A stretch of DNA of 64,000 bases from Nitrosospira sp. Nsp2 (GTDB lineage Bacteria > Pseudomonadota > Gammaproteobacteria > Burkholderiales > Nitrosomonadaceae), in the NCBI RefSeq assembly GCF_003050965.1, contig NZ_QAOU01000001.1:372001-436000 (forward strand). Reading direction: 5' to 3'. Numbering within the stretch: position 1 is the stretch's first letter; every line of letters starts with the position of its first letter. A program made the translations under genes and the position numbers. Under the pieces are notes generated by a model that was not told where the DNA came from, did not search any database, and was given only the letters and a program-made list of their open reading frames with translations. Below are positions 1 to 64,000 of this stretch, in pieces.

Positions 1-211
1 CGTTCCCCCGCAGATCGCGGTGGGTTGCGCTCAAGCTGCCCTGAACAACAAAATAAATATGTGCGAGGTGCGTATTCGGCTGATGCACGTATTCGTTGGG
101 CTTATACCGCACCACTTCCATATGCTCGGCAATCTCGGCAAGGGCGTCTTCCTCCAGCCCTTGAAAACAACCATGCATCCTCATCAAGTCCAAGGCTTCT
201 GTTGTTTGCAT
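1..211 (-). CDS. Cyclic nucleotide-binding domain protein (N-terminal part, runs off the window)
   Basis: Reading leftward from an ATG at 211 gives an open frame of about 70 residues that is still open at the window edge. It begins MQTTEALDLMRMHGCFQGL and continues with IAEHMEVVRYKPNEYVHQP and IYFVVQGSLSA. The pattern 'first helix, then a jelly-roll strand ending in V.QG.L' is that of Crp-type cyclic nucleotide-binding domains. The frame is preceded by a purine-rich AGAAGA about six bases upstream. Only the N-terminus is visible, so it could be a Crp/Fnr regulator, a stand-alone sensor domain or the front of a larger signalling protein. A stretch of about 220 bases separates it from the next gene on the same strand. 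Confidence 0.6.
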   Translation of the reverse strand, partial: MQTTEALDLMRMHGCFQGLEEDALAEIAEHMEVVRYKPNEYVHQPNTHLAHIYFVVQGSLSATHRDLRGN

Positions 212-430
212 ATCAGTCTTCTAGAGCCTTCAAACCAGCACCCCCTCCCGACGCCCCAAGGGTGGAAAAACATCCTTGCGGCACAAGACCACTACAGGCA
301 TGTCCCCATTCGCTTCCTTCAAAAAAGACGAAGGCATTTTGAGTTGCGAGTCGAAACCATACGGCTAGCGGTTGTCGGTCTTGCGCGTGACCGAAGGTAA
401 GGAAAGACTTCACCAAAATCAAAGGGTCCA

Positions 431-640
431 TTACTGCTCCGGAGTCATAAGATAGTCAAAGTTGTGGGCCAAAAACTGAACGCTCCGCTCCGTGTCGGGA
501 TCGGCGGCGAGCTTTTCGCTATACAGGGAATGGCGCACCACCGCGCTTAGGTAATTAATTATGAGAGTACGCGCCTCAGACGCAGAGGCGCTAGCTGCGT
601 CCTTCTTTGACGAAGGACGTGCAAAATTCGATTGCCTCAT
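431..640 (-). CDS. Small hypothetical protein (69 aa)
   Basis: A 69-residue frame starts at an ATG preceded by GGGGAG at a normal distance, which is the main reason to believe it. It has a polar, Ala/Ser-rich first third (residues about 10-25) and a second half rich in helix formers with LIINYLSAVV and VQFLAHNFDYLM. No signal peptide or membrane segment is evident. I do not recognise a family. It lies upstream of the partial cyclic nucleotide-binding gene on the same strand and could be co-transcribed with it. Confidence 0.45.
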   Translation of the reverse strand: MRQSNFARPSSKKDAASASASEARTLIINYLSAVVRHSLYSEKLAADPDTERSVQFLAHNFDYLMTPEQ

Positions 641-1434
641 GGCGCTCCCCGTTGCGCAAGCAGTAGGCGGAGCCAGACCGGGCGTTTAAACTTCAAAAGG
701 GAAGATCTTGTTGCGCCCGCGCTGGCGTTGCGTCTTGTAGCAATACCGACAACACTCAATCTCAGAATAGACCATAATCGAAATGGCGTATTTCTTTTCT
801 TACGAGAATAATGAAGACTTTTATGTAAAGTTCCGCCGGCAACAACCTCCTCGGTGGGAATGCAGCCGGGCGGGGTGTCTTCGCTGCTTGTTCTTGTGTA
901 GCGCCTGGACAATTTTCCGGTTCGCTGAACAGAAGCCCTTGGGGCTCCTGAGCGGCTCGCATGCGTGAAGCCGGAATCGGCCAGATACTGCTAGCTTTTA
1001 ATTACATGCCAAAATCGCTCACCTGGAGATAGAGCCTCCCGTCATAGCAGTGGTAACCTGCCTCTTTCTTGTTAACTACTTCCATTACTGATAATCTAGA
1101 CAACCGACGCCTCATCTCGATCCTCGTTTCTACCAATATTTGCTAATAGGATAGTATGGGGCCCACTTGGGACACGTCACGGCAACAAATAGCTGGAAAG
1201 CTAGACGGGTGCGGGTTCTTAGGACTTGCTGGGATTTGACAGAACAATAGTCTCGAGACTTTCTCTCCGCCATAAAATACCCTATGCCACCCGGGTGTCG
1301 TCGTGCGCGTATCGTATGTAAGGCGGGTTTAGCAGTTTCTCAAATCTAATTCATTTTGCCGACATGTGACGTCAGATCACATGTGTCAACCGCTTCCCTT
1401 GACCCTGGGCATGTCGCAATAAGGAGGAAATGCG
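641..1434. other. Intergenic stretch without a convincing gene
   Basis: Short open frames exist on both strands (for example 637-912 minus and 783-968 plus). They overlap each other, lack ribosome binding sites and match no family I know. The only structured element I see is the inverted repeat at 1361-1387 just ahead of the galactose operon. Confidence 0.6.
1361..1387. promoter_or_regulatory. Operator-like dyad upstream of the galactose operon
   Basis: GACATGTGA at 1361-1369 and TCACATGTGTC at 1377-1387 form an inverted repeat with a 7-base centre. It lies about 50 bases before the start of the first operon gene. The TGTGA/TCACA halves recall CRP/FNR-type sites, although those usually have six central bases, so a GntR- or LacI-type repressor is equally possible. 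The regulatory role is inferred from position and symmetry only. Confidence 0.4.
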
Positions 1435-3216
1435 TTGGAGTTTGCCTATCCCAGGCCTCAGATGCAGCGCTCGAGTTGGACCTCGCTCAACGGCACGTGG
1501 CGCTTTTGCTACGACGACGCCCGAGAGTTCGCGCTTCCCTCGGAAATAAAGTCCTGGCCCCTGGAGATCACTGTGCCCTTCGCCCCTGAATCCAAGGCCA
1601 GCGGCATTGCCGATCGCGGATTTCATCCGTTGTGCTGGTACCAGCGAGACTTCGAGTGTTTTCCCTCTTCGGGGCGGGTGATCCTGCGTTTCGGTGCGGT
1701 GGACTACGCAGCGCGCGTCTGGATCAACGGGTGTTTGGCCGTTACTCACGAGGGGGGGCACACGCCCTTCTGGGCCGATATCACTGACATGCTCGAGCCG
1801 TCCGGAAAACAGACGGTAACAGTGCAGGTGGAAGACGACCCGCATGAGCTGGCCAAGCCGCGGGGCAAGCAGGATTGGCAACTGGAGCCCCACGCAATCT
1901 GGTATCCCAGAACTACGGGCATCTGGCAAACGGTTTGGTTTGAGCGAGTATCCGACAACTATATCGCTAAAATCCGCTGGACGCCTCAAGTCGAAAATTA
2001 TGCTATTGGGTTCGAGGCGCGAGTGATCGGGGATTCGGCCAATGAACTTTCTGTAGAAGTTGTCCTCCGGCATGGTGAGCGGCTGCTCGCGCAGGACCGC
2101 TACCGGGTGGTGGATGGGGAAGCCGATCGGCTAATTGTCCTGTCGGATCCCGGAATCGATGATTATCGCAATGAACTGCTATGGAGTCCGGAACGGCCCA
2201 CGCTGATCGATGCGTCGGTGCGGCTCATGCGTGGCGAGGAAGTGGTGGACGAGTTTATTTCCTACACTGCCTTGCGCTCCGTGCACCTGCTGAGAGACCG
2301 CTTCATGCTCAACGGGCGGCCTTACCTGCTCAGGCTCGTGCTGGATCAGGGCTACTGGCCGGATACGCTGATGACCGCACCTGATGATAATGCGCTACGC
2401 CATGATGTGGCGCTGGCGAAGGCGATGGGCTTCAACGGCGTTCGCAAGCATCAAAAGATCGAGGACCCGCGCTATCTCTACTGGGCAGATAAGTTGGGTC
2501 TTATGGTGTGGGAGGAAATGCCCTCGGCCTATCGTTTCACGCGCAGCGCCATCAAGAGAACTGTGCGGGAGTGGTCCGAGGTCATCGAGCGTGACTACAG
2601 CCACCCCTGCGTCATTGTATGGGTGACCTTCAACGAGTCCTGGGGAGTGCCCGAACTCACCGCGATCGGAAAACAGCGGCATGCGGTCGAGGCACTGTAT
2701 CACCTTACAAAAACATTGGATGCGACCCGTCCGGTAATTGGCAACGACGGCTGGGAAAGCAGCGCCACGGATATTATCGGTATCCATGATTATGATGCCA
2801 ATGTCGACCACTTGCGTCAGCGTTATGGCGCCGAAATCAAACCGGAGCAACTGTTCGACCGGCGCCGGCCGGGAGGGCGAATTCTAACCCTTGATGGCTA
2901 CCCGCATCGAGGCCAGCCGATTATGCTATCCGAGTTTGGAGGTATTGCGTTCAATAAGTGTCCGCAGTCCGGGGTGAAGCAAACCTGGGGTTACACCGTA
3001 GCCAAAGACGAGGGCGAGTTCGGGCGCATGTATGCCGAGCTGATGGAAGCGGTCATTCACACCGCACTCTTCAGCGGATTTTGCTACACTCAATTTGCCG
3101 ATACTTTTCAGGAAGCGAATGGCCTGCTCTGCGCCGACCGCACGCCTAAAATTCCGGTGGAGGACATTGCGAAAGTTACACAAGAATCGCCCACTCATAT
3201 ACCCGGAGGGGTGTAA
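1435..3216 (+). CDS. Glycoside hydrolase family 2 protein (beta-galactosidase-like)
   Basis: A 593-residue GH2 enzyme, probably a cytoplasmic beta-galactosidase-type glycosidase because galT and galK follow directly. Residues about 1-170 form the sugar-binding jelly roll (starting YPRPQMQRSSWTSLNGTW), about 170-275 the immunoglobulin-like domain, and 280-593 the TIM barrel. The general acid/base is the Glu of FNESWG (about residue 400) and the nucleophile the Glu of MLSEFGG (about residue 499). There is no signal peptide. Translation starts at a TTG with an ideal AAGGAGG seven bases upstream; an ATG a few bases earlier is in another frame. It is much shorter than LacZ (about 1000 aa) and close in size to beta-glucuronidases, so the exact substrate is open. 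The stop overlaps the galT start (TAATG). Confidence 0.85.
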   Translation: MEFAYPRPQMQRSSWTSLNGTWRFCYDDAREFALPSEIKSWPLEITVPFAPESKASGIADRGFHPLCWYQRDFECFPSSGRVILRFGAVDYAARVWINGCLAVTHEGGHTPFWADITDMLEPSGKQTVTVQVEDDPHELAKPRGKQDWQLEPHAIWYPRTTGIWQTVWFERVSDNYIAKIRWTPQVENYAIGFEARVIGDSANELSVEVVLRHGERLLAQDRYRVVDGEADRLIVLSDPGIDDYRNELLWSPERPTLIDASVRLMRGEEVVDEFISYTALRSVHLLRDRFMLNGRPYLLRLVLDQGYWPDTLMTAPDDNALRHDVALAKAMGFNGVRKHQKIEDPRYLYWADKLGLMVWEEMPSAYRFTRSAIKRTVREWSEVIERDYSHPCVIVWVTFNESWGVPELTAIGKQRHAVEALYHLTKTLDATRPVIGNDGWESSATDIIGIHDYDANVDHLRQRYGAEIKPEQLFDRRRPGGRILTLDGYPHRGQPIMLSEFGGIAFNKCPQSGVKQTWGYTVAKDEGEFGRMYAELMEAVIHTALFSGFCYTQFADTFQEANGLLCADRTPKIPVEDIAKVTQESPTHIPGGV

Positions 3217-4301
3217 TGTTTTCGCTGGACCTCACCAAGCAGGACGGACGGCACCTCACGCTTTATTCCCGCCGGGCAATTGATCCGACTATTACTGCGC
3301 CCAGTCCGTTCGCTGAACCGCTCAATGCCAGTCCGCATCTGCGGTGGCATCCGCTGCGCGGAGAATGGGTGACCTACGCGGCCTATCGACAAGGGCGGAC
3401 GTTCCTTCCACCGCCCGAGTTCAACCCGCTGGCGGTGACCACTGATCCGGCTTATCCTACTGAAGTGCCGGCTGGAGACTGGGACGTAGCGGTATTCGAT
3501 AATCGTTTCCCATCTCTCGCTGTGCCGAGCGCAGAGCCTCCCGTCCTGATCGTGCCCACTGCCCCGGCGTCGGGCTACTGTGAAGTGGTGGTGTTTACCC
3601 AGGATCCCCAGGCGTCGCTCGGGAAGCTGCCACTGGCGCATATCGGTTTGCTGCTGCAAGTATGGGGCGACCGCACGGCCAAGCTTGCGCGACACGGCGG
3701 CATTGCGTATGTGTTGCCCTTCGAAAACCGTGGCGCGGAAGTGGGCGTGACTCTGCACCATCCGCACGGTCAGATCTACGCCTACCCGGTAGTACCCCCC
3801 GTGCCGGCCCGGATACAGCAGGAGGCCCAACGGCACTATGCCGAGACTGGCCGCGGCGTGCTTCAGGATCTCATCGGCAAGGAGCTGCGCGAAGGCACGC
3901 GCATCATCTATGCAGGTTCTCATGCAGTTGCATTTGTCCCGGTTTGCGCACGGTATCCGTATGAGGTGTGGGTCGCGCCGATAGAGCCGGTAGAAAGCTT
4001 TAATCATCTCAGCGCAGAACAGCGTGCTGATCTGGCGCGGGCGTTAAAGACGGTTTTGCTCAAGTATGACGATTTATGGCAAAGGCCTTTTCCCTATCTG
4101 ATGGCCTGGTATCAGGCGCCGACCGACGGCAAAGCCCATCCGGAGTCGCATTTGCACGCAGAGTTTTATCCTCCTTATCGTACGCGTGACCGGCTTAAAT
4201 ATCTTGCCGGCACCGAAATCGCAGCAGGCTTCTTCGCCATGGATGCATTGCCCGAAGAAAAAGCACGCGAGCTCCAGCAAGTCGAGATCATGCTCGAATG
4301 A
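3216..4301 (+). CDS. galT: Galactose-1-phosphate uridylyltransferase
   Basis: This is the Leloir pathway enzyme that exchanges UDP-glucose and galactose-1-phosphate for UDP-galactose and glucose-1-phosphate. The 361-residue protein carries the active-site histidine motif TLHHPHGQIYAYP at about residue 180; the second His of HPH is the nucleotidylated residue in this HIT-superfamily enzyme. A second histidine cluster, ESHLHAEFYPP, lies near residue 312 and matches the C-terminal GalT domain. Length is normal for bacterial GalT. The start ATG overlaps the stop of the preceding glycosidase by one base, which implies translational coupling, and galK follows 85 bases later. Confidence 0.93.
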   Translation: MFSLDLTKQDGRHLTLYSRRAIDPTITAPSPFAEPLNASPHLRWHPLRGEWVTYAAYRQGRTFLPPPEFNPLAVTTDPAYPTEVPAGDWDVAVFDNRFPSLAVPSAEPPVLIVPTAPASGYCEVVVFTQDPQASLGKLPLAHIGLLLQVWGDRTAKLARHGGIAYVLPFENRGAEVGVTLHHPHGQIYAYPVVPPVPARIQQEAQRHYAETGRGVLQDLIGKELREGTRIIYAGSHAVAFVPVCARYPYEVWVAPIEPVESFNHLSAEQRADLARALKTVLLKYDDLWQRPFPYLMAWYQAPTDGKAHPESHLHAEFYPPYRTRDRLKYLAGTEIAAGFFAMDALPEEKARELQQVEIMLE

Positions 4302-4386
4302 GTGCCTGCTTAAGCTATAGCCATGACCCGCACGACCGGGCGAGCACGTGCCCCAGGTCTTTTGTTACCGCGGGCGGCAGCAGCCG

Positions 4387-5478
4387 ATGAGCAGTTTTGA
4401 GGAAGTGTTCGGAAGTGCGCCAACGGTGGTGGCGCAGGCGCCTGGCCGCGTCAATCTAATGGGTGAGCATACCGACTATAACGACGGCTATGTGCTGCCG
4501 ATCGCGATTGGGCAACGGACCCGAGTAAGCATGCGACCCAATGGCAAAGATCAGCATGTTCTTTATTCCGAGATGCTCGACCGTGCGGTCCGCTTTACGC
4601 TCGATAACCCGCCGACGGAACATTTCGCCACATACGTATATGGATGCCTGATGGAAGCGCGCGTGGATGGTATCGAAGCGCCCCCGTTGGATATCCATGT
4701 TCAGTCTGACGTGCCCGTAGGGGTCGGGCTGTCCTCCAGCGCCGCGCTCGAGGTTGCGACATTACGCGCGTTGCGGGCGCTTACCGGGGCGCGACTGGAC
4801 GATGTGCGTCTTGCGCAACTGGGGCAGCGCGCAGAGATCGAATACGCCGGGGTCCGCTGCGGCATCATGGACCAGATGGCGTCGAGCCTTGCGGAAACGC
4901 GCAGAGCCCTGTTTCTCGATGCACGGACCCTAGAGCGAAGGCTGGTTCCGTTGCCACCCGCGTCCGCGGTGCTGGTAATCGATTCCGGCGTCGCGCGGAC
5001 GCTTGCCGGCTCCGGCTACAACCAGCGGCGCGCGGAGTGCGAAGAGGCCGCCCGACGACTTGGCGTACTTGCGCTAAGAGATATTAAGGACATGGCTGCC
5101 GCCGATTCTCTGCCTGAGCCTTTACGGAGTAGAGTGCGACATATCGTCAGCGAAAATGCCCGTGTATTGCTGGCGGTGGATTGCTCGAATGCGCACGATT
5201 TCGGGCTGCTCATGAACGAATCGCACGACAGCTTGCGCGATGACTTCCAGGTTTCCGTGCCGGCGCTCAATCATCTGGTTGCATTGTTGCAGGCGCATCC
5301 GCGTGTATATGGAGCGCGGATGACCGGAGGTGGGTTTGGCGGCGCTTGCATCGCCCTATGCGAGCCGCAAGCGTTGCATGAAATTGCCGCGGCGGTGCTG
5401 CGGGATTACGCGCGCGCTGGCTTTCAGGGGCGCCTGCTGGTCCCTTCGCCGGCTGGGGCAGATAACGCCGGTAAATGA
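4387..5478 (+). CDS. galK: Galactokinase
   Basis: Phosphorylates galactose to galactose-1-phosphate, the substrate of GalT encoded just upstream. The GHMP-kinase hallmarks are all present: the galactokinase signature GRVNLMGEHTDYNDGYVLP near residue 20, the phosphate loop VGLSSSAALEVA near residue 113, and the C-terminal MTGGGFGGACIAL near residue 320. I chose the ATG at 4387 (MSSFEEVFGSAP) because the family begins there. The frame stays open to a GTG at 4348, but the extra 13 residues look non-homologous. Neither start has a strong ribosome binding site, so coupling to galT is likely. With the GH2 enzyme, the operon would take a galactoside to glucose-1-phosphate; no epimerase gene (galE) is visible in the window. 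Confidence 0.93.
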   Translation: MSSFEEVFGSAPTVVAQAPGRVNLMGEHTDYNDGYVLPIAIGQRTRVSMRPNGKDQHVLYSEMLDRAVRFTLDNPPTEHFATYVYGCLMEARVDGIEAPPLDIHVQSDVPVGVGLSSSAALEVATLRALRALTGARLDDVRLAQLGQRAEIEYAGVRCGIMDQMASSLAETRRALFLDARTLERRLVPLPPASAVLVIDSGVARTLAGSGYNQRRAECEEAARRLGVLALRDIKDMAAADSLPEPLRSRVRHIVSENARVLLAVDCSNAHDFGLLMNESHDSLRDDFQVSVPALNHLVALLQAHPRVYGARMTGGGFGGACIALCEPQALHEIAAAVLRDYARAGFQGRLLVPSPAGADNAGK

Positions 5479-5520
5479 CGGTCGTCACCCTGAATGGCTC
5501 CGTCCAAGCCCGATCATTCC

Positions 5521-5717
5521 ATGCACGCCATGGTGCTGGATGCGCCAAGACGACCGCTTGAATTACGGTGCCTGCCTCCTCCCATCAGGGACCGGACCCA
5601 TTGCTGGTCAAGATTGCAGCCTGCGCTATTTGCCGTACCGATTTGCATGTGGTCGATGGCGAACTGCCTAAGCCGAAACACCCGATTATTCCGGGTCATG
5701 AAATCGTGGGCAAGTAG
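5521..5717 (+). pseudogene. Zinc-dependent alcohol dehydrogenase, frameshifted N-terminal remnant
   Basis: The first residues [16 protein letters not shown] match the start of zinc alcohol dehydrogenases (MDR family). After about 25 residues the reading frame shifts. In the new frame [17 protein letters not shown] and [11 protein letters not shown] follow, which are the catalytic zinc Cys site and the conserved GHE motif. A TAG stop comes straight after GHEIVGK. Nothing of the nucleotide-binding domain follows before the tRNA gene. The gene is therefore broken by at least one indel and truncated to about a fifth of the usual 340 residues. Confidence 0.75.
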
Positions 5718-5827
5718 CATCTCCAGGAAGCAGTGCGAATGGTTCTGATATGAGCGATGCCTACGGTTCTTGTTTCAGCTCCCATCTTCTTGCTCAACCT
5801 GACACCTCGGCAGGGAGCGGAATTGCT

Positions 5828-5858
5828 TTGACTTGACCGCGTGCCAGTCTGATATAAT
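5828..5858 (+). promoter_or_regulatory. Probable sigma-70 promoter of the tRNA-Arg gene
   Basis: A perfect TATAAT lies at 5853-5858, about 46 bases before the mature tRNA start. Upstream are TTGACT (5828-5833, spacer 19) and TTGACC (5833-5838, spacer 14). Neither has the ideal 17-base spacing, so the -35 assignment is uncertain, but the -10 is clear. Confidence 0.5.
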
Positions 5859-5904
5859 TGTGCTTGGCAATCGTAAAAATACCGAGCAAGATTGCCCAGC
5901 TTTA

Positions 5905-5981
5905 GCGCCCGTAGCTCAGTTGGATAGAGTACTTGGCTACGAACCAAGGGGTCGTGGGTTCGAATCCTGCCGGGCGCGCCA
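5905..5981 (+). tRNA. tRNA-Arg (anticodon ACG)
   Basis: A 77-base cloverleaf with encoded CCA. The acceptor stem pairs GCGCCCG with CGGGCGC, followed by G-CCA at 5978-5981. The D arm contains AGTTGGATA. The anticodon stem CTTGG/CCAAG closes the loop CTACGAA, giving anticodon ACG (inosine-modified, reading CGU/CGC/CGA). The T arm holds TTCGAAT. The 3' half, from 5936 onward, is duplicated at 58819-58864 and is the attachment site of the genomic island. Integration left this tRNA sequence complete, so it should remain functional. Confidence 0.95.
5936..5981 (+). repeat. attL: 46-bp direct repeat inside tRNA-Arg
   Basis: The sequence runs from GCTACGAACC in the anticodon loop to the terminal GCGCGCCA. 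It is identical to 58819-58864. Sequence on either side differs between the copies, so these 46 bases define the crossover region. Confidence 0.93.
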
Positions 5982-5989
5982 GCAATTTC

Positions 5990-6028
5990 AATGGCTTACA
6001 AGGTTTGTCCCTGTAAGCCATTTTTATT
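5990..6028 (+). terminator. Island-borne rho-independent terminator directly after tRNA-Arg
   Basis: AATGGCTTACA (5990-6000) pairs perfectly with TGTAAGCCATT (6012-6022) across an 11-base loop and runs into TTTTTATTT. It starts eight bases after the tRNA CCA, inside the island, and so would end transcription of the host tRNA gene. Confidence 0.85.
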
Positions 6029-6039
6029 TGGGCTCTCCG

Positions 6040-6060
6040 TGGGTAAACTTATGGGTAAAC
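6040..6060. repeat. Left pair of TGGGTAAAC repeats (candidate integrase arm sites)
   Basis: TGGGTAAAC occurs at 6040-6048 and again at 6052-6060, start points 12 bases apart. The same 9-mer pair with the same 12-base phasing is present at the other end of the island (58645-58665). Paired, phased repeats flanking both att cores are what tyrosine integrases of the lambda/P4 type use as arm-binding sites. Confidence 0.6.
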
Positions 6061-6953
6061 TAGAAAAATATTGGACGTTGCACAACTCATTTTCCGTACC
6101 GATGATTGTCTCCTTCTCTTACGCTTGCACCAGAAATGGTGACGATGTACTTATAAGCCTTAATTTGCTCGCTTTACCCCTCTTTCCCGATTCCTAAGTT
6201 AATGAATGCGTCAATGATGGAGTCAGGGGAGCTTGCGAAAGGATCCTACGCTATTCGCGCAGCCTACCACCGAGTGATCTATATCAATCTAAGCCGTATA
6301 TTGACTCAATGACAGGGGTATTGGCTGGAGAGCCTCCAGGCCGGAGCCAGGGCATTCCTGACGTGAGCAGCCATTGGTGAACCTCATCGGGAAACACGAT
6401 CTACTTAGTTAACCCAATGGCGAAAATGCCATTGGCAGCGGAATCGCGAAATTTTGAATTGAGACGTGGGAAGCAGGAGGTAGTGCAGATGTTGTGTGCT
6501 ACAGGTCATAGGCCCACCGTTACGACGGCTACTTCATCATTTGCAAGACCGGGACGGAATAATTCCCCCTACATTGAAAATAGCCACCTCATCCCTCCTC
6601 CAACAGGCAAGGCAGCTAGCAATACTTCCGCCTACTATTCCATCCGCTAGATAATACACCTGCGCATCCTCTCGTACGTTTGCGTATTTTTTCGTACAGG
6701 CGACGCGTTGCTTTTTTAAAGCGTGTCTGTATTATCTATGGCTGGACGTAGCCAACCCCGTAATCACAAAATATTGAGTTAGCAGGTCTAGTAATAAAAT
6801 GGCCCGAGACGCTGTAACGTCTCAGGCCATTCTGCAACACGAGTGGAAACCCGGATGCATTTTAAATTACAGGTCCGTCTCTAATAGAACCCTTAATTTG
6901 TCGCGAAAAAAACTGCGACATCTGTATTCTCAATGATGAATACGGAAAGTGCA
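6061..6953. other. Left-end island DNA without a convincing gene
   Basis: About 890 bases holding only short frames, such as 6417-6650 plus (77 aa, no ribosome binding site and no recognisable family). A stem-loop at 6798-6831 is the only clear element. This stretch may hold the promoter for the AlpA-type gene that follows. Confidence 0.5.
6798..6831 (-). terminator. Stem-loop, terminator-like on the minus strand
   Basis: AATGGCC-CGAGACG pairs with CGTCTC-A-GGCCATT around a CTGTAA loop. Read on the minus strand the stem is followed by TTTTATTA, which fits a terminator. No obvious minus-strand gene ends here, so it may instead shield the following plus-strand gene or act as a structured site. 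Confidence 0.45.
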
Positions 6954-7460
6954 ATGAAAATAATCCAAACATGGTTCGTGTGTTCTGAAGAACAACGTTT
7001 GTATGACCGGGTTTCCTTTTCTGACCTAATGAAAAGAGGAAACAGCAAATTGCACAAAACTCAAAGTCCGGAAGCAGACAACCTTCACGACTTACTATTG
7101 CGAAAGGTTCGTTCCAACGATAGGGCAACCAGAACCGAACGAAAGCCAAATGGGAAGAGCACAGCCGCAAAAGCAGGCGAAAGCGACGGCGAAGACGACC
7201 ATCCGTGCTTGACCAAGCCCCGGGCGCAGTTGGCGGGCTCGCTAGCCCAACTCCCGCAGGAGGGGTATGTTCGTCTGACCGCAATTATCGGTAACCCTAG
7301 AGCTAACCCTCCAGTGGTTGGAGTTTTACCGGTTAGCAGATCGCATTTCCTAAATGGTGTTAAGGAGGGTATCTATCCCGCCCCTGTGAAACTTTCCGTC
7401 AGAATCACCGCCTGGTCGGTGGATTCCATAAGGGAACTCCTTAGACGCGTGGGGGAATAA
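6954..7460 (+). CDS. AlpA-family transcriptional regulator / excisionase-like protein
   Basis: The C-terminal 70 residues (LPQEGYVRLTAIIGN, then VLPVSRSHFLNGVKEG and YPAPVKLSVRITAWSV) are a typical AlpA-type winged helix-turn-helix. Phage and satellite proteins of this kind activate integrase or serve as excisionase. The N-terminal 95 residues are polar and unfamiliar, and AlpA proteins are usually only 65-110 residues, so the true start may lie further in. I picked the ATG at 6954 because GGAAAG precedes it; ATGs at 6933 and 7029 are alternatives. It stands at the left end of the island and is followed by a primase module. In a circular form it would sit next to attP, opposite the integrase gene. 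Confidence 0.7.
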   Translation: MKIIQTWFVCSEEQRLYDRVSFSDLMKRGNSKLHKTQSPEADNLHDLLLRKVRSNDRATRTERKPNGKSTAAKAGESDGEDDHPCLTKPRAQLAGSLAQLPQEGYVRLTAIIGNPRANPPVVGVLPVSRSHFLNGVKEGIYPAPVKLSVRITAWSVDSIRELLRRVGE

Positions 7461-7463
7461 GCC

Positions 7464-7637
7464 ATGCCGACACCACGCGAAACCGCCGGGGACGTCCCGG
7501 TGGTAAGGGAAAGTCATGCCCGAAAATCCCTCTCAGCAGTAATTAAATCCCTCATTGTTGACGCTGTTTGCCGCGGCTTAATTCCAGATAAGCTAGCGGA
7601 GTTGTTGATCCAGCGGGGAGGGCTTCGCAATGCTTAG
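7464..7637 (+). CDS. Small protein coupled to the primase gene (57 aa)
   Basis: An ATG three bases after the AlpA-like stop opens a 57-residue frame, MPTPRETAGDVPVV to LLIQRGGLRNA. Its stop overlaps the start of the primase gene by eight bases, and the primase ribosome binding site (GGGGAGG) lies within it. The tight packing between two genuine element genes argues that it is translated. The helical KSLSAVIKSLIVDAVCRG segment resembles small helper proteins that often sit between AlpA and primase genes in satellites, but I cannot name a family. Confidence 0.5.
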   Translation: MPTPRETAGDVPVVRESHARKSLSAVIKSLIVDAVCRGLIPDKLAELLIQRGGLRNA

Positions 7638-10467
7638 TCCTATTAAGCAATTCCGAAATGCAATTCAGGCGGCGGGGCTAATCCCTCCAGTTGTAATCGA
7701 AGCCGACGGAAAGCTGCATCGCTTCTCCACTAATGGCAGGCCGGACGACGATGCCGGGTGGTACGTGTATCACGGTGATGGCATTCCCGCTGGCGCCTTG
7801 GGTGACTGGCGCAGCGGGGTTAACCAAACTTGGCGGGTAGACATCGGCCGTTCTCTGACTCCGGCTGAGGAGCGTGAACATCGGGCCCGGGTGGATGCAA
7901 TGCATGAGCAACGCGAAGCGGAGAAAACCCAGCGCAGGAAACAGGCGCGCGAAAAGGCCGAACAAATCTGGGCGAAAGCCGTTCCCTGCGTCGAGCACCC
8001 TTACCTTACGTCCAAGCATATTCGCGCATATGGAGCACGGCAATATAAAGATGCGCTTGTAATCCCCCTGTGGGTGAACGACGTAATTCATTCCCTGCAA
8101 TTCATCAGTGCGGAGGGAAAAAAGAAGTTTTTGCTTGGCGGGCGGGTAAGAGGTTGCTATTTCATAATCGGCGACTCCGTGGGCGCTTCGGTCCTATGTA
8201 TTGCCGAAAGCTTCTCGACCGCCGCCAGTGTCCATGAAGCGACGGGGTATCCGGTAGCGGTGGCCTTTGGCGTGGCCAACCTCAGTGCGGTCGCAAAAGT
8301 CATGAGTGAAAGATTTCCGGATGCGTCGCTGGTCATCTGCGCTGATGATGACTACGCGACTGCCGAGAACCCAGGATTGACGGCGGCAACGGAAGCGGCG
8401 GGGGCCGTGGGTGGTGTGGTGGCGGTTCCAGACTTCGGCCAACACAGACCGGATGGAGCAACAGACTTCAACGATATGGCAGCGCATTGCGGGATTGAGG
8501 ACGTCAAGCATCTGTTAGTGAGCGCGGCGGCTTCGATAACAGAAAAAGATCATGACCAGGAAGAGGATACCGGAGATGGTCTTAATGCAGCGGGAGATGC
8601 AAGCACCGCATCACTGGATGCTGAGGTAACACAGGTATCGGGGGTGCAAACCAATGAACATGGGGCTTCCGCTGTTACCCGCTCCGCTCCTGCGGAGGTA
8701 ATAAGGGTAGCAGACGGATCCGGCACCTCAGACGGATCAGGCAACCCAGTCCCAGAAGCAATAGACCGACCTGCATTTCGCGTCTTTGATGACCCAGTGG
8801 AGCATGAGGGGCAGGAATTCAAGGCTGGAGTATGGTATTTCGATACGGACAGGGAAGGCAGACCAACGCAAACCTGGGTATGTTCCCCATTGCACGTCGT
8901 CGCCGTGACCTCTGACGGCCACCAACACAACTTCGGCCGCTTGCTGCGCTTTCGGAACACATTGGGTTATTGGCGGGAATGGGCCATGCCAATGGAACAG
9001 CTGCGCGGGGCAGCAGATGATCTGCGCGGCGAACTGCTGGCGATGGGCGTGGAAATTGACGCTGACCAGAGAGTGCGGCGCCTGCTTTCAACCTACCTGC
9101 AAGAGAAGCCCCCGGAGCGGAGAATCCGTTGTGCGCTACAGGTTGGCTGGTGCGAGGATTCTTTCATATTGCCCGATACGGTAATCGGCCCCAAGTCCTC
9201 GGACGTGATCTTCCAGAGCGGTGAGATCGGCCACGACGAACACACCACCGCCGGAACGTTGGAGGGCTGGCAGCAGGACATATCGTCGCGCGCTGTTGGC
9301 AATCCGCTTCTACTACAGGCGCTGTCTGCGGCGTTTGCGGGACCCATGCTGGCATTGTGTAATGCAGAAGGTGGAGGGCTTCATTTTGTTGGTGACTCAT
9401 CCACCGGCAAGACAACGTTGCTTGAGGCAGCTTGTTCGGTCTGGGGTGGGCCCAATTACCGACGAAGCTGGCGTGCAACCGCCAACGGCATGGAAGGTGC
9501 TGCAGCAACATTCAATGATTGCCTGTTAGCCCTCGATGAAATCAGTGAGGCCCATGCGCATGAAGTGGGTGCAATCATCTATGCCTTGAGTAACGGGCGC
9601 GGCAAGCAACGAGCCGGTAGGGCGGGCAATGCCCGTGCCCTTACACGTTGGCGCTGCTTCGTACTCTCCAGTGGAGAGCGCAGCATTGAAACGACCATGC
9701 AGCAAGTAGGTCAACGCGCTAAGGCTGGACAGTCAGTACGATTGCTGAATATCTCAGCCTCGAGGGTATATGGAGCATGGGACACATTGCACGATCTACA
9801 AAGCGGGACGGCCTTTTCCGATGCAATCAAGCGAGCAGCAGTTACACACTATGGACTTGCCGGTCGGGCTTTTCTCGAAAAACTGACAAGGGACGGGCGG
9901 AATTTCAGTGCCTATCTCGAACGCTTCAAGGCGCTGAAGCAGTTTGCGGTAAAGGATGGTGAGGGACAGGAGAAACGGGCAGCAGCGCGTTTTGCCCTCT
10001 TGGGGCTGGCGGGGGAGACGGCAACAGAGTACGGGATAACAGGTTGGCCTCCTGGAGCCGTGACCAAGGCAGCGGGAGAGGGTTTCAGGGTTTGGCGGGC
10101 TTCGCGTGGACCTGGTAATGATGAACGGCTGCAGATTGTTGAGCAGCTCTCCGGGTTCATAGACCGCCACGGCGACTCGCGTTTTTCGGCAGTGACAAAG
10201 AGCGATGAAACACCGGTTTCCAATCGCGCAGGATGGTGGCGGGATTTTCCAGACGGACGCAGCTACTTGTTCACGGCAGAGGGTTTGCGGGAAGCACTCC
10301 GAGGCGTCGATTTTTATCCGGCCCTCGATGTCCTGCAGGAAATCGGAGCCCTACCCCCTCCCGACACGGAAGGCAAACGAACGAAGGTATTCAATATCAA
10401 CCGGGAGTCGAAGCGGCTATACCCTATAAAAGCTGGCAAGCTAGGCGATAGCCATGTCGCTCGATGA
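7630..10467 (+). CDS. TOPRIM / DUF927 primase-helicase of the mobile element
   Basis: A 945-residue replication protein. Residues about 1-180 include a zinc-less primase-type N-terminus with a charged helix (EEREHRARVDAMHEQRE). Residues 185-290 are a TOPRIM domain (VLCIAESFSTAASV with the catalytic Glu, then CADDDYA). Residues about 395-900 are a DUF927 superfamily helicase with Walker A VGDSSTGKTTLLEA near 587 and a Walker B-like CLLALDEISEA. TOPRIM-DUF927 fusions are common in integrated plasmids, satellites and prophages and are thought to start element replication. The start is the ATG at 7630 behind GGGGAGG. It overlaps the previous small gene by 8 bases and the next by 14, so this is one operon. 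The protein appears full length and uninterrupted. Confidence 0.88.
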   Translation: MLSPIKQFRNAIQAAGLIPPVVIEADGKLHRFSTNGRPDDDAGWYVYHGDGIPAGALGDWRSGVNQTWRVDIGRSLTPAEEREHRARVDAMHEQREAEKTQRRKQAREKAEQIWAKAVPCVEHPYLTSKHIRAYGARQYKDALVIPLWVNDVIHSLQFISAEGKKKFLLGGRVRGCYFIIGDSVGASVLCIAESFSTAASVHEATGYPVAVAFGVANLSAVAKVMSERFPDASLVICADDDYATAENPGLTAATEAAGAVGGVVAVPDFGQHRPDGATDFNDMAAHCGIEDVKHLLVSAAASITEKDHDQEEDTGDGLNAAGDASTASLDAEVTQVSGVQTNEHGASAVTRSAPAEVIRVADGSGTSDGSGNPVPEAIDRPAFRVFDDPVEHEGQEFKAGVWYFDTDREGRPTQTWVCSPLHVVAVTSDGHQHNFGRLLRFRNTLGYWREWAMPMEQLRGAADDLRGELLAMGVEIDADQRVRRLLSTYLQEKPPERRIRCALQVGWCEDSFILPDTVIGPKSSDVIFQSGEIGHDEHTTAGTLEGWQQDISSRAVGNPLLLQALSAAFAGPMLALCNAEGGGLHFVGDSSTGKTTLLEAACSVWGGPNYRRSWRATANGMEGAAATFNDCLLALDEISEAHAHEVGAIIYALSNGRGKQRAGRAGNARALTRWRCFVLSSGERSIETTMQQVGQRAKAGQSVRLLNISASRVYGAWDTLHDLQSGTAFSDAIKRAAVTHYGLAGRAFLEKLTRDGRNFSAYLERFKALKQFAVKDGEGQEKRAAARFALLGLAGETATEYGITGWPPGAVTKAAGEGFRVWRASRGPGNDERLQIVEQLSGFIDRHGDSRFSAVTKSDETPVSNRAGWWRDFPDGRSYLFTAEGLREALRGVDFYPALDVLQEIGALPPPDTEGKRTKVFNINRESKRLYPIKAGKLGDSHVAR

Positions 10468-10939
10468 TCTGCTTGTCACACTGGAAAGGCGCGACATTAC
10501 CCCTGTTACCTCGGTCAATCCTGCAGGGGTAACATCAAAACCCGCGCCAACAGGTGCTCTTACCCCTGATACCCCAGTTACCCGGCAAAAGTGCCATGCA
10601 GAAGATGTGTTGCGAAAAGCAGTGCAGGGCGCTCAAGGAACGCCATCCCAGTGGTGGCGATTTCACTATACCCACCGCGAGCCGGAGGAAGCGTCCTACA
10701 GTCCTGCAGCTACTCATGCAGAGGCAATGGCTGGGGAACCAGATGCAATAAAGGCAGAACCATTTGAGCCGCTGCTACGGGAACCAAATGCGCCGTTAAG
10801 CCAAGAAGAGGAAGCTACGATACTGGATTGGCTGGAGCGTATAAACGAAACGGATGAAGCAATAATCAGCGCTGCGCTACATCAGTGTCAAACCGATCAG
10901 GACGCGAGGGATTTTTTCATTGGGTTGGCGGAACAATAG
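10454..10939 (+). CDS. Hypothetical protein downstream of primase (161 aa)
   Basis: Begins inside the last codons of the primase gene (14-base overlap), so it is probably translated by coupling. The first 60 residues are rich in Thr, Val and Pro (TPVTSVNPAGVTSKP) and look unstructured. The C-terminal part (LSQEEEATILDWLERINETD and ALHQCQTDQDARDFFIGLAEQ) is helical and acidic. C-terminal segments like this occur in element proteins encoded after DUF927 primases, but I do not know a function. It is followed two bases later by the ribosome binding site of the terminase gene. Confidence 0.65.
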   Translation: MSLDDLLVTLERRDITPVTSVNPAGVTSKPAPTGALTPDTPVTRQKCHAEDVLRKAVQGAQGTPSQWWRFHYTHREPEEASYSPAATHAEAMAGEPDAIKAEPFEPLLREPNAPLSQEEEATILDWLERINETDEAIISAALHQCQTDQDARDFFIGLAEQ

Positions 10940-10953
10940 GAGGAGTAGCGGAG

Positions 10954-11523
10954 TTGAACAAAAACACTCGAACTGAACTCACCCTGAAACAGCAACGGTT
11001 CATAGCAGAGTATTGCGTTGACCTGAACGCCGCTGCTGCATACAGGCGCGCTGGCTATAACGCCCGGGGAAATGCAGCTGAAGCCTGTGCTTCCCGACTG
11101 CTAAGCAATGTTAAGGTTCAGCAAGCGATCCAAGAGAAGGAAAAGATCGCCGCGAAGCGGCTGGAGGCGAACACGGAGAACGTTTTGCGCGCGACCTCGG
11201 CGCTTGCCTTCTCCGATATTCGCAAGCTGTTCAATAGTGATGGTTCACCAAAATCCATTCAGGAACTCGATGACGCCACAGCTGCGGCTATCTCATCTAT
11301 TGAGGTCGGCCAATTGATGTCCGAGGGCAAGGTGGTCGGCCGGGTGTGCAAGATCAAGCTTTGTGACAAGAACAGCGCACAGGAACGCCTGTTCAAGCAC
11401 CTTGGGCTGTTTCGCAAAGAGAACAGCCCGCAGCCAACCTTGAGTAATATCGAAGTATCGTTTGTGTCGTCAGATGGACGGCGAACCGATTCATTGGAGA
11501 CTGGAAAACGTGATGACGCTTAG
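10954..11523 (+). CDS. Phage terminase small subunit
   Basis: A 189-residue protein with the Terminase_2 N-terminal pattern LTLKQQRFIAEYCVDLNAAAAYRRAGY, a helix-turn-helix that recognises packaging sites on phage DNA. The coiled central helix VQQAIQEKEKIAAKRLEAN would mediate oligomerisation. The start is a TTG at 10954 with GGAGGAG eight bases upstream; the frame is open further up but has no initiation signal there. No terminase large subunit, portal or capsid gene follows. It is therefore either a packaging-redirecting gene of a satellite or a leftover of a prophage. It ends the replication operon. Confidence 0.85.
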   Translation: MNKNTRTELTLKQQRFIAEYCVDLNAAAAYRRAGYNARGNAAEACASRLLSNVKVQQAIQEKEKIAAKRLEANTENVLRATSALAFSDIRKLFNSDGSPKSIQELDDATAAAISSIEVGQLMSEGKVVGRVCKIKLCDKNSAQERLFKHLGLFRKENSPQPTLSNIEVSFVSSDGRRTDSLETGKRDDA

Positions 11524-11546
11524 GTGTCAGTCTCTCCCTTTGCCGA

Positions 11547-11876
11547 CTAGAAACTTGGCAAAGGTTGTATGCCCAGTCCTGGAGGTGTCGGCGCAACAAC
11601 TGCAGGAGGATTAGTGGCATAGGGATTGTTCGGCGACTCGTTGGAATAGCGCGAACCGTATTGACCGTGCGGATTGTTGACGGAGTCGGCTGAATATTCG
11701 CTGCCGTAACGTCCGTAGGGATTGCTCGTGCTGTTCGGATCGTACTGGTTGCCGCCAAGATTGCCGAGATACTTGCCCGTCTGACGATCCACGAGAATAG
11801 GTGGACCCGCTAAAGACAATTCGAATGCGAGCGCAAGAATTAATCCGACCAGAAACGATGTGCCTTCCTTGTTCAT
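11547..11876 (-). CDS. Secreted NPYG-repeat protein (109 aa)
   Basis: A short exported protein with a signal peptide (MNKEGTSFLVGLILALAFEL, likely cut after SLAG). A mature part follows with tandem imperfect repeats of the form N-P-Y/H-G-x-Y-G-S-x-Y-S (NPYGRYGSEYSADS, NPHGQYGSRYSNES, NNPYATNPP). Small proteins with this repeat are common in proteobacteria and have no assigned function that I know of. GGGAGAAG stands in front of the ATG. It is convergent with the terminase gene. Confidence 0.7.
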   Translation of the reverse strand: MNKEGTSFLVGLILALAFELSLAGPPILVDRQTGKYLGNLGGNQYDPNSTSNPYGRYGSEYSADSVNNPHGQYGSRYSNESPNNPYATNPPAVVAPTPPGLGIQPLPSF

Positions 11877-11961
11877 CGTGCTTCTCCCATTGACTGTCCT
11901 TTGATTATTCCGCGGACCACGACACCTTCATATTGATGTTACGTCTTTTTGGGTCGATAAC

Positions 11962-11993
11962 CAGTGGACCTTGGTACAGCTTTTCTGAATGAG
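11962..11993 (+). repeat. Imperfect direct repeat, copy 1 (GTGGACCTTGGTACAGCTTTT type)
   Basis: CAGTGGACCTTGGTACAGCT followed by TTTCTGAATGAG closely matches the sequence at 14933-14965. The two copies bracket the truncated intron, SRAP and antitoxin remnants (~3 kb). They could be ends of lost insertion sequences; I see no transposase beside either copy. Confidence 0.55.
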
Positions 11994-12126
11994 TTTGGGA
12001 GCTGATGCCGTTGAACCGAGGCGACCTCTACAGGAAGGAGTTGCAAGGAGCCAGGTGTCGGTGCGATCAAGCCGAACATATCGACGCCGCAAAAGGGGCG
12101 AGCGTACCGAATACGTTGACGTACTG

Positions 12127-13098
12127 TTACCGAAATACGTTTACGCTGACATGTGTAATCAAGGTTTTCTCCGGAGAAAGAACCAGGCCACGTTCCGCCA
12201 GAAACGCTTCAACCAGCGGTTTCACTCGGTCTACGAGAATCTCCCGTGAATTCGCCGTGATGACGAAATCATCAGCATAGCGAATCAAATGCACCTGCGC
12301 CGCTCTGCCTTGCGTCGATCCCGGTCCCAAGAGCGGGAACGCCGCGAGAAGCCGCTTTTCGAGGCCATCAAGAGCGAGATTTGCCAGTACAGGCGAAATG
12401 ATTCCTCCTTGCGGAGTGCCCGAAATCGTATCGTAGAGCATTTGGTTCTCCAGATAGCCAGACTTGAGCCATTTCCGGAGTATCGATCCATCCATAGGGA
12501 CGTGCTCGAGAAGCCAGAGGTGACTGATGTTGTCAAAGCAGCCTTGGATATCTCCCTCAAGAACCCATGAAGGTGAGCGGCGGTACAGATTGGTGAAACA
12601 TCGCTCTATGGCGTCTGCGCAGCTTCGTCCCCGCCGAAAGCCGTAGGAGCCTCGGTCAGCCAGCGCCTCAGCAACCGGATCGAGCGCAAGCAGATATAGC
12701 GCTTGCATTGCCCGATCTCGAATTGTCGGGATGCCCAATGGACGCAGCTTTCCGTTGGCCTTCGGGATATAGATGCGTCGTAGAGGGCGAGGCCGGTAGC
12801 CTCGTTGCCTCAGAGAGACTACGCCTTGCAGTTTCTTGGAGGAGGTATTCCAAATGTCCCCGTCAATCCCGGGGGTGCGTTTGCCGTCGTTCTCGGTTAC
12901 ACGGCGTACCGCGGATCGCTTGCCGCTAACCGAATGGGTCAAGAGGCGTTGCAACGCCTTCACCTTGTTCCATCGTTTTTCCTGTACAGCCTTCACAATA
13001 CGCGCTTGAAGTCGGCTAACACTCGTCTCCACGGCAAGCCAGTCTATGGCTTCCCATAAAAGGTTTGTGTCCAAGGACGCACCAGCTTTCGCCGTCAT
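12127..13098 (-). pseudogene. Group II intron reverse transcriptase/maturase, 3'-truncated
   Basis: A 323-residue frame with the intron-type RT domain: RPLRRIYIPKANGKLRPLGIP (RT1), GSYGFRRGRSCADAI, EGDIQGCFDNISH (RT3), GTPQGGIISPVLANL (RT4) and LIRYADDFVI (catalytic YADD, RT5). Similarity ends at LSPEKTLITHV, and the last residues (SVNVFR) are unrelated. The thumb/maturase X domain and any HNH endonuclease domain are missing; complete proteins have 420-600 residues. Start ATG 13098 has GGAAAGG in front. The RT fold may survive, but splicing and mobility should be lost. Confidence 0.85.
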
Positions 13099-13684
13099 CT
13101 GCCTTTCCCAGTTGACCGATTGATCAAATTCTCTTGTGACGTAAGACCAAGAGGAAGTCTGCCCGCTTTCGCGTCGGACAATGTTTCAGTCCGTATTCCG
13201 GCCATTACAGCCAGACATTCGCTTTCTCCTCTATCCTCTACCCGCATTGCCATCATCTCGCCTTACGGTTCGGTTTCCCACCGGGAGCAATACGGGCTTG
13301 CCATGTTCCACATGCATGACCAGAATGGTTTAGGTTCCTCTACCGTACCGGCGGCAATTATGCCCATGACGGATGAGAATGGAGCATCCGTGCCTTGCCG
13401 CGATCAGATCACACAGCATCTTTTGATCCTTCATGGTTGGCGATACTAATGAGGTTCGCTTACGCTAACCAGCCATCCACCCTAGCTCCGACCCACCTTG
13501 ATGCTGGCAGGCATGCCGTCCTCTCGCGATTCCGGCACCCGTCTTGCGACGGAGGTTGCATTGTCCAAGGGCTTTTAGACGGGCCGTTGCCGGACCGCCA
13601 TACCTCGTAGGGTACTGCCGATGGGACGGCAGGTTCGGCCGGATGACTCCGCCGAACAATCACACATGCGACTTCATGTCGCAA
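12150..13684 (-). mobile_element. Group II intron, 5' part with ORF, 3' end deleted
   Basis: Read on the minus strand, the intron RNA begins at about 13684 with TTGCGACATGAAGTCGCA, a hairpin that fits the 5' end of bacterial group II introns (consensus GUGYG; here the first base differs). The roughly 585 bases before the RT gene contain the G/C-rich stem-loops expected of domains I-III (for example CCGTCCCATCGGCAGTACCC and GGTGGGTCGGAGCTAG). The reverse transcriptase sits in the domain IV position. Domains V and VI are not found because the RT gene is truncated near 12150. The 5' boundary falls directly after the codons GGWYEW of an SRAP gene. Confidence 0.7.
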
Positions 13685-14010
13685 CCATTCATACCATCCA
13701 CCGGCGCGTATGATCACCCGTCCTTCCCTGAACATGTGCCGGAAATATCTGCCAGTCAGCGCTTTCTCTACCCGCGCATGATCCATGGTTTACGCTTCGC
13801 CGCGGCTTCGTTCGGCGTTCTGCACCCTCACGTGAGGTAATCGGACTGAAGCTTTCCTGTCAACAAATGGAGCAACAGGGCAGGGCGACCAGGGCTAAGG
13901 TTGTACTCGGGGCCAGGATCACCACCCAACCAATCGGGCTCCCAAATTTTGGGATAAGAGCCCCTCGCGTCGTGCCCACGTGTTTCGGATTGTTCTATGC
14001 GGCCGCACAT
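13685..14010 (-). pseudogene. SRAP domain protein (YedK/HMCES family), decayed and intron-interrupted
   Basis: The frame begins MCGRIEQSE, with the invariant Cys2 that cross-links abasic sites in SRAP proteins, and includes YNLSPGRPALLL. After KLQSDYLT a TGA replaces the Trp expected in the family motif W-G. Reading through gives GCRTPNEAAAKRKPWI, then a one-base frameshift, then ARVEKALTGRYFRHMF and IIRAGGWYEW. Straight after GGWYEW the group II intron begins. The C-terminal half is absent. SRAP proteins normally have about 210-240 residues and protect abasic sites in single-stranded DNA. This copy cannot be functional. Confidence 0.75.
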
Positions 14011-14186
14011 TTAGATGTATTAAGCAATTGTCTATTGCTTGCTGTCTTTCTTCCCCACCGCGCCATGCCATCAATTTGTGCAATGAGTTGAGGTGTTCTT
14101 CGCCGGGGTCGGCATGTTCACATTTCTCGTCACGCGCCAACACTGGAAGGCTTCAGTGGTCAGAGGAAAGCCTGAGCCTCTCCATG

Positions 14187-14567
14187 CTAGTCCTCTCCGT
14201 TGTATTTCCAAGGATTAATACGGCGCTCCCACGTCACTTTAACTCTCTCTAAACGCCTTTCCGTTGTGCCAATATTCTCCAGCTGCGTCGGCTCATTTTT
14301 CCCTAGTCTGGGTGGCTTAATAGGCGTTTCCGCTCCATCTTTCTTTGGCCGGCCGCCCCACAGAACATCGAAGTTCGGCGCGTAAGTCTCTTTCGATTCG
14401 CTATCAGCCAGCCTGTAAGCCTGTTGCCGCGCCAGCTCAGCAAGCCGCAGGATCTCGTCGACTTTGGCCTTCATCTCCCTTCGCGACCCAATGTGTGGCA
14501 GCTCCTCGACGATAGCCTCGATCTTGGAGATATTGACGACGAGAAATTCTACGTTTGTACTGGACAT
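14187..14567 (-). CDS. Hypothetical protein (126 aa)
   Basis: I set the start at MSSTNVEF (14567), which has GAGGCGGAG just upstream; the frame is open for ten more residues. Residues about 10-60 are predicted helical and charged (VVNISKIEAIVEELPHIGS, RREMKAKVDEILRLAELAR). The remainder is basic and Pro-rich (WGGRPKKDGAETPIKPPR) and ends in WERRINPWKYNGED. There is no signal peptide or membrane segment. I do not recognise the family. It lies between two decayed genes, which makes it possible that it is itself a remnant. Confidence 0.5.
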   Translation of the reverse strand: MSSTNVEFLVVNISKIEAIVEELPHIGSRREMKAKVDEILRLAELARQQAYRLADSESKETYAPNFDVLWGGRPKKDGAETPIKPPRLGKNEPTQLENIGTTERRLERVKVTWERRINPWKYNGED

Positions 14568-14606
14568 GCTCCGCCTCTTACTTTGTAAAAAGATCAACCG
14601 GAAAAT

Positions 14607-14860
14607 TTAACGCTTGTGAAATTGATAAAGAACATTGATAGCCCATGCCTTGATCGGATGGACGCCGTCGAGTTCGGCATCGACAGCCTCGGCAGGAATG
14701 CGAGTTCCGTCGTCCGTCGCCTTAGCTGCTTTATAAAGAGCAACATGGTCCAAGCCTTGGTAAGACGCCGCCATGTCTTCAAAAATATCAATTGGGACGA
14801 TAGTATTCGCGCTTGCCGTCCTTTTCTATGACAATATCCTGCTCATTTGCGTACGCTCGC
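14607..14860 (-). pseudogene. HigA/XRE-type antitoxin N-terminal remnant
   Basis: In one frame the minus strand reads EQDIVIEKDGKREYYR. A frameshift then continues as VPIDIFEDMAASYQGLDH, KATDDGTRIPAEAVDAELDG and VHPIKAW. This is the usual N-terminus of XRE-family antitoxins (…PAEVVDALLDGENPIKVWREHRG…). The helix-turn-helix that should follow is replaced by AINVLYQFHKR and a stop. No toxin partner is seen. The gene is therefore frameshifted and truncated. Confidence 0.5.
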
Positions 14861-15607
14861 CTCGGCTCAATCTCGCCTGGAATGTCACGTGTTTCTGCAC
14901 TCCTCCGATCTTACGGACTTCGGGATTAATTAACAGTGGACTTTGGTACAGCTTTTTTGGCTGAGCCTTAACGAGTTGATGTGGATGTACGTCCCCGCAT
15001 AGTCCGGGCTTTCCTGCTTTTCACCGCTTTCCAATCTTTTTTTTTGCGTCCGTAAAGAGTTCCGAAATTTCACATGAACCAGAACCCAGTGACCGACTCC
15101 CTAGGGTGTACTTCAGTCCAATAGTCATTACCATCGATGCGAGTAAAGTGTGCGGAAGAACTCGAGACTCAGGTTGCTGCCTGGCGACGATTCCAAATGT
15201 GAGATGCGCTCTAAAGGAGCGGGAACGCGCCTACAGTCGGCTTGAGCTATTGTTGGCCGGCATCATGCTGGGCTTTAGAAAGTCCGGGTTAGCCGGCGAA
15301 GATACCAAACGGCATTCGAGTAGGGATGCAGTTAGAAACCCGGTAGGGCGGCGTTTGGTTACAGAAGTCAGAAAGGAAGTGAGAACTCAAACGCCGAGTG
15401 GCCTACTGGAAACAAAAGGCCGGAATCGAGCGGCCCTGAGAAATCAGGGCAGCCAAGCTCGTGGTCAGAATTAAGAAATACAGCGAAAGGTTCGCAGCCA
15501 TGATAAGCGAAAAGCAGGTCATGGCTACCAGGATCGCAACTCCCACTAAAATTCTCGGCTGCGTTAGCCGAGCCCAAGGGCAACGAAGTACCTTCAAGGA
15601 AAATACC
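14861..15607. other. Intergenic stretch with one repeat copy
   Basis: Contains the second copy of the 30-bp direct repeat (14933-14965) and a run of nine T at about 15039. A plus-strand frame at 15106-15474 (122 aa) is basic, has no ribosome binding site and resembles no family, so I do not call it. Confidence 0.5.
14933..14965 (+). repeat. Imperfect direct repeat, copy 2
   Basis: ACAGTGGACTTTGGTACAGC followed by TTTTTTGGCTGAG differs from copy 1 (11962-11993) at a few positions. The two copies enclose decayed mobile-element debris. Confidence 0.55.
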
Positions 15608-16114
15608 ATGTCGCACGAATCGCTTAACCCATGGATGCTCGCAACAATCGGAATACTGTTGGTGGGCACAACCGTCGGGGTCACAATGCTAGCAGGACGA
15701 GAATCAAAGATTGAGGCTCCTGAATCCAAACCGGCGCGAATCAGTGAAACAAAAGCCCAGGTGACCCAGAATGTAGGGAGCGCGAACGTCGTCCGGGTAA
15801 AGAACCATCGGATGACGGCGCAGCCTGCACAGTCCATCATCGCAACATGCAACGAGTATGCAGATGATCAGGTAAACAGCAAAACCGAGGAGGTGTTCAC
15901 AAGTGCCGTGCTGGGTGCTGCTATTGGCGCAGCAGTAGGTGCCGCCGGAGGTGCCATCGCGGGGGGAGGGAATGCGGGAAAAGGAGCCGCCATAGGTGGC
16001 TTGACCGGTGCAGCAGGCGGCAGCCTCTACGGCCTCAATGAAAGTAAGTCGCATGATGCACGATATCAGGCCGCTTATTCTTCCTGCATGCGCTCAAAGG
16101 GTTACCGCGGTTAA
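15608..16114 (+). CDS. Glycine-zipper membrane/periplasmic protein (168 aa)
   Basis: Starts at ATG 15608 behind AAGGAAAA; the longer frame upstream lacks an initiation signal. Residues about 9-28 (MLATIGILLVGTTVGVTMLAG) form an N-terminal membrane anchor. Residues about 98-142 are a glycine zipper (AVLGAAIGAAVGAAGGAIAG, GNAGKGAAIGGLTGAAGG), the YMGG/Gly-zipper type found in outer-membrane and stress proteins. The tail YQAAYSSCMRSKGYRG is the ending typical of these small envelope proteins. It probably acts in the cell envelope. It is followed 60 bases later by a phospholipase D-type lipoprotein on the same strand. Confidence 0.72.
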   Translation: MSHESLNPWMLATIGILLVGTTVGVTMLAGRESKIEAPESKPARISETKAQVTQNVGSANVVRVKNHRMTAQPAQSIIATCNEYADDQVNSKTEEVFTSAVLGAAIGAAVGAAGGAIAGGGNAGKGAAIGGLTGAAGGSLYGLNESKSHDARYQAAYSSCMRSKGYRG

Positions 16115-16173
16115 CATTCCCTGCGTCTTCATTTTGACGGTCTCGTAAATACCTCCCAGAGGAGGCTCGTTTC

Positions 16174-17538
16174 ATGAAAGCCCCGAGATATTCAGTAGCT
16201 CTGTGCGCGATAATTCTGCTCGTTGGGTGCGGTTCCCGCTCAATCCCAGATAAAACCGCACATTCTAACCGTTCCGTGCATATCAATGGCTCACAGGGCA
16301 TACTCTCTGTCCAGGAAAGCAAGGCAGTCCTGTCGAATCTCAAAAAGGGCAGTCCTGAAACAGATATCTTTAACAAGCATCTTGCCCAGGAAGAGGAACT
16401 GTCGGGAAGCTCGCTTACGATGGGCAACAAGGTAACGCTGTTGGTCGATGGTCCCACCACCTACAAATCGATGTATGCGGCAATACAGGGCGCCAAAAAT
16501 CATATCAACATGGAAACCTATAGTATCGAAGACGACGAAGTTGGTCGTCGCTTTGCCGCTGCGTTGATTGAAAAGCAAAAGCAGGGCATACAGGTACATT
16601 TGATTTACGACAGTGTGGGGTCAGCCGATACACCTGAAGAATTTTTCCAGCCATTAATCGACAGCGGAATTGCGATACTCGAATTCAATCCCCTCAACCC
16701 GCTCAGCCTTCGCAAGAAATGGGAAGTAGGCCGGGATCACCGTAAGTTGCTCGTGATTGACGGGCAGGTCGCCTTTGTAGGCGGCGTCAATATTAGCAGC
16801 GTATATTCCAGCGGATCATTCCGATCAAAACCTCCTACTAGGGATTCCCCACCGTGGCGCGATACGCATCTGCGTATCGAAGGCCCCGTCGTCAGTGATT
16901 TCCAGAAATTGTTTATGGCGACGTGGGAAAGACAGCAGGGTGAGCCCATCGCAGCGAAATCTTTTTTTCCGCAGATAGGCAGTAGGGGTAACGAAGTAGT
17001 GCGGGCCGTTGGCAGTTCGCCGGCTGATCCTTACAGCCGCCTTTACGCTACGCTTATATCCGCTATAAATAACGCTCAAACCTATGCGTATGTGACTACC
17101 GCGTATTTTGTACCGGATTCGCGGCTACTGGCTGCGTTGAAGGGCGCAGCCCAGCGCGGCGTTGACGTGCGATTAATGTTACCGAACAAAACCGATTCGA
17201 ACCTGGTATTTTATGCGGCACACTCTTACTATGACCAATTGCTGAGTGTTGGAGTGAAGATCTATGAACGGGAGGATGTTTTATTACATGCGAAGACCGC
17301 ATTAATCGACGGCGTGTGGTCCACCATAGGCTCGACCAATCTTGACTGGTTAAGTTTGGAGCAAAACCAGGAAATCAACGCGGTCGTTCTTGGGCAAGAA
17401 TTCGGTGCGCAAATGAAGGCACTGTTCGACAAAGATATTGAATCTTCCCAGCTTGTCATATTGAAAAAATGGCGGCAACGTCCATTTGTTGTTCGCCTAA
17501 AAGAACTTGGCGCCAGCTTGTTGGCTCGCGGCCTTTAG
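16174..17538 (+). CDS. Phospholipase D family lipoprotein (cardiolipin synthase-like)
   Basis: A 454-residue protein with two HKD motifs: HRKLLVIDGQVAFVGGVNIS (near residue 188) and HAKTALIDGVWSTIGSTNLD (near residue 371), each with the Asn/Gly features of the PLD superfamily. The N-terminus (YSVALCAIILLVGCGSRS) is a lipoprotein signal with lipobox LVGC, so the enzyme is expected in the periplasm, anchored to a membrane. Cardiolipin synthases of the ClsB/ClsC type have this length and motif layout, though most lack a lipobox. The transphosphatidylation substrate is therefore unproven. AGAGGAGG precedes the ATG. It appears intact. Confidence 0.85.
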   Translation: MKAPRYSVALCAIILLVGCGSRSIPDKTAHSNRSVHINGSQGILSVQESKAVLSNLKKGSPETDIFNKHLAQEEELSGSSLTMGNKVTLLVDGPTTYKSMYAAIQGAKNHINMETYSIEDDEVGRRFAAALIEKQKQGIQVHLIYDSVGSADTPEEFFQPLIDSGIAILEFNPLNPLSLRKKWEVGRDHRKLLVIDGQVAFVGGVNISSVYSSGSFRSKPPTRDSPPWRDTHLRIEGPVVSDFQKLFMATWERQQGEPIAAKSFFPQIGSRGNEVVRAVGSSPADPYSRLYATLISAINNAQTYAYVTTAYFVPDSRLLAALKGAAQRGVDVRLMLPNKTDSNLVFYAAHSYYDQLLSVGVKIYEREDVLLHAKTALIDGVWSTIGSTNLDWLSLEQNQEINAVVLGQEFGAQMKALFDKDIESSQLVILKKWRQRPFVVRLKELGASLLARGL

Positions 17539-17770
17539 TTTCTATCGCAACCCAAAAAACCTAACAAAGCGATAAGACCCCTTACCGGTGCCGTACTCAC
17601 CTTATGCAGACCGACGGTCGGCGGGACGACAAAGAACAGGGCGACATCGTTGGTCAGCAGAGTCGACGGGAGCGCCGCAGTCAGAACAAGAAAAAGGACT
17701 ATCGCTCAACCGTGGGCGATCAATCAGGATGTATTTTTAGCGGTGTAAATAAAATTAAAAAGGAACCGAA

Positions 17771-18184
17771 ATGAAAGTAAAAGAGAATCTCACATTAATC
17801 GGTATCTCGATGCTATTCGTCTGCGGGCTTACCGCATGCGACAAGCCGGGGCCCGCAGAAACCGCAGGTAAAAAAATAGACCAGACGGCTGGTGAAGCCA
17901 GCAAGAGAATAGGTGAAGCAGCCGATGAAATCGGTAAAAAACTTGGCAAGCAAGGCGAGAAGGCCAGTGTGACTATTGATGATGCCGAGATTACGACCAA
18001 GGTAAAAGCAGGCATATTTGCCGAGCCCGGTCTCAAAACACTACAAATCGGTGTTGATACAATAAAAGGCGTGGTGACATTAAGCGGATCAGTCGATTCG
18101 TCGCCAAGCAGCGATAGGGCTAAAGCACTGGCTGGTGCGGTGGCTGGAGTGAAAGAGGTTAAAAACCTGCTTGTGACAAAATAA
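17771..18184 (+). CDS. BON-domain lipoprotein
   Basis: A 137-residue protein with a signal peptide and lipobox (LFVCGLTAC, Cys about 18), so a lipid-anchored periplasmic protein. A helical linker (KKIDQTAGEASKRIGEAADE) follows, then one BON domain from about residue 65 (VTIDDAEITTKVKAGIFAEP, GVVTLSGSV, AGVKEVKNLL). BON domains bind phospholipids and are common in osmotic-stress proteins such as OsmY, which has two; here there is one. AAGGAA lies in front of the start. A doubtful 57-codon frame (17604-17774) ends with an ATGA overlap here; I do not call it. Confidence 0.82.
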   Translation: MKVKENLTLIGISMLFVCGLTACDKPGPAETAGKKIDQTAGEASKRIGEAADEIGKKLGKQGEKASVTIDDAEITTKVKAGIFAEPGLKTLQIGVDTIKGVVTLSGSVDSSPSSDRAKALAGAVAGVKEVKNLLVTK

Positions 18185-18335
18185 ACCAGATGACATTGAG
18201 TTGGAGCCGACTGCATTCCAGCCGGTCCGAACCATTGGGGGGATATTTCGCAGGAGATGGGCCATATTTACCTTTAACCTCTGCTGAGTTCATCGCCAAT
18301 TAGTGGCGTTTCTTCCTTCCCGGCCTTACCCCTTT

Positions 18336-18893
18336 TTATCGGATATATTGGTAAAGAGTCTCCCTGCTTATTCCAAACTCTTTCGCCAGTTTTGTCCGGT
18401 TTGCACCCGTTGCGGCCTGTTCTCGCAGTTGAGCAATCCTCTCCGCGTTTAACGCTGGCTTCCTGCCCTTGTAGACCGTTCCCTTGGCCTTCGCCAGCGC
18501 TATCCCTTCCCGCTGCCTTTCCCTGATAAGCGAACGCTCAAACTGTGCGAAGGCGCTGAGCATAGTAAACATCAGGATGGAACGAGGGTCATCACTGCCT
18601 GCCGTAAAGCTCATATTCTCCTTGATGAATTCAACCGATACACCTCGATCTTTCATCTCCCTCACAAGCCTGAGCATGTCCTCCACATTTCGTGCCAGCC
18701 GGTCCATGGAATGAACGACGAGCGTATCCCCTGCACGAAGATGATTCAGGGCTGCCTGAAGTTGTGGCCTGTTCGTATCCTTGCCTGATGCCTTGTCGGT
18801 GAACACCTTGTCCGAATAAATGCCGTCAAGCTGGCTCTCGGCGTTCTGGTCAAGCGAGCTCACACGAACGTATCCAATTCTCTGACTGGTCAT
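18336..18893 (-). CDS. Serine recombinase (resolvase/invertase family)
   Basis: A 185-residue small serine recombinase. The N-terminal catalytic domain carries IGYVRVSSLDQN with the nucleophilic Ser at residue 12, plus DKASGKDTNRPQL, VHSMDRLARN and FAQFERSLIRERQREGI, all diagnostic. The C-terminal helix-turn-helix is LAKEFGISRETLYQYIR. It resembles Tn3-type resolvases and Pin/Hin invertases equally well at this level. GGAGAAAGAG precedes the ATG. No transposase or invertible segment lies next to it. A Tn3-family-like terminal repeat may lie about 220 bases upstream (19111-19149), hinting that it is the remains of a transposon. Confidence 0.92.
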   Translation of the reverse strand: MTSQRIGYVRVSSLDQNAESQLDGIYSDKVFTDKASGKDTNRPQLQAALNHLRAGDTLVVHSMDRLARNVEDMLRLVREMKDRGVSVEFIKENMSFTAGSDDPRSILMFTMLSAFAQFERSLIRERQREGIALAKAKGTVYKGRKPALNAERIAQLREQAATGANRTKLAKEFGISRETLYQYIR

Positions 18894-19247
18894 GATCTCT
18901 TTCTCCTAAATGTCCAGTTAGAGTCTATGACCTTCGTCCGTTGCTGTCAAGTAAGATGATTTCTAATCTTAAACTGACAAAAAATGACGGTGATAGTGTC
19001 AGGTGCAGGTGTATGGTTGAGGTGTACCCCATAATGACAGCTCAACGAGGATGGGCTTTGAGGGCATATATCCACTGTCCCCAGCACCAAGGGAACTACC
19101 GTACAGTAGGGGGGAAAAGGGGTGAGAACGGCAATATAAAATACGTTATCAATAATAAAATAGGGACATGAGCTCATCCGATTTACCAGTATCAATACCT
19201 CCCGATGACAAGCTTTTCTTTCATTGCTCTCTCCTAACTATTTTTTC
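18894..19247. other. Intergenic stretch with a Tn3-like terminal repeat candidate
   Basis: Lies upstream of the resolvase gene, where res sites are usually found. The sequence from GGGGAAAAGG at 19111 to ATACGTTAT at 19149 has the length (about 38) and end pattern (GGGG … TACGTTA) of Tn3-family inverted repeats. No partner repeat was spotted. The 76-residue frame at 18941-19171 has no ribosome binding site. Confidence 0.35.
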
Positions 19248-20051
19248 CTATTTTCCTTTTTTACATAATGAAATATGTACGTTAGTTCGCATTGCGATAT
19301 ATAGAATCGTCTCGGCCAGAATCTTCTGATACTCGTGTAGACGCCGATATTCCTTGGCAACAGCTGCGTAACCCTCACCTGCGAGTTCCTCCCATTCCCG
19401 GCGGTTGCATACAGTGATGTGACCGCGACGACATCGGACCGCGCCGATGGCTTCCAGTTTTTTCGTAGCCATAGAGATACCTTCGCGTCGCACCGCAAGA
19501 AAGATTGCTACCTGTTCATGGGTCGTATAGAGCTCATCGTGGGGGTGGCGATCAACAATAATCAACAGGAAATGACTTAATCTCTGCTCGATATTATTAT
19601 GGCAGTTACCAACCGCAATCTGCTCTGTCTGGGTAAGCAGGGCAACTGTAAACCGCAGGAGCAAGCGGTGAAAATTTCCTCCGCATTGAAATTCTTTTTT
19701 CAACAAGGCGGCTTTGATTTGGAAGGCGCTGCCCTCGCTTAACACAACCACTGGCGCCAAGGCGTTCTGGCTCCCCGGTATGCAGGATATCCCCACCATT
19801 CCTTCGCTTCCCGTGGCGGAAGTTGTTACGGATGCGCCATTCTTGAGCTTATGCAAGCTAACGGCAATGCAATCGGTCGGAAAATGCAGACGGGCGATTG
19901 GGGCGTTAATTTCATAGATGCTTTCCCCGACCGGTAGGCGAACGAGTTGGAAGTCGGGCAGAAGGCGTGCGTAATCCACACAAGGCAAAACAGCCAGTAG
20001 CGGATTTTGCCTGGGACTTGCGATAGGCTCATAAAACTCATGCAGGCGCAT
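19248..20051 (-). CDS. Crp/Fnr-family transcriptional regulator
   Basis: A 267-residue regulator. Residues about 30-150 match the cyclic nucleotide-binding fold (VRLPVGESIYEINAPIARLHFP, TGSEGMVGISCI) but lack the cAMP-contacting RxS motif of Crp. Residues 170-225 form the winged helix (TTHEQVAIFLAVRREGISMATKKLEAIGAV). This subtype, with the marker SEGMVG, is widespread in proteobacteria and its ligand is generally unknown. No Fe-S cysteine cluster like that of Fnr is present. It has a Lys/Arg-rich tail (MRTNVHISLCKKGK) that may be an extension. It stands alone, 45 bases from the end of a membrane protein gene on the same strand. Confidence 0.85.
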   Translation of the reverse strand: MRLHEFYEPIASPRQNPLLAVLPCVDYARLLPDFQLVRLPVGESIYEINAPIARLHFPTDCIAVSLHKLKNGASVTTSATGSEGMVGISCIPGSQNALAPVVVLSEGSAFQIKAALLKKEFQCGGNFHRLLLRFTVALLTQTEQIAVGNCHNNIEQRLSHFLLIIVDRHPHDELYTTHEQVAIFLAVRREGISMATKKLEAIGAVRCRRGHITVCNRREWEELAGEGYAAVAKEYRRLHEYQKILAETILYIAMRTNVHISLCKKGK

Positions 20052-20096
20052 TGCAGTTGCCTTCGGCGCAAATAGTCCGCTAAACAGTGTTTCTTG

Positions 20097-20585
20097 CTAC
20101 TTCAAGTGATCTGCGGCGAGCATTCGAGACTTATCGGGTAGACGAAGGAAGGCTACCCCCGCTAGACCCAAGGCAAAAGATCCGTAGACAATAAACAAGG
20201 CGCGTTTTGAAAGGCGATGCTCAAACCCCGGGCTGAGCCGTTTAGGGGCAACATAGAAGTCGACTACATAAGCCGCCGCTGTGGCCGCAAGGGCAGGAGC
20301 GATTACCGCTGTGCAGTTTTTTGCCTTAAACCCTTCCTGAAGTTTTTCGTGAAGAATAGCCCAGAACACAGACGCGGCATGATGGATTGCATACCCCAGG
20401 ACGGTGTATTTAAGGCTGAAACTATTCTTGAACGGCGCATGCCTTCCCCAGACCCATTGGCTGGGACCATTAACCGGTGCAGCGGACCTGTTCAACTCAC
20501 TCTTGCCCAGAAACCGCAAGGGAAATGGCGGAAAGAATGCTGGCAGCGGCACCCGGCACAAAGGCTTTGCGCAATGTTCTGCCAA
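20097..20585 (-). CDS. Conserved integral membrane protein (162 aa)
   Basis: Contains the signature NGPSQWVWG (residues about 39-47) and YTVLGYAIHHAASVFWAILHE, known from a family of small proteobacterial membrane proteins of unknown function. Three or four hydrophobic segments are visible: about 60-78, 93-112 (VIAPALAATAAAYVVDFYVAP) and 128-148 (ALFIVYGSFALGLAGVAFL). The first 35 residues (MAEHCAKPLCRVPLPAFF…) are not membrane-like and may have replaced the usual hydrophobic N-terminus, so the gene could be truncated at its 5' end or start later. No function can be assigned. Confidence 0.6.
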   Translation of the reverse strand: MAEHCAKPLCRVPLPAFFPPFPLRFLGKSELNRSAAPVNGPSQWVWGRHAPFKNSFSLKYTVLGYAIHHAASVFWAILHEKLQEGFKAKNCTAVIAPALAATAAAYVVDFYVAPKRLSPGFEHRLSKRALFIVYGSFALGLAGVAFLRLPDKSRMLAADHLK

Positions 20586-20608
20586 GGCTTATGTCGGTAA
20601 TTCCATAA

Positions 20609-20845
20609 CTATTGGGGCGTGCCGGAAAGCTTGTCGCTATCGCCATCAATCCATGCACGAGCTTCTACGTTTGCAGACTCCTCAGCCTTGCTTTCGTCGT
20701 CCAGCGGCGGGACAAGGCTCTCCAATACAACCTTTCCACTTTTATCAAGAATCCTGTAGCGGCCGTTCCACACGTCAAGGGTATCGTCGTGCTCAGTACT
20801 GATAAAAATGTTATATCCCTTATAAGTCCCCTGCTCTGCGTTCAT
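20609..20845 (-). CDS. Conserved hypothetical protein (78 aa)
   Basis: An acidic small protein (YKGYNIFISTEHDDTLDVWNG, YRILDKSGKVVLESLVPPL, then ANVEARAWIDGDSDKL) with a strong AGGAGA ribosome binding site before the ATG. The alternating strands followed by an amphipathic helix recall small stress-related proteins of unknown function in Nitrosospira-like bacteria and burkholderias. No signal peptide or membrane segment. It may form a transcription unit with the KGG-repeat gene upstream on the same strand (255 bases away). Confidence 0.6.
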   Translation of the reverse strand: MNAEQGTYKGYNIFISTEHDDTLDVWNGRYRILDKSGKVVLESLVPPLDDESKAEESANVEARAWIDGDSDKLSGTPQ

Positions 20846-21100
20846 CTTGTCTCCTAAGGTGGCTGATATGCCCAGGCAAAAATTATCCTTTCCTAACCAA
20901 ATCCTAATCCAGCTTATTATCCTTCCTGGAAGAATTTGCTCTGTACGGTAATCCGCATTGGTCTAATTCTGGGTAGTTGCTCCGGCGTGCACGCAGTGCC
21001 CTCATCGCTAGAGCTCACAGCCGTAGCATTCTGGGTGGCAGCAGGATCGTCTTGAGACAAGGCCCCGATGCTCGACTTACTCATTTCCATGACTCCGATA

Positions 21101-21520
21101 TTAGCCCTTGGCATTATGCTTAAATGCACCCCCACGAGTAGTTCCGGTCTCTCTATTGGTTCCTTGCTTCTGATTTTCTCGCCTACCACTTGGAAGTTGC
21201 TCAGACTTGCTGCCATGATGACTCTGACGTCCTTTTCTGTCTGCGTCGACATGCTGCTCAAACGAACTCCCGCGGGTTGAGCCAGACTCGGCATTGGTTG
21301 TTTGACGTTGGTTTCCTTGGCTACCTCCTTTTTGGTATCCAGTTTCGCCATGGCTGCTTTGTCCGCCTTTATTGCCCGGCTCACGAACTTCGCCCGAATC
21401 TAACTCATGTGCGTTTTCTTTATCTTGAGCCGATCTTCTACCTTCACTGGAACAAAAGCCCCGATCACTTTCTGATCCACCTGGTTTCTGGTCGTTATTG
21501 TTATCGTTATTTGAAGGCAT
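21101..21520 (-). CDS. KGG-repeat stress protein (139 aa)
   Basis: A highly polar Gly/Ser/Gln/Asn-rich protein with repeats of the stress-induced KGG type (EPGNKGGQSSHGETGYQKGG, then SQGNQRQTT). Further on come related units such as ADRKGRQSHHGSKSEQ and GTTRGGAFKHNAKG. KGG proteins are small, soluble and desiccation- or stress-related in enterics (YciG, GsiB-like). AAAGGAGAG precedes the ATG. The overlapping frame at 20917-21384 is a shadow. Expected to be intrinsically disordered. Confidence 0.7.
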   Translation of the reverse strand: MPSNNDNNNDQKPGGSESDRGFCSSEGRRSAQDKENAHELDSGEVREPGNKGGQSSHGETGYQKGGSQGNQRQTTNAESGSTRGSSFEQHVDADRKGRQSHHGSKSEQLPSGRRENQKQGTNRETGTTRGGAFKHNAKG

Positions 21521-22073
21521 GGTGCTCTCCTTTAGTAGAAAAAAGATTCGCTCGACCCCTCTTTATCTCATTTCTTTGTAATGTGGCCTTCCCGGACATC
21601 CATCGGAAATAAACACAGCTGAAAGACAACAATTATCTTAATATCTTCGAATACTCTATGACAAGATAGTGCATCCGTTGGAATTCATTAAGGCGGCTCC
21701 GAACAAGTCAGAATTTGGAGTGCCGTATTTATCAAATTGCTGTATCTCGTTTTTGGTCTGGGAGGGACAGCAGAGACAGCGGTCTTGATGTTGAATTGCC
21801 TGTTGACGGGCGTTCTCCCGTCGCTGGCCGGCTGTGGCGCGACGCAATACCTTGTCAGTTTTTTCCACCGGAAACCGGAAGCCTTGGGCGATGCAACCGG
21901 AAAACATGTCGCCCAACTACACCATGAGCTGGCGCGACGTCCCGTGACGCACGCGCACTAGCAAGTGGGCAAGCTTCCGATCCGCTTGCCTATCTTTGTG
22001 TCCAGCCCGTCAAAGGTCGAAAGGGGTTGGAGGGGTAACTACTTCAAATCACATTAAAGGGAGATTTCAGATA
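21521..22073. other. Intergenic stretch
   Basis: Overlapping frames exist at 21737-21961 plus (74 aa, partly hydrophobic, TTG start without ribosome binding site) and 21656-21916 minus. Neither has initiation signals or a recognisable family. AAAGGGAGA at the right end is the ribosome binding site of the HU gene. Confidence 0.45.
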
Positions 22074-22352
22074 ATGACGAGAAAAGAATTTATCCAAACC
22101 ATGGCAACAAAGACAGGCGCCAGCAAAGCTGACATGGAAGTCACCGTTGGCGCACTGCTCGAGGTCATTTCGGAGACGCTGAAGAAAGGCGACTCGCTAT
22201 CCTTTCCGGGTTTTGGCAGCTTCGAAGTACGCGAACGCCCCGCGTACAAGGGGCGCAATCCCAGGACGGGAGAAGAACTGCAAATTAAAGCCTCACGGAT
22301 TCCTACGTTCAGGGCAGGCGCTACGCTGAAGGCGGCAGTCAATGGAAAATAA
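22074..22352 (+). CDS. HU/IHF-family DNA-binding protein
   Basis: A 92-residue histone-like protein: helical dimerisation part (MTRKEFIQTMATKTGASKAD), then LKKGDSLSFPGFGSFEVRER and the DNA-bending arm signature YKGRNPRTGEELQI with the conserved RNPRTG. It ends in FRAGATLKAAVNGK. The frame is open further upstream, but the ATG at 22074 follows AAAGGGAGA and fits the family length. It stands just before a decayed ligD gene. A remnant of a second HU gene C-terminus lies at 24829-24882. Confidence 0.92.
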   Translation: MTRKEFIQTMATKTGASKADMEVTVGALLEVISETLKKGDSLSFPGFGSFEVRERPAYKGRNPRTGEELQIKASRIPTFRAGATLKAAVNGK

Positions 22353-22379
22353 TGAATACCAAAAGCCGGGGCACCTAAA

Positions 22380-24392
22380 GTGACGGGTCCGCTTAAAAGT
22401 GCGAAGGCTGCAAGTGGCGTGGCGGCGCCGGGAAAGAAAAAAACCTCCGGTTCGCCGCATTTGCCTGAAGGGGCAGCTAAAGCTGATCTACCTCGCACGC
22501 TGCAGCCACGCTGGCCACGCTGGTCGATGGCCCTCCCAACGACCCCTGCGAGTGGATATACGAAATCAAGTTCGATGGCTACCACCTGCTGAGCCGAATA
22601 GACGGGGAGGAGATTCAGCTCTTCACCCGCAACGGCAATGACTGGTCCCACAAGCTTCCCCGCCTCGTTAATGCAATAAATGGGATGGGTTTTAAGAGCG
22701 GCTGGCTCGATGGGGAAGTAATGGTGCTCAACGAGAACGGCCTTCCGGACTTCCAGGCATTGCAAAATGCCTTTGACAGTTCCCGTACGCAAAACATCAT
22801 CTACTATGTTTTTGACGTGCCCTTTTACGACGGCCACGACCTAAGGGCGACTCTGTTGGTTGAGCGCCGGGAATTCCTCAAACAGTTGTTTGCCACACGT
22901 TCCTCGGAGACAGTACGCTTCAGCGCCACCTTTGATGTGCCCGCAAGCGAAATAATCGTCTCTGCCTGTCGCATGGGGCTGGAAGGCCTGATCGGCAAAC
23001 GCAAGGACTCAGCCTACGTCTCCCGGCGCTCCCCCAACTGGATAAAGCTCAAATGCTGCCAGCGCAAGGAATTCGTGACCGGCGGCTATACCGACCCGCA
23101 AGGCACCAGGATAGGAATCGGCTCGCTCTTGCTGGGCTTTTACGATAAAGAACAAAAGCTGCGGTATGCCGGTAATGTTGGCACGGGATTCAGCGACAAG
23201 AGCTTGCGCGATCTGAAGGCGCAGCTGGACAAAGTCGCAGCTACAGCCAATCCCTTTTCCAACGCCACCGGTGTCGGCCGTAAAGTTCATTGGGTCAGGC
23301 CCGAATTGGTGGCGGAAGTCTCCTTTGCCGAATGGACCCGGGAGGAACATATTCGCCATTCCGTGTTTCATGGCCTGAGAATAGACAAGAAGGCCGCTTG
23401 ATCACGCGTGAAAAACCGGTTCATGCCGGTCCCGGCGAAACTAAGCTTAAGCTCAAACCCAGACCTGAACCCAAACGTGGTTGGGCATCAACCCCAGCCG
23501 TTGCATCTGCGCGTATCACCCATCTGGAAAGGGTGATCGGTCCATCCACCGGGTTCACCAAGATGGATTTGGTCCATTATTGTGGTTTAGTGGCACCCCT
23601 GATGATGGAGCACCTTTCTGGGCGTCCGGTCTCCCTCGTGCGAGCGCCAGACGGGATTACGGGTCAACTGTTTTTTCAGAAACACCTGGAAAAATACAAG
23701 ATGACGGGGGTGATTCAGCTTGACCAGGCTCTCGACCCTGGGCACCCCCCGTTTCTGGAAGTCGCAACACAGGAAGGGCTTCTGGCTGCGGCGCAAATGA
23801 ATGTGATCGAGTTTCATACCTGAAACGCCACGAAGAATGCGATTGATAAGCCAGACAGAATGGTATTTGACCTGGACCCTGGAGAAGGAGTGAGTTGGAG
23901 ATTCATGCAGGATGCAGCCCAGATTGTCCGCATATTCCTGAACGAACTTGGGTTAGTGTCTTTCCTGAAGACCAGCGGAGGGAAGGGCTTACACGTGGTC
24001 GTGCCCATCAAGAGGTTGCGCGACTGGGGTACCGTGAAAGGTTTCTCTCAGGCGATTGTCGAGCATCTGGCCAAGGTGATACCGCCGCGTTTCGTGGCAA
24101 AGAGCGGGCCGAGCAACAGGGTGGGAAGAATCTTTATTGACTACCTGCGAAACGGACTAGGAGCCACCACTGCTTCTGCCTTGTCGGTCCGAGCACGTCC
24201 TGGACTTGGTGTTTCGGTGCCGCTTGCATGGGAAGAACTGGAACCTTGACCAGCTCAGAGCGCTGGACCGCTTCCAATATGCAGGAGCGTCTGGAAATAG
24301 GGAATACCCCATCGGAAGAGTATGAAGCTTCACGGCGATCAATATTGCCAGCAATGAAAACACTAGGGTTCAGGCCAGCCAAGGGATCTTGA
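22380..24392 (+). pseudogene. ligD: ATP-dependent DNA ligase D (ligase and polymerase domains), multiply disrupted
   Basis: LigD joins DNA ends with Ku in bacterial non-homologous end joining. The remnant begins with a linker (KADLPRTLQP), then a one-base frameshift near 22507. The ligase domain follows, with the adenylation motif WIYEIKFDGYHLL and the later GLIGKRKDSAYVS and WIKLKC. At about 23400 the frame breaks again. The polymerase domain follows (RITHLERVIGPSTGFTKMDL, AAQMNVIEFHT). A TGA at 23821 stands where Trp-Asn-Ala is expected, then FDLDPGEGVSWRF and KTSGGKGLHVVVP. Near 24247 a last shift leads to ERWTASNMQERLEIG and ILPAMKTLGF. The N-terminal phosphoesterase domain is absent and no ku gene is seen. 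With four lesions it is non-functional. Confidence 0.88.
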
Positions 24393-24401
24393 AAATCCAA
24401 T

Positions 24402-24436
24402 AAAAAAGCCCGGAGCAGGTCAATGCGGCCGGGCTG
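24402..24436 (-). terminator. Terminator-like stem-loop on the minus strand
   Basis: On the minus strand AGCCCGG and CCGGGCT pair around a 15-base loop and are followed by TTTTTTATT. It could end leftward transcription from the diguanylate cyclase gene, although that stop is about 460 bases away. Confidence 0.5.
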
Positions 24437-24828
24437 GGGTTTCAATCTTCTGGAGGGAAAATAGTTACCTTGAGGCATATCCTACAGGCTTTTCACACCC
24501 TGCCTATTGGACTGAAGTACAAGTAGCAGGGAAAGCAAAAGCGCATCAGATTAACGTTCTAAACTCCCGACGGAATCGAAGCAAGGAAGGTCACAGTAAA
24601 TAGGGTCGTCCCTCCTCTGTCATATAACCTCGACTATATAGGCACTCCCTCTATCACGCTGTATGCTGATGTAGTCGGCACTATTCGCCTGGGCAGGATC
24701 AATCCCAATCGGCTCCATATCGCCATACACGGCCCATACTCTTGTCTGTCATGACGGCAATACGCCGGTAACCAAACCGCGGATAACGGCCCACGCTTCA
24801 ATTAGCTGTGCGGCACTCACTGAAGTAT

Positions 24829-24882
24829 ATGCCAGGTGCAACACTCAAGGCTGCGGTCAACAGCGGGGCGGCTAAGTCGTAA
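24829..24882 (+). pseudogene. C-terminal scrap of an HU-family gene
   Basis: The codons read MPGATLKAAVNSGAAKS and a TAA stop. The motif R/P-GATLKAAVN is the end of HU-type proteins and matches FRAGATLKAAVNGK of the intact gene at 22074-22352, but with a different tail. Only about 17 residues remain, so the rest was lost by deletion. Confidence 0.5.
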
Positions 24883-24895
24883 TAGCACTATAAAG

Positions 24896-25888
24896 CTACT
24901 CCGCTGTTGGACTCGAGCTTCCCTGAGGATCTTTATCCTGGTCAAAAAAGATATAACCCCCATTTTTTTCTTTCGCCCGGTACATAGCCGCATCCGCGTT
25001 TGCCACCAGTTCACTGGGCGTCCCGGCGTCATTAGGATAGACAGCAATACCTATGCTGGCCCCAACCGTAAGCTCCAGATCGCCGATAATCAGGGGTTGG
25101 GAAATACGTTCGCAAACCCTATCTGCGACGAGTTGAATATTGCGGGGACTTTTAGGATTCACCAATAAATAAAGGAATTCATCACCGCCATAACGACAAA
25201 CCGTGTCTTCACTGCGAACCTGTTCATCCAATCGTTGCGCCACAATCTGCAAGACCGTGTCACCCGTCGCATGACCGTAGGTATCGTTGATTAGCTTAAA
25301 ACGATCAAGGTCGATAAACATTATTGCCAAAATCCAGTCGTGCCGAGTGGCAAGGGCAACTGCCTGTTCAAGGCGGTCATTGAACAGCTCACGACTGGGA
25401 ATACCCGTAACGAAATCCCGCATTGTGCGCAGCGTTGCTTTCTCTGCCGCCAAGGAGGCGCCCGTTACGACGTTCTCCATGGTGGATAAAAATGCCCTTG
25501 TCGCAGACAATTCTTGCTTGGTCTGTTTGAGCTCTTGTTCAAGCTTTCTGCTGTCGTCCATTTCCTCTACGAGGACGTCATTGAGTTCTCCTAGCGTAAC
25601 AGCGGATTCCTGTATTTTTTCTTCCACATCTTTGTTTTGTTCCAATGCTTTTTTTACCTGCGGTGATGCTGCAATTGGCGATATTTCTTTCTTCATCGTT
25701 TCATTGATGGTAGAGAGCTCAGTGGCGCATTCCTCTATCTTTTCCTTTACATAATCATTTTTTTCCAATGCCTTTCCCAACGAGAACGGAGTGTTGCTAG
25801 CCGAGACCGGTGATGAGTTTTCGGAATCTATTTTTGGATTTGATGGAGTAGTCGAACGGCTAGGCTCAAGAGGAGAATATTTGGTCAT
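24896..25888 (-). CDS. Diguanylate cyclase with coiled-coil N-terminus
   Basis: Makes cyclic di-GMP from two GTP. The C-terminal GGDEF domain (about residues 160-325) has DLDRFKLINDTYGHATGD, an intact active site CRYGGDEF near residue 231, and an RSED inhibitory site exactly five residues before GGDEF, so product feedback is expected. Residues 1-155 contain no membrane segment. They hold two related heptad-rich repeats (ALEKNDYVKEKIEECATELS and ALEQNKDVEEKIQESAVTLG), a probable coiled coil for dimerisation. The protein would be cytoplasmic. No clear ribosome binding site precedes MTKYSPLEPS. Neighbouring genes are also c-di-GMP signalling proteins. Confidence 0.88.
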   Translation of the reverse strand: MTKYSPLEPSRSTTPSNPKIDSENSSPVSASNTPFSLGKALEKNDYVKEKIEECATELSTINETMKKEISPIAASPQVKKALEQNKDVEEKIQESAVTLGELNDVLVEEMDDSRKLEQELKQTKQELSATRAFLSTMENVVTGASLAAEKATLRTMRDFVTGIPSRELFNDRLEQAVALATRHDWILAIMFIDLDRFKLINDTYGHATGDTVLQIVAQRLDEQVRSEDTVCRYGGDEFLYLLVNPKSPRNIQLVADRVCERISQPLIIGDLELTVGASIGIAVYPNDAGTPSELVANADAAMYRAKEKNGGYIFFDQDKDPQGSSSPTAE

Positions 25889-25946
25889 GATTCATATCCA
25901 GGGTTAATGGGTGGTGGAGCTTCAACATCACGAATGGGATGTGTAA

Positions 25947-26300
25947 CTAGTGCTCGTCGATCGTATATTTCTTCGTGGCCGGCATGATTTCTTTAGACAA
26001 TAGAGATACCTCGCAATAATCGCGTAGTAATTGATAACTGACGTGATTGCCATTTATAGGTTGAATTCCGCCGATCGCGGCCCGTTTTTTTTCCCCCGAC
26101 AGTGCCTCATCAACCGCGGAGATGAGGGTGCCTGCGTCTTCGCGCCCGTGCCCACTGATCGCTATGCCCAAGCTTGAGGTCAGCTGCATTGCCGTCTGGC
26201 TTGCTTGATCAGCAGAGGGGACAGCTTTTAATAAACGAAAACGGCGGTGCAACGCGATTGTATCGTGCCTGCCTAGGGCATCTTCCAGGCCGCCATCCAC
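25947..26300 (-). CDS. Degenerate GGDEF-domain fragment (117 aa)
   Basis: The stretch LTSSLGIAISGHGREDAGTL followed by ISAVDEALSGEKKRA is the C-terminal end of a GGDEF domain, but the GG(D/E)EF site itself is missing. The frame overlaps the end of the upstream PAS-GGDEF-EAL gene by 28 bases in another frame. The tail YQLLRDYCEVSLLSKEIMPA is unfamiliar. It may be a remnant of a second cyclase fused by deletion, or a short non-catalytic protein. Whether it is translated is uncertain. Confidence 0.35.
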   Translation of the reverse strand: MDGGLEDALGRHDTIALHRRFRLLKAVPSADQASQTAMQLTSSLGIAISGHGREDAGTLISAVDEALSGEKKRAAIGGIQPINGNHVSYQLLRDYCEVSLLSKEIMPATKKYTIDEH

Positions 26301-28447
26301 GCTTCGAACTCGTTCACAACCATGGGTTTTGCATATAAGTAACCCTGGCCTTCATCGCACTCAATGCCCTGAAGAAACCGCGCCTGTGCTTCCGTCTCAA
26401 CACCCTCGGCAATCACACGCAAGCCTAGGCTGCGACCCATCGCCACGATCGCCCGAACGATAGCTTCAGCGTCGGGGTCCTCTGGAAGGTCACGAACGAA
26501 AGACTGGTCTATCTTCAGACGATCCGCCACGAATTGCCGCAAGTACGACAGGCTGGAATAGCCGGTACCGAAATCGTCAATCGCTACTTTTATACCCTGC
26601 GCATTAAGAATACGCATTTTCTGTATGACCGATTCCACACCTTGCATTACCACGCTCTCAGTTACCTCAAGTTCCAGGCGCTCTGCCGCAAGGCCGGTTT
26701 CTTCGAGCACACGCAATACCACATCAATGAAATCTTCCTGACGGAATTGCACGGCTGAGACGTTCACTGCAACTCCAAGATCAGTCCCGCAGTGGGCACG
26801 CCACTGGCGTGCCTGAAGACAGGATTCCCGCAGTACATGCTCCCCAAGTGGCAGAATTAATCCAGTGTCCTCGGCCACAGGAATGAAGCTTGCGGGCGGG
26901 ACGAAACCGCGTTTGGGGTGCCGCCAACGCATAAGCGCTTCTGCGCCAATCACACGCCTGGTAAGAAGCTCTATCTGTGGCTGGTATACGGCAAAGATTT
27001 CGTTACGCTCAACAGCACCCCTCAGGTCGCGTTCAAGGCTGAGCCGTTCCGTTGCCCGAGAAGTCAACTCCACCGAATAGAATTGATACCGGTTGCGACC
27101 GGCCTCTTTGGCACAATACATCGAGCTGTCAGCATTGCGCATCAAGCCGCTCGCGTCCTTGGCACTATCCGGATAAATGCTGATCCCGATGCTTGCACTT
27201 ACCAACAACTCATGCTCCTCTATTTCGTGAGGCTGAGACAACGCTGTGATTATTTTTCGGGCAACCCTTGCCGCATCCTCCGGCGAGTCGATCTGGCCCA
27301 GCAAGACAATAAACTCGTCACCTCCCACGCGGCTGATCGTGTCGATTTGTCGCACTGAAGATTGCAGACGCTCTGCGACAACCTTAAGTAGTTTGTCTCC
27401 AATTTCATGACCGAGCGAATCGTTGACCAGCTTGAAACGATCCAGATCCACGAACAGCAATGCCAGGCGATGGGAATAGCGGTCGGCGTGCGCGATGGCA
27501 ATTTTAATGCGGTCAGCAAGTAAAGCGCGATTGGGTAACCCTGTCAGCGGATCATAATGGGCGAGATGCTCGATGCGCTCCTGCGCCTCCTTGCGCTGGG
27601 TGATATCGCGAGCAACCTTGGAGGCGCCGATGACGTTGCCCACGCTATCCTTCATGGGTGATATCGTAACGGAGACATCGATTAGCTTACCGCCCTTCGC
27701 CAAGCGTACCGTCTCAAAATGATCCACGGGCTTCCCGCTCTTGATGAGGCTCATGATTCTGCTTTCTTCTTGCAAACGGTCGCGCGGGATCAAACCGAAT
27801 ATGGAACAGCCTATGATTTCGTCGGCACGGTATCCAAAAATCCTTTCAGCCCCCGCATTCCAGCTGGTAATGATACCGTTGAGATCTTTGACAATGATTG
27901 CATCGTACGAGGACTCAACGATTGCCGCCAACTGTGCTGTATAAGCTTCCGCCTGCTTTCGTTGGGTAACATCCCTGAAGCTCCACACGCGACCCACGTT
28001 TCGCCCTTCTACAAGCTTGATTTTCGTAAATCGTTCAAACACCCGACCATCCTTAAGCTGGTGTACATCAAAGCTCTCCGGCGGCCATATTGAATAAATT
28101 TCCTCGGTTAAGAGCTGGAACTGCTGAGGTTTTTTTAAATGATTGCTGCAATACTGGATGAGCAGCGGGTGTTTGGCGGCTTCCATGAGTTCGCGCGGAA
28201 TGCCCCACATATCAACGTAAAGCTGGTTGTAGCAAAGCACGTTGCCATTCTCGTCCGTCACCAGCATGCCGTCCGCCGCCGATTCTATGACTGCTCGCAA
28301 CGTGGCAAGAGAGCGATTAAGGTGGGCCGTTCTTTCCTCCAACAACTCCATACCGACTGTTTCAGCCGTACGAACTTCTACCTGTCCTTTCCCTTCCTTG
28401 CTGGGAAGAGGCAGCGCAGGTGTCTCAGGGTTATGTTTATTAGTCAT
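26273..28447 (-). CDS. PAS-PAS-GGDEF-EAL cyclic-di-GMP signalling protein
   Basis: A cytoplasmic sensor without membrane segments. First PAS domain about residues 45-165 (VIESAADGMLVTDENGNVLC), second PAS about 170-285 (IVESSYDAIIVKDLNGIITSWN) with a PAC motif (GASKVARDITQRKEAQERI). Then comes a GGDEF domain with intact ISRVGGDEFIVLL and an RQID inhibitory site. Last is a full EAL domain (VIGAEALMRWRHP, LELEVTESVVM, IDDFGTGYSSLSYL, LKIDQSFV, IAEGVETEAQ). All metal-binding residues of active phosphodiesterases appear present, so the protein may both make and degrade c-di-GMP. I chose MTNKHNPETP (28447) as start; the frame is open to 28555 but neither start has a good ribosome binding site. Confidence 0.88.
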   Translation of the reverse strand: MTNKHNPETPALPLPSKEGKGQVEVRTAETVGMELLEERTAHLNRSLATLRAVIESAADGMLVTDENGNVLCYNQLYVDMWGIPRELMEAAKHPLLIQYCSNHLKKPQQFQLLTEEIYSIWPPESFDVHQLKDGRVFERFTKIKLVEGRNVGRVWSFRDVTQRKQAEAYTAQLAAIVESSYDAIIVKDLNGIITSWNAGAERIFGYRADEIIGCSIFGLIPRDRLQEESRIMSLIKSGKPVDHFETVRLAKGGKLIDVSVTISPMKDSVGNVIGASKVARDITQRKEAQERIEHLAHYDPLTGLPNRALLADRIKIAIAHADRYSHRLALLFVDLDRFKLVNDSLGHEIGDKLLKVVAERLQSSVRQIDTISRVGGDEFIVLLGQIDSPEDAARVARKIITALSQPHEIEEHELLVSASIGISIYPDSAKDASGLMRNADSSMYCAKEAGRNRYQFYSVELTSRATERLSLERDLRGAVERNEIFAVYQPQIELLTRRVIGAEALMRWRHPKRGFVPPASFIPVAEDTGLILPLGEHVLRESCLQARQWRAHCGTDLGVAVNVSAVQFRQEDFIDVVLRVLEETGLAAERLELEVTESVVMQGVESVIQKMRILNAQGIKVAIDDFGTGYSSLSYLRQFVADRLKIDQSFVRDLPEDPDAEAIVRAIVAMGRSLGLRVIAEGVETEAQARFLQGIECDEGQGYLYAKPMVVNEFEAWMAAWKMP

Positions 28448-28785
28448 TGGCTTTAGTGTGATCTGAAAAATGGAAAAAGAAGGACGTAAAGCCACATTTA
28501 CATGCAAGAAGCGTTTTTTTCCGGCTTTCAGCAGATTGGCGCGGACATTATCCAATCCTTGCCGAGCCCCTGGTTTTTTGAAGACACCAATTATCTATAA
28601 AACCCCTCGAAAAAGTGAATGTTGTTGTTTACGGCAATTAATTCGTTTACCTGATTGAGTGTAATTTGTTGTCCCAGACAGCACTACGGCAAAATCTGCT
28701 GCGACGAAAGCAGGCACCGTCAAGGAGGGGTTCTAGCGTATACGCAGAACGACACATCGAGTGCCTTGGGATTATCTTAAGGAAA
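28448..28785. other. Spacer between EAL gene and kinase remnant
   Basis: A/T-richer spacer of 338 bases in which I see no gene. The EAL gene frame remains open across the first 108 bases. Confidence 0.5.
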
Positions 28786-29390
28786 CTAGTTACAGCTGCG
28801 CGGCAATCCCACCGTGAATACCGTTTCGGTCTCGTCTGACCGGGCTTCGATAGATCCGCCATGGCCTTTGGCAATTTCTCGCGCGATGTACAGTCCAAGC
28901 CCGAGGTTCCCGTCCGCGTCGTGTTTGTTCTCGTTATCGGAGCCTCGCTTCAAAGGATCAAAGATCTGGTCGAGGTCCAATTGCTCGATGACAGGACCGC
29001 TATTCCTGACTTCGAGGACAACGCCCTCGCCATCCTCATTTACGCCCACATACACCGGCGCATCTGGCGCTCCATACTTGATCGCATTACGCACGAGGTA
29101 GCCGAGTAACTGCTGCAGTCGTTGGCTATCCCAGTTGCCGCAAGTATCGCCCTGCACCTCTAGATCGATCCTCCGACCCGGATTTGCTGCACGCAACTGG
29201 TCCAATGCGCTAGCACACAATTGACTGAGATCAACATCGCTGGGAGTGATATTTATACCTAACCGAGCGTGGCACGGTTGAAATCAAGCAGATCGTCGAG
29301 TAGCGCATGCATATCACGGCCGCTGTTGATCAAACGGCGCGCGGCTTCCGATACTTTGGCGTCAGCATTGAGCGCTGCGAGTTGTAGTCT
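28786..29390 (-). pseudogene. Sensor histidine kinase C-terminal remnant
   Basis: The intact part from 29220 is an ATPase domain: LLGYLVRNAIKYGAPDAPVYV (N box), NLGLGLYIAREIAKGHGGSI (G box) and VFTVGLPRS. Upstream, in a shifted frame, the minus strand continues LQLAALNADAKVSEAARR and DMHALLDDLLDFNRATLG, the second helix of a HisKA domain. A single missing base near 29263 breaks the frame before GINITPSDVDLSQLCASALD. The His-bearing helix and any sensor domain are absent, replaced by the end of another gene at about 29388. It is a non-functional fragment. Confidence 0.7.
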
Positions 29391-30037
29391 CCTACTAGTA
29401 CATGGTTCACAAATAACCCTTCCCCTTTAACTAATATGTAACTGTGCATCAATCCCGACGGAATGAACACACTGCTTGGGCTATCGACAACAGATGTTTC
29501 ATTGTCCAAGAATACTGCGACTGAGAGTCCCCGTAAATCGTCTTCGTTGCCCAGAAAAAGGCAGATGCTGTCCACGCTGTGGCGGTACCGATCCACATGC
29601 CCTGGACCGGAATCTTTCGGTTCAGGAATTCGTCGCACGATGCAATATTGACGAGAATCGGTAACATCACGCTCGTCTTGAAAAGAATGGCCATCGCCTG
29701 GGCCATGTCGGTGATGCCTAATCTCAACGGATGAAACTAACTTAGGTTTGTTGATTAACTGAGTTGGTGTTGGCGGAAGCGTGCTCCCACCGAAGGAGTT
29801 TACGCGTCCAAAAAGGGAAGGATCTATCCAAGTGTAGGTGCGTTCATCACGCAACATTGCTCTGCGGTGCAGCTTTGCAACATGCGTAAATGAATTGTGG
29901 CCAACAATTGGCCGCCACTTATCAACTGGAAGACGAGCGTGGGTTTCCACAAGCGAACTTGCGTACGGAATTCCATGGCCATTTTGCAAGCTTCTCCAGT
30001 TGAGAGCACGGAGGTGAGAAGAACAAGAGTTGCACAA
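29330..30037 (-). pseudogene. Chimeric remnant: HMGL-like enzyme tail joined to a cupin-like domain
   Basis: A 235-residue frame whose first part (PVDKWRPIVGHNSFTHVAKL, ERTYTWIDPSLFG) resembles the end of the catalytic domain of 2-isopropylmalate/homocitrate synthase-type enzymes. The middle and end (YCIVRRIPEPKDSGPGHVDR, SICLFLGNEDDLRGLSV, SSVFIPSGLMHSYILVKGEG, NHVLVGDYN) have a cupin-like barrel pattern. The catalytic barrel that should precede is missing. After GDYN the frame runs into histidine-kinase DNA read in the wrong frame. It is thus truncated at both ends. The family matches are inferred from short motifs and should be tested. Confidence 0.45.
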
Positions 30038-30120
30038 CCTGTTTTCCCTGGCAGGGGAATCTTTGGGAGCCAGGATTTGCTAGTCTGTAGTCAGGGAGCT
30101 TAGCGACGGGAGCCTTTCAT

Positions 30121-32583
30121 ATGAAAAAAAACGCGGAAACGGGGAACGCTAAAGTAGCGGGAAGCCAGTCTAAATTGCCCTACTGGTTGCAGGGCAGCGA
30201 AATGGGCGAGGTGATTTTTGCGCACGATTGGACAAACTCCGGCCTTGGGCCCCTCTCGACATGGCCGCATCATCTTAAATTTGCGGTCAATACCATGCTG
30301 TTGATGCCCTCGGCCGCCATGCTGCTTTGGGGACGGGATCTCCTACAAATTTACAATGACCGTTGTCGTGATTTGATGGGCCCAAAGCACTCCATTTATC
30401 TTGGCCGGGCAACAAGAGAGTCCTGGCCAGAAGTATGGGATTTCACATGGCCGATTTGCGAGGGAGTGACGCAGCGGTGGGAATCTTTTAATTTCGAGGA
30501 TAAGCGGTTGGTGGTGAATCTCAATAACGGGGCACCTAAAGAGGTATTCGTCACGCTGACATATAGCCCAGTTCCAGGAAACATTTTCGCGGAGATTTCT
30601 GACGGGATAACGATTGAAAGGGGCGAGGCAGCCGGCGTGCTACTAACGGTAACCGAGACGACGGAATCGGTCAGAGCGCGCGCTTGTGAAGCAGAGAGAG
30701 TCCGGCTTAAGGAGGAGTTGGCCGAGCTCGCATTGCGTGAGAGCGAGAACCGTTTTCGGCAAGCGCTTGAGATTGATACGGTGGGAGTCGTTTTCTTCAA
30801 TAAACAGGGACTGGTTACAGAAGCGAACGATGCCTTCCTGAAGATGAGCGGCTTTAGCCGCGAAGATCAAAAGACAGGGAGGCTACGGTCTGATGACCTG
30901 ACGCCGCGGGAATGGCACTCAACAGTTTTGCGCGCGGCGGAGGAACTCAAGACGACCGGGCGCATCACCCCTTATGAGAGGGAATTATTTCGCAAGGATG
31001 GTACACGCTGGTGGGCATTGGTCGCCACGAAGCAACTTCATTACAACGAGATAGTGGCGTACGTGGTTGACATAAGCGAGCGCAGGCGCATCGAGAAGAG
31101 CCTGCGCGAGAGTGAGGCAAGGTTTCGCGCGCTTGCTGAAGCTTCGCCTGCGTTGATCTGGCAGGTGGACCAGCTTGGTGATGTGATTTATGTGAACCAG
31201 CGGGCGGTAGAGCTGATGGATATGGGCGTCGAGGAGTTGATGGCTGGCGGGTGGCGTTCGATTCTCCATCCTGACGATGCCCCCGGCTATCTTGCGGCGT
31301 TCGATAAGGCGACCTTAGATCGCTCGTACTTCAAGCACCGTGTCCGGATCAGGAATCGCGAAGGCGGATGGCGGTGGCTCAAGACGCATGCTATGCCCTG
31401 GTTTCCGTCTCCAGGGGAGTATGCGGGATATGTCGGCATATCGCTGGACATTACTGAAACGGTTAACGGGGAAACAGCCTTGCTGGAGGCTAATCGGCGC
31501 AAGGACGAGTTTCTAGCCACACTCGCGCATGAGCTTCGCAATCCACTCGCGCCGATCGTCAATGCGCTGGCGCTGATTGCCCAGCCAGAAGGCATCGCCT
31601 CCGCTCCGCGGCTGCTGCCCATCATCAGCCGTCAGGTCGACTACATGGTGCATTTGGTCGATGATCTGCTGGAGATATCTCGCATTACGAGCGGAAGAGT
31701 TGAATTGCGGATAGCGCCAACTGATCTGGTTGGTGTACTGCGCAACGCCATCGACACAAATATGGACGGGATCAACGAGAAGCAACTTGAATTGAGCGAA
31801 TCCCTTCCCCAAAAACTTTTAATTGTGCAGGGGGATGCCGTTCGCCTTGAGCAGATCTTTGTGAATCTGCTCAACAATGCCATCCGCTACACCCCGAAAG
31901 GCGGACATATCTGGATTGACGCTTGGCAGGAAGACGATAGCGCTGTCGTATCGGTGAGGGACAACGGCATCGGAATTCTGCCCGGAATGCTGCCTCGTTT
32001 GTTCGAAATATTCTCGCAGGAGCGGCGCGGCGGGATGGGGACCCAAGAAGGGCTGGGCATCGGGCTAAGCCTGGTGGACCGCCTCGTCAAAATGCATGGA
32101 GGAACGGTGGAAGCCAGAAGTGAAGGGGAGGATAAAGGCAGCGAATTTGTTGTGCGCCTTCCACTGAGGCAAGCCCAGGCGAGTGAAAAAGTGCAACAAC
32201 CAGAGAAAACAGTTTCGGCAAAGCCTAGCCTGCGCGTGTTGGTGGTTGACGACAATCACGACGCTGCACAAGTAATTTGCATGCTGCTTGAAACGATGGG
32301 AGTCAACGTGGAAGCAGTCGATAGCGGGCCTGCTGCACTTGCGGCCATTCCTGTTCATCGGCCGAATATGATTTTGATGGATATTGGCATGCCTGGCATG
32401 GATGGCAACGAGGTAGCGCGGCGGATTCGGCAGCAGTCGGTGTTCAACGATATCAAGCTCGTTGCACTCACTGGATGGGGTCAGGAAAAGGATCGACGGA
32501 GGTCCAAAGAGAGTGGCTTCGATCACCACCTGACCAAACCCGTAAATCTCCCAGACCTAACGAAGCTGATTGCCTCGATTTAA
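30121..32583 (+). CDS. Hybrid sensor histidine kinase/response regulator
   Basis: An 820-residue cytoplasmic signalling protein. Residues about 30-190 resemble a GAF/PAS-like segment (MLLMPSAAMLLWGRDLLQIYN, common in such kinases). PAS domains follow at about 205-325 (ALEIDTVGVVFFNKQGLVTE) and 330-455 (LAEASPALIWQVDQLGDVIY, with PAC). HisKA carries the phospho-accepting His in LAHELRNPLAPIV (about 470). The ATPase domain has FVNLLNNAIRYTPKGG, VRDNGIGILPGM and GLGIGLSLVDRLVKMHGG. A C-terminal receiver domain has VLVVDDNHDAAQ and the phospho-acceptor Asp in ILMDIGMPGMDG (about 751). All catalytic residues appear present. CGGGAG precedes the ATG. It is transcribed away from the remnants to its left. 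Confidence 0.92.
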   Translation: MKKNAETGNAKVAGSQSKLPYWLQGSEMGEVIFAHDWTNSGLGPLSTWPHHLKFAVNTMLLMPSAAMLLWGRDLLQIYNDRCRDLMGPKHSIYLGRATRESWPEVWDFTWPICEGVTQRWESFNFEDKRLVVNLNNGAPKEVFVTLTYSPVPGNIFAEISDGITIERGEAAGVLLTVTETTESVRARACEAERVRLKEELAELALRESENRFRQALEIDTVGVVFFNKQGLVTEANDAFLKMSGFSREDQKTGRLRSDDLTPREWHSTVLRAAEELKTTGRITPYERELFRKDGTRWWALVATKQLHYNEIVAYVVDISERRRIEKSLRESEARFRALAEASPALIWQVDQLGDVIYVNQRAVELMDMGVEELMAGGWRSILHPDDAPGYLAAFDKATLDRSYFKHRVRIRNREGGWRWLKTHAMPWFPSPGEYAGYVGISLDITETVNGETALLEANRRKDEFLATLAHELRNPLAPIVNALALIAQPEGIASAPRLLPIISRQVDYMVHLVDDLLEISRITSGRVELRIAPTDLVGVLRNAIDTNMDGINEKQLELSESLPQKLLIVQGDAVRLEQIFVNLLNNAIRYTPKGGHIWIDAWQEDDSAVVSVRDNGIGILPGMLPRLFEIFSQERRGGMGTQEGLGIGLSLVDRLVKMHGGTVEARSEGEDKGSEFVVRLPLRQAQASEKVQQPEKTVSAKPSLRVLVVDDNHDAAQVICMLLETMGVNVEAVDSGPAALAAIPVHRPNMILMDIGMPGMDGNEVARRIRQQSVFNDIKLVALTGWGQEKDRRRSKESGFDHHLTKPVNLPDLTKLIASI

Positions 32584-33020
32584 GCCAGTGGTATCTTGTA
32601 GTTCCTTACATCGGGATAGCCTCAAATTCTACGTTTTTCGGTTGTGGGGCATCGACGACTCGGGAAATTCAATCAGAGTTTTCCACTTATTACTGCGCCA
32701 CAAATCATCTCAATTTTCATTTCACTTCCTATTCCTGTCGTTTCTCCTGAAACTCATCCATAGCAGAAGTTATGGGAGAGAACGTTTCAAGAGATAGTTT
32801 TAAGACGAGAAAAGATAGCAAAACAGAAAGTTCTTCTGTCCTCCTCGTTATGTCCTGAAAACGACCGTTTTCGAGAAATAACTAAAGTAAAGTTGTTTCG
32901 AGTTAAATGTCGTTAGATGAGAGATCGCACGTTTTTTCTGTGTCGAAAGAGAGGGATTTTGGCACAATGTGCATTTGAGCCACCTTCACGTTTCCTGAAC
33001 TCTGCCCTCAAGCGTGCCGG
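32584..33020. other. A/T-rich spacer at the edge of the defence block
   Basis: A convergent gap between the hybrid kinase and the last gene of the defence operon. It is noticeably richer in A and T than its neighbours and contains a small hairpin (ACAGAA…TTCTGT near 32824). No gene is seen. Confidence 0.5.
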
Positions 33021-35141
33021 TCAAGGTAGCTGTACCAGCATGGCCCCGCGTTTGGCGCGCGTTAACGCGACGTACAGCAGTTTGCGCTGGTTCTCGGTCT
33101 GCGTGGGGTCTCCCATATTATTCATGGGCGCAAGAACCACCACGCAGTCGAACTCCAACCCTTTGGCGCGATGCATCGTCGCCAGATGAACCACATTAAG
33201 GGCATCTGCGTGGTTGTTCTGAGCGTCAATCGTGACGCAGGCCAGGCCGGCGTTTTCAAGTTCGCGGCTCATGGCGTCACGCACCTTGCCGCTTGCGGTG
33301 ATCACGCAAAGAGACAGCGGCACAACGTCTGCCTGCTCGGTGCGCCACGCCTTGATAAAGTTCGTGGTTTCCTCCACTGCAGGCTTCAGACCGTCGACCT
33401 GGATCAATTTTGGCTCAGGCCCGTGTGATAGCGATTTATAGCGACTATTCTCGTCGCTGCCGCCATCCAGGTCGTCAATATCGCAGCCTTCGAGTAAGGC
33501 GACCGCCTGTCTGCGGATCTCGTCCGTTGTGCGGTAATTCAGATAGAGCTTGCGGGAGCGTCCCCGAATTTCAATTCCGCAACGACTCATTACTGCGCGA
33601 TTCCTGCTGTAAATACGCTGATGCCCATCGCCCACAAAGAACAGGTCGTTGCTGCCGGCAGGAATCATGGCGCGCAGAAGAGTCAGGGCTTGTGGGCCGA
33701 GGTCCTGAGTTTCGTCCACAACGATGGCGCTGTATGGAGGGGCGTGTGTCTCGGCGGCAGATGCGGACTCTGCCCCTAGCGTTTCTGCCACCTCACGGTA
33801 AGCATCATCGACCTCTTTGAGCTTTCGCGACGCCAATTGCCCACGATACTCTTCAAATACAGGCCAGACGGCATCACGTTTGGCACGATTAAGCACCACG
33901 CCACGCCCGGTACGACGCGCAACGCGGTATTGGGCAAGTGTTGTTATGCCTTGCGCAAGGACAACCTGCTCAAGCTCGTGCTCATAAAAATCGTCGGGCA
34001 GTTCGAGCCTGGAATCTTTGCTGGCAAGTGCCGACTCCCAGGCCTGCCGCGCTGCATCCCGCTTGCGGTCATAGACGATACGGTGCTCGAGCTTTCGGCC
34101 GCGAATAAATGCACCTACCCAAGCGTCAAGATTGCTAACCTCTATCTTGGCCATGGTTGCCGCACTGCATAAGGTACGCAGGTTATGCTTGATATCGGTG
34201 GCAAGATTCTTGGTGAAGGTCGTGAACAGCACCTTCTGGCCGTCGGGCGTCCTGTTCTCAGCCAGCCATCTGGCGCGATGGATAGCCAGCACTGTTTTTC
34301 CCGTGCCGGCTTGGCCCAATACCCGCATCGGGCCGCTGTGGTCGTCGGAAGCCAGTTTTTTTTGCGTCGGGTGTAAGAATACCCGCCATTGTGCAAGCGG
34401 CGCGTTCATAATGGTACGCATGGCTTCGTCGTCAGCCACAACTACAAAGCGTGACTGGGCCTCTGGGGTCTCTAGGCTGGCAGCAAAATTCTCGGCATCG
34501 ATAACCTGGTCGACTCGGGTCTCGCGGGCCATGAGTATCTGGCTGACCGTATCGCCGGCAACGACTAAAAACAGGCCTTCATATGCCTCTACAGGCAGGC
34601 TGAGTTGAATGGCATCCAGTTGCGCTTCGCTGGTGAGCCCACGAACCCTAGCAATTATCTCTTGTGGAACGCCCAGACTCATCAGCTCGTGGTCGGAGAG
34701 CTCCGCGAATAAAGGCCGCGCGTCCTGTGTAGCAGCAACGTACGCCGCGCTACCTTGTGCGACCGGATTTTGCGGTCGTTCCTCCTGCTGGATGACGTGT
34801 TCCAACACGACCAGCTGCATGGCGCCGGTGACGGGATTAATTGTGAGTCTTCGATTCTCTGCCCAGCGATAGGCGTCATCGTGGTGGTCAACGTACAGCA
34901 AAACATATACATCGCCTTTGGTTGGCTTGAACACAATACCGCGCCAATCGTTGTCCAAGCGGACGGACTTCAGATTGGGATCCCGGGCGCCATTGATATT
35001 CTCGTAGTTGATGCCGGGGCTGGTCGGGTCGGCTTGGAAGCGGGTGGCCCACTTCATCACCTTTGCATACACAGCGGCAGGCAGTTTTGCCAATTGACCC
35101 AGAAATTCCTGGGATAAGGCCACTTTTGGTTTGAAGGTCAC
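33021..35141 (-). CDS. UvrD/Rep-like helicase with RelE/ParE-like N-terminal domain
   Basis: Last gene of the defence operon, about 706 residues. Residues 1-110 (VALSQEFLGQLAKLPAAVYA, SVRLDNDWRGIVFKP, YVLLYVDHHDDAYRWA) have the helix-helix-sheet pattern of RelE/ParE toxins. A superfamily 1 helicase follows: Walker A VLGQAGTGKTVLAI (near 280), motif II VVDETQDLGPQALTLL (near 475) and motif VI LLYVALTRAKRGAML (near 687). I start it at GTG 35141 because AGGAG lies seven bases upstream, inside the end of the previous gene; an in-frame ATG at 35168 would overlap that gene. RelE-UvrD fusions occur as stand-alone proteins in some bacteria. Here the position implies a role as motor or effector of the defence system. 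Confidence 0.82.
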   Translation of the reverse strand: MTFKPKVALSQEFLGQLAKLPAAVYAKVMKWATRFQADPTSPGINYENINGARDPNLKSVRLDNDWRGIVFKPTKGDVYVLLYVDHHDDAYRWAENRRLTINPVTGAMQLVVLEHVIQQEERPQNPVAQGSAAYVAATQDARPLFAELSDHELMSLGVPQEIIARVRGLTSEAQLDAIQLSLPVEAYEGLFLVVAGDTVSQILMARETRVDQVIDAENFAASLETPEAQSRFVVVADDEAMRTIMNAPLAQWRVFLHPTQKKLASDDHSGPMRVLGQAGTGKTVLAIHRARWLAENRTPDGQKVLFTTFTKNLATDIKHNLRTLCSAATMAKIEVSNLDAWVGAFIRGRKLEHRIVYDRKRDAARQAWESALASKDSRLELPDDFYEHELEQVVLAQGITTLAQYRVARRTGRGVVLNRAKRDAVWPVFEEYRGQLASRKLKEVDDAYREVAETLGAESASAAETHAPPYSAIVVDETQDLGPQALTLLRAMIPAGSNDLFFVGDGHQRIYSRNRAVMSRCGIEIRGRSRKLYLNYRTTDEIRRQAVALLEGCDIDDLDGGSDENSRYKSLSHGPEPKLIQVDGLKPAVEETTNFIKAWRTEQADVVPLSLCVITASGKVRDAMSRELENAGLACVTIDAQNNHADALNVVHLATMHRAKGLEFDCVVVLAPMNNMGDPTQTENQRKLLYVALTRAKRGAMLVQLP

Positions 35142-35145
35142 GGCA

Positions 35146-38100
35146 TCACTCCTGAGTATCCAGTTCAAGTTCGAGCCCCAAGGCGGCGGCAGTGGCTACG
35201 AACCATGGTTGATTCTCGACTCGGATATGGGTTTCATCGAGCATCAAAATTGTCCACCCGGCTGTGTTCCAGATGCTGATCAGGTCTTCCTGATCCGGCC
35301 TAAGAATCACCAGTTGGGCCCGAGGCCAGGCCATTTCCGCATCTGCGACGACCTCGCCTTTGCCGTTGACCAGCTCCCACCCCACTTCGGGGATGACGGC
35401 ACCCGCACGTGCAAGCAGGGCCAGACCGGGCTTAAGCTCATCTAGCACCTGCTCTAACGCCTCCAGCCACGCCTGCTGCAAGGCAGCATGGTCGCCGGGG
35501 CGTACCGGCGCAGCGGCTTCTCCAGTTGTCATCACGCTCAAGCCATCGTAATCATGGGCATCCAGGCCTTCCGCAGTGGTTAACAACATACCCGGCAGGA
35601 CTTGCATTGCGTTGTACAGCTGCAGCCATCGGCGCCAAGACCTATGTAACACCTCTTCGTTCGGTGCGGCCGACCCGTCCAGCAGCACAACACCCGGTGC
35701 TGACCAGCGTTGAGCAGGAATGAGGCCTCCGGCCAGCGCCAGAGGCCAGTATCCAATCAGCAAGCAGGGGTCACCCGCCCTTGAGACACTTGGTGCGAAT
35801 CCCGTACCCGAAAAACCGGTCCCGGGCTCAACAACGCTCTCCGGCAACCGGGGCAACCAGCGTGTCAACTGCTGTTCACAGTCGGTCCTATCGGTCGGCG
35901 TTGAGGGCACGGAAAGGAAAGACAGCCACAAGGCATTGCGTTGCAATGGTTCTAGCGCAGCATCATTTTCTTGGCCCTCGCTGGCCGCCGCCAGCCACTG
36001 CAACAGGCGAGCCACGGCATGCTGGGTGTAGGCTTTTTCCTGTGCTCTGGGTACGGTGTTCGGTGCCCGGCTGCCGTCGTGGCGTGACATGGCCACCAAT
36101 GGCGATTCCAGGTCGGTTTCCAGTACGCCATCAAGCGCCGCCACGACATCTTGATGCGTTACCGACCACACCCAAAACGCACTACTGTTCACAATGGCGC
36201 TGCGTTTGCGCGCATCCTCGCTTATCTTATCCTTGTGATACACCCAGCCATCACAAAACACCGCAATGGGCCGGCGTCTCGAAGTCGCCGACCACGGCCA
36301 AATCATAAAATCCGGTTTGCTCCAAACCGACACGCCCTGGGCGGCGTCCAGCTCGCACTGAGGCTCAATGCGGTAGCGCTGTTTGCCCACCTCCAACACA
36401 TAGCCGGATTTTCCATTAACGATATCGGAAACCAGCTTGACGACGGGCAAGCCGCCGGTGCCCCCCAGGCGTTTCAGACTTTCGATGAATCTTGCTTCCA
36501 GCACGGAATCAAAATTCGGATTGATGTAGATATCCGATATGGTCTTGACCCGTTCCAGCTCGCCCAACGAATTCACCAAGTCTGTCATAACGGACTTTGC
36601 GGTATCGCGCGACACCAGTTCCATGTTGCGTCCCAGCCGGTACTGATACAGGCAGCGGTAGCAACCGTCCTTTTCGGGGTCGTGATTACAGCTGCATGTG
36701 GTGAGCGCATCAAGCGCCATCCGCAGAATATCCGCTAGGGTTTTCGCATCTTGCGCCAGCAACTGGTGCAAGTAGCCGGTGCCGCCGGGCACTGAATCGT
36801 AGAGCAACACATAGTGCTTGCGCGGGCCGCCATCCTTGCCGGGCTCGTCTTGCAGCACCATGCGCAGATGGTCCACTTTGCCGCCAAAGCGTTTTTTCAC
36901 GCCCAACTGCACCGCCGCCATGAACGACTGCACCACACGTTCGTCGACCCCATTTTTGGTGTAGGGCACGAGAATCCGCAGAGCCTCGGACTCGAACTCG
37001 CGATACAAGTACAGACAATCCAGCAAGTTGGCAGGGTCTTCGCTACCATGCTTAGGGCAATCAAAACTGTGGGTCTGCTCCTGGGCCTGGCCATTGCGAC
37101 GTATCGGTTTCTGAACCTTGCCGCAATGCCTACACAGACAAAATCCGGGCCGCGCCGACTCAACGTCGGCCACTTTGAAGGCTTCGCCTGGCTTGGCGAG
37201 CTCACCAAAATTGACATCCCGGAAGGTGACGCGGGAGATGAATTCAAAGCCGAACGGCAAGTCTCCCGAGGATATCTGCCAGGCTTCCCGGATGCTGGAG
37301 GGTAAAAAATCCGCCATCAACTGGCGCACATAGAATTTCGGCTCGCGGTCCTCAATCGTATCGTCGATGCGCACATCCGCATCATTGCTATTGGCAATCG
37401 CTTGCTTGAAGCGCAGCAGTGTGCGCTTCTGCGCGGCATCTGCCCACATCGCATCGCCGCAATGTGGGCAAACGGCGTGCTCGACCGGCTCCTTACCCAG
37501 ATGCTGCATGTGATGGCAGGCTGGACAAAAGCGCCAGTTCTCGGCCTGCGCCAGGTTCATATTGATTTGGTCAACCTGCACGCGGCGCTGATTGGCATAG
37601 AAGCGGTTTTCCGGTGCAAATTCAGACAAGGCAGACTGGGCGGGACGCTCGTACTTGAGCGTTTTTAAGGTGACATAGGCGCCCGAGCCCGGCTCGTCTG
37701 GTTCTCGCTTGCGCCACAACACCGATTTGAGCTCAATGCCCGCTTCAGGGAATGCGTAATTCGGAATCAAGCCGGCGTCCGTCAGGGTATTGAGCAAATC
37801 ACGTCCGTTGATTTCCTTGATGAGCTCCAGCATGGAATCGCGCTCGCGCATCAATTGGTCGCCTTCTGCCTGTGTGGCTTCATCCTGCGGCCTTTGCTTG
37901 AGCCTGGCGCGGACCTTGTCCAGCTCATCCTTGCGTTTCTTGTAGGTGCAGCGCTCCTCGACCAGTTCCTCCAGCACCTTGGTCAGGCGGGTACGCAGGC
38001 CGTCCCCTTCGCCTTGGCCCTGCATGGTGTTCCATAGGCGCTCGCGCACCCTGTCGGTTGCATCTTCGGCCAGCAAGGCCATGAACGCATCAAAAAGTCG

Positions 38101-41100
38101 CTGCTCATGCTCCAGCACATAGTCACAAAAGATATAAGGAAAACGGTCCCGACGGTCCTGTTGAACCGCATCAAGCGCCTGCGAGGTTTTTTGGGGCAAG
38201 GCAATCATATTGCTAAGACTCGCCGCCCAGTCGTCCATGCAGAATGCAAACAGCTGGCGACGAAGCACTTCAGCTGCCTGCAGGAAAATCCCTGGCGGGC
38301 TCACTTCGCCGGCAATCATCTCCTGGGTTTCGGAGAAAAAATACAGGTCGTGCGGGCTATTGCCATCGGCCAGCGTCGTGGCCACGGCATTGCCATCCAC
38401 ACGACCCGCGCGGCCTATCCGCTGCAGGAAGCTCGCCTGGGAGGGCGGCACCGAACACAACAAGACGGAGGACAGGTCGCCAATATCCACCCCCATTTCC
38501 AGAGTAGGCGTGGCTGACAGTAGGTTTTCAAACCAGGGTTTCGGATTTTTATCCTTGAAGCGCTGTTCTAACGCTTCGCGAGCGGTACGTTCAAGCAGGC
38601 CTGTGTGCTCCGCGGCAATTACCCGGCGCAAACTTCCCTGACTATAGCGATGGGCCCACCCGCCGTCGGTTTCGGGCACCCGTACTTCGTAAGTGGATTC
38701 CACGGCGTCCAGGCAGGGCATGCCGAGAAAATGCGCCACTTCGCTTCGTGGTACGGCAAGTCTGCGTTGACTACCAGGGGTGGCAACGAACGCAACATCG
38801 GTATCCAACTGCAAGGCATCCGGGTTTAGGGCCAAAGTGTCGCCCAAATGGTGCGCGGTCAGGACAAGAATACCGTCCGCCCGCAGAACTTCCAGCGCGA
38901 CCCGATACATGTCGCCCGTCATACCCGCTGCCAGCAAGGTTTGCTGGCCCAATACCCTATCCGCCCAGCGTTCATACCAGATGGCACGGCCGCGCTGAGT
39001 CAGTTTGTCAAACTCACGCTGCTTGCCCAGCGTCAGAAACACCGGCTTGGCGGTGTAATCGCCCATTACGGGCATCCAGCCGCCACGCCCGGCGCCCCTG
39101 AGTAGAGCATAAACATTCCCATCCCCGGCGTAGTTGGCAAGTTCCGGATGCATTACGCCACCCCGGCGGCGCATGTGGGTCAGCGTGCCCCATAACCACT
39201 GGGCTACGGTTTTCTGGTCCAGCCCGTGCGCACCAAATTGTTCTCGCAGTTTGGGGGTCAGGAATTCCGCCACCCTCATCAGACGCTCCCAAGGCACGGA
39301 TAAGGTTGCCTTGCCGATGCGCTCCAGCGTGCGGCCGCGCGTACTCAAATACGTCATTTCACTGACGGCTTGCCAAAGCAAACGCTTCTTGACCCTGCCC
39401 GGCAGGCGGCTACCCGCAGGCAGACGCAGGTGCTCAGGCAATTCCGTTGCCCAGTCACGCTGCCAGGTCATGTTCGGCCCGATGAATTCGGACACCAGCC
39501 TTTCATCATCCATGTGCAGCACAGAGCCAGGATGGTCGAACTGTGCTTTGGTGCGTGCCAGGAACTCCGACCAAGGCAACGGCACCTGGGCGACCTCGTC
39601 CATGACCTGGGCGAGCGCCATGCGGACGTTGTTCAGATAGGTGCGAGCACCGAAAAAGCCCGCACGGTGGGCGGCGTCCTGTACCGAATCGGAAAATGCA
39701 ATCAGCTTCTTGTCGTCGTTGAAGACGCTTGCCCAGGTGGCCTCGACCACTTGTGAGCCCAGCGTCGCATTGCGTGCGCCCAGCAAAAGGAGTGCATTGC
39801 GCTCGCCACAGGCAGGGCAGGTATTATCGTGTCGCGTAAACTGGGCTTGGCCAAATACTTGTGAGCGTTGTGCTGTTACCCTGAATATCGACAGCAGCTC
39901 CTGATGCCCGCAAGCGAGGCAAGCCCCATCGGTCGCCTGGAGATTGCCGCAAGCCCCACAGACGCGTTGCGTCACCCCGTCCACATGGGATTGTCTGACG
40001 CTGGAAGAGGCATAGAATCGTGCCACTTCGGGCCGCCCAGAAAACCAAGTGTTATAAATTTCGTCCAGTTTGGTCGACAGCTTGCTGGTGCCTTGCACCA
40101 GCCGAGATAACCACCCAGTAGTTCGGCACTGGGTACATTGCACCATCGGCAGATAGACGCCATCGCGCTGGCTGGGCAGGTCGCGTTCGCTACGCAGAAC
40201 GACATCGTCGGGCCGCATGCTTAACTTGCCGACCATGCGCCGCAGCTCGCGCACCCACAGTTGCATACGCAATGTCACTAGCGGCTGGTTTCCGTCGCGC
40301 AAGGCCCAGGCCACCAGCACCAGTAAGGCATCCAGCACTCGGCAAATCTGGGCGTCCGTCGCGGTGGGCATATTGCGGGCAAAAGCCTGTTTGAGTTCGG
40401 CGGCATCGACGACACCACCTTTCAAGTGCTTGAGCAGATTCACAAACAACTGATGCTGCTTGAGCCGCTGGCCTAGCACCTTGCGCCATGCCGGGTCTTT
40501 TACATCAACCGGCTCAGTTTCATTCGGGAAAAACAGGTCATACCAGTCTTGTACGGCCGCCTCGGGCGAAGCATAAAGACTGGGTTCCAGCCGCGTGGCC
40601 GCTTCGGGGCGAAACGGGAACATATAGTCCACCGTGGCATCTTCCAGAAAATCGCCCACACTTTGACGATTTTCAGTCACAACGGAGTCAGGTCCGAATG
40701 GCACCCCAAAAATCTGACGCGCATAATCGCGTAAAGGAGAGGAATCGGAGGCCCCACCCAAGGTTGCGGAAGTGCCCGCACATATCAGGTGGCCCGCGGG
40801 TGTTTTCAAACGCGCCCGCAAGCGCCGCAGCAACAAGGCCAGATCGGTGCCTTGTGCACCATCAAAGGTGTGTAGTTCGTCTACCACCACGTAACGCAGG
40901 GTCTCGGGCGTGTTCGCTGACCAAAGCTGACGGTCCTGGGGCCGTAGCATCAGGTAGTCAAGCATTTTGTAGTTGGTCAGCAAAATATCCGGCGGCTGCT
41001 TGCGCAAGGTATCGCGGTCAGAAATGACGTTGTCAGGCGTCATTACCATACCTGTGCCGGGCGCGTCTTGCCGGCCACCCACATACAGTCCAACACGCAA

Positions 41101-41574
41101 CTGAGAAAATGCTGGCACTGATGCAAGCAACTGCGCAATACGCTGCGCCTGGTCGCTGGCCAGCGCATTCAGCGGGTAGATGACCAGCGCCTTGATGCCG
41201 GCCTCACCCGTCGCGCGTACCCGAGCGCAATAGTCGAGCACGGGGTACAGAAAACACTCGGTTTTGCCGCTGCCCGTGCCGGTGGCAACCAGGGTGCTGG
41301 AGGCCATGTGCTGTGAGGACAGACGATTCCATGCCTGTTCCTGGTGGCTGTAACTGGGATACTGGGTCTCGAATGTAGAGAAGAACTTTCTGCCATGCGA
41401 ACCATCGACAAACGGCAGGCCGATTTGCACATAGGGGCCTTTGAGCCAGGTGGATTCATCCTCCACGAACCGGCTCATCAAGCCATGCATGAAGGCATCG
41501 GCCGGCTCAAAGCCAGCAATCAGAAACTGCTTGAGCCCGGTCCGGATGTCTTTGGTCAGGAGCGATGGTAGCAT
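35146..41574 (-). CDS. Giant YprA-type helicase with DUF1998 and putative nuclease domain (DrmA-DrmB/DruE-like)
   Basis: A 2142-residue superfamily 2 helicase. Walker A VATGTGSGKTECFLYPVL (near 100), DEAH-type motif II VVDELHTFDGAQGTDL (near 235), SATLGG (near 271) and motif VI FLQRIGRAGRVDGNAV (near 1053). Between the RecA lobes are zinc-binding Cys pairs (CTQC, CGAC…CLAC, CPAC). After them come FCPAC…VCPHC and CLCRHC. The DUF1998/MZB domain has YDSVPGGTGYLHQLL (near 1595) and the Cys cluster CSCNHDPEKDGCYRC (near 1631). Residues about 1690-1810 contain SKPDFMIWPW and IAVFCDGWVYHKDK, reminiscent of Vsr/PD-(D/E)XK nucleases. DISARM encodes DrmA and DrmB separately; Druantia DruE is a comparable single large protein. 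A C-terminal 300-residue tail is unassigned. No frame damage. Confidence 0.85.
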   Translation of the reverse strand: MLPSLLTKDIRTGLKQFLIAGFEPADAFMHGLMSRFVEDESTWLKGPYVQIGLPFVDGSHGRKFFSTFETQYPSYSHQEQAWNRLSSQHMASSTLVATGTGSGKTECFLYPVLDYCARVRATGEAGIKALVIYPLNALASDQAQRIAQLLASVPAFSQLRVGLYVGGRQDAPGTGMVMTPDNVISDRDTLRKQPPDILLTNYKMLDYLMLRPQDRQLWSANTPETLRYVVVDELHTFDGAQGTDLALLLRRLRARLKTPAGHLICAGTSATLGGASDSSPLRDYARQIFGVPFGPDSVVTENRQSVGDFLEDATVDYMFPFRPEAATRLEPSLYASPEAAVQDWYDLFFPNETEPVDVKDPAWRKVLGQRLKQHQLFVNLLKHLKGGVVDAAELKQAFARNMPTATDAQICRVLDALLVLVAWALRDGNQPLVTLRMQLWVRELRRMVGKLSMRPDDVVLRSERDLPSQRDGVYLPMVQCTQCRTTGWLSRLVQGTSKLSTKLDEIYNTWFSGRPEVARFYASSSVRQSHVDGVTQRVCGACGNLQATDGACLACGHQELLSIFRVTAQRSQVFGQAQFTRHDNTCPACGERNALLLLGARNATLGSQVVEATWASVFNDDKKLIAFSDSVQDAAHRAGFFGARTYLNNVRMALAQVMDEVAQVPLPWSEFLARTKAQFDHPGSVLHMDDERLVSEFIGPNMTWQRDWATELPEHLRLPAGSRLPGRVKKRLLWQAVSEMTYLSTRGRTLERIGKATLSVPWERLMRVAEFLTPKLREQFGAHGLDQKTVAQWLWGTLTHMRRRGGVMHPELANYAGDGNVYALLRGAGRGGWMPVMGDYTAKPVFLTLGKQREFDKLTQRGRAIWYERWADRVLGQQTLLAAGMTGDMYRVALEVLRADGILVLTAHHLGDTLALNPDALQLDTDVAFVATPGSQRRLAVPRSEVAHFLGMPCLDAVESTYEVRVPETDGGWAHRYSQGSLRRVIAAEHTGLLERTAREALEQRFKDKNPKPWFENLLSATPTLEMGVDIGDLSSVLLCSVPPSQASFLQRIGRAGRVDGNAVATTLADGNSPHDLYFFSETQEMIAGEVSPPGIFLQAAEVLRRQLFAFCMDDWAASLSNMIALPQKTSQALDAVQQDRRDRFPYIFCDYVLEHEQRLFDAFMALLAEDATDRVRERLWNTMQGQGEGDGLRTRLTKVLEELVEERCTYKKRKDELDKVRARLKQRPQDEATQAEGDQLMRERDSMLELIKEINGRDLLNTLTDAGLIPNYAFPEAGIELKSVLWRKREPDEPGSGAYVTLKTLKYERPAQSALSEFAPENRFYANQRRVQVDQINMNLAQAENWRFCPACHHMQHLGKEPVEHAVCPHCGDAMWADAAQKRTLLRFKQAIANSNDADVRIDDTIEDREPKFYVRQLMADFLPSSIREAWQISSGDLPFGFEFISRVTFRDVNFGELAKPGEAFKVADVESARPGFCLCRHCGKVQKPIRRNGQAQEQTHSFDCPKHGSEDPANLLDCLYLYREFESEALRILVPYTKNGVDERVVQSFMAAVQLGVKKRFGGKVDHLRMVLQDEPGKDGGPRKHYVLLYDSVPGGTGYLHQLLAQDAKTLADILRMALDALTTCSCNHDPEKDGCYRCLYQYRLGRNMELVSRDTAKSVMTDLVNSLGELERVKTISDIYINPNFDSVLEARFIESLKRLGGTGGLPVVKLVSDIVNGKSGYVLEVGKQRYRIEPQCELDAAQGVSVWSKPDFMIWPWSATSRRRPIAVFCDGWVYHKDKISEDARKRSAIVNSSAFWVWSVTHQDVVAALDGVLETDLESPLVAMSRHDGSRAPNTVPRAQEKAYTQHAVARLLQWLAAASEGQENDAALEPLQRNALWLSFLSVPSTPTDRTDCEQQLTRWLPRLPESVVEPGTGFSGTGFAPSVSRAGDPCLLIGYWPLALAGGLIPAQRWSAPGVVLLDGSAAPNEEVLHRSWRRWLQLYNAMQVLPGMLLTTAEGLDAHDYDGLSVMTTGEAAAPVRPGDHAALQQAWLEALEQVLDELKPGLALLARAGAVIPEVGWELVNGKGEVVADAEMAWPRAQLVILRPDQEDLISIWNTAGWTILMLDETHIRVENQPWFVATAAALGLELELDTQE

Positions 41575-41660
41575 GGGATAACGTCTCTAAAACTCAGATA
41601 TCAACGCGACATTTCACGGTGAAAGCCTCTTTCCGAAGAGAAATGAGTGTTATTCAGCAA

Positions 41661-42626
41661 TCAGTTCTTACGGTTTTTCAATGCTTCGCTAGACACCCGC
41701 CATACGATTGGGGTCATGAACTCCGCAGCAATCTTCTTCATAGGTTCTGAAATACGCTCCACCATCACGCCGCTACCCTCAGGCTTAACAAGAACCCGAT
41801 ATAGCCATCCTTTTCCGCCTAGGCTCGCCAATACCTTCCGTTCGTTATCGGTAATGTAGAAATCGCTGTCTGAAACGGTTGTGCTTTTCACTTCAATACA
41901 GCGCTCCTGGCCTGGCCACGTGGATTCAATGTCGTAACCGCGAGCCACATCAGTCAGGGCAACTCGATTGACGTACTGCTGAGGGTCGGGGCATCCGCAT
42001 TCGCGTAAACGTTCAAGCTCATCCAACACCACCAACAACTCACCAGCTTGTCCCACTTCGGAATTGCGCTGCAACTGATTTTGCAGCTCTTCAGCGGATA
42101 CCGGCGCCACTTTGTGTTCAGCTGCTTGCCCATGTGTGGGTAAGCTCGGGTCCACGATAACCTGACCATTCTGTTGCGGTGCAACGCCTAAATACACTGC
42201 CAACAAGTCACCGATGTGTCGTGTTCGTGGAATAACTTGTAGCAAGGGATTGCCCGGCGAGGGGTTAAGAAAAGGCGCGTGGTGCCCCAGCACACTACTC
42301 CTAACACCTTTTTTTGGGTCGGTATGAGTCGCTTCAACGATTGCGAGGCCGTCAATTAAGGTTTCAAGCTCTTTTCCATCCAGAGTCTTTCCACGCATCA
42401 AGAAGCAAATTTTCCCTTGATTCATGGGAACGGCTATCTGGGCGTCTTGATAGTCCGGAAAAGTGAATATCCATGTCGTCGACTTTTTATTGTTTTCCTT
42501 GTCACGGCCAGAGTCGTGCGTCAGTGAAGCGCCGAACTGCTGCTCAATGACATTAATAGCATCCCAAATTTTCTGCGCAACATTTGACAAGGGCCGCTTC
42601 GGTATAGCCGTTAATTGGACAGTCAC
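41661..42626 (-). CDS. DUF3883-domain protein
   Basis: A 321-residue protein whose C-terminal half is a DUF3883 domain: SEVGQAGELLVVLDELERL, then ARGYDIESTWPGQERCIEVK with the Asp/Glu-x-Lys pattern of PD-(D/E)XK enzymes (near residue 242), and FYITDNERKVLASLGGKGWL. DUF3883 is common in helicase-, methylase- and restriction-linked defence proteins and is believed to be nuclease-like. The N-terminal 150 residues (SNVAQKIWDAINVIEQQFGA, WIFTFPDYQDAQIAV) are unfamiliar. It lies between the methyltransferase (28 bases before) and the giant helicase (86 bases after) on the same strand, so it is a component of the same system. Confidence 0.8.
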   Translation of the reverse strand: MTVQLTAIPKRPLSNVAQKIWDAINVIEQQFGASLTHDSGRDKENNKKSTTWIFTFPDYQDAQIAVPMNQGKICFLMRGKTLDGKELETLIDGLAIVEATHTDPKKGVRSSVLGHHAPFLNPSPGNPLLQVIPRTRHIGDLLAVYLGVAPQQNGQVIVDPSLPTHGQAAEHKVAPVSAEELQNQLQRNSEVGQAGELLVVLDELERLRECGCPDPQQYVNRVALTDVARGYDIESTWPGQERCIEVKSTTVSDSDFYITDNERKVLASLGGKGWLYRVLVKPEGSGVMVERISEPMKKIAAEFMTPIVWRVSSEALKNRKN

Positions 42627-42654
42627 TCAAATATCTCCTGAGTTAATTATTTTG

Positions 42655-45600
42655 CTATTCATTGCCAAAATGCCTCCATGCAATTTGGTAGTCCTCTTCA
42701 CGGTCAGCGCGAGCGAATGGAGCGACATAGCGGCGCTCCACGGTACGGGGACCGCCCGGTAAGGTGTCGTCCTTGACCCATTCCGTCACTACCGCTCCGT
42801 CAGGAACCAGCCATTCATCGTTTTTGCAGAGGTCTTCCCAGCCAAAGTTGCCTTCGCGGGTATTGCCATCTGGCGTCTGAATGCGGGTACGTGAGGTGGT
42901 TCGACTGCCTTTTCGGGGCAGCCCAACACCTACCAAGCCCTTGCTGTTGGTGAACACAATACGACCATTTATGTCGTACCAGGTATCGCGCTCGTAGCCC
43001 TGCATCACTGGGAACTGGACGCGGTAGATGAGCAGAAGCTCATCGAGTGTAAGACCCAATTCCTGGGCGACGAGCACATCGATTTCCACCAAAGCCATGC
43101 GACGCGCGTAGTTGCTACGTAGGGCGGATTCGCGCGTCCAGGTACCAGTGAGGTTTTGCCAGAAGTCCTGCGGAAGACGGGGGTTGCTTGGTTGGCTCCA
43201 TGCCTGCTCGGCGAAACACATGTCAAAAGTTTCCTCCCATAAAACGGAATAATGGGAAGTAACGGCTATAAGCGACAGATATCGAGCAGAAATTCCCGAG
43301 CCTTCAAGTATTGGCAGTTTGTCAGCAAGGTCTCCTCTAAAGTCTGCTTTACCCGAAATTTTTACCAAAAAATCAAAGGGAATAGATACTGCTCCCGAAG
43401 AAAAAGACACAAGATTCTTTGGGTCTTTAAAGGCTATCGAAAAACAACCATCAATATGGGCAACTTCAGGCGGGGCAATAATTCCAATAGCTGTGCGTTC
43501 CATTGAAATGCTAATAGCTCGCCGATGGACGTGTCTAAAATACTCTGTCACGGCCTTCGGGGCGGTCTCTCCTTCCCCTACCCAACTGACCTTTGGCGTG
43601 CGGCGCAAGTATTTGGCGCGGTCGGCCATAGGCAGGTAATTAGTACGCGGCAGATAATCATCAGGCAGCATTTCGAGTTCTATGACGTCGTAGTGTCCTT
43701 TTTCGGTGCATACCTTTCGTGGAGTTTTGTTGAATGGATTCGCCACAAAAAAATGCGGACCGGACAATACCCATTCCTCCAGCGTAGCAGCAAAACCAGC
43801 AACGCTTGCAGGACGACGACTGATGGTTCCGTCTCGTTGTGCGTACGTTTCATCAAACATGACTGTAGAAAAATACTCGTCTCCCAGGTCTGCCAGCCGC
43901 CGCGGATAAGCAGCAAGTTTGGCCAGGACGCTGCTTAATGCTCCAGCATGCAAAGCGGGCAACCGCGCGCGGTGTGCTGGTGTGTCGGGTTCATCGTAAA
44001 GCTGAGCAAAGGTCGCTAGAGCTTTATCATTGACATGCACAATCCGGTCTTGATGTCCGTTCGTGTTCCATTTTCCATCGTCCTTCTTGATTCCGCCGGG
44101 CAAGCCAGTACCGTCATGCTGATAAGAAGCGTCAACCGTGGCGGGTACAAAGAGGTTTGCAATATTGTCGAAATCAACGAACGGCCTCAAAGCACCGTAC
44201 ACATTGATGCTGTATTTAACCCGGTGTCCGATGGGGAATAGCATTTCTTGATTTTGGAACTGGAAATGCCGACGCAAACGGCCATACATAGCCTCGCGTA
44301 AGGCTCCGCCCTTAGGGTCATCATAGGGCCCTTCTGGGTGCAGCAGTCCCGTCACACCTTCTGGACTATTTAGCCTCCAAGCCAATGGCATGAAGCATTT
44401 GTACAAATTGGTTTGTACACCTTTCAGCAGCGGATAGTTCTGTACGGCATTCAGGAAGCTCTGAGTACCTTCGGCCTCCTGCAACTCATCCGTCCAGGCT
44501 TCCTGCACTCCGTAGAATTCCTCGAAAGCGTCGGCTCGCAGCCTTGCCAAGTCGCTTGCGCTGATGTTGCGCACTGCAAACACCGGATTGTATTCACCCA
44601 AGACGCCGGACTCGTTCCACTCCACCTTCAACCAGGGCGGATTTCCCAGTATCACGTCAAATCCGTCGTGCTGCAGTAACACATCGGCAAAGCACAGTTC
44701 CCAGTGCATGAAGCGGCGCGCCTCGGCCACGGCTTCGACTTGTGCGACACGCGGAAAATGCTGGCGTAATTTACTTATACGCAACTGACCCAGCGTATCG
44801 TGCAAGCGGACGTGGTCATCGGCCCGGGCGCGCAAGGTGAGCTGGACATCGAAGCCCGAGAAGCTGGGCTGGTTTGGCTCAAACCCTGAGGGTTTGTCAT
44901 TGCCGACAACTTGTCCAGTCTCCGAAAAACCCAAGTCCAGCCCCGCTTGCTGCGTCATATCGACTACATTGCCTTCAAGGATGGCACCAAGCTCCATCCA
45001 CCACGCTTCGCGACTGGGCAGGTGCTGGCTGGCTGTGATGGGCCAGAACCACAGGGTGCACCAATAATCCATGACGAGCTTCAGGCGCCGGAATGGCGTG
45101 GCAAGGTCGCCATCTTCGTTTAACAAGCCTTGCCGGCGTATGGCTTCCTTTTGAGCCCGATTGATGCGGTGCGTATCATCTGAAACGTCGTTATCTGGCT
45201 GCGGCCAGACAGTCGATATGTCTTCGGTGCGTCTCCGATCACGCGCCAGCGCCCGGGTGTGTTCCTGCCATAACTCCTGCACCCGCCTGCTGAGCTGCTG
45301 CAGGCGGGCAATTTCATAATCGGACAAGGGCGCGGTAAACGCTTTGCGCCAGCCCTTGAGTCTTTCAAAATCCTGCGGATACAGGGCTTTGGCCGTCTTG
45401 TCGGTGTGGTTGGCCATGCCGGGGTCGGGCAACAGGAAGTGCCAGATTTCGTCGGCGCTGCGGGGTTGCTCTGCCGTGACCGAGCGCGGCGGCTCTTGAT
45501 GCCAGGCGGGTTTGGCCCCTTTTAGCAGGCTGCCGGCACGGTACACCTGGTGGCGCGCACCTATCAGGCTATTTCCGGCAAATAACTGATAACCAAACCA

Positions 45601-47736
45601 CGGCACCCTGGCGGACTTAGGTTGACCATTGGCGTCCGTCTCGCCATAAATGGCATTTAGCCACAGTGACACCTCGGCAAGTTCCACGGCCACGGGATTC
45701 AGGTCTACGCCAAAAACATTCCGGTCAGCCAGGTACATCCGCACCTTCTGCAGTTCATGGGGGTAGTCCTCATGCGGGATGCGGCGCCCCAGCTCTGCCT
45801 GCTTGCGCTCCAGGTAGGCTTCGGCCAGTTGATTAACACCTTCGTTCAAGAATGCGGCACTGCCCATGGCCGGCTCGCACACTGTCACGCTCAGGATATC
45901 GTCCGCCTTCTTGACCCGACCGCCTTCGAGCAGCTCCTTCAGTGCATACTTGACCAAGCACTGGGTAAGTACCTGCGGAGTGTAGTAGCTGGCGCTTTTC
46001 TGCCGGTCGCGCCCGGCCAGGCGGTAAATGAAGCGCCCGCGTTCATGCTTCCGCAGCACCAAGTGGCCGGCGTCATTGCGGTCATAGACTCGTTCGTCCT
46101 CACGGTATTCATCCAGGCGGCTGGCAGGTATGAACCAGGCGCTGTCCAACAAATCCGCTGAGGCGCTCGAGGCCTGGCTTGATGAACTGCCCCTTTCTGG
46201 TGCCATGTCATCGCTATCGTCATCCTCGTTGCTGTCGTCATCGTCGGACGCCGTTACCGCCTTTGCTCTCTTAGGTGCCGGTTGTACCTCGTATAAATCT
46301 TCTGCTGCAAAAAAGCCGCGATAGCTCAACAAGGCTTCGTAGACCGCACCCAATTGGTTGATGGACAACAACTGGTAGCTCACACGCCCCCTGCGCTGAC
46401 CCCGGCCTTGGCCTCGGGTCAGGGACATCAGGCGGATGATGCGCTGCCAGATATGATTTGGAAACCGAACTTTGTGCAACAGCGGCATAGTGCTGTCGTC
46501 AAACAGGCGGCTATCCAGTGGCGCCAGCGCAAAAACGTCCTTCGCGCCCGCCGTGCTCACGCCCAATTCGCGTTGCGTGGTTTCACCAAGGCCACAGCCC
46601 GTGGCAACCAGGCCAAAAAGCTGCCGCAATGTGGTGTCGAAATACAGGCCATTGTGTGCGCTGGGTGTGGTGAGGGGCTGCATTTCCAGGTCGCGCAGGC
46701 TTTCCAGGCTGTACCCCTTCTGGTAGACCTCGCTTTTTGCAATGGGCACATAGGACAGCTCTGGACGCGCCTCTATATAGAACATGAAGAGCAGCCGGTA
46801 CGCCATGCGCAAGCATTCCATGCTGAGCTCATCGGCATCAAGCTGGTCTTTTCCACTGAAAAAGCCTTTTTTGGCGTTTGCCGCCTGTTGGCGCAGCTGG
46901 CGTGCCGCTTCATTACCCAAGAGTTCAATCGCTTCACGCAGGGCGTATTTCAGGTCTTCACTGACCCCAAAGGCGTGCTTGTGAGCGTTCTCATCCAGAG
47001 ATTGCAGCAGGCTGTCGCCCGCGCCCGGTGCAAGGCTGTCCTTGTGCAGAAACACCGCGCAAGCCTTGAGCGTGTCGGCATCCTTACGGTCAAGGATTTT
47101 CGCCCAATTAAAGCGTAGTGCTCGGTTATTGGGCCATTTGTAGCGGTCAATCAGCAGCCACTCGTCCAGGCCTACCAGCACCACATATCGCGGTGCGGAT
47201 TCTGCGGCGAACACCGCGTCGGAGAGCAGGTCGGCCCAGGTTTCATTCTTCAAAGCGTTGGGAATGGGCTCATCCCCATAGAGAAGGCCAGCCAGAGTGT
47301 GGTCGAGCAAGTCTTCTTGTTCTGCACCCGGAAGATAGGCGGGAATGACCGCCAAGCCGGGTAGCTGCAGAGTCCACAACGGAATGGACAAGCCCGGCAC
47401 TAGCTCATGGCGCCGCGGTAAAGCCGCAGGTTTCGTGTAGCCCAGCGCTTGCAGCAAACCTGCCTGTATCTCGGTAAACAATTGCCAGCGATGCTTGTCG
47501 TCGCCCGCCCGGTGGACTTGGCTGTGCAGGCTAAACCACTTCTGGGCCCAGGTTTGCAGGCGCTTGTACGGAGCACGATGTGTTTCATCACCGGTATGCT
47601 CGGTCTCATCGGCTTCCCAAGCATCGAGCTTGTCCTTGATATCGCCCTTGAATACCTCAGCGAGGTAGTGATGGCTATAGAACTCATTTTCATTGGTGAT
47701 ACCGGCGAAGGTCTGAACCTCTTCCAAAATAGCCAT
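42655..47736 (-). CDS. Eco57I-type class I DNA adenine methyltransferase (DrmMI/PglX-like)
   Basis: A 1693-residue protein with a gamma-class N6-adenine methyltransferase core: SAM motif VCEPAMGSAAFLNEGVNQL (near 619), ADRNVFGVDLNPVAVELAEV, and catalytic FDVILGNPPWLKVEW (near 1032). The N-terminal 600 residues and C-terminal 500 residues are helix-rich specificity or partner-binding regions; an acidic linker (DDDSNEDDDSDD) interrupts near 520. Size and layout match methylases of DISARM class 1 and BREX more than ordinary type II enzymes, so it probably marks host DNA as self. The start MAILEEVQTF (47736) lies two bases after the stop of the SNF2 gene; the frame is open 32 codons further but would overlap it. 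Translational coupling is likely. Confidence 0.87.
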   Translation of the reverse strand: MAILEEVQTFAGITNENEFYSHHYLAEVFKGDIKDKLDAWEADETEHTGDETHRAPYKRLQTWAQKWFSLHSQVHRAGDDKHRWQLFTEIQAGLLQALGYTKPAALPRRHELVPGLSIPLWTLQLPGLAVIPAYLPGAEQEDLLDHTLAGLLYGDEPIPNALKNETWADLLSDAVFAAESAPRYVVLVGLDEWLLIDRYKWPNNRALRFNWAKILDRKDADTLKACAVFLHKDSLAPGAGDSLLQSLDENAHKHAFGVSEDLKYALREAIELLGNEAARQLRQQAANAKKGFFSGKDQLDADELSMECLRMAYRLLFMFYIEARPELSYVPIAKSEVYQKGYSLESLRDLEMQPLTTPSAHNGLYFDTTLRQLFGLVATGCGLGETTQRELGVSTAGAKDVFALAPLDSRLFDDSTMPLLHKVRFPNHIWQRIIRLMSLTRGQGRGQRRGRVSYQLLSINQLGAVYEALLSYRGFFAAEDLYEVQPAPKRAKAVTASDDDDSNEDDDSDDMAPERGSSSSQASSASADLLDSAWFIPASRLDEYREDERVYDRNDAGHLVLRKHERGRFIYRLAGRDRQKSASYYTPQVLTQCLVKYALKELLEGGRVKKADDILSVTVCEPAMGSAAFLNEGVNQLAEAYLERKQAELGRRIPHEDYPHELQKVRMYLADRNVFGVDLNPVAVELAEVSLWLNAIYGETDANGQPKSARVPWFGYQLFAGNSLIGARHQVYRAGSLLKGAKPAWHQEPPRSVTAEQPRSADEIWHFLLPDPGMANHTDKTAKALYPQDFERLKGWRKAFTAPLSDYEIARLQQLSRRVQELWQEHTRALARDRRRTEDISTVWPQPDNDVSDDTHRINRAQKEAIRRQGLLNEDGDLATPFRRLKLVMDYWCTLWFWPITASQHLPSREAWWMELGAILEGNVVDMTQQAGLDLGFSETGQVVGNDKPSGFEPNQPSFSGFDVQLTLRARADDHVRLHDTLGQLRISKLRQHFPRVAQVEAVAEARRFMHWELCFADVLLQHDGFDVILGNPPWLKVEWNESGVLGEYNPVFAVRNISASDLARLRADAFEEFYGVQEAWTDELQEAEGTQSFLNAVQNYPLLKGVQTNLYKCFMPLAWRLNSPEGVTGLLHPEGPYDDPKGGALREAMYGRLRRHFQFQNQEMLFPIGHRVKYSINVYGALRPFVDFDNIANLFVPATVDASYQHDGTGLPGGIKKDDGKWNTNGHQDRIVHVNDKALATFAQLYDEPDTPAHRARLPALHAGALSSVLAKLAAYPRRLADLGDEYFSTVMFDETYAQRDGTISRRPASVAGFAATLEEWVLSGPHFFVANPFNKTPRKVCTEKGHYDVIELEMLPDDYLPRTNYLPMADRAKYLRRTPKVSWVGEGETAPKAVTEYFRHVHRRAISISMERTAIGIIAPPEVAHIDGCFSIAFKDPKNLVSFSSGAVSIPFDFLVKISGKADFRGDLADKLPILEGSGISARYLSLIAVTSHYSVLWEETFDMCFAEQAWSQPSNPRLPQDFWQNLTGTWTRESALRSNYARRMALVEIDVLVAQELGLTLDELLLIYRVQFPVMQGYERDTWYDINGRIVFTNSKGLVGVGLPRKGSRTTSRTRIQTPDGNTREGNFGWEDLCKNDEWLVPDGAVVTEWVKDDTLPGGPRTVERRYVAPFARADREEDYQIAWRHFGNE

Positions 47737-47738
47737 GG

Positions 47739-50700
47739 TCAGGCTCGCGCGAGAGAGGTTTGAGGATGGCACACGGCGGCTAGTACCTGTATCCAAGGCT
47801 GTGGCTCGGTCGACAAAGTGTCGTGCACCCACTGACGATAGTCATCAAAGACGCGGCTGATTTGCTGGCTGCGTTGCTCGAAGCGGCCGCGCCTGACAGT
47901 TTCCAGCTGCGTTTGCAGACTGAGCTCAAGCTGTTCCATCTGCCGGCCTTGCAAGCGCTGCAGTTCCTGAAGTGTGCCCGCCAGCCGCTGCTCAAGCGCT
48001 GCAGAAAAAGACGCCTGCTTATCGAGCATATGGACTCGCATCATTTGAGCGGCATTCGGCAATGCCTGCTGCATGGAGTCAATCACGTTATCAAGCTCTG
48101 CGGAGTATCCTCGGTTGGGCAGGCCCCCCGCCTTGATGCCGATGCGTGCGGCGAAGGAATCGAAGGGTTCCAGCGAAAAATCGCCCTGGGCTCGGCGACA
48201 TGCCACCTGCCATTCCACCAGCATAGACTGGCCCTTGCGGTTGGGCACCAGCCCCATCAAAACAATGGCTTGCTCGTCAGGCTGCATGGCGGCGCTTTGC
48301 AGCAGCGGTGCTTTGTGGCGACCGAAATGCGTCAGTACGCGCTCGCCCAGCCACTCCATGATGGGGTGCTGCGGCCACAGGTAATGCAACTGGGGCCAGG
48401 ACTCTTCTTCGGCCTTTGCCTGGCGTGCGGCCTCGATGGCTTCGGCCATGCGCTGCGGGTTGGTGGTCAGCGAATAATGGTCATTGGCAGCCTGAACCTC
48501 GCCCGGCAATTGGCGCAGGCGCTCTTGCAAGTCGGGCGGCGCCGTCAGGGCAATGACCTGTTCGGCGTCTTCTGCCGACCACTGGCACAGCAACTGGCCG
48601 TGGTTCAACAGGGTCAACGCGGTTTTGGCGTAATGATAGTCGTTGGTGAACAAGGAGGTGGGTTCGTCTATGTCAGCCAGGCTATTACCTGGTTTGTCGG
48701 TTTTCGCCCCGGACGCAGCAACGTCGTCCTGCACGAGGTTACTTGTATCATCCCCTCCGAACAACTGCATGAGCCAATCGCCCTCGTTGCTGTCCTCTAT
48801 GCTGGCGGCCTCGTCCATATCCGCTTCGACTTGTTCAGGCGTCAGGCCGCTGGCCATGAACTCGCTGACTTTTGCTTCTTCTTTGTCGGGGTCAAAGACA
48901 TTCAGGAAGGCGGAAGGGTCACCCAGATTCAGCAGCGCCTGCTCATCCTTCTTTTCAAGGATTTCAAGAATACGGAAGTCACCACGGATTTTCTCGTTGA
49001 CGGTCTCCGTGAATAGATAAACGATGTGTGGCTGATGCGCTTGACCATATCGGTCAACTCGGCCATTACGCTGCTGAAACACCATCAGAGACCACGGCAA
49101 GTCAAAATGCACCAGTCGATGGCAGAAGTAATGCAAGTTCAGGCCTTCACTGGCTACATCCGAGCACAGCAGCACACGCACGGGGTCGTTAAGGCGCCCG
49201 AAGCATTCCACCAGCTCCTGCTGTTCGGTATCCGCCATCTGGCCATGCAGCACTTCAATTTGATTGGATTTGAGGTGCAGGTCGGCGCTAAGCTGTTCCC
49301 GCAGCCAATGCAGGGTTTCGATACGCTCGGAAAAAATCACCAGCCGGTCCGCAGCGTCAGATGTGGCCCATGCAAACTCAGCCGAGCGCAGATGCGTGAG
49401 CATACGTTGGTACTTGCTGAAGCTCGCCGCATCAGGCTCATCCGAGAGAGTCTGCAAAGCGTTAACCAAATCCCGCAAGCCCCACGCCTCGGCAAGCTCG
49501 TCATCGCTTGGAGTGTGCTTGCCCTGTAGCAGGGCTATTCGCTTTTTCGTCGACTCAAGCGCCGCCGCCGGGCTGGAGAACAGCGTTTTTTGCAATCCCA
49601 CCCGCTGCAACTCGTTTTGCTGGCCCGGCTTGTGCTCGCCCCGCTGTGTGAAAGGCACGGCAAGCAAGGCTAGGTAAACCCCTTCTTCAGCAGCACTTGC
49701 TTGCGTATGCAACCGTGTGGTGTGACGCTCCTTGAACTCGCCCGCGACTTGGTCGCGAATATCTTTCTTGAAGCGACGAATCACCAGGCCCTTGCTGCGG
49801 AAATCGACCGGAGTGTAATCATCCGGGTCGGAAATAGCTGTAGGGTCGAGCAAGCTCATCAGCGAGGCAAAGCTTCGTGCTGAGCCGTCGTGCGGCGTGG
49901 CCGAGAGCAGCATCAGGGTGTCGGAACGCGTCGCCAGCAAGCGAGCCAAGCGTGCGCGCCGGGACAACCCTGTTTCACTCGCACGCGCGGCAACATTGTG
50001 ACACTCGTCGATAACGATAATGTCCCACCACGCATTTTCCAAATAGTTGCGATACTCTAGATTACTCTTGAGGGTATCGATGGAAATGATGCTGCGGTCG
50101 AAATAATTGAAGGGGTTGTGATTTGCAGGGATGCGGTTGCGCACACGCGCAAGGCCCACTGAATCTAGGCGAACCAGCGGAATCGAAAAACGACTCCACC
50201 ATTCTTTTTGGAACTGCGTCAGCATTGCCTTCGTGGTGACGACCAAAATACGCTTGCCGCGACCGCGCTGAATTAGCTCTGTGGCCAACACGCCGGCCTC
50301 CAGCGTTTTACCCAAGCCCACGGCGTCTGCAATCAGAATACGCGAACGCGTTTGCCGTAAGGCCTGCAACGCAGGGTCCAGCTGGTAGGGCATCAAATTC
50401 ATCACCCCGCGATGACCAAGATGGATACTTTCATCATTGGGGACGCTGCGCCGTCGCAGGCTTTCAAGGTAGAGAATGGATGCGCTATAGGTCGGACTTT
50501 CGTCGGGCACGAGCCGGGTTGCACCCGGGTCGAGCACCTCTATTTCATCTTCAAGCTGTGTTAGGAACAGTGTCGAGCGCCCGCGCACCAGTTCAGACAC
50601 CCCATCGCAGGTCAGCAGGCGACCGCCATCAGCAGAGGGGTCAACGCGGCGAATAAGCCACTCTTCGTCGCGGATAACGACACGAGCACCGGGGCCAAGC

Positions 50701-50747
50701 AGAAGCATGAGGGGAGTAAATCCTTGAGCGAATACTCCCACCAGCAC
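47739..50747 (-). CDS. SNF2-family helicase (DISARM DrmD-like)
   Basis: First gene of the defence operon, 1002 residues. Superfamily 2 motifs: Walker A LIADAVGLGKTLEAG (near 142), motif II IIVIDECHNVAARA (near 249), motif III LLSATPHDG (near 282), and motif VI FQQRNGRVDRYGQAHQP (near 562). VVTTKAMLTQFQKEWW and SIISIDTLKSN are typical of the Swi2/Snf2 group found in class 1 DISARM next to an adenine methylase. The C-terminal 350 residues are helical (MEQLELSLQTQLETVRRGRF) and probably regulatory. The start is unclear: the longest frame begins with GTG 50747 without ribosome binding site. ATG 50708 (MLLLGPGARVVIRDEEW) fits the family better and has AAGGA 12 bases upstream. Confidence 0.87.
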   Translation of the reverse strand: MLVGVFAQGFTPLMLLLGPGARVVIRDEEWLIRRVDPSADGGRLLTCDGVSELVRGRSTLFLTQLEDEIEVLDPGATRLVPDESPTYSASILYLESLRRRSVPNDESIHLGHRGVMNLMPYQLDPALQALRQTRSRILIADAVGLGKTLEAGVLATELIQRGRGKRILVVTTKAMLTQFQKEWWSRFSIPLVRLDSVGLARVRNRIPANHNPFNYFDRSIISIDTLKSNLEYRNYLENAWWDIIVIDECHNVAARASETGLSRRARLARLLATRSDTLMLLSATPHDGSARSFASLMSLLDPTAISDPDDYTPVDFRSKGLVIRRFKKDIRDQVAGEFKERHTTRLHTQASAAEEGVYLALLAVPFTQRGEHKPGQQNELQRVGLQKTLFSSPAAALESTKKRIALLQGKHTPSDDELAEAWGLRDLVNALQTLSDEPDAASFSKYQRMLTHLRSAEFAWATSDAADRLVIFSERIETLHWLREQLSADLHLKSNQIEVLHGQMADTEQQELVECFGRLNDPVRVLLCSDVASEGLNLHYFCHRLVHFDLPWSLMVFQQRNGRVDRYGQAHQPHIVYLFTETVNEKIRGDFRILEILEKKDEQALLNLGDPSAFLNVFDPDKEEAKVSEFMASGLTPEQVEADMDEAASIEDSNEGDWLMQLFGGDDTSNLVQDDVAASGAKTDKPGNSLADIDEPTSLFTNDYHYAKTALTLLNHGQLLCQWSAEDAEQVIALTAPPDLQERLRQLPGEVQAANDHYSLTTNPQRMAEAIEAARQAKAEEESWPQLHYLWPQHPIMEWLGERVLTHFGRHKAPLLQSAAMQPDEQAIVLMGLVPNRKGQSMLVEWQVACRRAQGDFSLEPFDSFAARIGIKAGGLPNRGYSAELDNVIDSMQQALPNAAQMMRVHMLDKQASFSAALEQRLAGTLQELQRLQGRQMEQLELSLQTQLETVRRGRFEQRSQQISRVFDDYRQWVHDTLSTEPQPWIQVLAAVCHPQTSLARA

Positions 50748-50818
50748 ATCCGGTTCGCAAACCGTTACATTTTCTAACCAAAGGCGGGAGACTTTCGCAT
50801 TGTATCGTGCGTGACGCG

Positions 50819-50845
50819 ATTATCACACCATTACCGCCTTGGCAA
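50819..50845 (-). promoter_or_regulatory. Possible promoter of the defence operon
   Basis: On the minus strand TTGCCA (50845-50840) is followed after 15 bases by TGT-GATAAT, an extended -10 (core 50824-50819). It lies 70-110 bases before the SNF2 gene starts. The spacer is short, so this is tentative. Confidence 0.3.
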
Positions 50846-51127
50846 CCAACGCCTACAGTCTCTACTACCCTAACGAGCTTACATTCCTCAGGGTAACTAC
50901 CTGCCTCAAGAAATACCCGAACTTTGGTGAAGCTTGGAGCTTTAGAGCAAAACTCCCCTTACCCAAAAAAGGGGGTGAGTCTCGCCCTTGGGACTGGACT
51001 TCGGAGCCAGCTCATCCCACAGGGCCCAATGGTCGAGCGTACTACTTAAAGGGGCTACGTAGAGGAAAGGTAGAAATATGGTAGCAATGAAATAAAAAAG
51101 CGGTTAGGAAATTAATTAACCACTTGT

Positions 51128-51213
51128 TTTGAGTAGTGAGCGGCTCGAACGCTCTACCTAGGATTAGGAGCCCTAGGAGCAGTCATCCAACCACGTCACT
51201 GGTAACCAACTAG
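51128..51213 (-). other. tRNA-like fragment (Arg CCT-type anticodon loop, degenerate)
   Basis: On the minus strand, TAGGG-CTCCTAA-TCCTA would form an anticodon arm with CCT. After GGTA follows GAGCG-TTCGAGC-CGCTC, a perfect T arm with the TTCGA loop, then ACTACTC. GGTTGGATGA upstream resembles a D loop, but no matching acceptor or D stem is found. It is a degenerate tRNA or a tRNA-derived attachment remnant, not a functional gene. Confidence 0.35.
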
Positions 51214-52057
51214 GGGCTTGCCTTTTCCTGGCGGCGACCCTAATCAAATGCCACTGAGCGGGCGAAAGCAGGCATTAGGGCGTAGAGGAGTCTATGACGA
51301 TAATTAGATTCCAAGCTATTTTTAGATGCCCCCTCCCAGACTCAAGCCCCTGGTAGCGCAAGGACTACGCAATAAATATACGAGGGGGCGTCGGACTTGT
51401 GAGTTGGTTAAGAATGACCGTGTAATTCCTGTGTAATTGGGCAGCGAAAATTACGCAATTCACGAGAATTAAAGAGAACTAATACATTTACGATTAGCAG
51501 TAAAAATTTCGGGAAATCAAATTACTAGGAACAATATAGAAGTCATCAGACAATGTGAGTCGAATACTGTTAATCCGCAGGTCGCCGCTAAACGGCGTGT
51601 AAAAAGCCATGTCATATTTCACTAGGTCCCTTACTGGTCTCGTCCACGCCGTGCACAGACCAATTGCTGAGTGGCTTATAAAGAACACGATGTGGCTAAG
51701 CGCCCACTTATACCTGCTGAGCCGACAACGTTGCTAGTAGTTTCCTCATCTACCAATTCCAGCTCTTAGTACGGATTCGCTTCGGAGCGTATCCTTCATC
51801 CCTAAATCTGGAATACCCATACTGGTTCTCTGGTGTACCTCAGTACATTGGTAAATACTGCTGAGTTATTTATAATCGCGAAAGCTGATCGGTTCTATCC
51901 CTAATTAGTACCGTAATTTAACGGCGATTCTGCACTCCTCACCTGGTTGAACGTGGAGCTACGCATTCACACTTCGTTTCTACGCGATTAAAAACTTGAC
52001 CGCACCGCGCACATCGATAAATGAATGAAGAAGACCTAGCGACACGGAGATTTCGTT

Positions 52058-54307
52058 TTGGCACGTTATAACCCGGACTATGATCCAAAGCTTAACCACG
52101 CTGCAGCTGCGAGATGGAGCGAGCGCTGTCTGATCGATGACGACTCGATATTACAGGATGGATTGAAGCTATGGATCCCTGCGCTGATTGAAGAGTTGGA
52201 CCAGAGATTCGTTAAAAACCTTGACGAGGGCGAAGGTGATTTCTTCGAAAAGCTACGGGCCCAACTTTTCGAGGGATCAGCTGAATGTCTTAAGCTAATG
52301 GCAGAGGTCCTCTGGATCCTTATGCTGTTCCAGTCAAACGTCAGCGCGTCGAAAAAGAGGGCGAACGTCCGACTGGTTTGGTCCTGGTCGGGTGGCGAGT
52401 TGCCCGAGGATCATCCCATGCTTTCCAACGCCGTCCTTGAAGGGCTCGGCTCAGCAGGCACCGCGTACAACACACAACGATGGCGAGAGATTGCGTTTCT
52501 AGTTGCGGCGCTACTCGACTTTAAGCATCGTGACCGAGCCCAACGTCAAAACATGGTGAACGATCCATGGATGTTCACAGAATGGCTGAGTACATTGCCC
52601 GAAGCTCGAAACCGGCAGCTAAGACATATCCTGCCTCATCTCATGTTTCCGGACAGCTTTGAGCGCATTAGCTCAGCGAACGACAAGAGACTAATCCTCT
52701 CTGCCTTCGAGGGCATGACAGAGAAGGAGTTGCGTACGTGGGACCTGATCAAGATAGATCGTGCGCTCCTCGATCTGCGCCGGCGGCTGGAAACTGAACA
52801 TTCCCGCGAGATCGATTTTTACGAGGAAGAGCTCTCCTCCACTTGGAAAAACTCAATAAAGAGCTGGTTATTGAGCTGGAACCCCAAGAAATGGCCGTGG
52901 CCCACCCTCGCCGCGGACCGTGCCAGCACCAACGCAGCAGAAGCTGTGAGGCATGGTTGGCGGTGCGCATCTTCCGCAGTCCGTGAGGGAGACCATGTGT
53001 TTTTAGTGCGGACCGGGGTAGATCCAAAAGGGATTGTAGCATTCGGATCCGTGGCACGCGGGCCCTATGAATCACTCCACTACGATGTCGAAAAGGCTCA
53101 GGCGAATAAAACCACTCAATTCATCGACGTGGATTTCACCGAGATCCGAGACGCGATGCAGGATCAGGTTGTGCCTCTGGAATCGCTTCAGCGAGAGGTG
53201 CCGGACCAGACATGGAATCCGCAATCATCCGGTATCGAGATCAAGCCAAAGGCTGCGCGCATCCTATCTCAGTTGTGGGCGGATTTATCCGCAGCGAGAA
53301 CAGAAAAGCAACCAGCCGTGGCAAGGTCGGACAAAGCATCTGATCCCGGGGAGCCGCTGAACCTGATCCTCTACGGTCCGCCGGGTACGGGTAAGACCTA
53401 TCGTCTGCAGCACACATATATGCCACGCTATTCCGGTAACGAGGGCGACCGCTTTGAGTTCATCACCTTCCATCAGAGCTACGCTTACGAGGATTTTGTT
53501 GAGGGCATCCGGCCGAAGACTATCAACGGGACCGTTACGTATGAGATCCGGCTCGGTGTCCTTCGGCGTCTGTGTGATCGTGCACGCAACGATCCCAGTC
53601 GCCGTTATGCTCTTTTTATAGATGAAATCAACCGCGGAAACGTCGCTAAGATCTTTGGGGAACTGATCACGCTCATCGAGGCGGATAAGCGTTTGCGCTT
53701 CGACTCGGATGGCAAGAAAGTCAATGGCCTCGAAGTCACGCTGCCGTATTCTGGTGACCGCTTCGGCGTGCCTGCGAATGTGGATCTGATTTGCACGATG
53801 AACACTGCAGACCGGTCAATCGCCCTGCTCGATACGGCATTACGGCGGCGATTCCGCTTTGAGGAGCTTATGCCGAACGCGAGAAATATCGACAGCCAGG
53901 GTTCAGGAACGATCCCCGACGGAGAAGGCGGTGAGATTGATTTGCGTCAGCTACTCAATGCGGTCAACGCACGACTCACGCATTTCCTGCACCGAGACCA
54001 GACAATCGGGCACGCCTATTTCACCAAAGTGAGAAATTTTTCTGATTTGCGCACTGTGATTGCTAAAGCGGTTCTGCCTCTCCTACAGGAGTATTTCTAC
54101 GATGACTGGAGCCAGATACGCCTGGTCCTCGCCGACCAAACCGTCAACGATCGCGAATACCAGCTTGTGCGACATGTCACTGCTGGCCCTGTGAACTTAT
54201 TCCCCAGTGCCGACTTCGCCGGACTTGGCGAGCGCCATATATTCGAGGTAACGCCCGAGGCGGAAATCACCCCTGACTCCATTCGCAAGATCTACGAGTC
54301 CCGCTGA
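52058..54307 (+). CDS. mcrB: McrB-type AAA+ GTPase subunit of a McrBC restriction system
   Basis: A 749-residue motor subunit that, with McrC, cuts DNA carrying modified bases. The C-terminal AAA+ module has Walker A LILYGPPGTGKTYRLQ (near 437), Walker B RYALFIDEINRGNVAKIFGE (near 519) and the McrB hallmark MNTADRSIALLDTALRRRF (near 580). Residues about 285-375 (GWRCASSAVREGDHVFLVRT, IVAFGSVARGPYES) resemble the EVE/PUA-like modified-base reader found in several McrB proteins. Residues 1-270 are helical and unfamiliar. The start is a TTG at 52058 with CGGAG eight bases upstream. The stop overlaps mcrC (TGATG). Confidence 0.87.
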   Translation: MARYNPDYDPKLNHAAAARWSERCLIDDDSILQDGLKLWIPALIEELDQRFVKNLDEGEGDFFEKLRAQLFEGSAECLKLMAEVLWILMLFQSNVSASKKRANVRLVWSWSGGELPEDHPMLSNAVLEGLGSAGTAYNTQRWREIAFLVAALLDFKHRDRAQRQNMVNDPWMFTEWLSTLPEARNRQLRHILPHLMFPDSFERISSANDKRLILSAFEGMTEKELRTWDLIKIDRALLDLRRRLETEHSREIDFYEEELSSTWKNSIKSWLLSWNPKKWPWPTLAADRASTNAAEAVRHGWRCASSAVREGDHVFLVRTGVDPKGIVAFGSVARGPYESLHYDVEKAQANKTTQFIDVDFTEIRDAMQDQVVPLESLQREVPDQTWNPQSSGIEIKPKAARILSQLWADLSAARTEKQPAVARSDKASDPGEPLNLILYGPPGTGKTYRLQHTYMPRYSGNEGDRFEFITFHQSYAYEDFVEGIRPKTINGTVTYEIRLGVLRRLCDRARNDPSRRYALFIDEINRGNVAKIFGELITLIEADKRLRFDSDGKKVNGLEVTLPYSGDRFGVPANVDLICTMNTADRSIALLDTALRRRFRFEELMPNARNIDSQGSGTIPDGEGGEIDLRQLLNAVNARLTHFLHRDQTIGHAYFTKVRNFSDLRTVIAKAVLPLLQEYFYDDWSQIRLVLADQTVNDREYQLVRHVTAGPVNLFPSADFAGLGERHIFEVTPEAEITPDSIRKIYESR

Positions 54308-55569
54308 TGCGGCGACTGACCCTGCTAGAGCGAGATGCGATTCCTGTCGGAACAGACGACGGCCTGAGCGAAGCCGAGACCGCAGCATTTGCACGGCTTC
54401 AGCCCACCCTCCCCGCAGGCAGCATGAATTGGCAGCATCGCGCTATCCGCTTCGGACCCTTCTGTGGTGTTTTGCGCGCTGGCGATGTAACGGTGGAGTT
54501 ACTACCTAAGATTGAGGATGGACAAGATTCGAACGAGGGCGCGCGCGGCCTACTGGTGGCTATGCTGCGCGCCACGGGGAACCTCATCGTGTCCAACGCG
54601 GGAGAGTCAACACTCGGGCAGCAGCGGCTTCATTTGCTGGATCAGTTCATTTTAGATTTCTGCTCTCGCGTGAGCACGGTGCTACGCGGTGGCGCAATCG
54701 CACACTATCAGGACCATGAAGAGAACCTGAATGCGCTCCGCGGCCGATTGATCCTAACCAATCACCTTCGGCGCAACGCCTTTGACCGATCGCATCTGTT
54801 CTGTAGCTTTGATGAGCGTACCACCGACAACCCACACAATCGCGCGCTGAAGGCCGTGTTGTCGGCCCTGCGCTCTAGCGCAATCAGCGTTCAGACCAGG
54901 GCCACCGTGACTGCTCTCTTGCATCGCTTTGATAATGTCGCCCTGCATCCAGTGACACCGCGAGATATTGCCCGGCTAATCTTTGATCGAATGACGAATA
55001 GTTGGAAGCCGATCTTCGAGCGAGCGGCATGGCTTCTGCAGGGCCTCTTTCCAGACGTCCGCAACGGGGAAATCGATGGCACGTGCCTGCTGTTTAATAT
55101 GGAACGACTGTTTGAAGCATTCCTCGTCGTCAAAGTGCGGCAAGCATGGCGAGGTAGTCCGGAAAACAACTTTAAAATTTTGTCGCAAGGTCCGCCAAAG
55201 AACTTGGCGCAATCTGACACAGGCCCTGCTTTCAGCCTCCGGCCAGACGTAACCGTGATGGACGATGATATTGTAGTCCGGATCTTCGATGCCAAATGGA
55301 AGCGGCTTGATCCTAAAGCCTCTTCATTCGGCGTTTCGCCGTCCGACGCTTATCAGCTGGCTGTGTATGCCAGTCGATATAGCTGCGAACGTGTGGCGCT
55401 AGTATATCCGTCCTCAATAAGCTGCCCGCCCGGGCTTGTCGAAAGATATAGACTGGCAATGCCGGGGGCTCCTATTCTAGAGATTCACGCAGTTGATATC
55501 CGAGGGCTCGCACGTAACGGTTCACTGCCGCTGGAATTGAGACCACAAATAAAAGCGCCCATCCACTAG
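54307..55569 (+). CDS. mcrC: McrC-type nuclease subunit
   Basis: A 420-residue partner of the McrB-like GTPase. The N-terminal domain (MNWQHRAIRFGPFCGVLRAG, VELLPKI) is the McrC fold. The C-terminal part has the PD-(D/E)XK nuclease site FSLRPDVTVMDDDIVVRIFD followed by AKWKRLD (catalytic Asp and D-A-K, near residue 327). The ERLFEAFLVVKVRQ segment is also typical. Its ATG overlaps the mcrB stop, so the two are translated together. All expected residues are present, and the locus appears to be an active type IV system. Its target modification cannot be read from the sequence. Confidence 0.87.
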   Translation: MRRLTLLERDAIPVGTDDGLSEAETAAFARLQPTLPAGSMNWQHRAIRFGPFCGVLRAGDVTVELLPKIEDGQDSNEGARGLLVAMLRATGNLIVSNAGESTLGQQRLHLLDQFILDFCSRVSTVLRGGAIAHYQDHEENLNALRGRLILTNHLRRNAFDRSHLFCSFDERTTDNPHNRALKAVLSALRSSAISVQTRATVTALLHRFDNVALHPVTPRDIARLIFDRMTNSWKPIFERAAWLLQGLFPDVRNGEIDGTCLLFNMERLFEAFLVVKVRQAWRGSPENNFKILSQGPPKNLAQSDTGPAFSLRPDVTVMDDDIVVRIFDAKWKRLDPKASSFGVSPSDAYQLAVYASRYSCERVALVYPSSISCPPGLVERYRLAMPGAPILEIHAVDIRGLARNGSLPLELRPQIKAPIH

Positions 55570-55984
55570 GCCAGCAGCCCTCAAAGTCCCTAATTTGAGC
55601 CTTTGATCATTGCAGTGGCCACTTTGGGCGGTTGTTGTGTGACCTACACTGCGGCTGATCGATCAGGATGGTATTGCCGAGCTACTGACAAGCCATTTCA
55701 TAACTTTTGCGAGCGTTGAAGGATTCCTTTTTTCCTCTTAGACCTAGCAGCCCCGGAGACAGATATGGACTAAACATTAGGGCCTACAGCTTGGACGCTT
55801 CCCCCTACACGCTACCGCCACTGGGGAGGACAACTTCTCTGATGCCGTAAGCCATCTTGGGGTTCAAAATGCTGGTAACCCTCAAAATCAACTCATTCTT
55901 AATAACGTGCAGGACTTCATGATGTAGCATTTGGCCGCCCTTAATGCCATTTAAAGTGGGCGGGAAACTAAATGGGGATAAAAA
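55570..55984. other. Spacer after mcrC
   Basis: 415 bases in which I see no gene. GGGGATAAAA at the right end serves the next gene. Confidence 0.5.
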
Positions 55985-57040
55985 ATGTCGGCGAACAAAA
56001 TAAAAACAGACAAGCTCGGTTATGTGTACGTTTTAGCTAATAGCGCTATGCCTGGATTAGTCAAGATTGGAAAGACAACGCGCAACCCATCGGAAAGGGC
56101 GACCGAACTCTCCCGCGCAACTGGTTTGCCTACGCCTTTTATTGTCGTGTACGAGCAATTGTTTATAGATTGCAGCTCTGCGGAAACTTTTGTTCATTCT
56201 TTTCTATTTCAAAAAGGTTTTAAACTTTCAAAAAACAGGGAGTTTTTTAATGCTCCGGTGAACGATGTAATTCGGGCGATCGCGTTGACTCATGGGGCAA
56301 TTGACAGCGACTCGCAGGAGAATGAAGGAGGGGCAGAAAACGATTTGCTCCAAGAGGACGAAGAGGCTGAAGGTGGCACTTACATTTGGACCTCGGTTTT
56401 CGAGGAAGCCGAGAATTATTACTACGGAATTGGCGATTATTTGCAAGATTATGACGAAGCTCTTCGACTATATCGGCAGGCAGCCAAGTTGGGCTCTTTA
56501 CCTGCGTACGGGAAGATAGGTGAGATACACAAACGAGGAGAAGGTGTGCCGGCAGACCAGAAAAAGGCGATTAAGTATTATAAAGTGGGAGCGGCTAAGG
56601 GAAGCGTGTATTGTTATTGGGCGATGGGTGTTCTATTTTTAGATGAAGGAAACCAAGAGAATGCGGAGAAATGTTTTTCAAATTTTCTTAAGAGCTACCC
56701 ATCGTTTACCGACGAAAAGCATCTTACGAGCTTGCAACAGTCATCTATATTTATGGAAGCGGGATTCTTAATCAATAGGAAATTAAAATACGGATTGAAG
56801 TATCCAACCATTCTTGATACCTTTTTTAGCGGGGAGCGAACAGAGAGCATCCTGCACCACGCAAATCTGAATCTAAAAGACTACCGAACCACCAATGACT
56901 TAAATAGAGAAAACGATTTTAAAAAGGTGATCGATTATCTTCATTCTCTGCAGGGCATAGCTACCGGCACGACTCCTGAACCAGATAACCCTGATACTCC
57001 ACAGCCGAAGCGCGGCTTTTTTGCCCGATTATTCTCTTAA
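55985..57040 (+). CDS. T5orf172/GIY-YIG-like domain protein with Sel1 repeats
   Basis: A 351-residue protein. Residues about 10-100 (LGYVYVLANSAMPGLVKIGK, SERATELSRATGLPTPF, NREFFNAPVNDVI) are a T5orf172/MUG113-type GIY-YIG-like domain: the YVYVLANS… and KIGKT elements correspond to GIY and YIG strands. The region 140-240 has Sel1-type helical repeats (YQDYDEALRLYRQAAKLGSL-like units: DEALRLYRQAAKLGS, AYGKIGEIHKRGEGVPAD, KAIKYYKVGAAKGS). The C-terminus is helical, ending KRGFFARLFS. Sel1 repeats mediate protein contacts, so this may be a nuclease-like sensor or effector. It has a lower GC content than the mcrBC genes, suggesting separate acquisition. Start ATG follows GGGGAT. Confidence 0.75.
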   Translation: MSANKIKTDKLGYVYVLANSAMPGLVKIGKTTRNPSERATELSRATGLPTPFIVVYEQLFIDCSSAETFVHSFLFQKGFKLSKNREFFNAPVNDVIRAIALTHGAIDSDSQENEGGAENDLLQEDEEAEGGTYIWTSVFEEAENYYYGIGDYLQDYDEALRLYRQAAKLGSLPAYGKIGEIHKRGEGVPADQKKAIKYYKVGAAKGSVYCYWAMGVLFLDEGNQENAEKCFSNFLKSYPSFTDEKHLTSLQQSSIFMEAGFLINRKLKYGLKYPTILDTFFSGERTESILHHANLNLKDYRTTNDLNRENDFKKVIDYLHSLQGIATGTTPEPDNPDTPQPKRGFFARLFS

Positions 57041-57088
57041 CCGGTAGGGTAATCCCCGCTTCAGTCGATTATCAGAAAGGCAGGAAAC

Positions 57089-57108
57089 GGGGTAACTTTT
57101 GGGGTAAC
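57089..57108. repeat. Paired GGGGTAAC repeat downstream of the integrase gene
   Basis: GGGGTAAC at 57089-57096 and 57101-57108, starts 12 bases apart, the same phasing as the TGGGTAAAC pairs at the island ends but a slightly different sequence. It may be an additional integrase or excisionase binding site, or a vestige of an older end. Confidence 0.4.
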
Positions 57109-57186
57109 AAAAAGCATAGAAAACAAAGTAGCGATAAAATAACAAATGGATACGGATACTATTCATTAGTGACCCCTCAACGGTCG

Positions 57187-58635
57187 CTAAGCGACTTGAA
57201 CATGCAGCGGGATCACTTTCATGTCGTTTTCATCGCCCCTTAGAATTGCTTCCAATCTATCGCCCAGCATCTCCCATGCCTCACGTTTTTCATCAGAATA
57301 TTCGTCAAGCAAATAGACTCGATCAACTCTCGAGCCAATTACATGATTTTGGCAAAGGTTAATAATGTCACGGTTGATCTTAAGCTTTTGCATTAGGGTT
57401 GACCCGGTTCTTCGCAAGTCGTGCGGTGTCCACTCTTCATCACCGAGTACGAGACTGTTATTTTCAACGCGGCATTTCAGTTTTCGGCTGCGTTGCTTAA
57501 ATTTTACTTGCCTATCCCCCACCTGCTTACTGACAGTTTTTTCGCACACGTGACCCTCTTTGTTACGTGCTGGAAATGCCCAATTGCTGTCACCCGTTAG
57601 GGAATGCAATTGTTTGAATTGATCGAGTGTAAACTCGGATAGGTAAATAAGCTGGTCGTGTTTTCTACCGTGTTCACCCTTGGTATTTGCTGCCGGGATA
57701 AACCATGTTCGCTGCTCAAAGTTCACATGCTTCCACTCAGTCTTCAGCAATTCCCCGATGCGATAGAGCGTTCCTAAGCACAACCATAATGCAATTTGCG
57801 ATTCTTTTTTTAAGACGCATTCGACGCCATGTTTTCGAGAATCGCTTGCATAATTTTGAGTTGTTGCATTAAACATGCGTTTCAGTTGAATGATTTCTTC
57901 GATGCTTAACTGCCTTTTCCGCTCTTTGGTGTAGCCCTTCGGGACAAGTTGTTTGATGTCCACCAACTCTGCAGGATTGCCATCGATCATTAACGCACGC
58001 CAAGGCTTGCGCTTTTCCGCCCACCGCAACATTTGTCCGATGTCCTTTGATAACTCGACCGCTGTTGCCGTCTTTCCAGCCGCAATGATGCGCCGATAAA
58101 GATCACGCAAATGATTCTCGGTCAAATGCTGTACTTTGATATCGCGCAGTACAGGAATGGCATGCTTGCCAAATGATTGCCTAATATATTTGTTGCCATC
58201 GCTACGGCTCACCCCGTCTTCAATCCATATGCCATACAGATCACTAAAGGTTAGGGCTTCGGTACGCTTTTGCTCATCGACACGAATAATTTCCAGAACG
58301 GCAGCTTGAGCTTCAATTTTGACCGCAACCTTGTGGGATCGAGGGTCAACACCTGACTTAACTAAATCACGTGCTTTATCGCGTTCTTCGCGAACAACCG
58401 CGATATCAACAGCTGGGTAGGTGCCGCAATAATGCCACGCCACTTTTCCCTGCCATTTGAAAGCGTAGCGAAAAACAACAGAGACACTTCCAGAATTAAC
58501 GCGAACTTCGCCAGATAGTCCACCGCCATCATTTAATGTGTCGCCTTTCCATTCTGCCCTAATGGCATTCAGTTCTTTCACGGTCCACTTGCTACCTTTT
58601 TTGCCCCTCGGATACCTTGTCATGCCTACGTCCAT
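57187..58635 (-). CDS. int: Tyrosine recombinase / integrase of the island
   Basis: A 482-residue P4-type phage integrase. The N-terminal arm-binding region (SKWTVKELNAIRAEWKGDTL, WHYCGTYPAVDIAVVREERD) resembles the DUF4102-type domain. The core-binding helices run from about 130 to 230. The catalytic domain has the first Arg in LGTLYRIGELLKTEW (near 296), H-x-x-R in EWTPHDLRRTGST (near 408) and the nucleophilic Tyr in VDRVYLLDEY (near 439). It lies just inside attR and points into the island. Its upstream region (58636-58818) holds two TGGGTAAAC repeats, so integrase may control its own expression by binding there. It appears complete and should be able to recombine the att repeats. Confidence 0.93.
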   Translation of the reverse strand: MDVGMTRYPRGKKGSKWTVKELNAIRAEWKGDTLNDGGGLSGEVRVNSGSVSVVFRYAFKWQGKVAWHYCGTYPAVDIAVVREERDKARDLVKSGVDPRSHKVAVKIEAQAAVLEIIRVDEQKRTEALTFSDLYGIWIEDGVSRSDGNKYIRQSFGKHAIPVLRDIKVQHLTENHLRDLYRRIIAAGKTATAVELSKDIGQMLRWAEKRKPWRALMIDGNPAELVDIKQLVPKGYTKERKRQLSIEEIIQLKRMFNATTQNYASDSRKHGVECVLKKESQIALWLCLGTLYRIGELLKTEWKHVNFEQRTWFIPAANTKGEHGRKHDQLIYLSEFTLDQFKQLHSLTGDSNWAFPARNKEGHVCEKTVSKQVGDRQVKFKQRSRKLKCRVENNSLVLGDEEWTPHDLRRTGSTLMQKLKINRDIINLCQNHVIGSRVDRVYLLDEYSDEKREAWEMLGDRLEAILRGDENDMKVIPLHVQVA

Positions 58636-58644
58636 TAATTCCTA

Positions 58645-58665
58645 TGGGTAAACCCATGGGTAAAC
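58645..58665. repeat. Right pair of TGGGTAAAC repeats (candidate integrase arm sites)
   Basis: TGGGTAAAC at 58645-58653 and 58657-58665, starts 12 bases apart, identical in sequence and phasing to the pair at 6040-6060. They lie about 155 bases from the attR core and just upstream of the integrase start codon. Confidence 0.6.
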
Positions 58666-58818
58666 CGGTCAGCGGCTTTTGTCGAATCTCGTCGCACCGT
58701 AATGGACGAACTATATCCTGTAAATCAAATGTTAACAATCTGAAAACAAAAGAAAGTATATGTTCTAGCAGGTCCAATAGCGTCCAAGATCGTTTATTAG
58801 TTTACCTTATAATACCTT

Positions 58819-58864
58819 GCTACGAACCAAGGGGTCGTGGGTTCGAATCCTGCCGGGCGCGCCA
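58819..58864 (+). repeat. attR: 46-bp copy of the tRNA-Arg 3' end
   Basis: Identical to 5936-5981, from the anticodon loop to CCA. The 5' half of the tRNA is absent here, so this is a duplicated attachment core and not a second tRNA gene. Confidence 0.93.
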
Positions 58865-58871
58865 TATAACG

Positions 58872-58907
58872 AAGGAGTTAGATAACACGTCTAACTCCTT
58901 TTTCTTT
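58872..58907 (+). terminator. Terminator after attR, probably the original tRNA-Arg terminator
   Basis: AAGGAGTTAGA (58872-58882) pairs perfectly with TCTAACTCCTT (58890-58900) and runs into TTTTCTTTT. It begins eight bases after the CCA copy, exactly where the terminator of the tRNA gene would be if the island were absent. Confidence 0.85.
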
Positions 58908-59841
58908 TGGGAACACGCGGGGGATACTATGCGCCTACCTATCCAAACCGCCGTGCTCCTTCGTCCCCTCCTGAGCCCTTCGTCACGGAGACTGGGCCCC
59001 TAATATGATACGTGCGCGTTGATGAATCGATAGTGCGGAGTAGACCTCCCGGCAACGAAATGCTCAGCCGGATCCGCTCAGAAATATAGTGATCGACCGG
59101 TAGTTCTACAATTGCCCCAGACGGCGCCCCCCAGTCAAGATTGGCCTTTCATCATTTCCTGGCTCGGTGTAGGCACACGCCGTGCGGCTCTCCCATCTCC
59201 CCCCTATATGCGTCGAGGGCCTTGCGCCGGTGCAGCTTCTATTTCAAGGCTACTTGAAAAATCCGTGTTCTTGGCGTGCGTCCCGTCAGGTTTCTCGTAA
59301 CGGGGGTACTGCCAGCAGCCGGCGCGTTTTGCCCTGAACAACCCGTACCTACTATGCGGAGAAGATCATTCCACGGGGGTGTCGCCATTTGGCGACATTT
59401 TCCCCGGGCCTGCAAAAACGTCAGTTTCATTCTGAGCGATTTGTCAAAAAAATTTCATATAACCGCCACATAACTCATTTGATATGTCGCTGGATGGCGA
59501 CATATCAAAAAACCAATCAAATCAGCTCGCTGGATATGTTAATTCTCTTGCTCAACAAATTTGTTGTCGCGCTTGGAAGCGACAGGGTGATCGGGCGCGA
59601 GGTTCGAGCTGTATCGGGACTATTCCTGATAACCACGTGATATACCTCGTAAATTACAGTTGTGGCATGTTACGTGCTGTACGACTAAAGGCGGCATGCA
59701 AGATGGAATTACTCCGGGTGATTGAGAGGGAGCAATCGGCTTTCACATCATAGCAACTTGCATCCGCGGTAGGTTCCTAATGAATCTATCTCATAAACAG
59801 GTGGTAATCGCACAATCCAAACTTACTTTCGGGAGGTCTAC
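58908..59841. other. Chromosomal intergenic stretch with inverted repeats
   Basis: No gene is recognisable; small frames lack initiation signals. It contains three related palindromes at 59380-59584 and, at its right end, the GGGAGG ribosome binding site of the Asp/Lys/His-rich protein gene. Confidence 0.5.
59380..59584. repeat. Three TGTCGC…GCGACA inverted repeats
   Basis: The palindromes are at 59380-59397 (TGTCGCC-ATTT-GGCGACA), 59481-59506 (GATATGTCGC-TGGATG-GCGACATATC, ten-base perfect arms) and 59565-59584 (TGTCGC-GCTTGGAA-GCGACA). All share TGTCGC/GCGACA halves but differ in the centre. They lie about 260-460 bases upstream of the gene at 59842 and could be operators or RNA hairpins. 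Confidence 0.6.
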
Positions 59842-60408
59842 ATGGGTATTATTAACTCAGCATTAAATCTTAGGTTTGAGCACGACAAGAATGACAAGCA
59901 TGACGGGAAGGGCAAGGACGAGAAGGACTGGAAGGACAAGCACGACGACAAGAACGACAAGCATGGCAAGAATGAGCACGACAAGGATTGTAAGGACAAG
60001 GACGGGAAAGACAAGCACGACAGGAAGGATGATCACGGCAGGAAGGATGATCACGGCAGGAAGGATGATCACGACAGGAACGACAAGCACGACAAGCATG
60101 GCAAGAATGAGCACGACAAGAACGACAAGCACGACAGGAAGGATGATCACGACAGGAACGACAGGAACGACAGGAACGACAGGAACGACAGGAACGACAG
60201 GAACGACAAGCATGATGACAAAGGGGACCATGGCGATCATGGCCGCTGGGCTGCCGGAAGCGGCCACGAGGATGATTACTTCCCCGACCACGCCCACACC
60301 GACGGCTGCTCGTACGGTGGCGATGGCAAGGGATGGCACGATGCCCCGGTGGCGACACTGGTTGGCACTCCCGACCTCGGGGTCAGTGATGGTTTTCTGG
60401 GTGCCTAG
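59842..60408 (+). CDS. Asp/Lys/His-rich low-complexity repeat protein (188 aa)
   Basis: After a short start (MGIINSALNLRFEHDK) the protein to about residue 130 consists almost only of D, K, H, N, R and G in short units: NDKHD, KDDHGRK (three times in a row) and DRN (at least six times in a row, coded by tandem GACAGGAAC). The last 55 residues are ordinary sequence (RWAAGSGHEDDYFPDHAHTD, GTPDLGVSDGFLGA) and His-rich. There is no signal peptide. A GGGAGG ribosome binding site and a terminator after the gene argue that it is expressed. The composition suggests metal or polyanion binding, possibly a disordered stress protein; that is inference. The long open frame on the opposite strand is a by-product of the repeats. 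Confidence 0.65.
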   Translation: MGIINSALNLRFEHDKNDKHDGKGKDEKDWKDKHDDKNDKHGKNEHDKDCKDKDGKDKHDRKDDHGRKDDHGRKDDHDRNDKHDKHGKNEHDKNDKHDRKDDHDRNDRNDRNDRNDRNDRNDKHDDKGDHGDHGRWAAGSGHEDDYFPDHAHTDGCSYGGDGKGWHDAPVATLVGTPDLGVSDGFLGA

Positions 60409-60467
60409 CGCGGACGATTGCTGATGGCGCTTTGTGCCTGAGCTAAATCGAGTGTAATAGCCCTACA

Positions 60468-60501
60468 AACGCCTACGGAGAAATCCGTGGGCGTTTTTTT
60501 A
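60468..60501 (+). terminator. Rho-independent terminator
   Basis: AACGCCTACGG (60468-60478) pairs with CCGTGGGCGTT (60485-60495), one mismatch, followed by a run of T. It ends the transcript of the Asp/Lys/His-rich protein gene. Confidence 0.85.
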
Positions 60502-61088
60502 TAATTTATATGGAGGGATTCGTCTGGGTCTGGAATTGGGGGAGCTGCCTCCCACGGCAAGGAAGAGTTGGTCGACGGTTGCCATGCTCGGGTGCCAGTC
60601 AGGCATGTGGCAGGTGGAAGTTCAGTAGATTAATCATTATCTGCCTTCTTTTGGGGATTGGGATAAGGAAGGGGTACTCTCAGACGGGAAATCATTCGTG
60701 GGACACAGATGGAATACTTGCGGCATTTTTTCAAGGATTACTCGGCCCGCTTACCGGTACAGAATATAAGCGACGCAATATAAGCGGTGGTATATGATGA
60801 AACCCACTGAAGCTGGCGAAGGAGTGCTACCCTATGACTCATGGGCAGAGTCATCCGTTAGGGATAGGTGATATCAAAGGCGCTGGTAATTTTTGGTAGA
60901 ATGTTGCTGTCGCGAACGACCAATGGGATACGCCAGGAACGCGCTTTGAATAAGCCGGGTTAGCGAGGTTTTATGGGCAGCACATCGGTGCGCGTTTGTT
61001 GAGTTCTCTGGGTTAAGTACGCAAACGAACGGAACGATTTTGCGTCAGGTGTACCATTTGAAGCTATCTTGATTAAACGAGGTGCCCC
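60502..61088. other. Intergenic stretch
   Basis: A 95-codon frame at 60510-60797 has no clear ribosome binding site and an implausible composition. A small palindrome ATGACTC…GAGTCAT lies at 60834-60854. I see nothing else in it. Confidence 0.5.
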
Positions 61089-62054
61089 TTGAAACACCCT
61101 TCCATTTCAGTTAACAATATAGTTAACAGTTCCCGGTTGATCTTGCTTGCCGGTCTGATCAGTGGAATAGCTGGTGTCGTCCATGCTCAAATTCCCGGAC
61201 CCGGACAGTTTGGGGGTATGGGTCAAGGCGGGGCGCCAACAGGGATGCGCCCCTCGGACTTGAGAAATGCTCCCCCCGAAGAAAGACACCGGGGACAACC
61301 ACAACAAGGCGGGACCCCCGCAGGGCTGATTCCGACCGACCCGAGAAATGTTCCCCTGGACCAGAGAGAGACGCCAGCGGGCGCAATATCGGGGCAGACG
61401 CTCGACAACCGTAATGTCCCCCTGGGCCAAAGAGATTCACGAGGCGGCGCAATGACGGGACAATACCCGACCGACCCAAGAATGGCACCCTCCGGCCAGA
61501 ATCCGGCATACGGCGGCGCAACGCCTGGTCAGTACCCCGGGGACTTGAAAAACACCTTGGGCCAGAGACGTACCGCGGCCGACGCGAAAAAGACACCCCC
61601 GGGCCAGAAACGCACGTACGGCAGCGCAACGTCAGGAAAGGCGCGACCCGAGTCCAAAGACGCATCCGGCAGCCAAACTCGCACGTCCGGCAGCGCAACG
61701 AGGGGGAAGGCGGCGGCTGACTCTGAATATACGTACACCGACCAAAGCCGTGGATACGGCGACACGACGGCTGGGCAGGGTAAATCCGCCGTTAAGGACT
61801 CGACCTCTGGCGAAGGACGGGAAGCCGGGCGCGCCGCCAAGGGCAAGGCGCCAGCGGTCGCAAGGGAGACATCCGCGGACGAAAGACAAACCAACGCGCA
61901 GGGAAGCGCTCCAGTGGACCCAAAGAGAGAGCGCCCTGCCGATTCAACAGGCGCGCTGCCACCCCACTCGACCGGCGATGCCGCTTCCATGCCAGTCAAA
62001 CCGGGTAAAAAAGAGTTCCCAAAAGACCCTTATGAAGGAATTAAGCTGAAATGA
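61089..62054 (+). CDS. Secreted Gly/Pro/Gln/Arg-rich repeat protein (321 aa)
   Basis: Starts at TTG 61089 behind GAGGTG. A signal peptide (SRLILLAGLISGIAGVVHA, cleavage before QIPGPGQ) sends it to the periplasm or outside. The mature part is made of imperfect repeats of about 22-30 residues with the theme G-Q-x-x-x-D-x-R-N-x-P-x-x-Q-R (for example TDPRNVPLDQRETPAGAISG, LDNRNVPLGQRDSRGGAMTG). Later repeats have the theme GQ.R.YGSAT.GKA. It is almost certainly disordered. The end, KEFPKDPYEGIKLK, is distinct. A segment of this gene (61671-61820) is partly duplicated in non-coding DNA downstream (62396-62545). Function unknown. Confidence 0.65.
   Translation: MKHPSISVNNIVNSSRLILLAGLISGIAGVVHAQIPGPGQFGGMGQGGAPTGMRPSDLRNAPPEERHRGQPQQGGTPAGLIPTDPRNVPLDQRETPAGAISGQTLDNRNVPLGQRDSRGGAMTGQYPTDPRMAPSGQNPAYGGATPGQYPGDLKNTLGQRRTAADAKKTPPGQKRTYGSATSGKARPESKDASGSQTRTSGSATRGKAAADSEYTYTDQSRGYGDTTAGQGKSAVKDSTSGEGREAGRAAKGKAPAVARETSADERQTNAQGSAPVDPKRERPADSTGALPPHSTGDAASMPVKPGKKEFPKDPYEGIKLK
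61671..61820 (+). repeat. Duplicated segment A, source copy within the repeat-protein gene
   Basis: This segment, from AGCCAAACTCGCACGTCCGG to the ACTCGACCTCTGGCGAAGG region, reappears with many point changes and small indels at 62396-62545. Both hold ATACGTACAC-GACCAAAGCCG and GGGCAG…AATCCGCCG/CATCCGCCG. Confidence 0.7.
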
Positions 62055-62287
62055 GAAAACCAGGCGTGGATGGCGGACGGTTGGGGGCCGCGGCATGGCA
62101 CAATTTTTTACTTGATGCCGACCATGCCTTCCCAAAGAGCTCAGGATCATTACTTCCGCCGAAAAATCCTGACCTGTTATTCCTTGATCGGTTAAACAAG
62201 GGCGGTTGCCTAAGGGATTTGTCACGATGTGGCCCGGTGTTTGCCGGGTCCGAGCCCGAAACCTCTGCCCAGTTCGGCAGGGCTGTA

Positions 62288-62398
62288 CCGCTCAGGCAGA
62301 TTCTCCTCTCACCATAGAGCGACTGTCGTCGGCCATCAACCGGCCAAAGAAATGCTGGAAGATGATATCCCTTCGTAGCATCGCGCGCGCATAGGCCA
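62288..62398. repeat. Duplicated segment B', decayed copy
   Basis: GGCAGATTCTCCTCTCACCA followed by the stretch with GGCCAAAGAAATGCTGGAAGATG matches 62852-62957, with about a dozen differences. On the minus strand it reads RRDIIFQHFFGRLMADDSRS, the C-terminus of the gene at 62857-63240. Confidence 0.75.
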
Positions 62399-62545
62399 GC
62401 CAAACTCGCACATCCGGCTAGCCGCAACGAGGGGTAAGGCGGCGGCTGGCTCAGGATATACGTACACAGACCAAAGCCGCGCATACGGCGACGCAACGGC
62501 CGGGCAGCAGCCATCCGCCGCTAACAACTCGACCTCTGGCGAAAG
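62396..62545 (+). repeat. Duplicated segment A', decayed copy
   Basis: Starts where B' ends. It matches 61671-61820 but has a TAG and frame-breaking indels, so it no longer codes. Confidence 0.7.
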
Positions 62546-62851
62546 CCGATCCTGCGGCCCAAGTATTTCGGGGAGCCCGGTGAAAAACGTGTAGGGCGTG
62601 GCGGCTGAACACGTCAACAAACGGCAACGTCGTCATGCCCGACCATCACGTTCCCGACGAACACCAGGATACCGCTTCCGTCTAAAAATCCTGGCGGGAT
62701 TTAAAGCAAAGGTATTTGATTAAGACATGGGCCCGACGTTACAACGCCCAGTCAGGATGACTTTTTGCCCAGCTGGCATCCTGTTTTACCAGCAAATGTC
62801 ATTCCATTCCAATACACCCAGTCGGGCCGATTCAGGCGACCCGGCTTCCTG

Positions 62852-62957
62852 TATGCTCAGGCAGATTCTCCTCTCACCAGAGAGAGACTGTCGTCAGCGA
62901 TCAAGCGGCCAAAGAAATGCTGGAAGATGGTATCCCTACGTAGCACTGCGCGCGCAT
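62852..62957. repeat. Duplicated segment B, source copy
   Basis: The 3' end of the minus-strand gene at 62857-63240; its decayed copy is at 62288-62398. Confidence 0.75.
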
Positions 62958-63240
62958 CTACCATTAGACGCAACCGTCCGCTTTCGAGCCGTAAAAGCTT
63001 CACATAATTGGGAAATATATGGTGCGCAGGCACCGCGACCCCGTTGCCCGGTTCAACGGGATAGATGACCCATTCCGGGACCAGCCCCGATTCGCGTATG
63101 GTGGTTTCCGATTCTTCGAAAACGTACGCTGTAATACCCATCGCGGCGCTTCTCCAGCATTCGACTGGTACAAGCGGCTGCTCTGCTTGAGAGTTGGAGC
63201 CTGATATTTCCATGGATTCGCGCTTGGGTTTGGCTTTCAT
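62857..63240 (-). CDS. Hypothetical protein (127 aa)
   Basis: Starts at ATG 63240 with AGAGGAAG in front. The N-terminus is polar (MKAKPKRESMEISGSNSQAE). The centre has WRSAAMGITAYVFEESETTI and VPEWVIYPVEPGNGVAVPAH, and the C-terminus RLRLMVDARAVLRRDTIFQH and FFGRLIADDSLSLVRG. No signal peptide or membrane segment. I do not recognise the family. A decayed duplicate of its 3' end exists at 62288-62398 and still resembles the protein sequence, which supports this reading frame as the real one. Confidence 0.6.
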   Translation of the reverse strand: MKAKPKRESMEISGSNSQAEQPLVPVECWRSAAMGITAYVFEESETTIRESGLVPEWVIYPVEPGNGVAVPAHHIFPNYVKLLRLESGRLRLMVDARAVLRRDTIFQHFFGRLIADDSLSLVRGESA

Positions 63241-63810
63241 AACTTCCTCTGAAGATGATCACATTATGCCCGCCCGTTTTCCCTCATCCAGCAGGCCATT
63301 CGGGCTTATTTTGTTTTCCTACCAGATATGAATCCGTCAATCGAACGTTCGCCTGTAGGGGCTTATCATTTGTACAGATAAAAACAGATGGAACAGATGT
63401 TCTGCTTGGCATCCCGCCCGCCTCGACGCCCCTCCGCCTGCTTGAAACGCTTGCGCCCCTTCGTACGTTGTGCCCGCAATTTTGCAAAATATCCGAGTGC
63501 TCTTTTTTGCTCGGTGGCGCCTGTCTACGATTCCATATTACGCGTTCCGAGGACTTTGCCCATTGGACCAAAGTACAACCGCGCCCGGAAGGTGGAAGAG
63601 GGCGACCGGACAGACTCTTCGGGTCGGGCTCTGGAAGGCCAAGCCATCGGGTGCGCCGCTATCCAAACGCCGCCGCCAAAAACGACCGGGCGTATTTTAA
63701 CTCTTGCATTCCCATTTAGTAAGCATCCTCGCGTTGGGCAATAGCGAGGGAGCTCTGTATGGTCCAGCAGAAGATGAGTTCTGCATGCGGCGAGTGCTTT
63801 TTTATTGTTA
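63241..63810. other. Intergenic stretch
   Basis: Several overlapping frames of 75-155 codons on both strands (for example 63255-63719 plus, 63388-63744 plus, 63284-63571 minus) compete with each other. None has a good ribosome binding site or a recognisable motif. Confidence 0.45.
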
Positions 63811-64000
63811 TCACGTGGGTAAGCGGTGTGCTGTATAAAAAGCGCCAGTAATGGAACCTTCCTTGTTTTCCTCATGGTATTCATGCCACCAGCGCGCCGC
63901 CTGCCAGATCGCTTCCGGGCAGCTGGCGCGGCTTTCCAGGCCCGGGGTTAGGTCGAATCCCGCGGCGCCCGCCACGGTCTCCAGCATCGCCGCGGACGGC
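63811..64000 (-). CDS. C-terminal end of a gene entering from the right edge
   Basis: The minus strand is open from the window edge to a TGA at 63813-63811, coding about 62 residues: AMLETVAGAAGFDLTPGLES, then CPEAIWQAARWWHEYHEENK and GAFYTAHRLPT. Codon use is GC-rich at third positions, like the chromosomal galactose genes. The family is not recognised from this tail, and the rest lies outside the window. Confidence 0.5.
   Translation of the reverse strand, partial: PSAAMLETVAGAAGFDLTPGLESRASCPEAIWQAARWWHEYHEENKEGSITGAFYTAHRLPT

Follow-up and report, generated by a model that had tools for sequence, protein, structure and literature searches.

The five-gene minus-strand operon at positions 33021-50747 of the window (the whole stretch of 64,000 nucleotides from Nitrosospira sp. 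Nsp2 that was analysed) is almost certainly an ARMADA type II anti-phage system (armA-armB-armC-armD), as described by Bell et al. (bioRxiv, Sept 2025; PMC12458937). It carries one further gene, encoding a NOV_C (DUF3883) protein, between armB and armC, and the comparison of loci leaves little doubt that this junction is a genuine cargo slot. The complete reading, an ARMADA II operon with an armB-armC cargo slot in which the NOV_C gene would here act as a co-transcribed second layer, has in our estimate a probability of about 60%.

The operon and its assignment

The genes are all open and follow each other in the order armA-armB-NOV_C-armC-armD:

47739-50747, minus strand: armA, 1002 aa, a BrxHII/RapA-like SNF2 helicase
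42655-47736, minus strand: armB, 1693 aa with N-terminus MAILEEV, an adenine methylase with an NPPW motif
41575-42654, strand not applicable: armB-armC cargo slot, 1080 bp from the armB stop to the armC start, with one gene inside
41661-42626, minus strand: NOV_C/DUF3883 slot cargo, 321 aa, a predicted PD-(D/E)xK nuclease (E203, D232, E245-x-K247)
35146-41574, minus strand: armC, 2142 aa, a YprA-family helicase (DEAD, Helicase_C and MZB) with a Vsr-like C-terminal nuclease site
33021-35141, minus strand: armD, a UvrD helicase with an N-terminal domain called RelE-like by Bell et al.; GTG start preferred

An earlier, sequence-only reading had reported five intact genes with gaps of 2, 28, 86 and 4 bases, and these are indeed present, the last value applying to the GTG start of armD at 35141, close to which the alignment of the armD relatives begins. 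A TTG start at 35168 is also open and would yield a protein of 715 aa, with an armC overlap of 23 bases. Pfam assigned SNF2/ResIII/Helicase_C to the product of armA, Eco57I to that of armB, NOV_C (E 3.8e-10) to the 321-aa slot protein, UvrD to the armD product, and DEAD, Helicase_C and MZB (which we take to be the MrfA Zn-binding domain, formerly DUF1998) to the armC product.

The order of ARMADA II genes, i.e. a BrxHII-like helicase, a methylase called PglX-like by Bell et al., a YprA-like helicase and a GajB-like UvrD helicase (PMC12458937), is found in the window and, identically, in a copy on an E. coli plasmid, the residue numbering of which matches that of the paper exactly. In the E. 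coli system each of the four genes was required and protection was direct and non-abortive; of the residues mutated there (ArmA K136/D236, ArmB G605/N971, ArmC K110/D234 and ArmD K266/D454), six abolished protection and two reduced it partly (PMC12458937). All eight are conserved in the window, where K147 and D247 of ArmA correspond to the essential K136 and D236, and G625 and N1032 of ArmB to G605 and N971. The best-scoring PADLOC models were DrmD for ArmA (BrxHI/BrxHII third), type IIG enzymes for ArmB (PglX only at 2.6e-5) and C3a187 NERD+UvrD for ArmD (GajB third). The window thus shares with the published type the four genes, their order, the eight residues, the Vsr-like nuclease of ArmC and the UvrD helicase with N-terminal extension of ArmD, and differs from it by the one additional gene.

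The sequence-only reading had proposed an anti-phage operon related to DISARM, yet fitting neither Druantia nor DISARM in its classical form, that may equal a recently described YprA-helicase system. This view is borne out, that system being ARMADA type II; four of the five genes could be assigned to a named type in this way, and the DUF3883 gene could not. The same reading had taken armC for a fusion of drmA and drmB, with drmC lost. DISARM class 1 does share with ARMADA II the order SNF2 helicase, methylase, YprA-family helicase; moreover, ArmA scores best with DrmD models and ArmB matches DrmMI after the type IIG enzymes. Yet the DrmD score is 337 bits against an NCBIfam cut-off of 610, ArmC scores best with DruE rather than DrmA, and genes for DrmB and DrmC are absent from the operon: drmA, drmB and drmC are separate genes in DISARM, whereas DEAD, Helicase_C and MZB occur in one protein here, and none of the five operon proteins gave a Pfam match to a PLD nuclease of the drmC type. 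Since the architecture and residues of ARMADA II fit instead, a divergent class 1 DISARM is very improbable. Although DruE models fit ArmC best, Druantia models are absent from the best 25 or fewer PADLOC matches of each of the other operon proteins. With the four genes belonging to ARMADA type II, the operon is neither a DISARM with fused drmA and drmB nor a Druantia.

Rather than simply lacking drmC, the operon encodes a nuclease site of its own at the C-terminus of ArmC. The residues E1693, D1755, D1775, H1780 and D1787, invariant in six aligned ArmC proteins, presumably form the active site of a Vsr fold; a sequence search of the PDB with this C-terminus found no relatives. Of 72 loci, 67 have the site intact, the window among them. 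As to the five exceptions, three sequences (L043, L044 and L067) stop at a contig end inside armC and two (L029 and L034) look frameshifted.

In 13/13 aligned proteins the N-terminus of ArmD forms a conserved domain roughly 110 aa in length. No RelE family was matched by Pfam in the armD product at E <= 0.01, and a PDB profile search of the N-terminus gave weak matches only, the best (E 0.0094) being a chain of a Dot/Icm substrate, with chain 1wmi_A, which we take to be a RelE, at E 0.39. The term 'RelE-like' for ArmD is therefore that of Bell et al. (PMC12458937), whereas the UvrD part of the earlier description is confirmed by Pfam. The gene itself, earlier counted with the DUF3883 gene as one of two additional parts, is a standard component of ARMADA II; only the DUF3883 gene is extra.

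Occupancy and turnover of the armB-armC junction

The main text of Bell et al. (PMC12458937) terms the gene order strict. In the window this order is interrupted by the NOV_C gene, and strictness appears too narrow a trait for the family as judged from the loci compared here. The main sample comprised the best 80 of at least 498 confirmed loci, ranked by likeness to the ArmC of the window. Both the 3' end of armB and armC could be located, in this order, in 72 of 96 loci, and gaps were measured by true stop codons; the 24 loci left out lack the armB 3' end in the stretch, five of them (L057, L061, L063, L070 and L072) despite 8.5-12 kb upstream. armB and armC lie more than 150 bp apart in 48/72 loci (window included), with gaps of up to 9.6 kb, and at least 630 bp apart in 46/72; two of the wide gaps (L076, 151 bp; L086, 193 bp) could not accommodate a gene. 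Gaps of more than 150 bp occur in only 3/51 loci at armA-armB and in 3/88 at armC-armD. In an even draw across class and phylum (10 of 13 non-window hits fetched, nine evaluable) the slot was filled in 5/9 loci; one locus of this draw (L102) has the same sequence as L085, and both are outside the armB-armC count. Annotation rules that require four uninterrupted genes would consequently overlook roughly two in three loci of the main count, a sample weighted to the relatives of the window, and five of nine in the even draw.

Between the window and its nearest relative (L043; 82% ArmC identity over 1208 columns), homology stops at 42667 and resumes at 41576, and in 7/7 pairs with different filling it picks up again 0-18 bp ahead of the armC start. 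In a natural filled/empty pair from Nostoc, the 10 kb leading up to armB are 91.6% identical and the 16.3 kb from codon 1 of armC onwards 96.8%, with a 630-bp interval containing one gene in between. This gene was considered as a second NOV_C and rejected (17% identity, no PADLOC match). On the ArmC tree the state of the junction has changed at least 17 times between filled and empty, filled being defined as >150 bp so that L076 and L086 are included. A scan of the slot detected no more promoters or terminators than in shuffled sequences, and neither a promoter or recombinase nor, in an unsystematic inspection of the junctions, a repeat that could account for the slot was found.

Slot cargo and the NOV_C gene

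The cargo is diverse. By simple tally, a complete Zorya II system was found in four loci, among them Amphritea (L071) and Mangrovimicrobium (L078), and GajA with GajB (Gabija) in one, and the cargo further includes SIR2, GmrSD, AbiE, Schlafen and dynamin genes; because ARMADA sits in defence islands, defence genes are to be expected nearby. Among 46 slot ORFs that were scanned with Pfam, picked by size and spread and not at random, 15 had no match. One slot family of about 240 aa has five members, of which the member scanned matched neither Pfam nor PADLOC; its AlphaFold model (pLDDT 68.3) had no match in the PDB at E <= 0.001, and two weak matches of the family have no ARMADA genes beside them in the short flanking stretches that were available. 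If the slot is confirmed as proposed, the armB-armC interval of ARMADA would be a ready-made place to find new defence genes, with each occupant, including this five-member family, a candidate.

The NOV_C protein of the window is probably a PD-(D/E)xK nuclease. Its residues E203, D232, E245 and K247 are invariant in 10 homologues and fit the E/D...D...(D/E)xK motif, in line with the description of DUF3883 as a novel REase domain (PMC3710099). No PDB relatives were found by sequence, an AlphaFold model built from two sequences (pLDDT 45.5) was too poor for a structure search, and no homologues were confirmed in viral contigs. DUF3883/NOV_C was not found in the main text of Bell et al. (PMC12458937).

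The short distances to the neighbouring genes (28 and 86 bases) could indicate that NOV_C is a true fifth ARMADA subunit in this lineage, e.g. a DNA-cleaving partner of ArmC, and a homologue with 38% identity indeed occupies the same slot in Paucibacter (L027). However, this is the only one of the 95 other ARMADA loci screened with such a homologue, so that the armB-armC order recurs but the exact five-gene content does so in this one genome only, where a further gene lies beside the NOV_C homologue. In the nearest relative the slot gene is unrelated to NOV_C, and on a plasmid of Hydrogenophaga (L111) a NOV_C homologue adjoins an ABC-three component system, and the annotation of the 33 kb inspected there lists no ARMADA gene. 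The nuclease site of ArmC itself, intact in the window and in most other loci, also speaks against such a subunit, and we consider a fifth subunit improbable. By sequence comparison the DUF3883/NOV_C gene is slot cargo and not a fixed part of ARMADA. Two related proposals were discarded: a novel five-gene system, since the nearest relative has a different gene in place of NOV_C, and NOV_C as a substitute for a lost ArmC nuclease, since the ArmC site is intact in 24/24 loci with a closed junction and in 43/48 with a wide gap.

Proposed role of the cargo and relation to other systems

We propose that ArmB marks or reads host DNA and that ArmA and ArmC travel along incoming DNA, which the nuclease of ArmC may cut. 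The gene in the slot would be transcribed together with ARMADA and add a second layer: in the window, a PD-(D/E)xK nuclease that would cleave phage DNA able to evade or disable the core, and at other loci sometimes a complete second system. Recombination within the conserved armB and armC sequences on either side may exchange the cargo. We lean slightly towards the cargo being such a co-expressed second layer, and we infer a functional coupling to ARMADA; the core can do without cargo, since the junction is closed in the functional ARMADA II of E. coli.

The orientation of the cargo bears on this proposal. Among slot ORFs of at least 150 aa, 96 are co-directional with the operon and 15 antisense (15/111), compared to 82 and 59 downstream of armD (Fisher p 7.7e-7). 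Four slots (L050, L055, L058 and L083) yielded only antisense ORFs, and a co-directional ORF of 150 aa is absent from 8/48 wide gaps. The antisense cargo, together with a glutathione S-transferase in one slot (L049) and the closed junction in 24/72 loci, would suit a slot that is merely a tolerated insertion point between two units, armAB and armCD, with uncoupled cargo in which defence genes are common through the defence-island setting. DISARM class 1 also has genes between the methylase and drmA, in 5/9 evaluable loci, with three in antisense in one locus (L125) and two in another (L119), and genes occur at other junctions as well in L118, L119 and L120; the plasmid loci in this DISARM set were eight taken from the top of 85 matching records. 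Against this stand the strong co-directionality of the cargo relative to the flank beyond armD, its turnover at one precise point, and the 4-base overlap of the first or last cargo genes with armB or armC in several loci. Moreover, several empty junctions are themselves overlapped (ATGA or TGATG-type), which argues that the junction is not simply loose. We therefore regard a merely tolerated insertion point as rather unlikely and prefer the co-expressed second layer.

Nested effectors are already known from BREX and type I R-M systems, whereas the armB-armC slot of ARMADA appears to be new; no earlier report of it was found in the accessible literature, and the supplements of Bell et al. may list slot genes. 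BREX operons carry extra effectors (GmrSD, OLD/TOPRIM, Schlafen, PD-(D/E)xK) inside a core methylase-based operon (PMC12839542). The core genes are different, and that paper stresses nuclease effectors (among them PARIS and Gabija modules), whereas the ARMADA II cargo also comprises complete Zorya II, always at one fixed junction; the main text mentions neither ARMADA, DISARM nor YprA. In EcoprrI the second-layer effector gene prrC is embedded in a type IC R-M operon (PMC3874165), one gene being coupled to one R-M complex, whereas the ARMADA site takes many unrelated cargoes, the coupling of which is inferred. Bell et al. (PMC12458937) describe Zorya, Druantia and ARMADA as sharing islands in E. 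coli rather than as nested. The four loci with Zorya II nested in ARMADA II are natural pairs for testing whether the systems combine for synergy.

More tentatively, the junction between the methylase and YprA-helicase genes in ARMADA II, perhaps in DISARM class 1 too, might be an evolved docking site, at which the core loads complete foreign systems (Zorya II, Gabija, AbiE, SIR2, nucleases) at one precise point, to be co-expressed as a second layer that is triggered upon evasion of the core.

Operon genes and their assignment

The five genes of the minus-strand operon at 33021-50747 are present, open and tightly spaced, as the sequence-only reading had claimed, and its 4-base gap is reproduced with the GTG at 35141, the preferred start of the last gene.

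Operon genes in order, with their domains
Gene 1 (armA): SNF2/ResIII helicase domains
Gene 2 (armB): Eco57I methylase domain
Gene 3: NOV_C domain, the Pfam name for what had been called DUF3883
Gene 4 (armC): DEAD, Helicase_C and MZB helicase of 2142 aa
Gene 5 (armD): UvrD helicase

In ARMADA type II, according to Bell et al. (PMC12458937), armA is BrxHII/RapA-like, armB encodes a PglX-like methylase, armC a YprA helicase with a C-terminal Vsr-type nuclease, and armD a GajB-like UvrD helicase joined to a RelE-like domain; the E. coli cluster protects non-abortively against 13 of 80 phages and requires every gene. In L004, a plasmid-borne E. coli copy among our comparison loci, the eight residues mutated by these authors all sit exactly at the published numbers. 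The window operon conserves every one of them, and its proteins are 49% (ArmA), 54% (ArmB), 38% (ArmC) and 44% (ArmD) identical to those of L004. The five nuclease residues of the window ArmC are intact. A DISARM-related system with drmC missing had been proposed. The operon contains no drmC, ArmA reaches a DrmD score of 337 bits against a DISARM cut-off of 610, and the top-scoring models for ArmC are those of DruE. On the basis of these matches and scores, four of the five genes can be assigned to ARMADA type II. The core system is thus already known (2025), in agreement with the earlier suggestion of a recently described YprA-helicase system. Single PADLOC models fit ARMADA less neatly: the top score of ArmB is with type IIG enzymes, and for ArmD a NERD+UvrD protein ranks before GajB. 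A PDB profile search with the N-terminus of ArmD yielded only weak matches, which leaves this domain putatively RelE-like, as named by Bell et al.

A cargo slot between armB and armC

Bell et al. term the ARMADA gene order strict, and neither DUF3883 nor NOV_C occurs in their main text (PMC12458937). The comparison covered 96 loci: the window, 80 from species genomes (the best of 498 that encode ArmC), 5 from plasmids and 10 drawn evenly across class and phylum. With distances taken from true stop codons, the armB-armC distance was measurable in 72 loci, being at most 66 bp in 24 and above 150 bp ("filled") in 48; two of these wide gaps span 151 and 193 bp, the other 46 at least 630 bp, with a maximum of 9566 bp. 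Distances above 150 bp were found in 3 of 51 loci for armA-armB and 3 of 88 for armC-armD. The even draw gave 9 loci that could be evaluated, 5 of them filled. The junction is closed in E. coli, where 471 of the 519 genomes with a match contain 80% or more of a 4-kb junction query in a single place. Among the 60 matches listed, 56 cover the full query within about 4.0 kb, one stretches over 5.3 kb and includes an IS3 element, and the other three are partial. Five loci (L057, L061, L063, L070, L072) encode ArmC and ArmD, but no armB was found in the 8.5-12 kb covered upstream, which points to cargo of great length or to loss of armAB.

Two Nostoc loci, one with overlapping armB and armC (ATGA) and the other with an intervening gene of 185-188 aa, share 91.6% identity along the 10 kb that lead up to armB and 96.8% along 16.3 kb beginning exactly at armC codon 1. 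In six further differently filled pairs, homology stops near the armB stop and restarts 0-18 bp before the armC start. For the window and L043, the locus most closely related to it, the restart lies 2 bp before that start, and the 240-aa slot gene of L043 is unrelated to that of the window; another of these pairs (L011/L049) has a short cargo stretch in common. In the ArmC tree (72 rows; FastTree only, with long-branch warnings) the filled/empty label must change 17 times or more, with 15 changes forced by starred branches, against a mean of 20.3 for shuffled labels (28 of 500 shuffles as low as observed). The armB-armC site is thus precise, and its contents turn over. The cargo slot is well supported as a genomic fact, while its function is one that we infer.

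Cargo and the NOV_C protein

Pfam families were matched at E <= 0.001 by 31 of the 46 slot ORFs scanned (27 of 40 and 4 of 6 by batch), in some cases with scores lower than the cut-off that Pfam itself sets; the other 15 matched none. PADLOC models identify ZorA2-ZorB2-ZorE2, the composition of a complete Zorya II, in four loci at three separate places in the tree (L048; L049; the clade of L071 and L078). The L087 slot holds GajA, GajB and a Schlafen-like gene that has an 89% identical counterpart in L081. SIR2 cargo in L028 has a 94% identical copy in L012, and for this pair of identical cargo type the alignment runs through the cargo.

Other slot cargo, by comparison locus
GmrSD: L029, L048
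AbiE-type: L039, L053, L069
RloB: L062
NERD-kinase-helicase: L011
Helicase-PLD: L059
HEPN-SNF2 and sacsin: L021
HATPase: L067
Dynamin: L071, L104
Patatin: L071
HipA: L104
RhuM: L023
PLD: L046

Five slots (L016, L024, L043 at 7025-7747, L044 and L046) share a conserved family of proteins about 240 aa long. Neither Pfam nor PADLOC matches the member scanned, and a fold search against the PDB gave nothing at E <= 0.001; searches beyond these loci yielded no plasmid match and, in 399 genomes of the order, two partial matches that are weak. The 15 matchless ORFs, together with a glutathione S-transferase in the L049 slot, count against a purely defensive cargo.

Among mechanically picked slot ORFs with a length of 150 aa or more, where some antisense ones may be spurious, 96 of 111 are co-directional with the operon, compared with 82 of 141 beyond armD in the same loci (Fisher p 7.7e-7). 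At least one such co-directional ORF occurs in 40 of the 48 wide gaps; four gaps yielded only antisense ORFs (L050, L055, L058, L083) and four no ORF of that length (L030, L052, L076, L086).

The window NOV_C protein (321 aa) has a full-length homologue (38% identity) in the Paucibacter slot (L027). Another (35%) adjoins an ABC-three component system on a Hydrogenophaga plasmid, with no ARMADA genes annotated nearby. E203, D232, E245 and K247 are invariant in ten homologues, a PD-(D/E)xK pattern, and DUF3883 has been termed a novel REase domain (PMC3710099). We therefore favour, as an unproven reading, a putative nuclease that would act as an additional layer. The AlphaFold model of NOV_C was too poor in quality for use.

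Related systems and genomic surroundings

Nine of 12 DISARM stretches (L114-L125) carry drmD, the methylase and drmA together; labels in L114 and L115 are based on DrmD score, size, motif and Pfam. At least one gene lies between methylase and drmA in five of the nine (L114, L118, L119, L122, L125) and none in L115, L121, L123 and L124. Unlike ARMADA, DISARM has genes at other junctions as well (L118, L119, L120), and its cargo is antisense in L119 and L125. The slot may therefore predate ARMADA II, or this junction may simply be permissive. In L114 an IS66 transposase gene splits the methylase gene; a protein of 1060 aa that weakly matches reverse transcriptases (reverse complement 9180-12362) directly precedes drmA.

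What appears to be new here is a cargo slot within known ARMADA type II, with nested-effector precedents. BREX operons carry auxiliary and backup nucleases, among them GmrSD, OLD/TOPRIM and Schlafen proteins (PMC12839542, whose main text mentions neither ARMADA, DISARM nor YprA), and prrC sits within a type IC R-M operon (PMC3874165). Supplements and a possible journal version aside, no description of the slot was found in the three papers met that mention ARMADA (PMC12458937, PMC13192584 and PMC12904381).

Features around the operon
7630-11523, plus: satellite/phage-like genes (DUF927-Toprim primase-like protein, small terminase)
12127-13098, minus: reverse transcriptase, 323 aa, RVT_N domain
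51131-51200, minus: tRNA-Arg (cct), 70 nt (ARAGORN), between armA and the McrBC-like pair
52058-55569, plus: McrBC-like pair (AAA_5 protein with EVE domain; McrC-like protein)
57187-58635, minus: tyrosine integrase with Arm-DNA-bind_3 domain, beyond the McrBC-like pair
59866-60232: degenerate tandem repeats (9/18-nt spacing) inside ORFs overlapping on both strands

The McrBC-like pair, upstream of armA and divergent from it, is a candidate second restriction system. The integrase suggests that the defence genes are part of an integrated element or close to one; no evident attachment sites emerged when 28500-64000 was scanned for direct repeats. The tRNA-Arg (cct) may represent a remnant or a false positive. 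Finally, the satellite/phage-like genes lie 1.6 kb downstream of a gene for tRNA-Arg, and the reverse transcriptase is possibly group II intron-like or a remnant.
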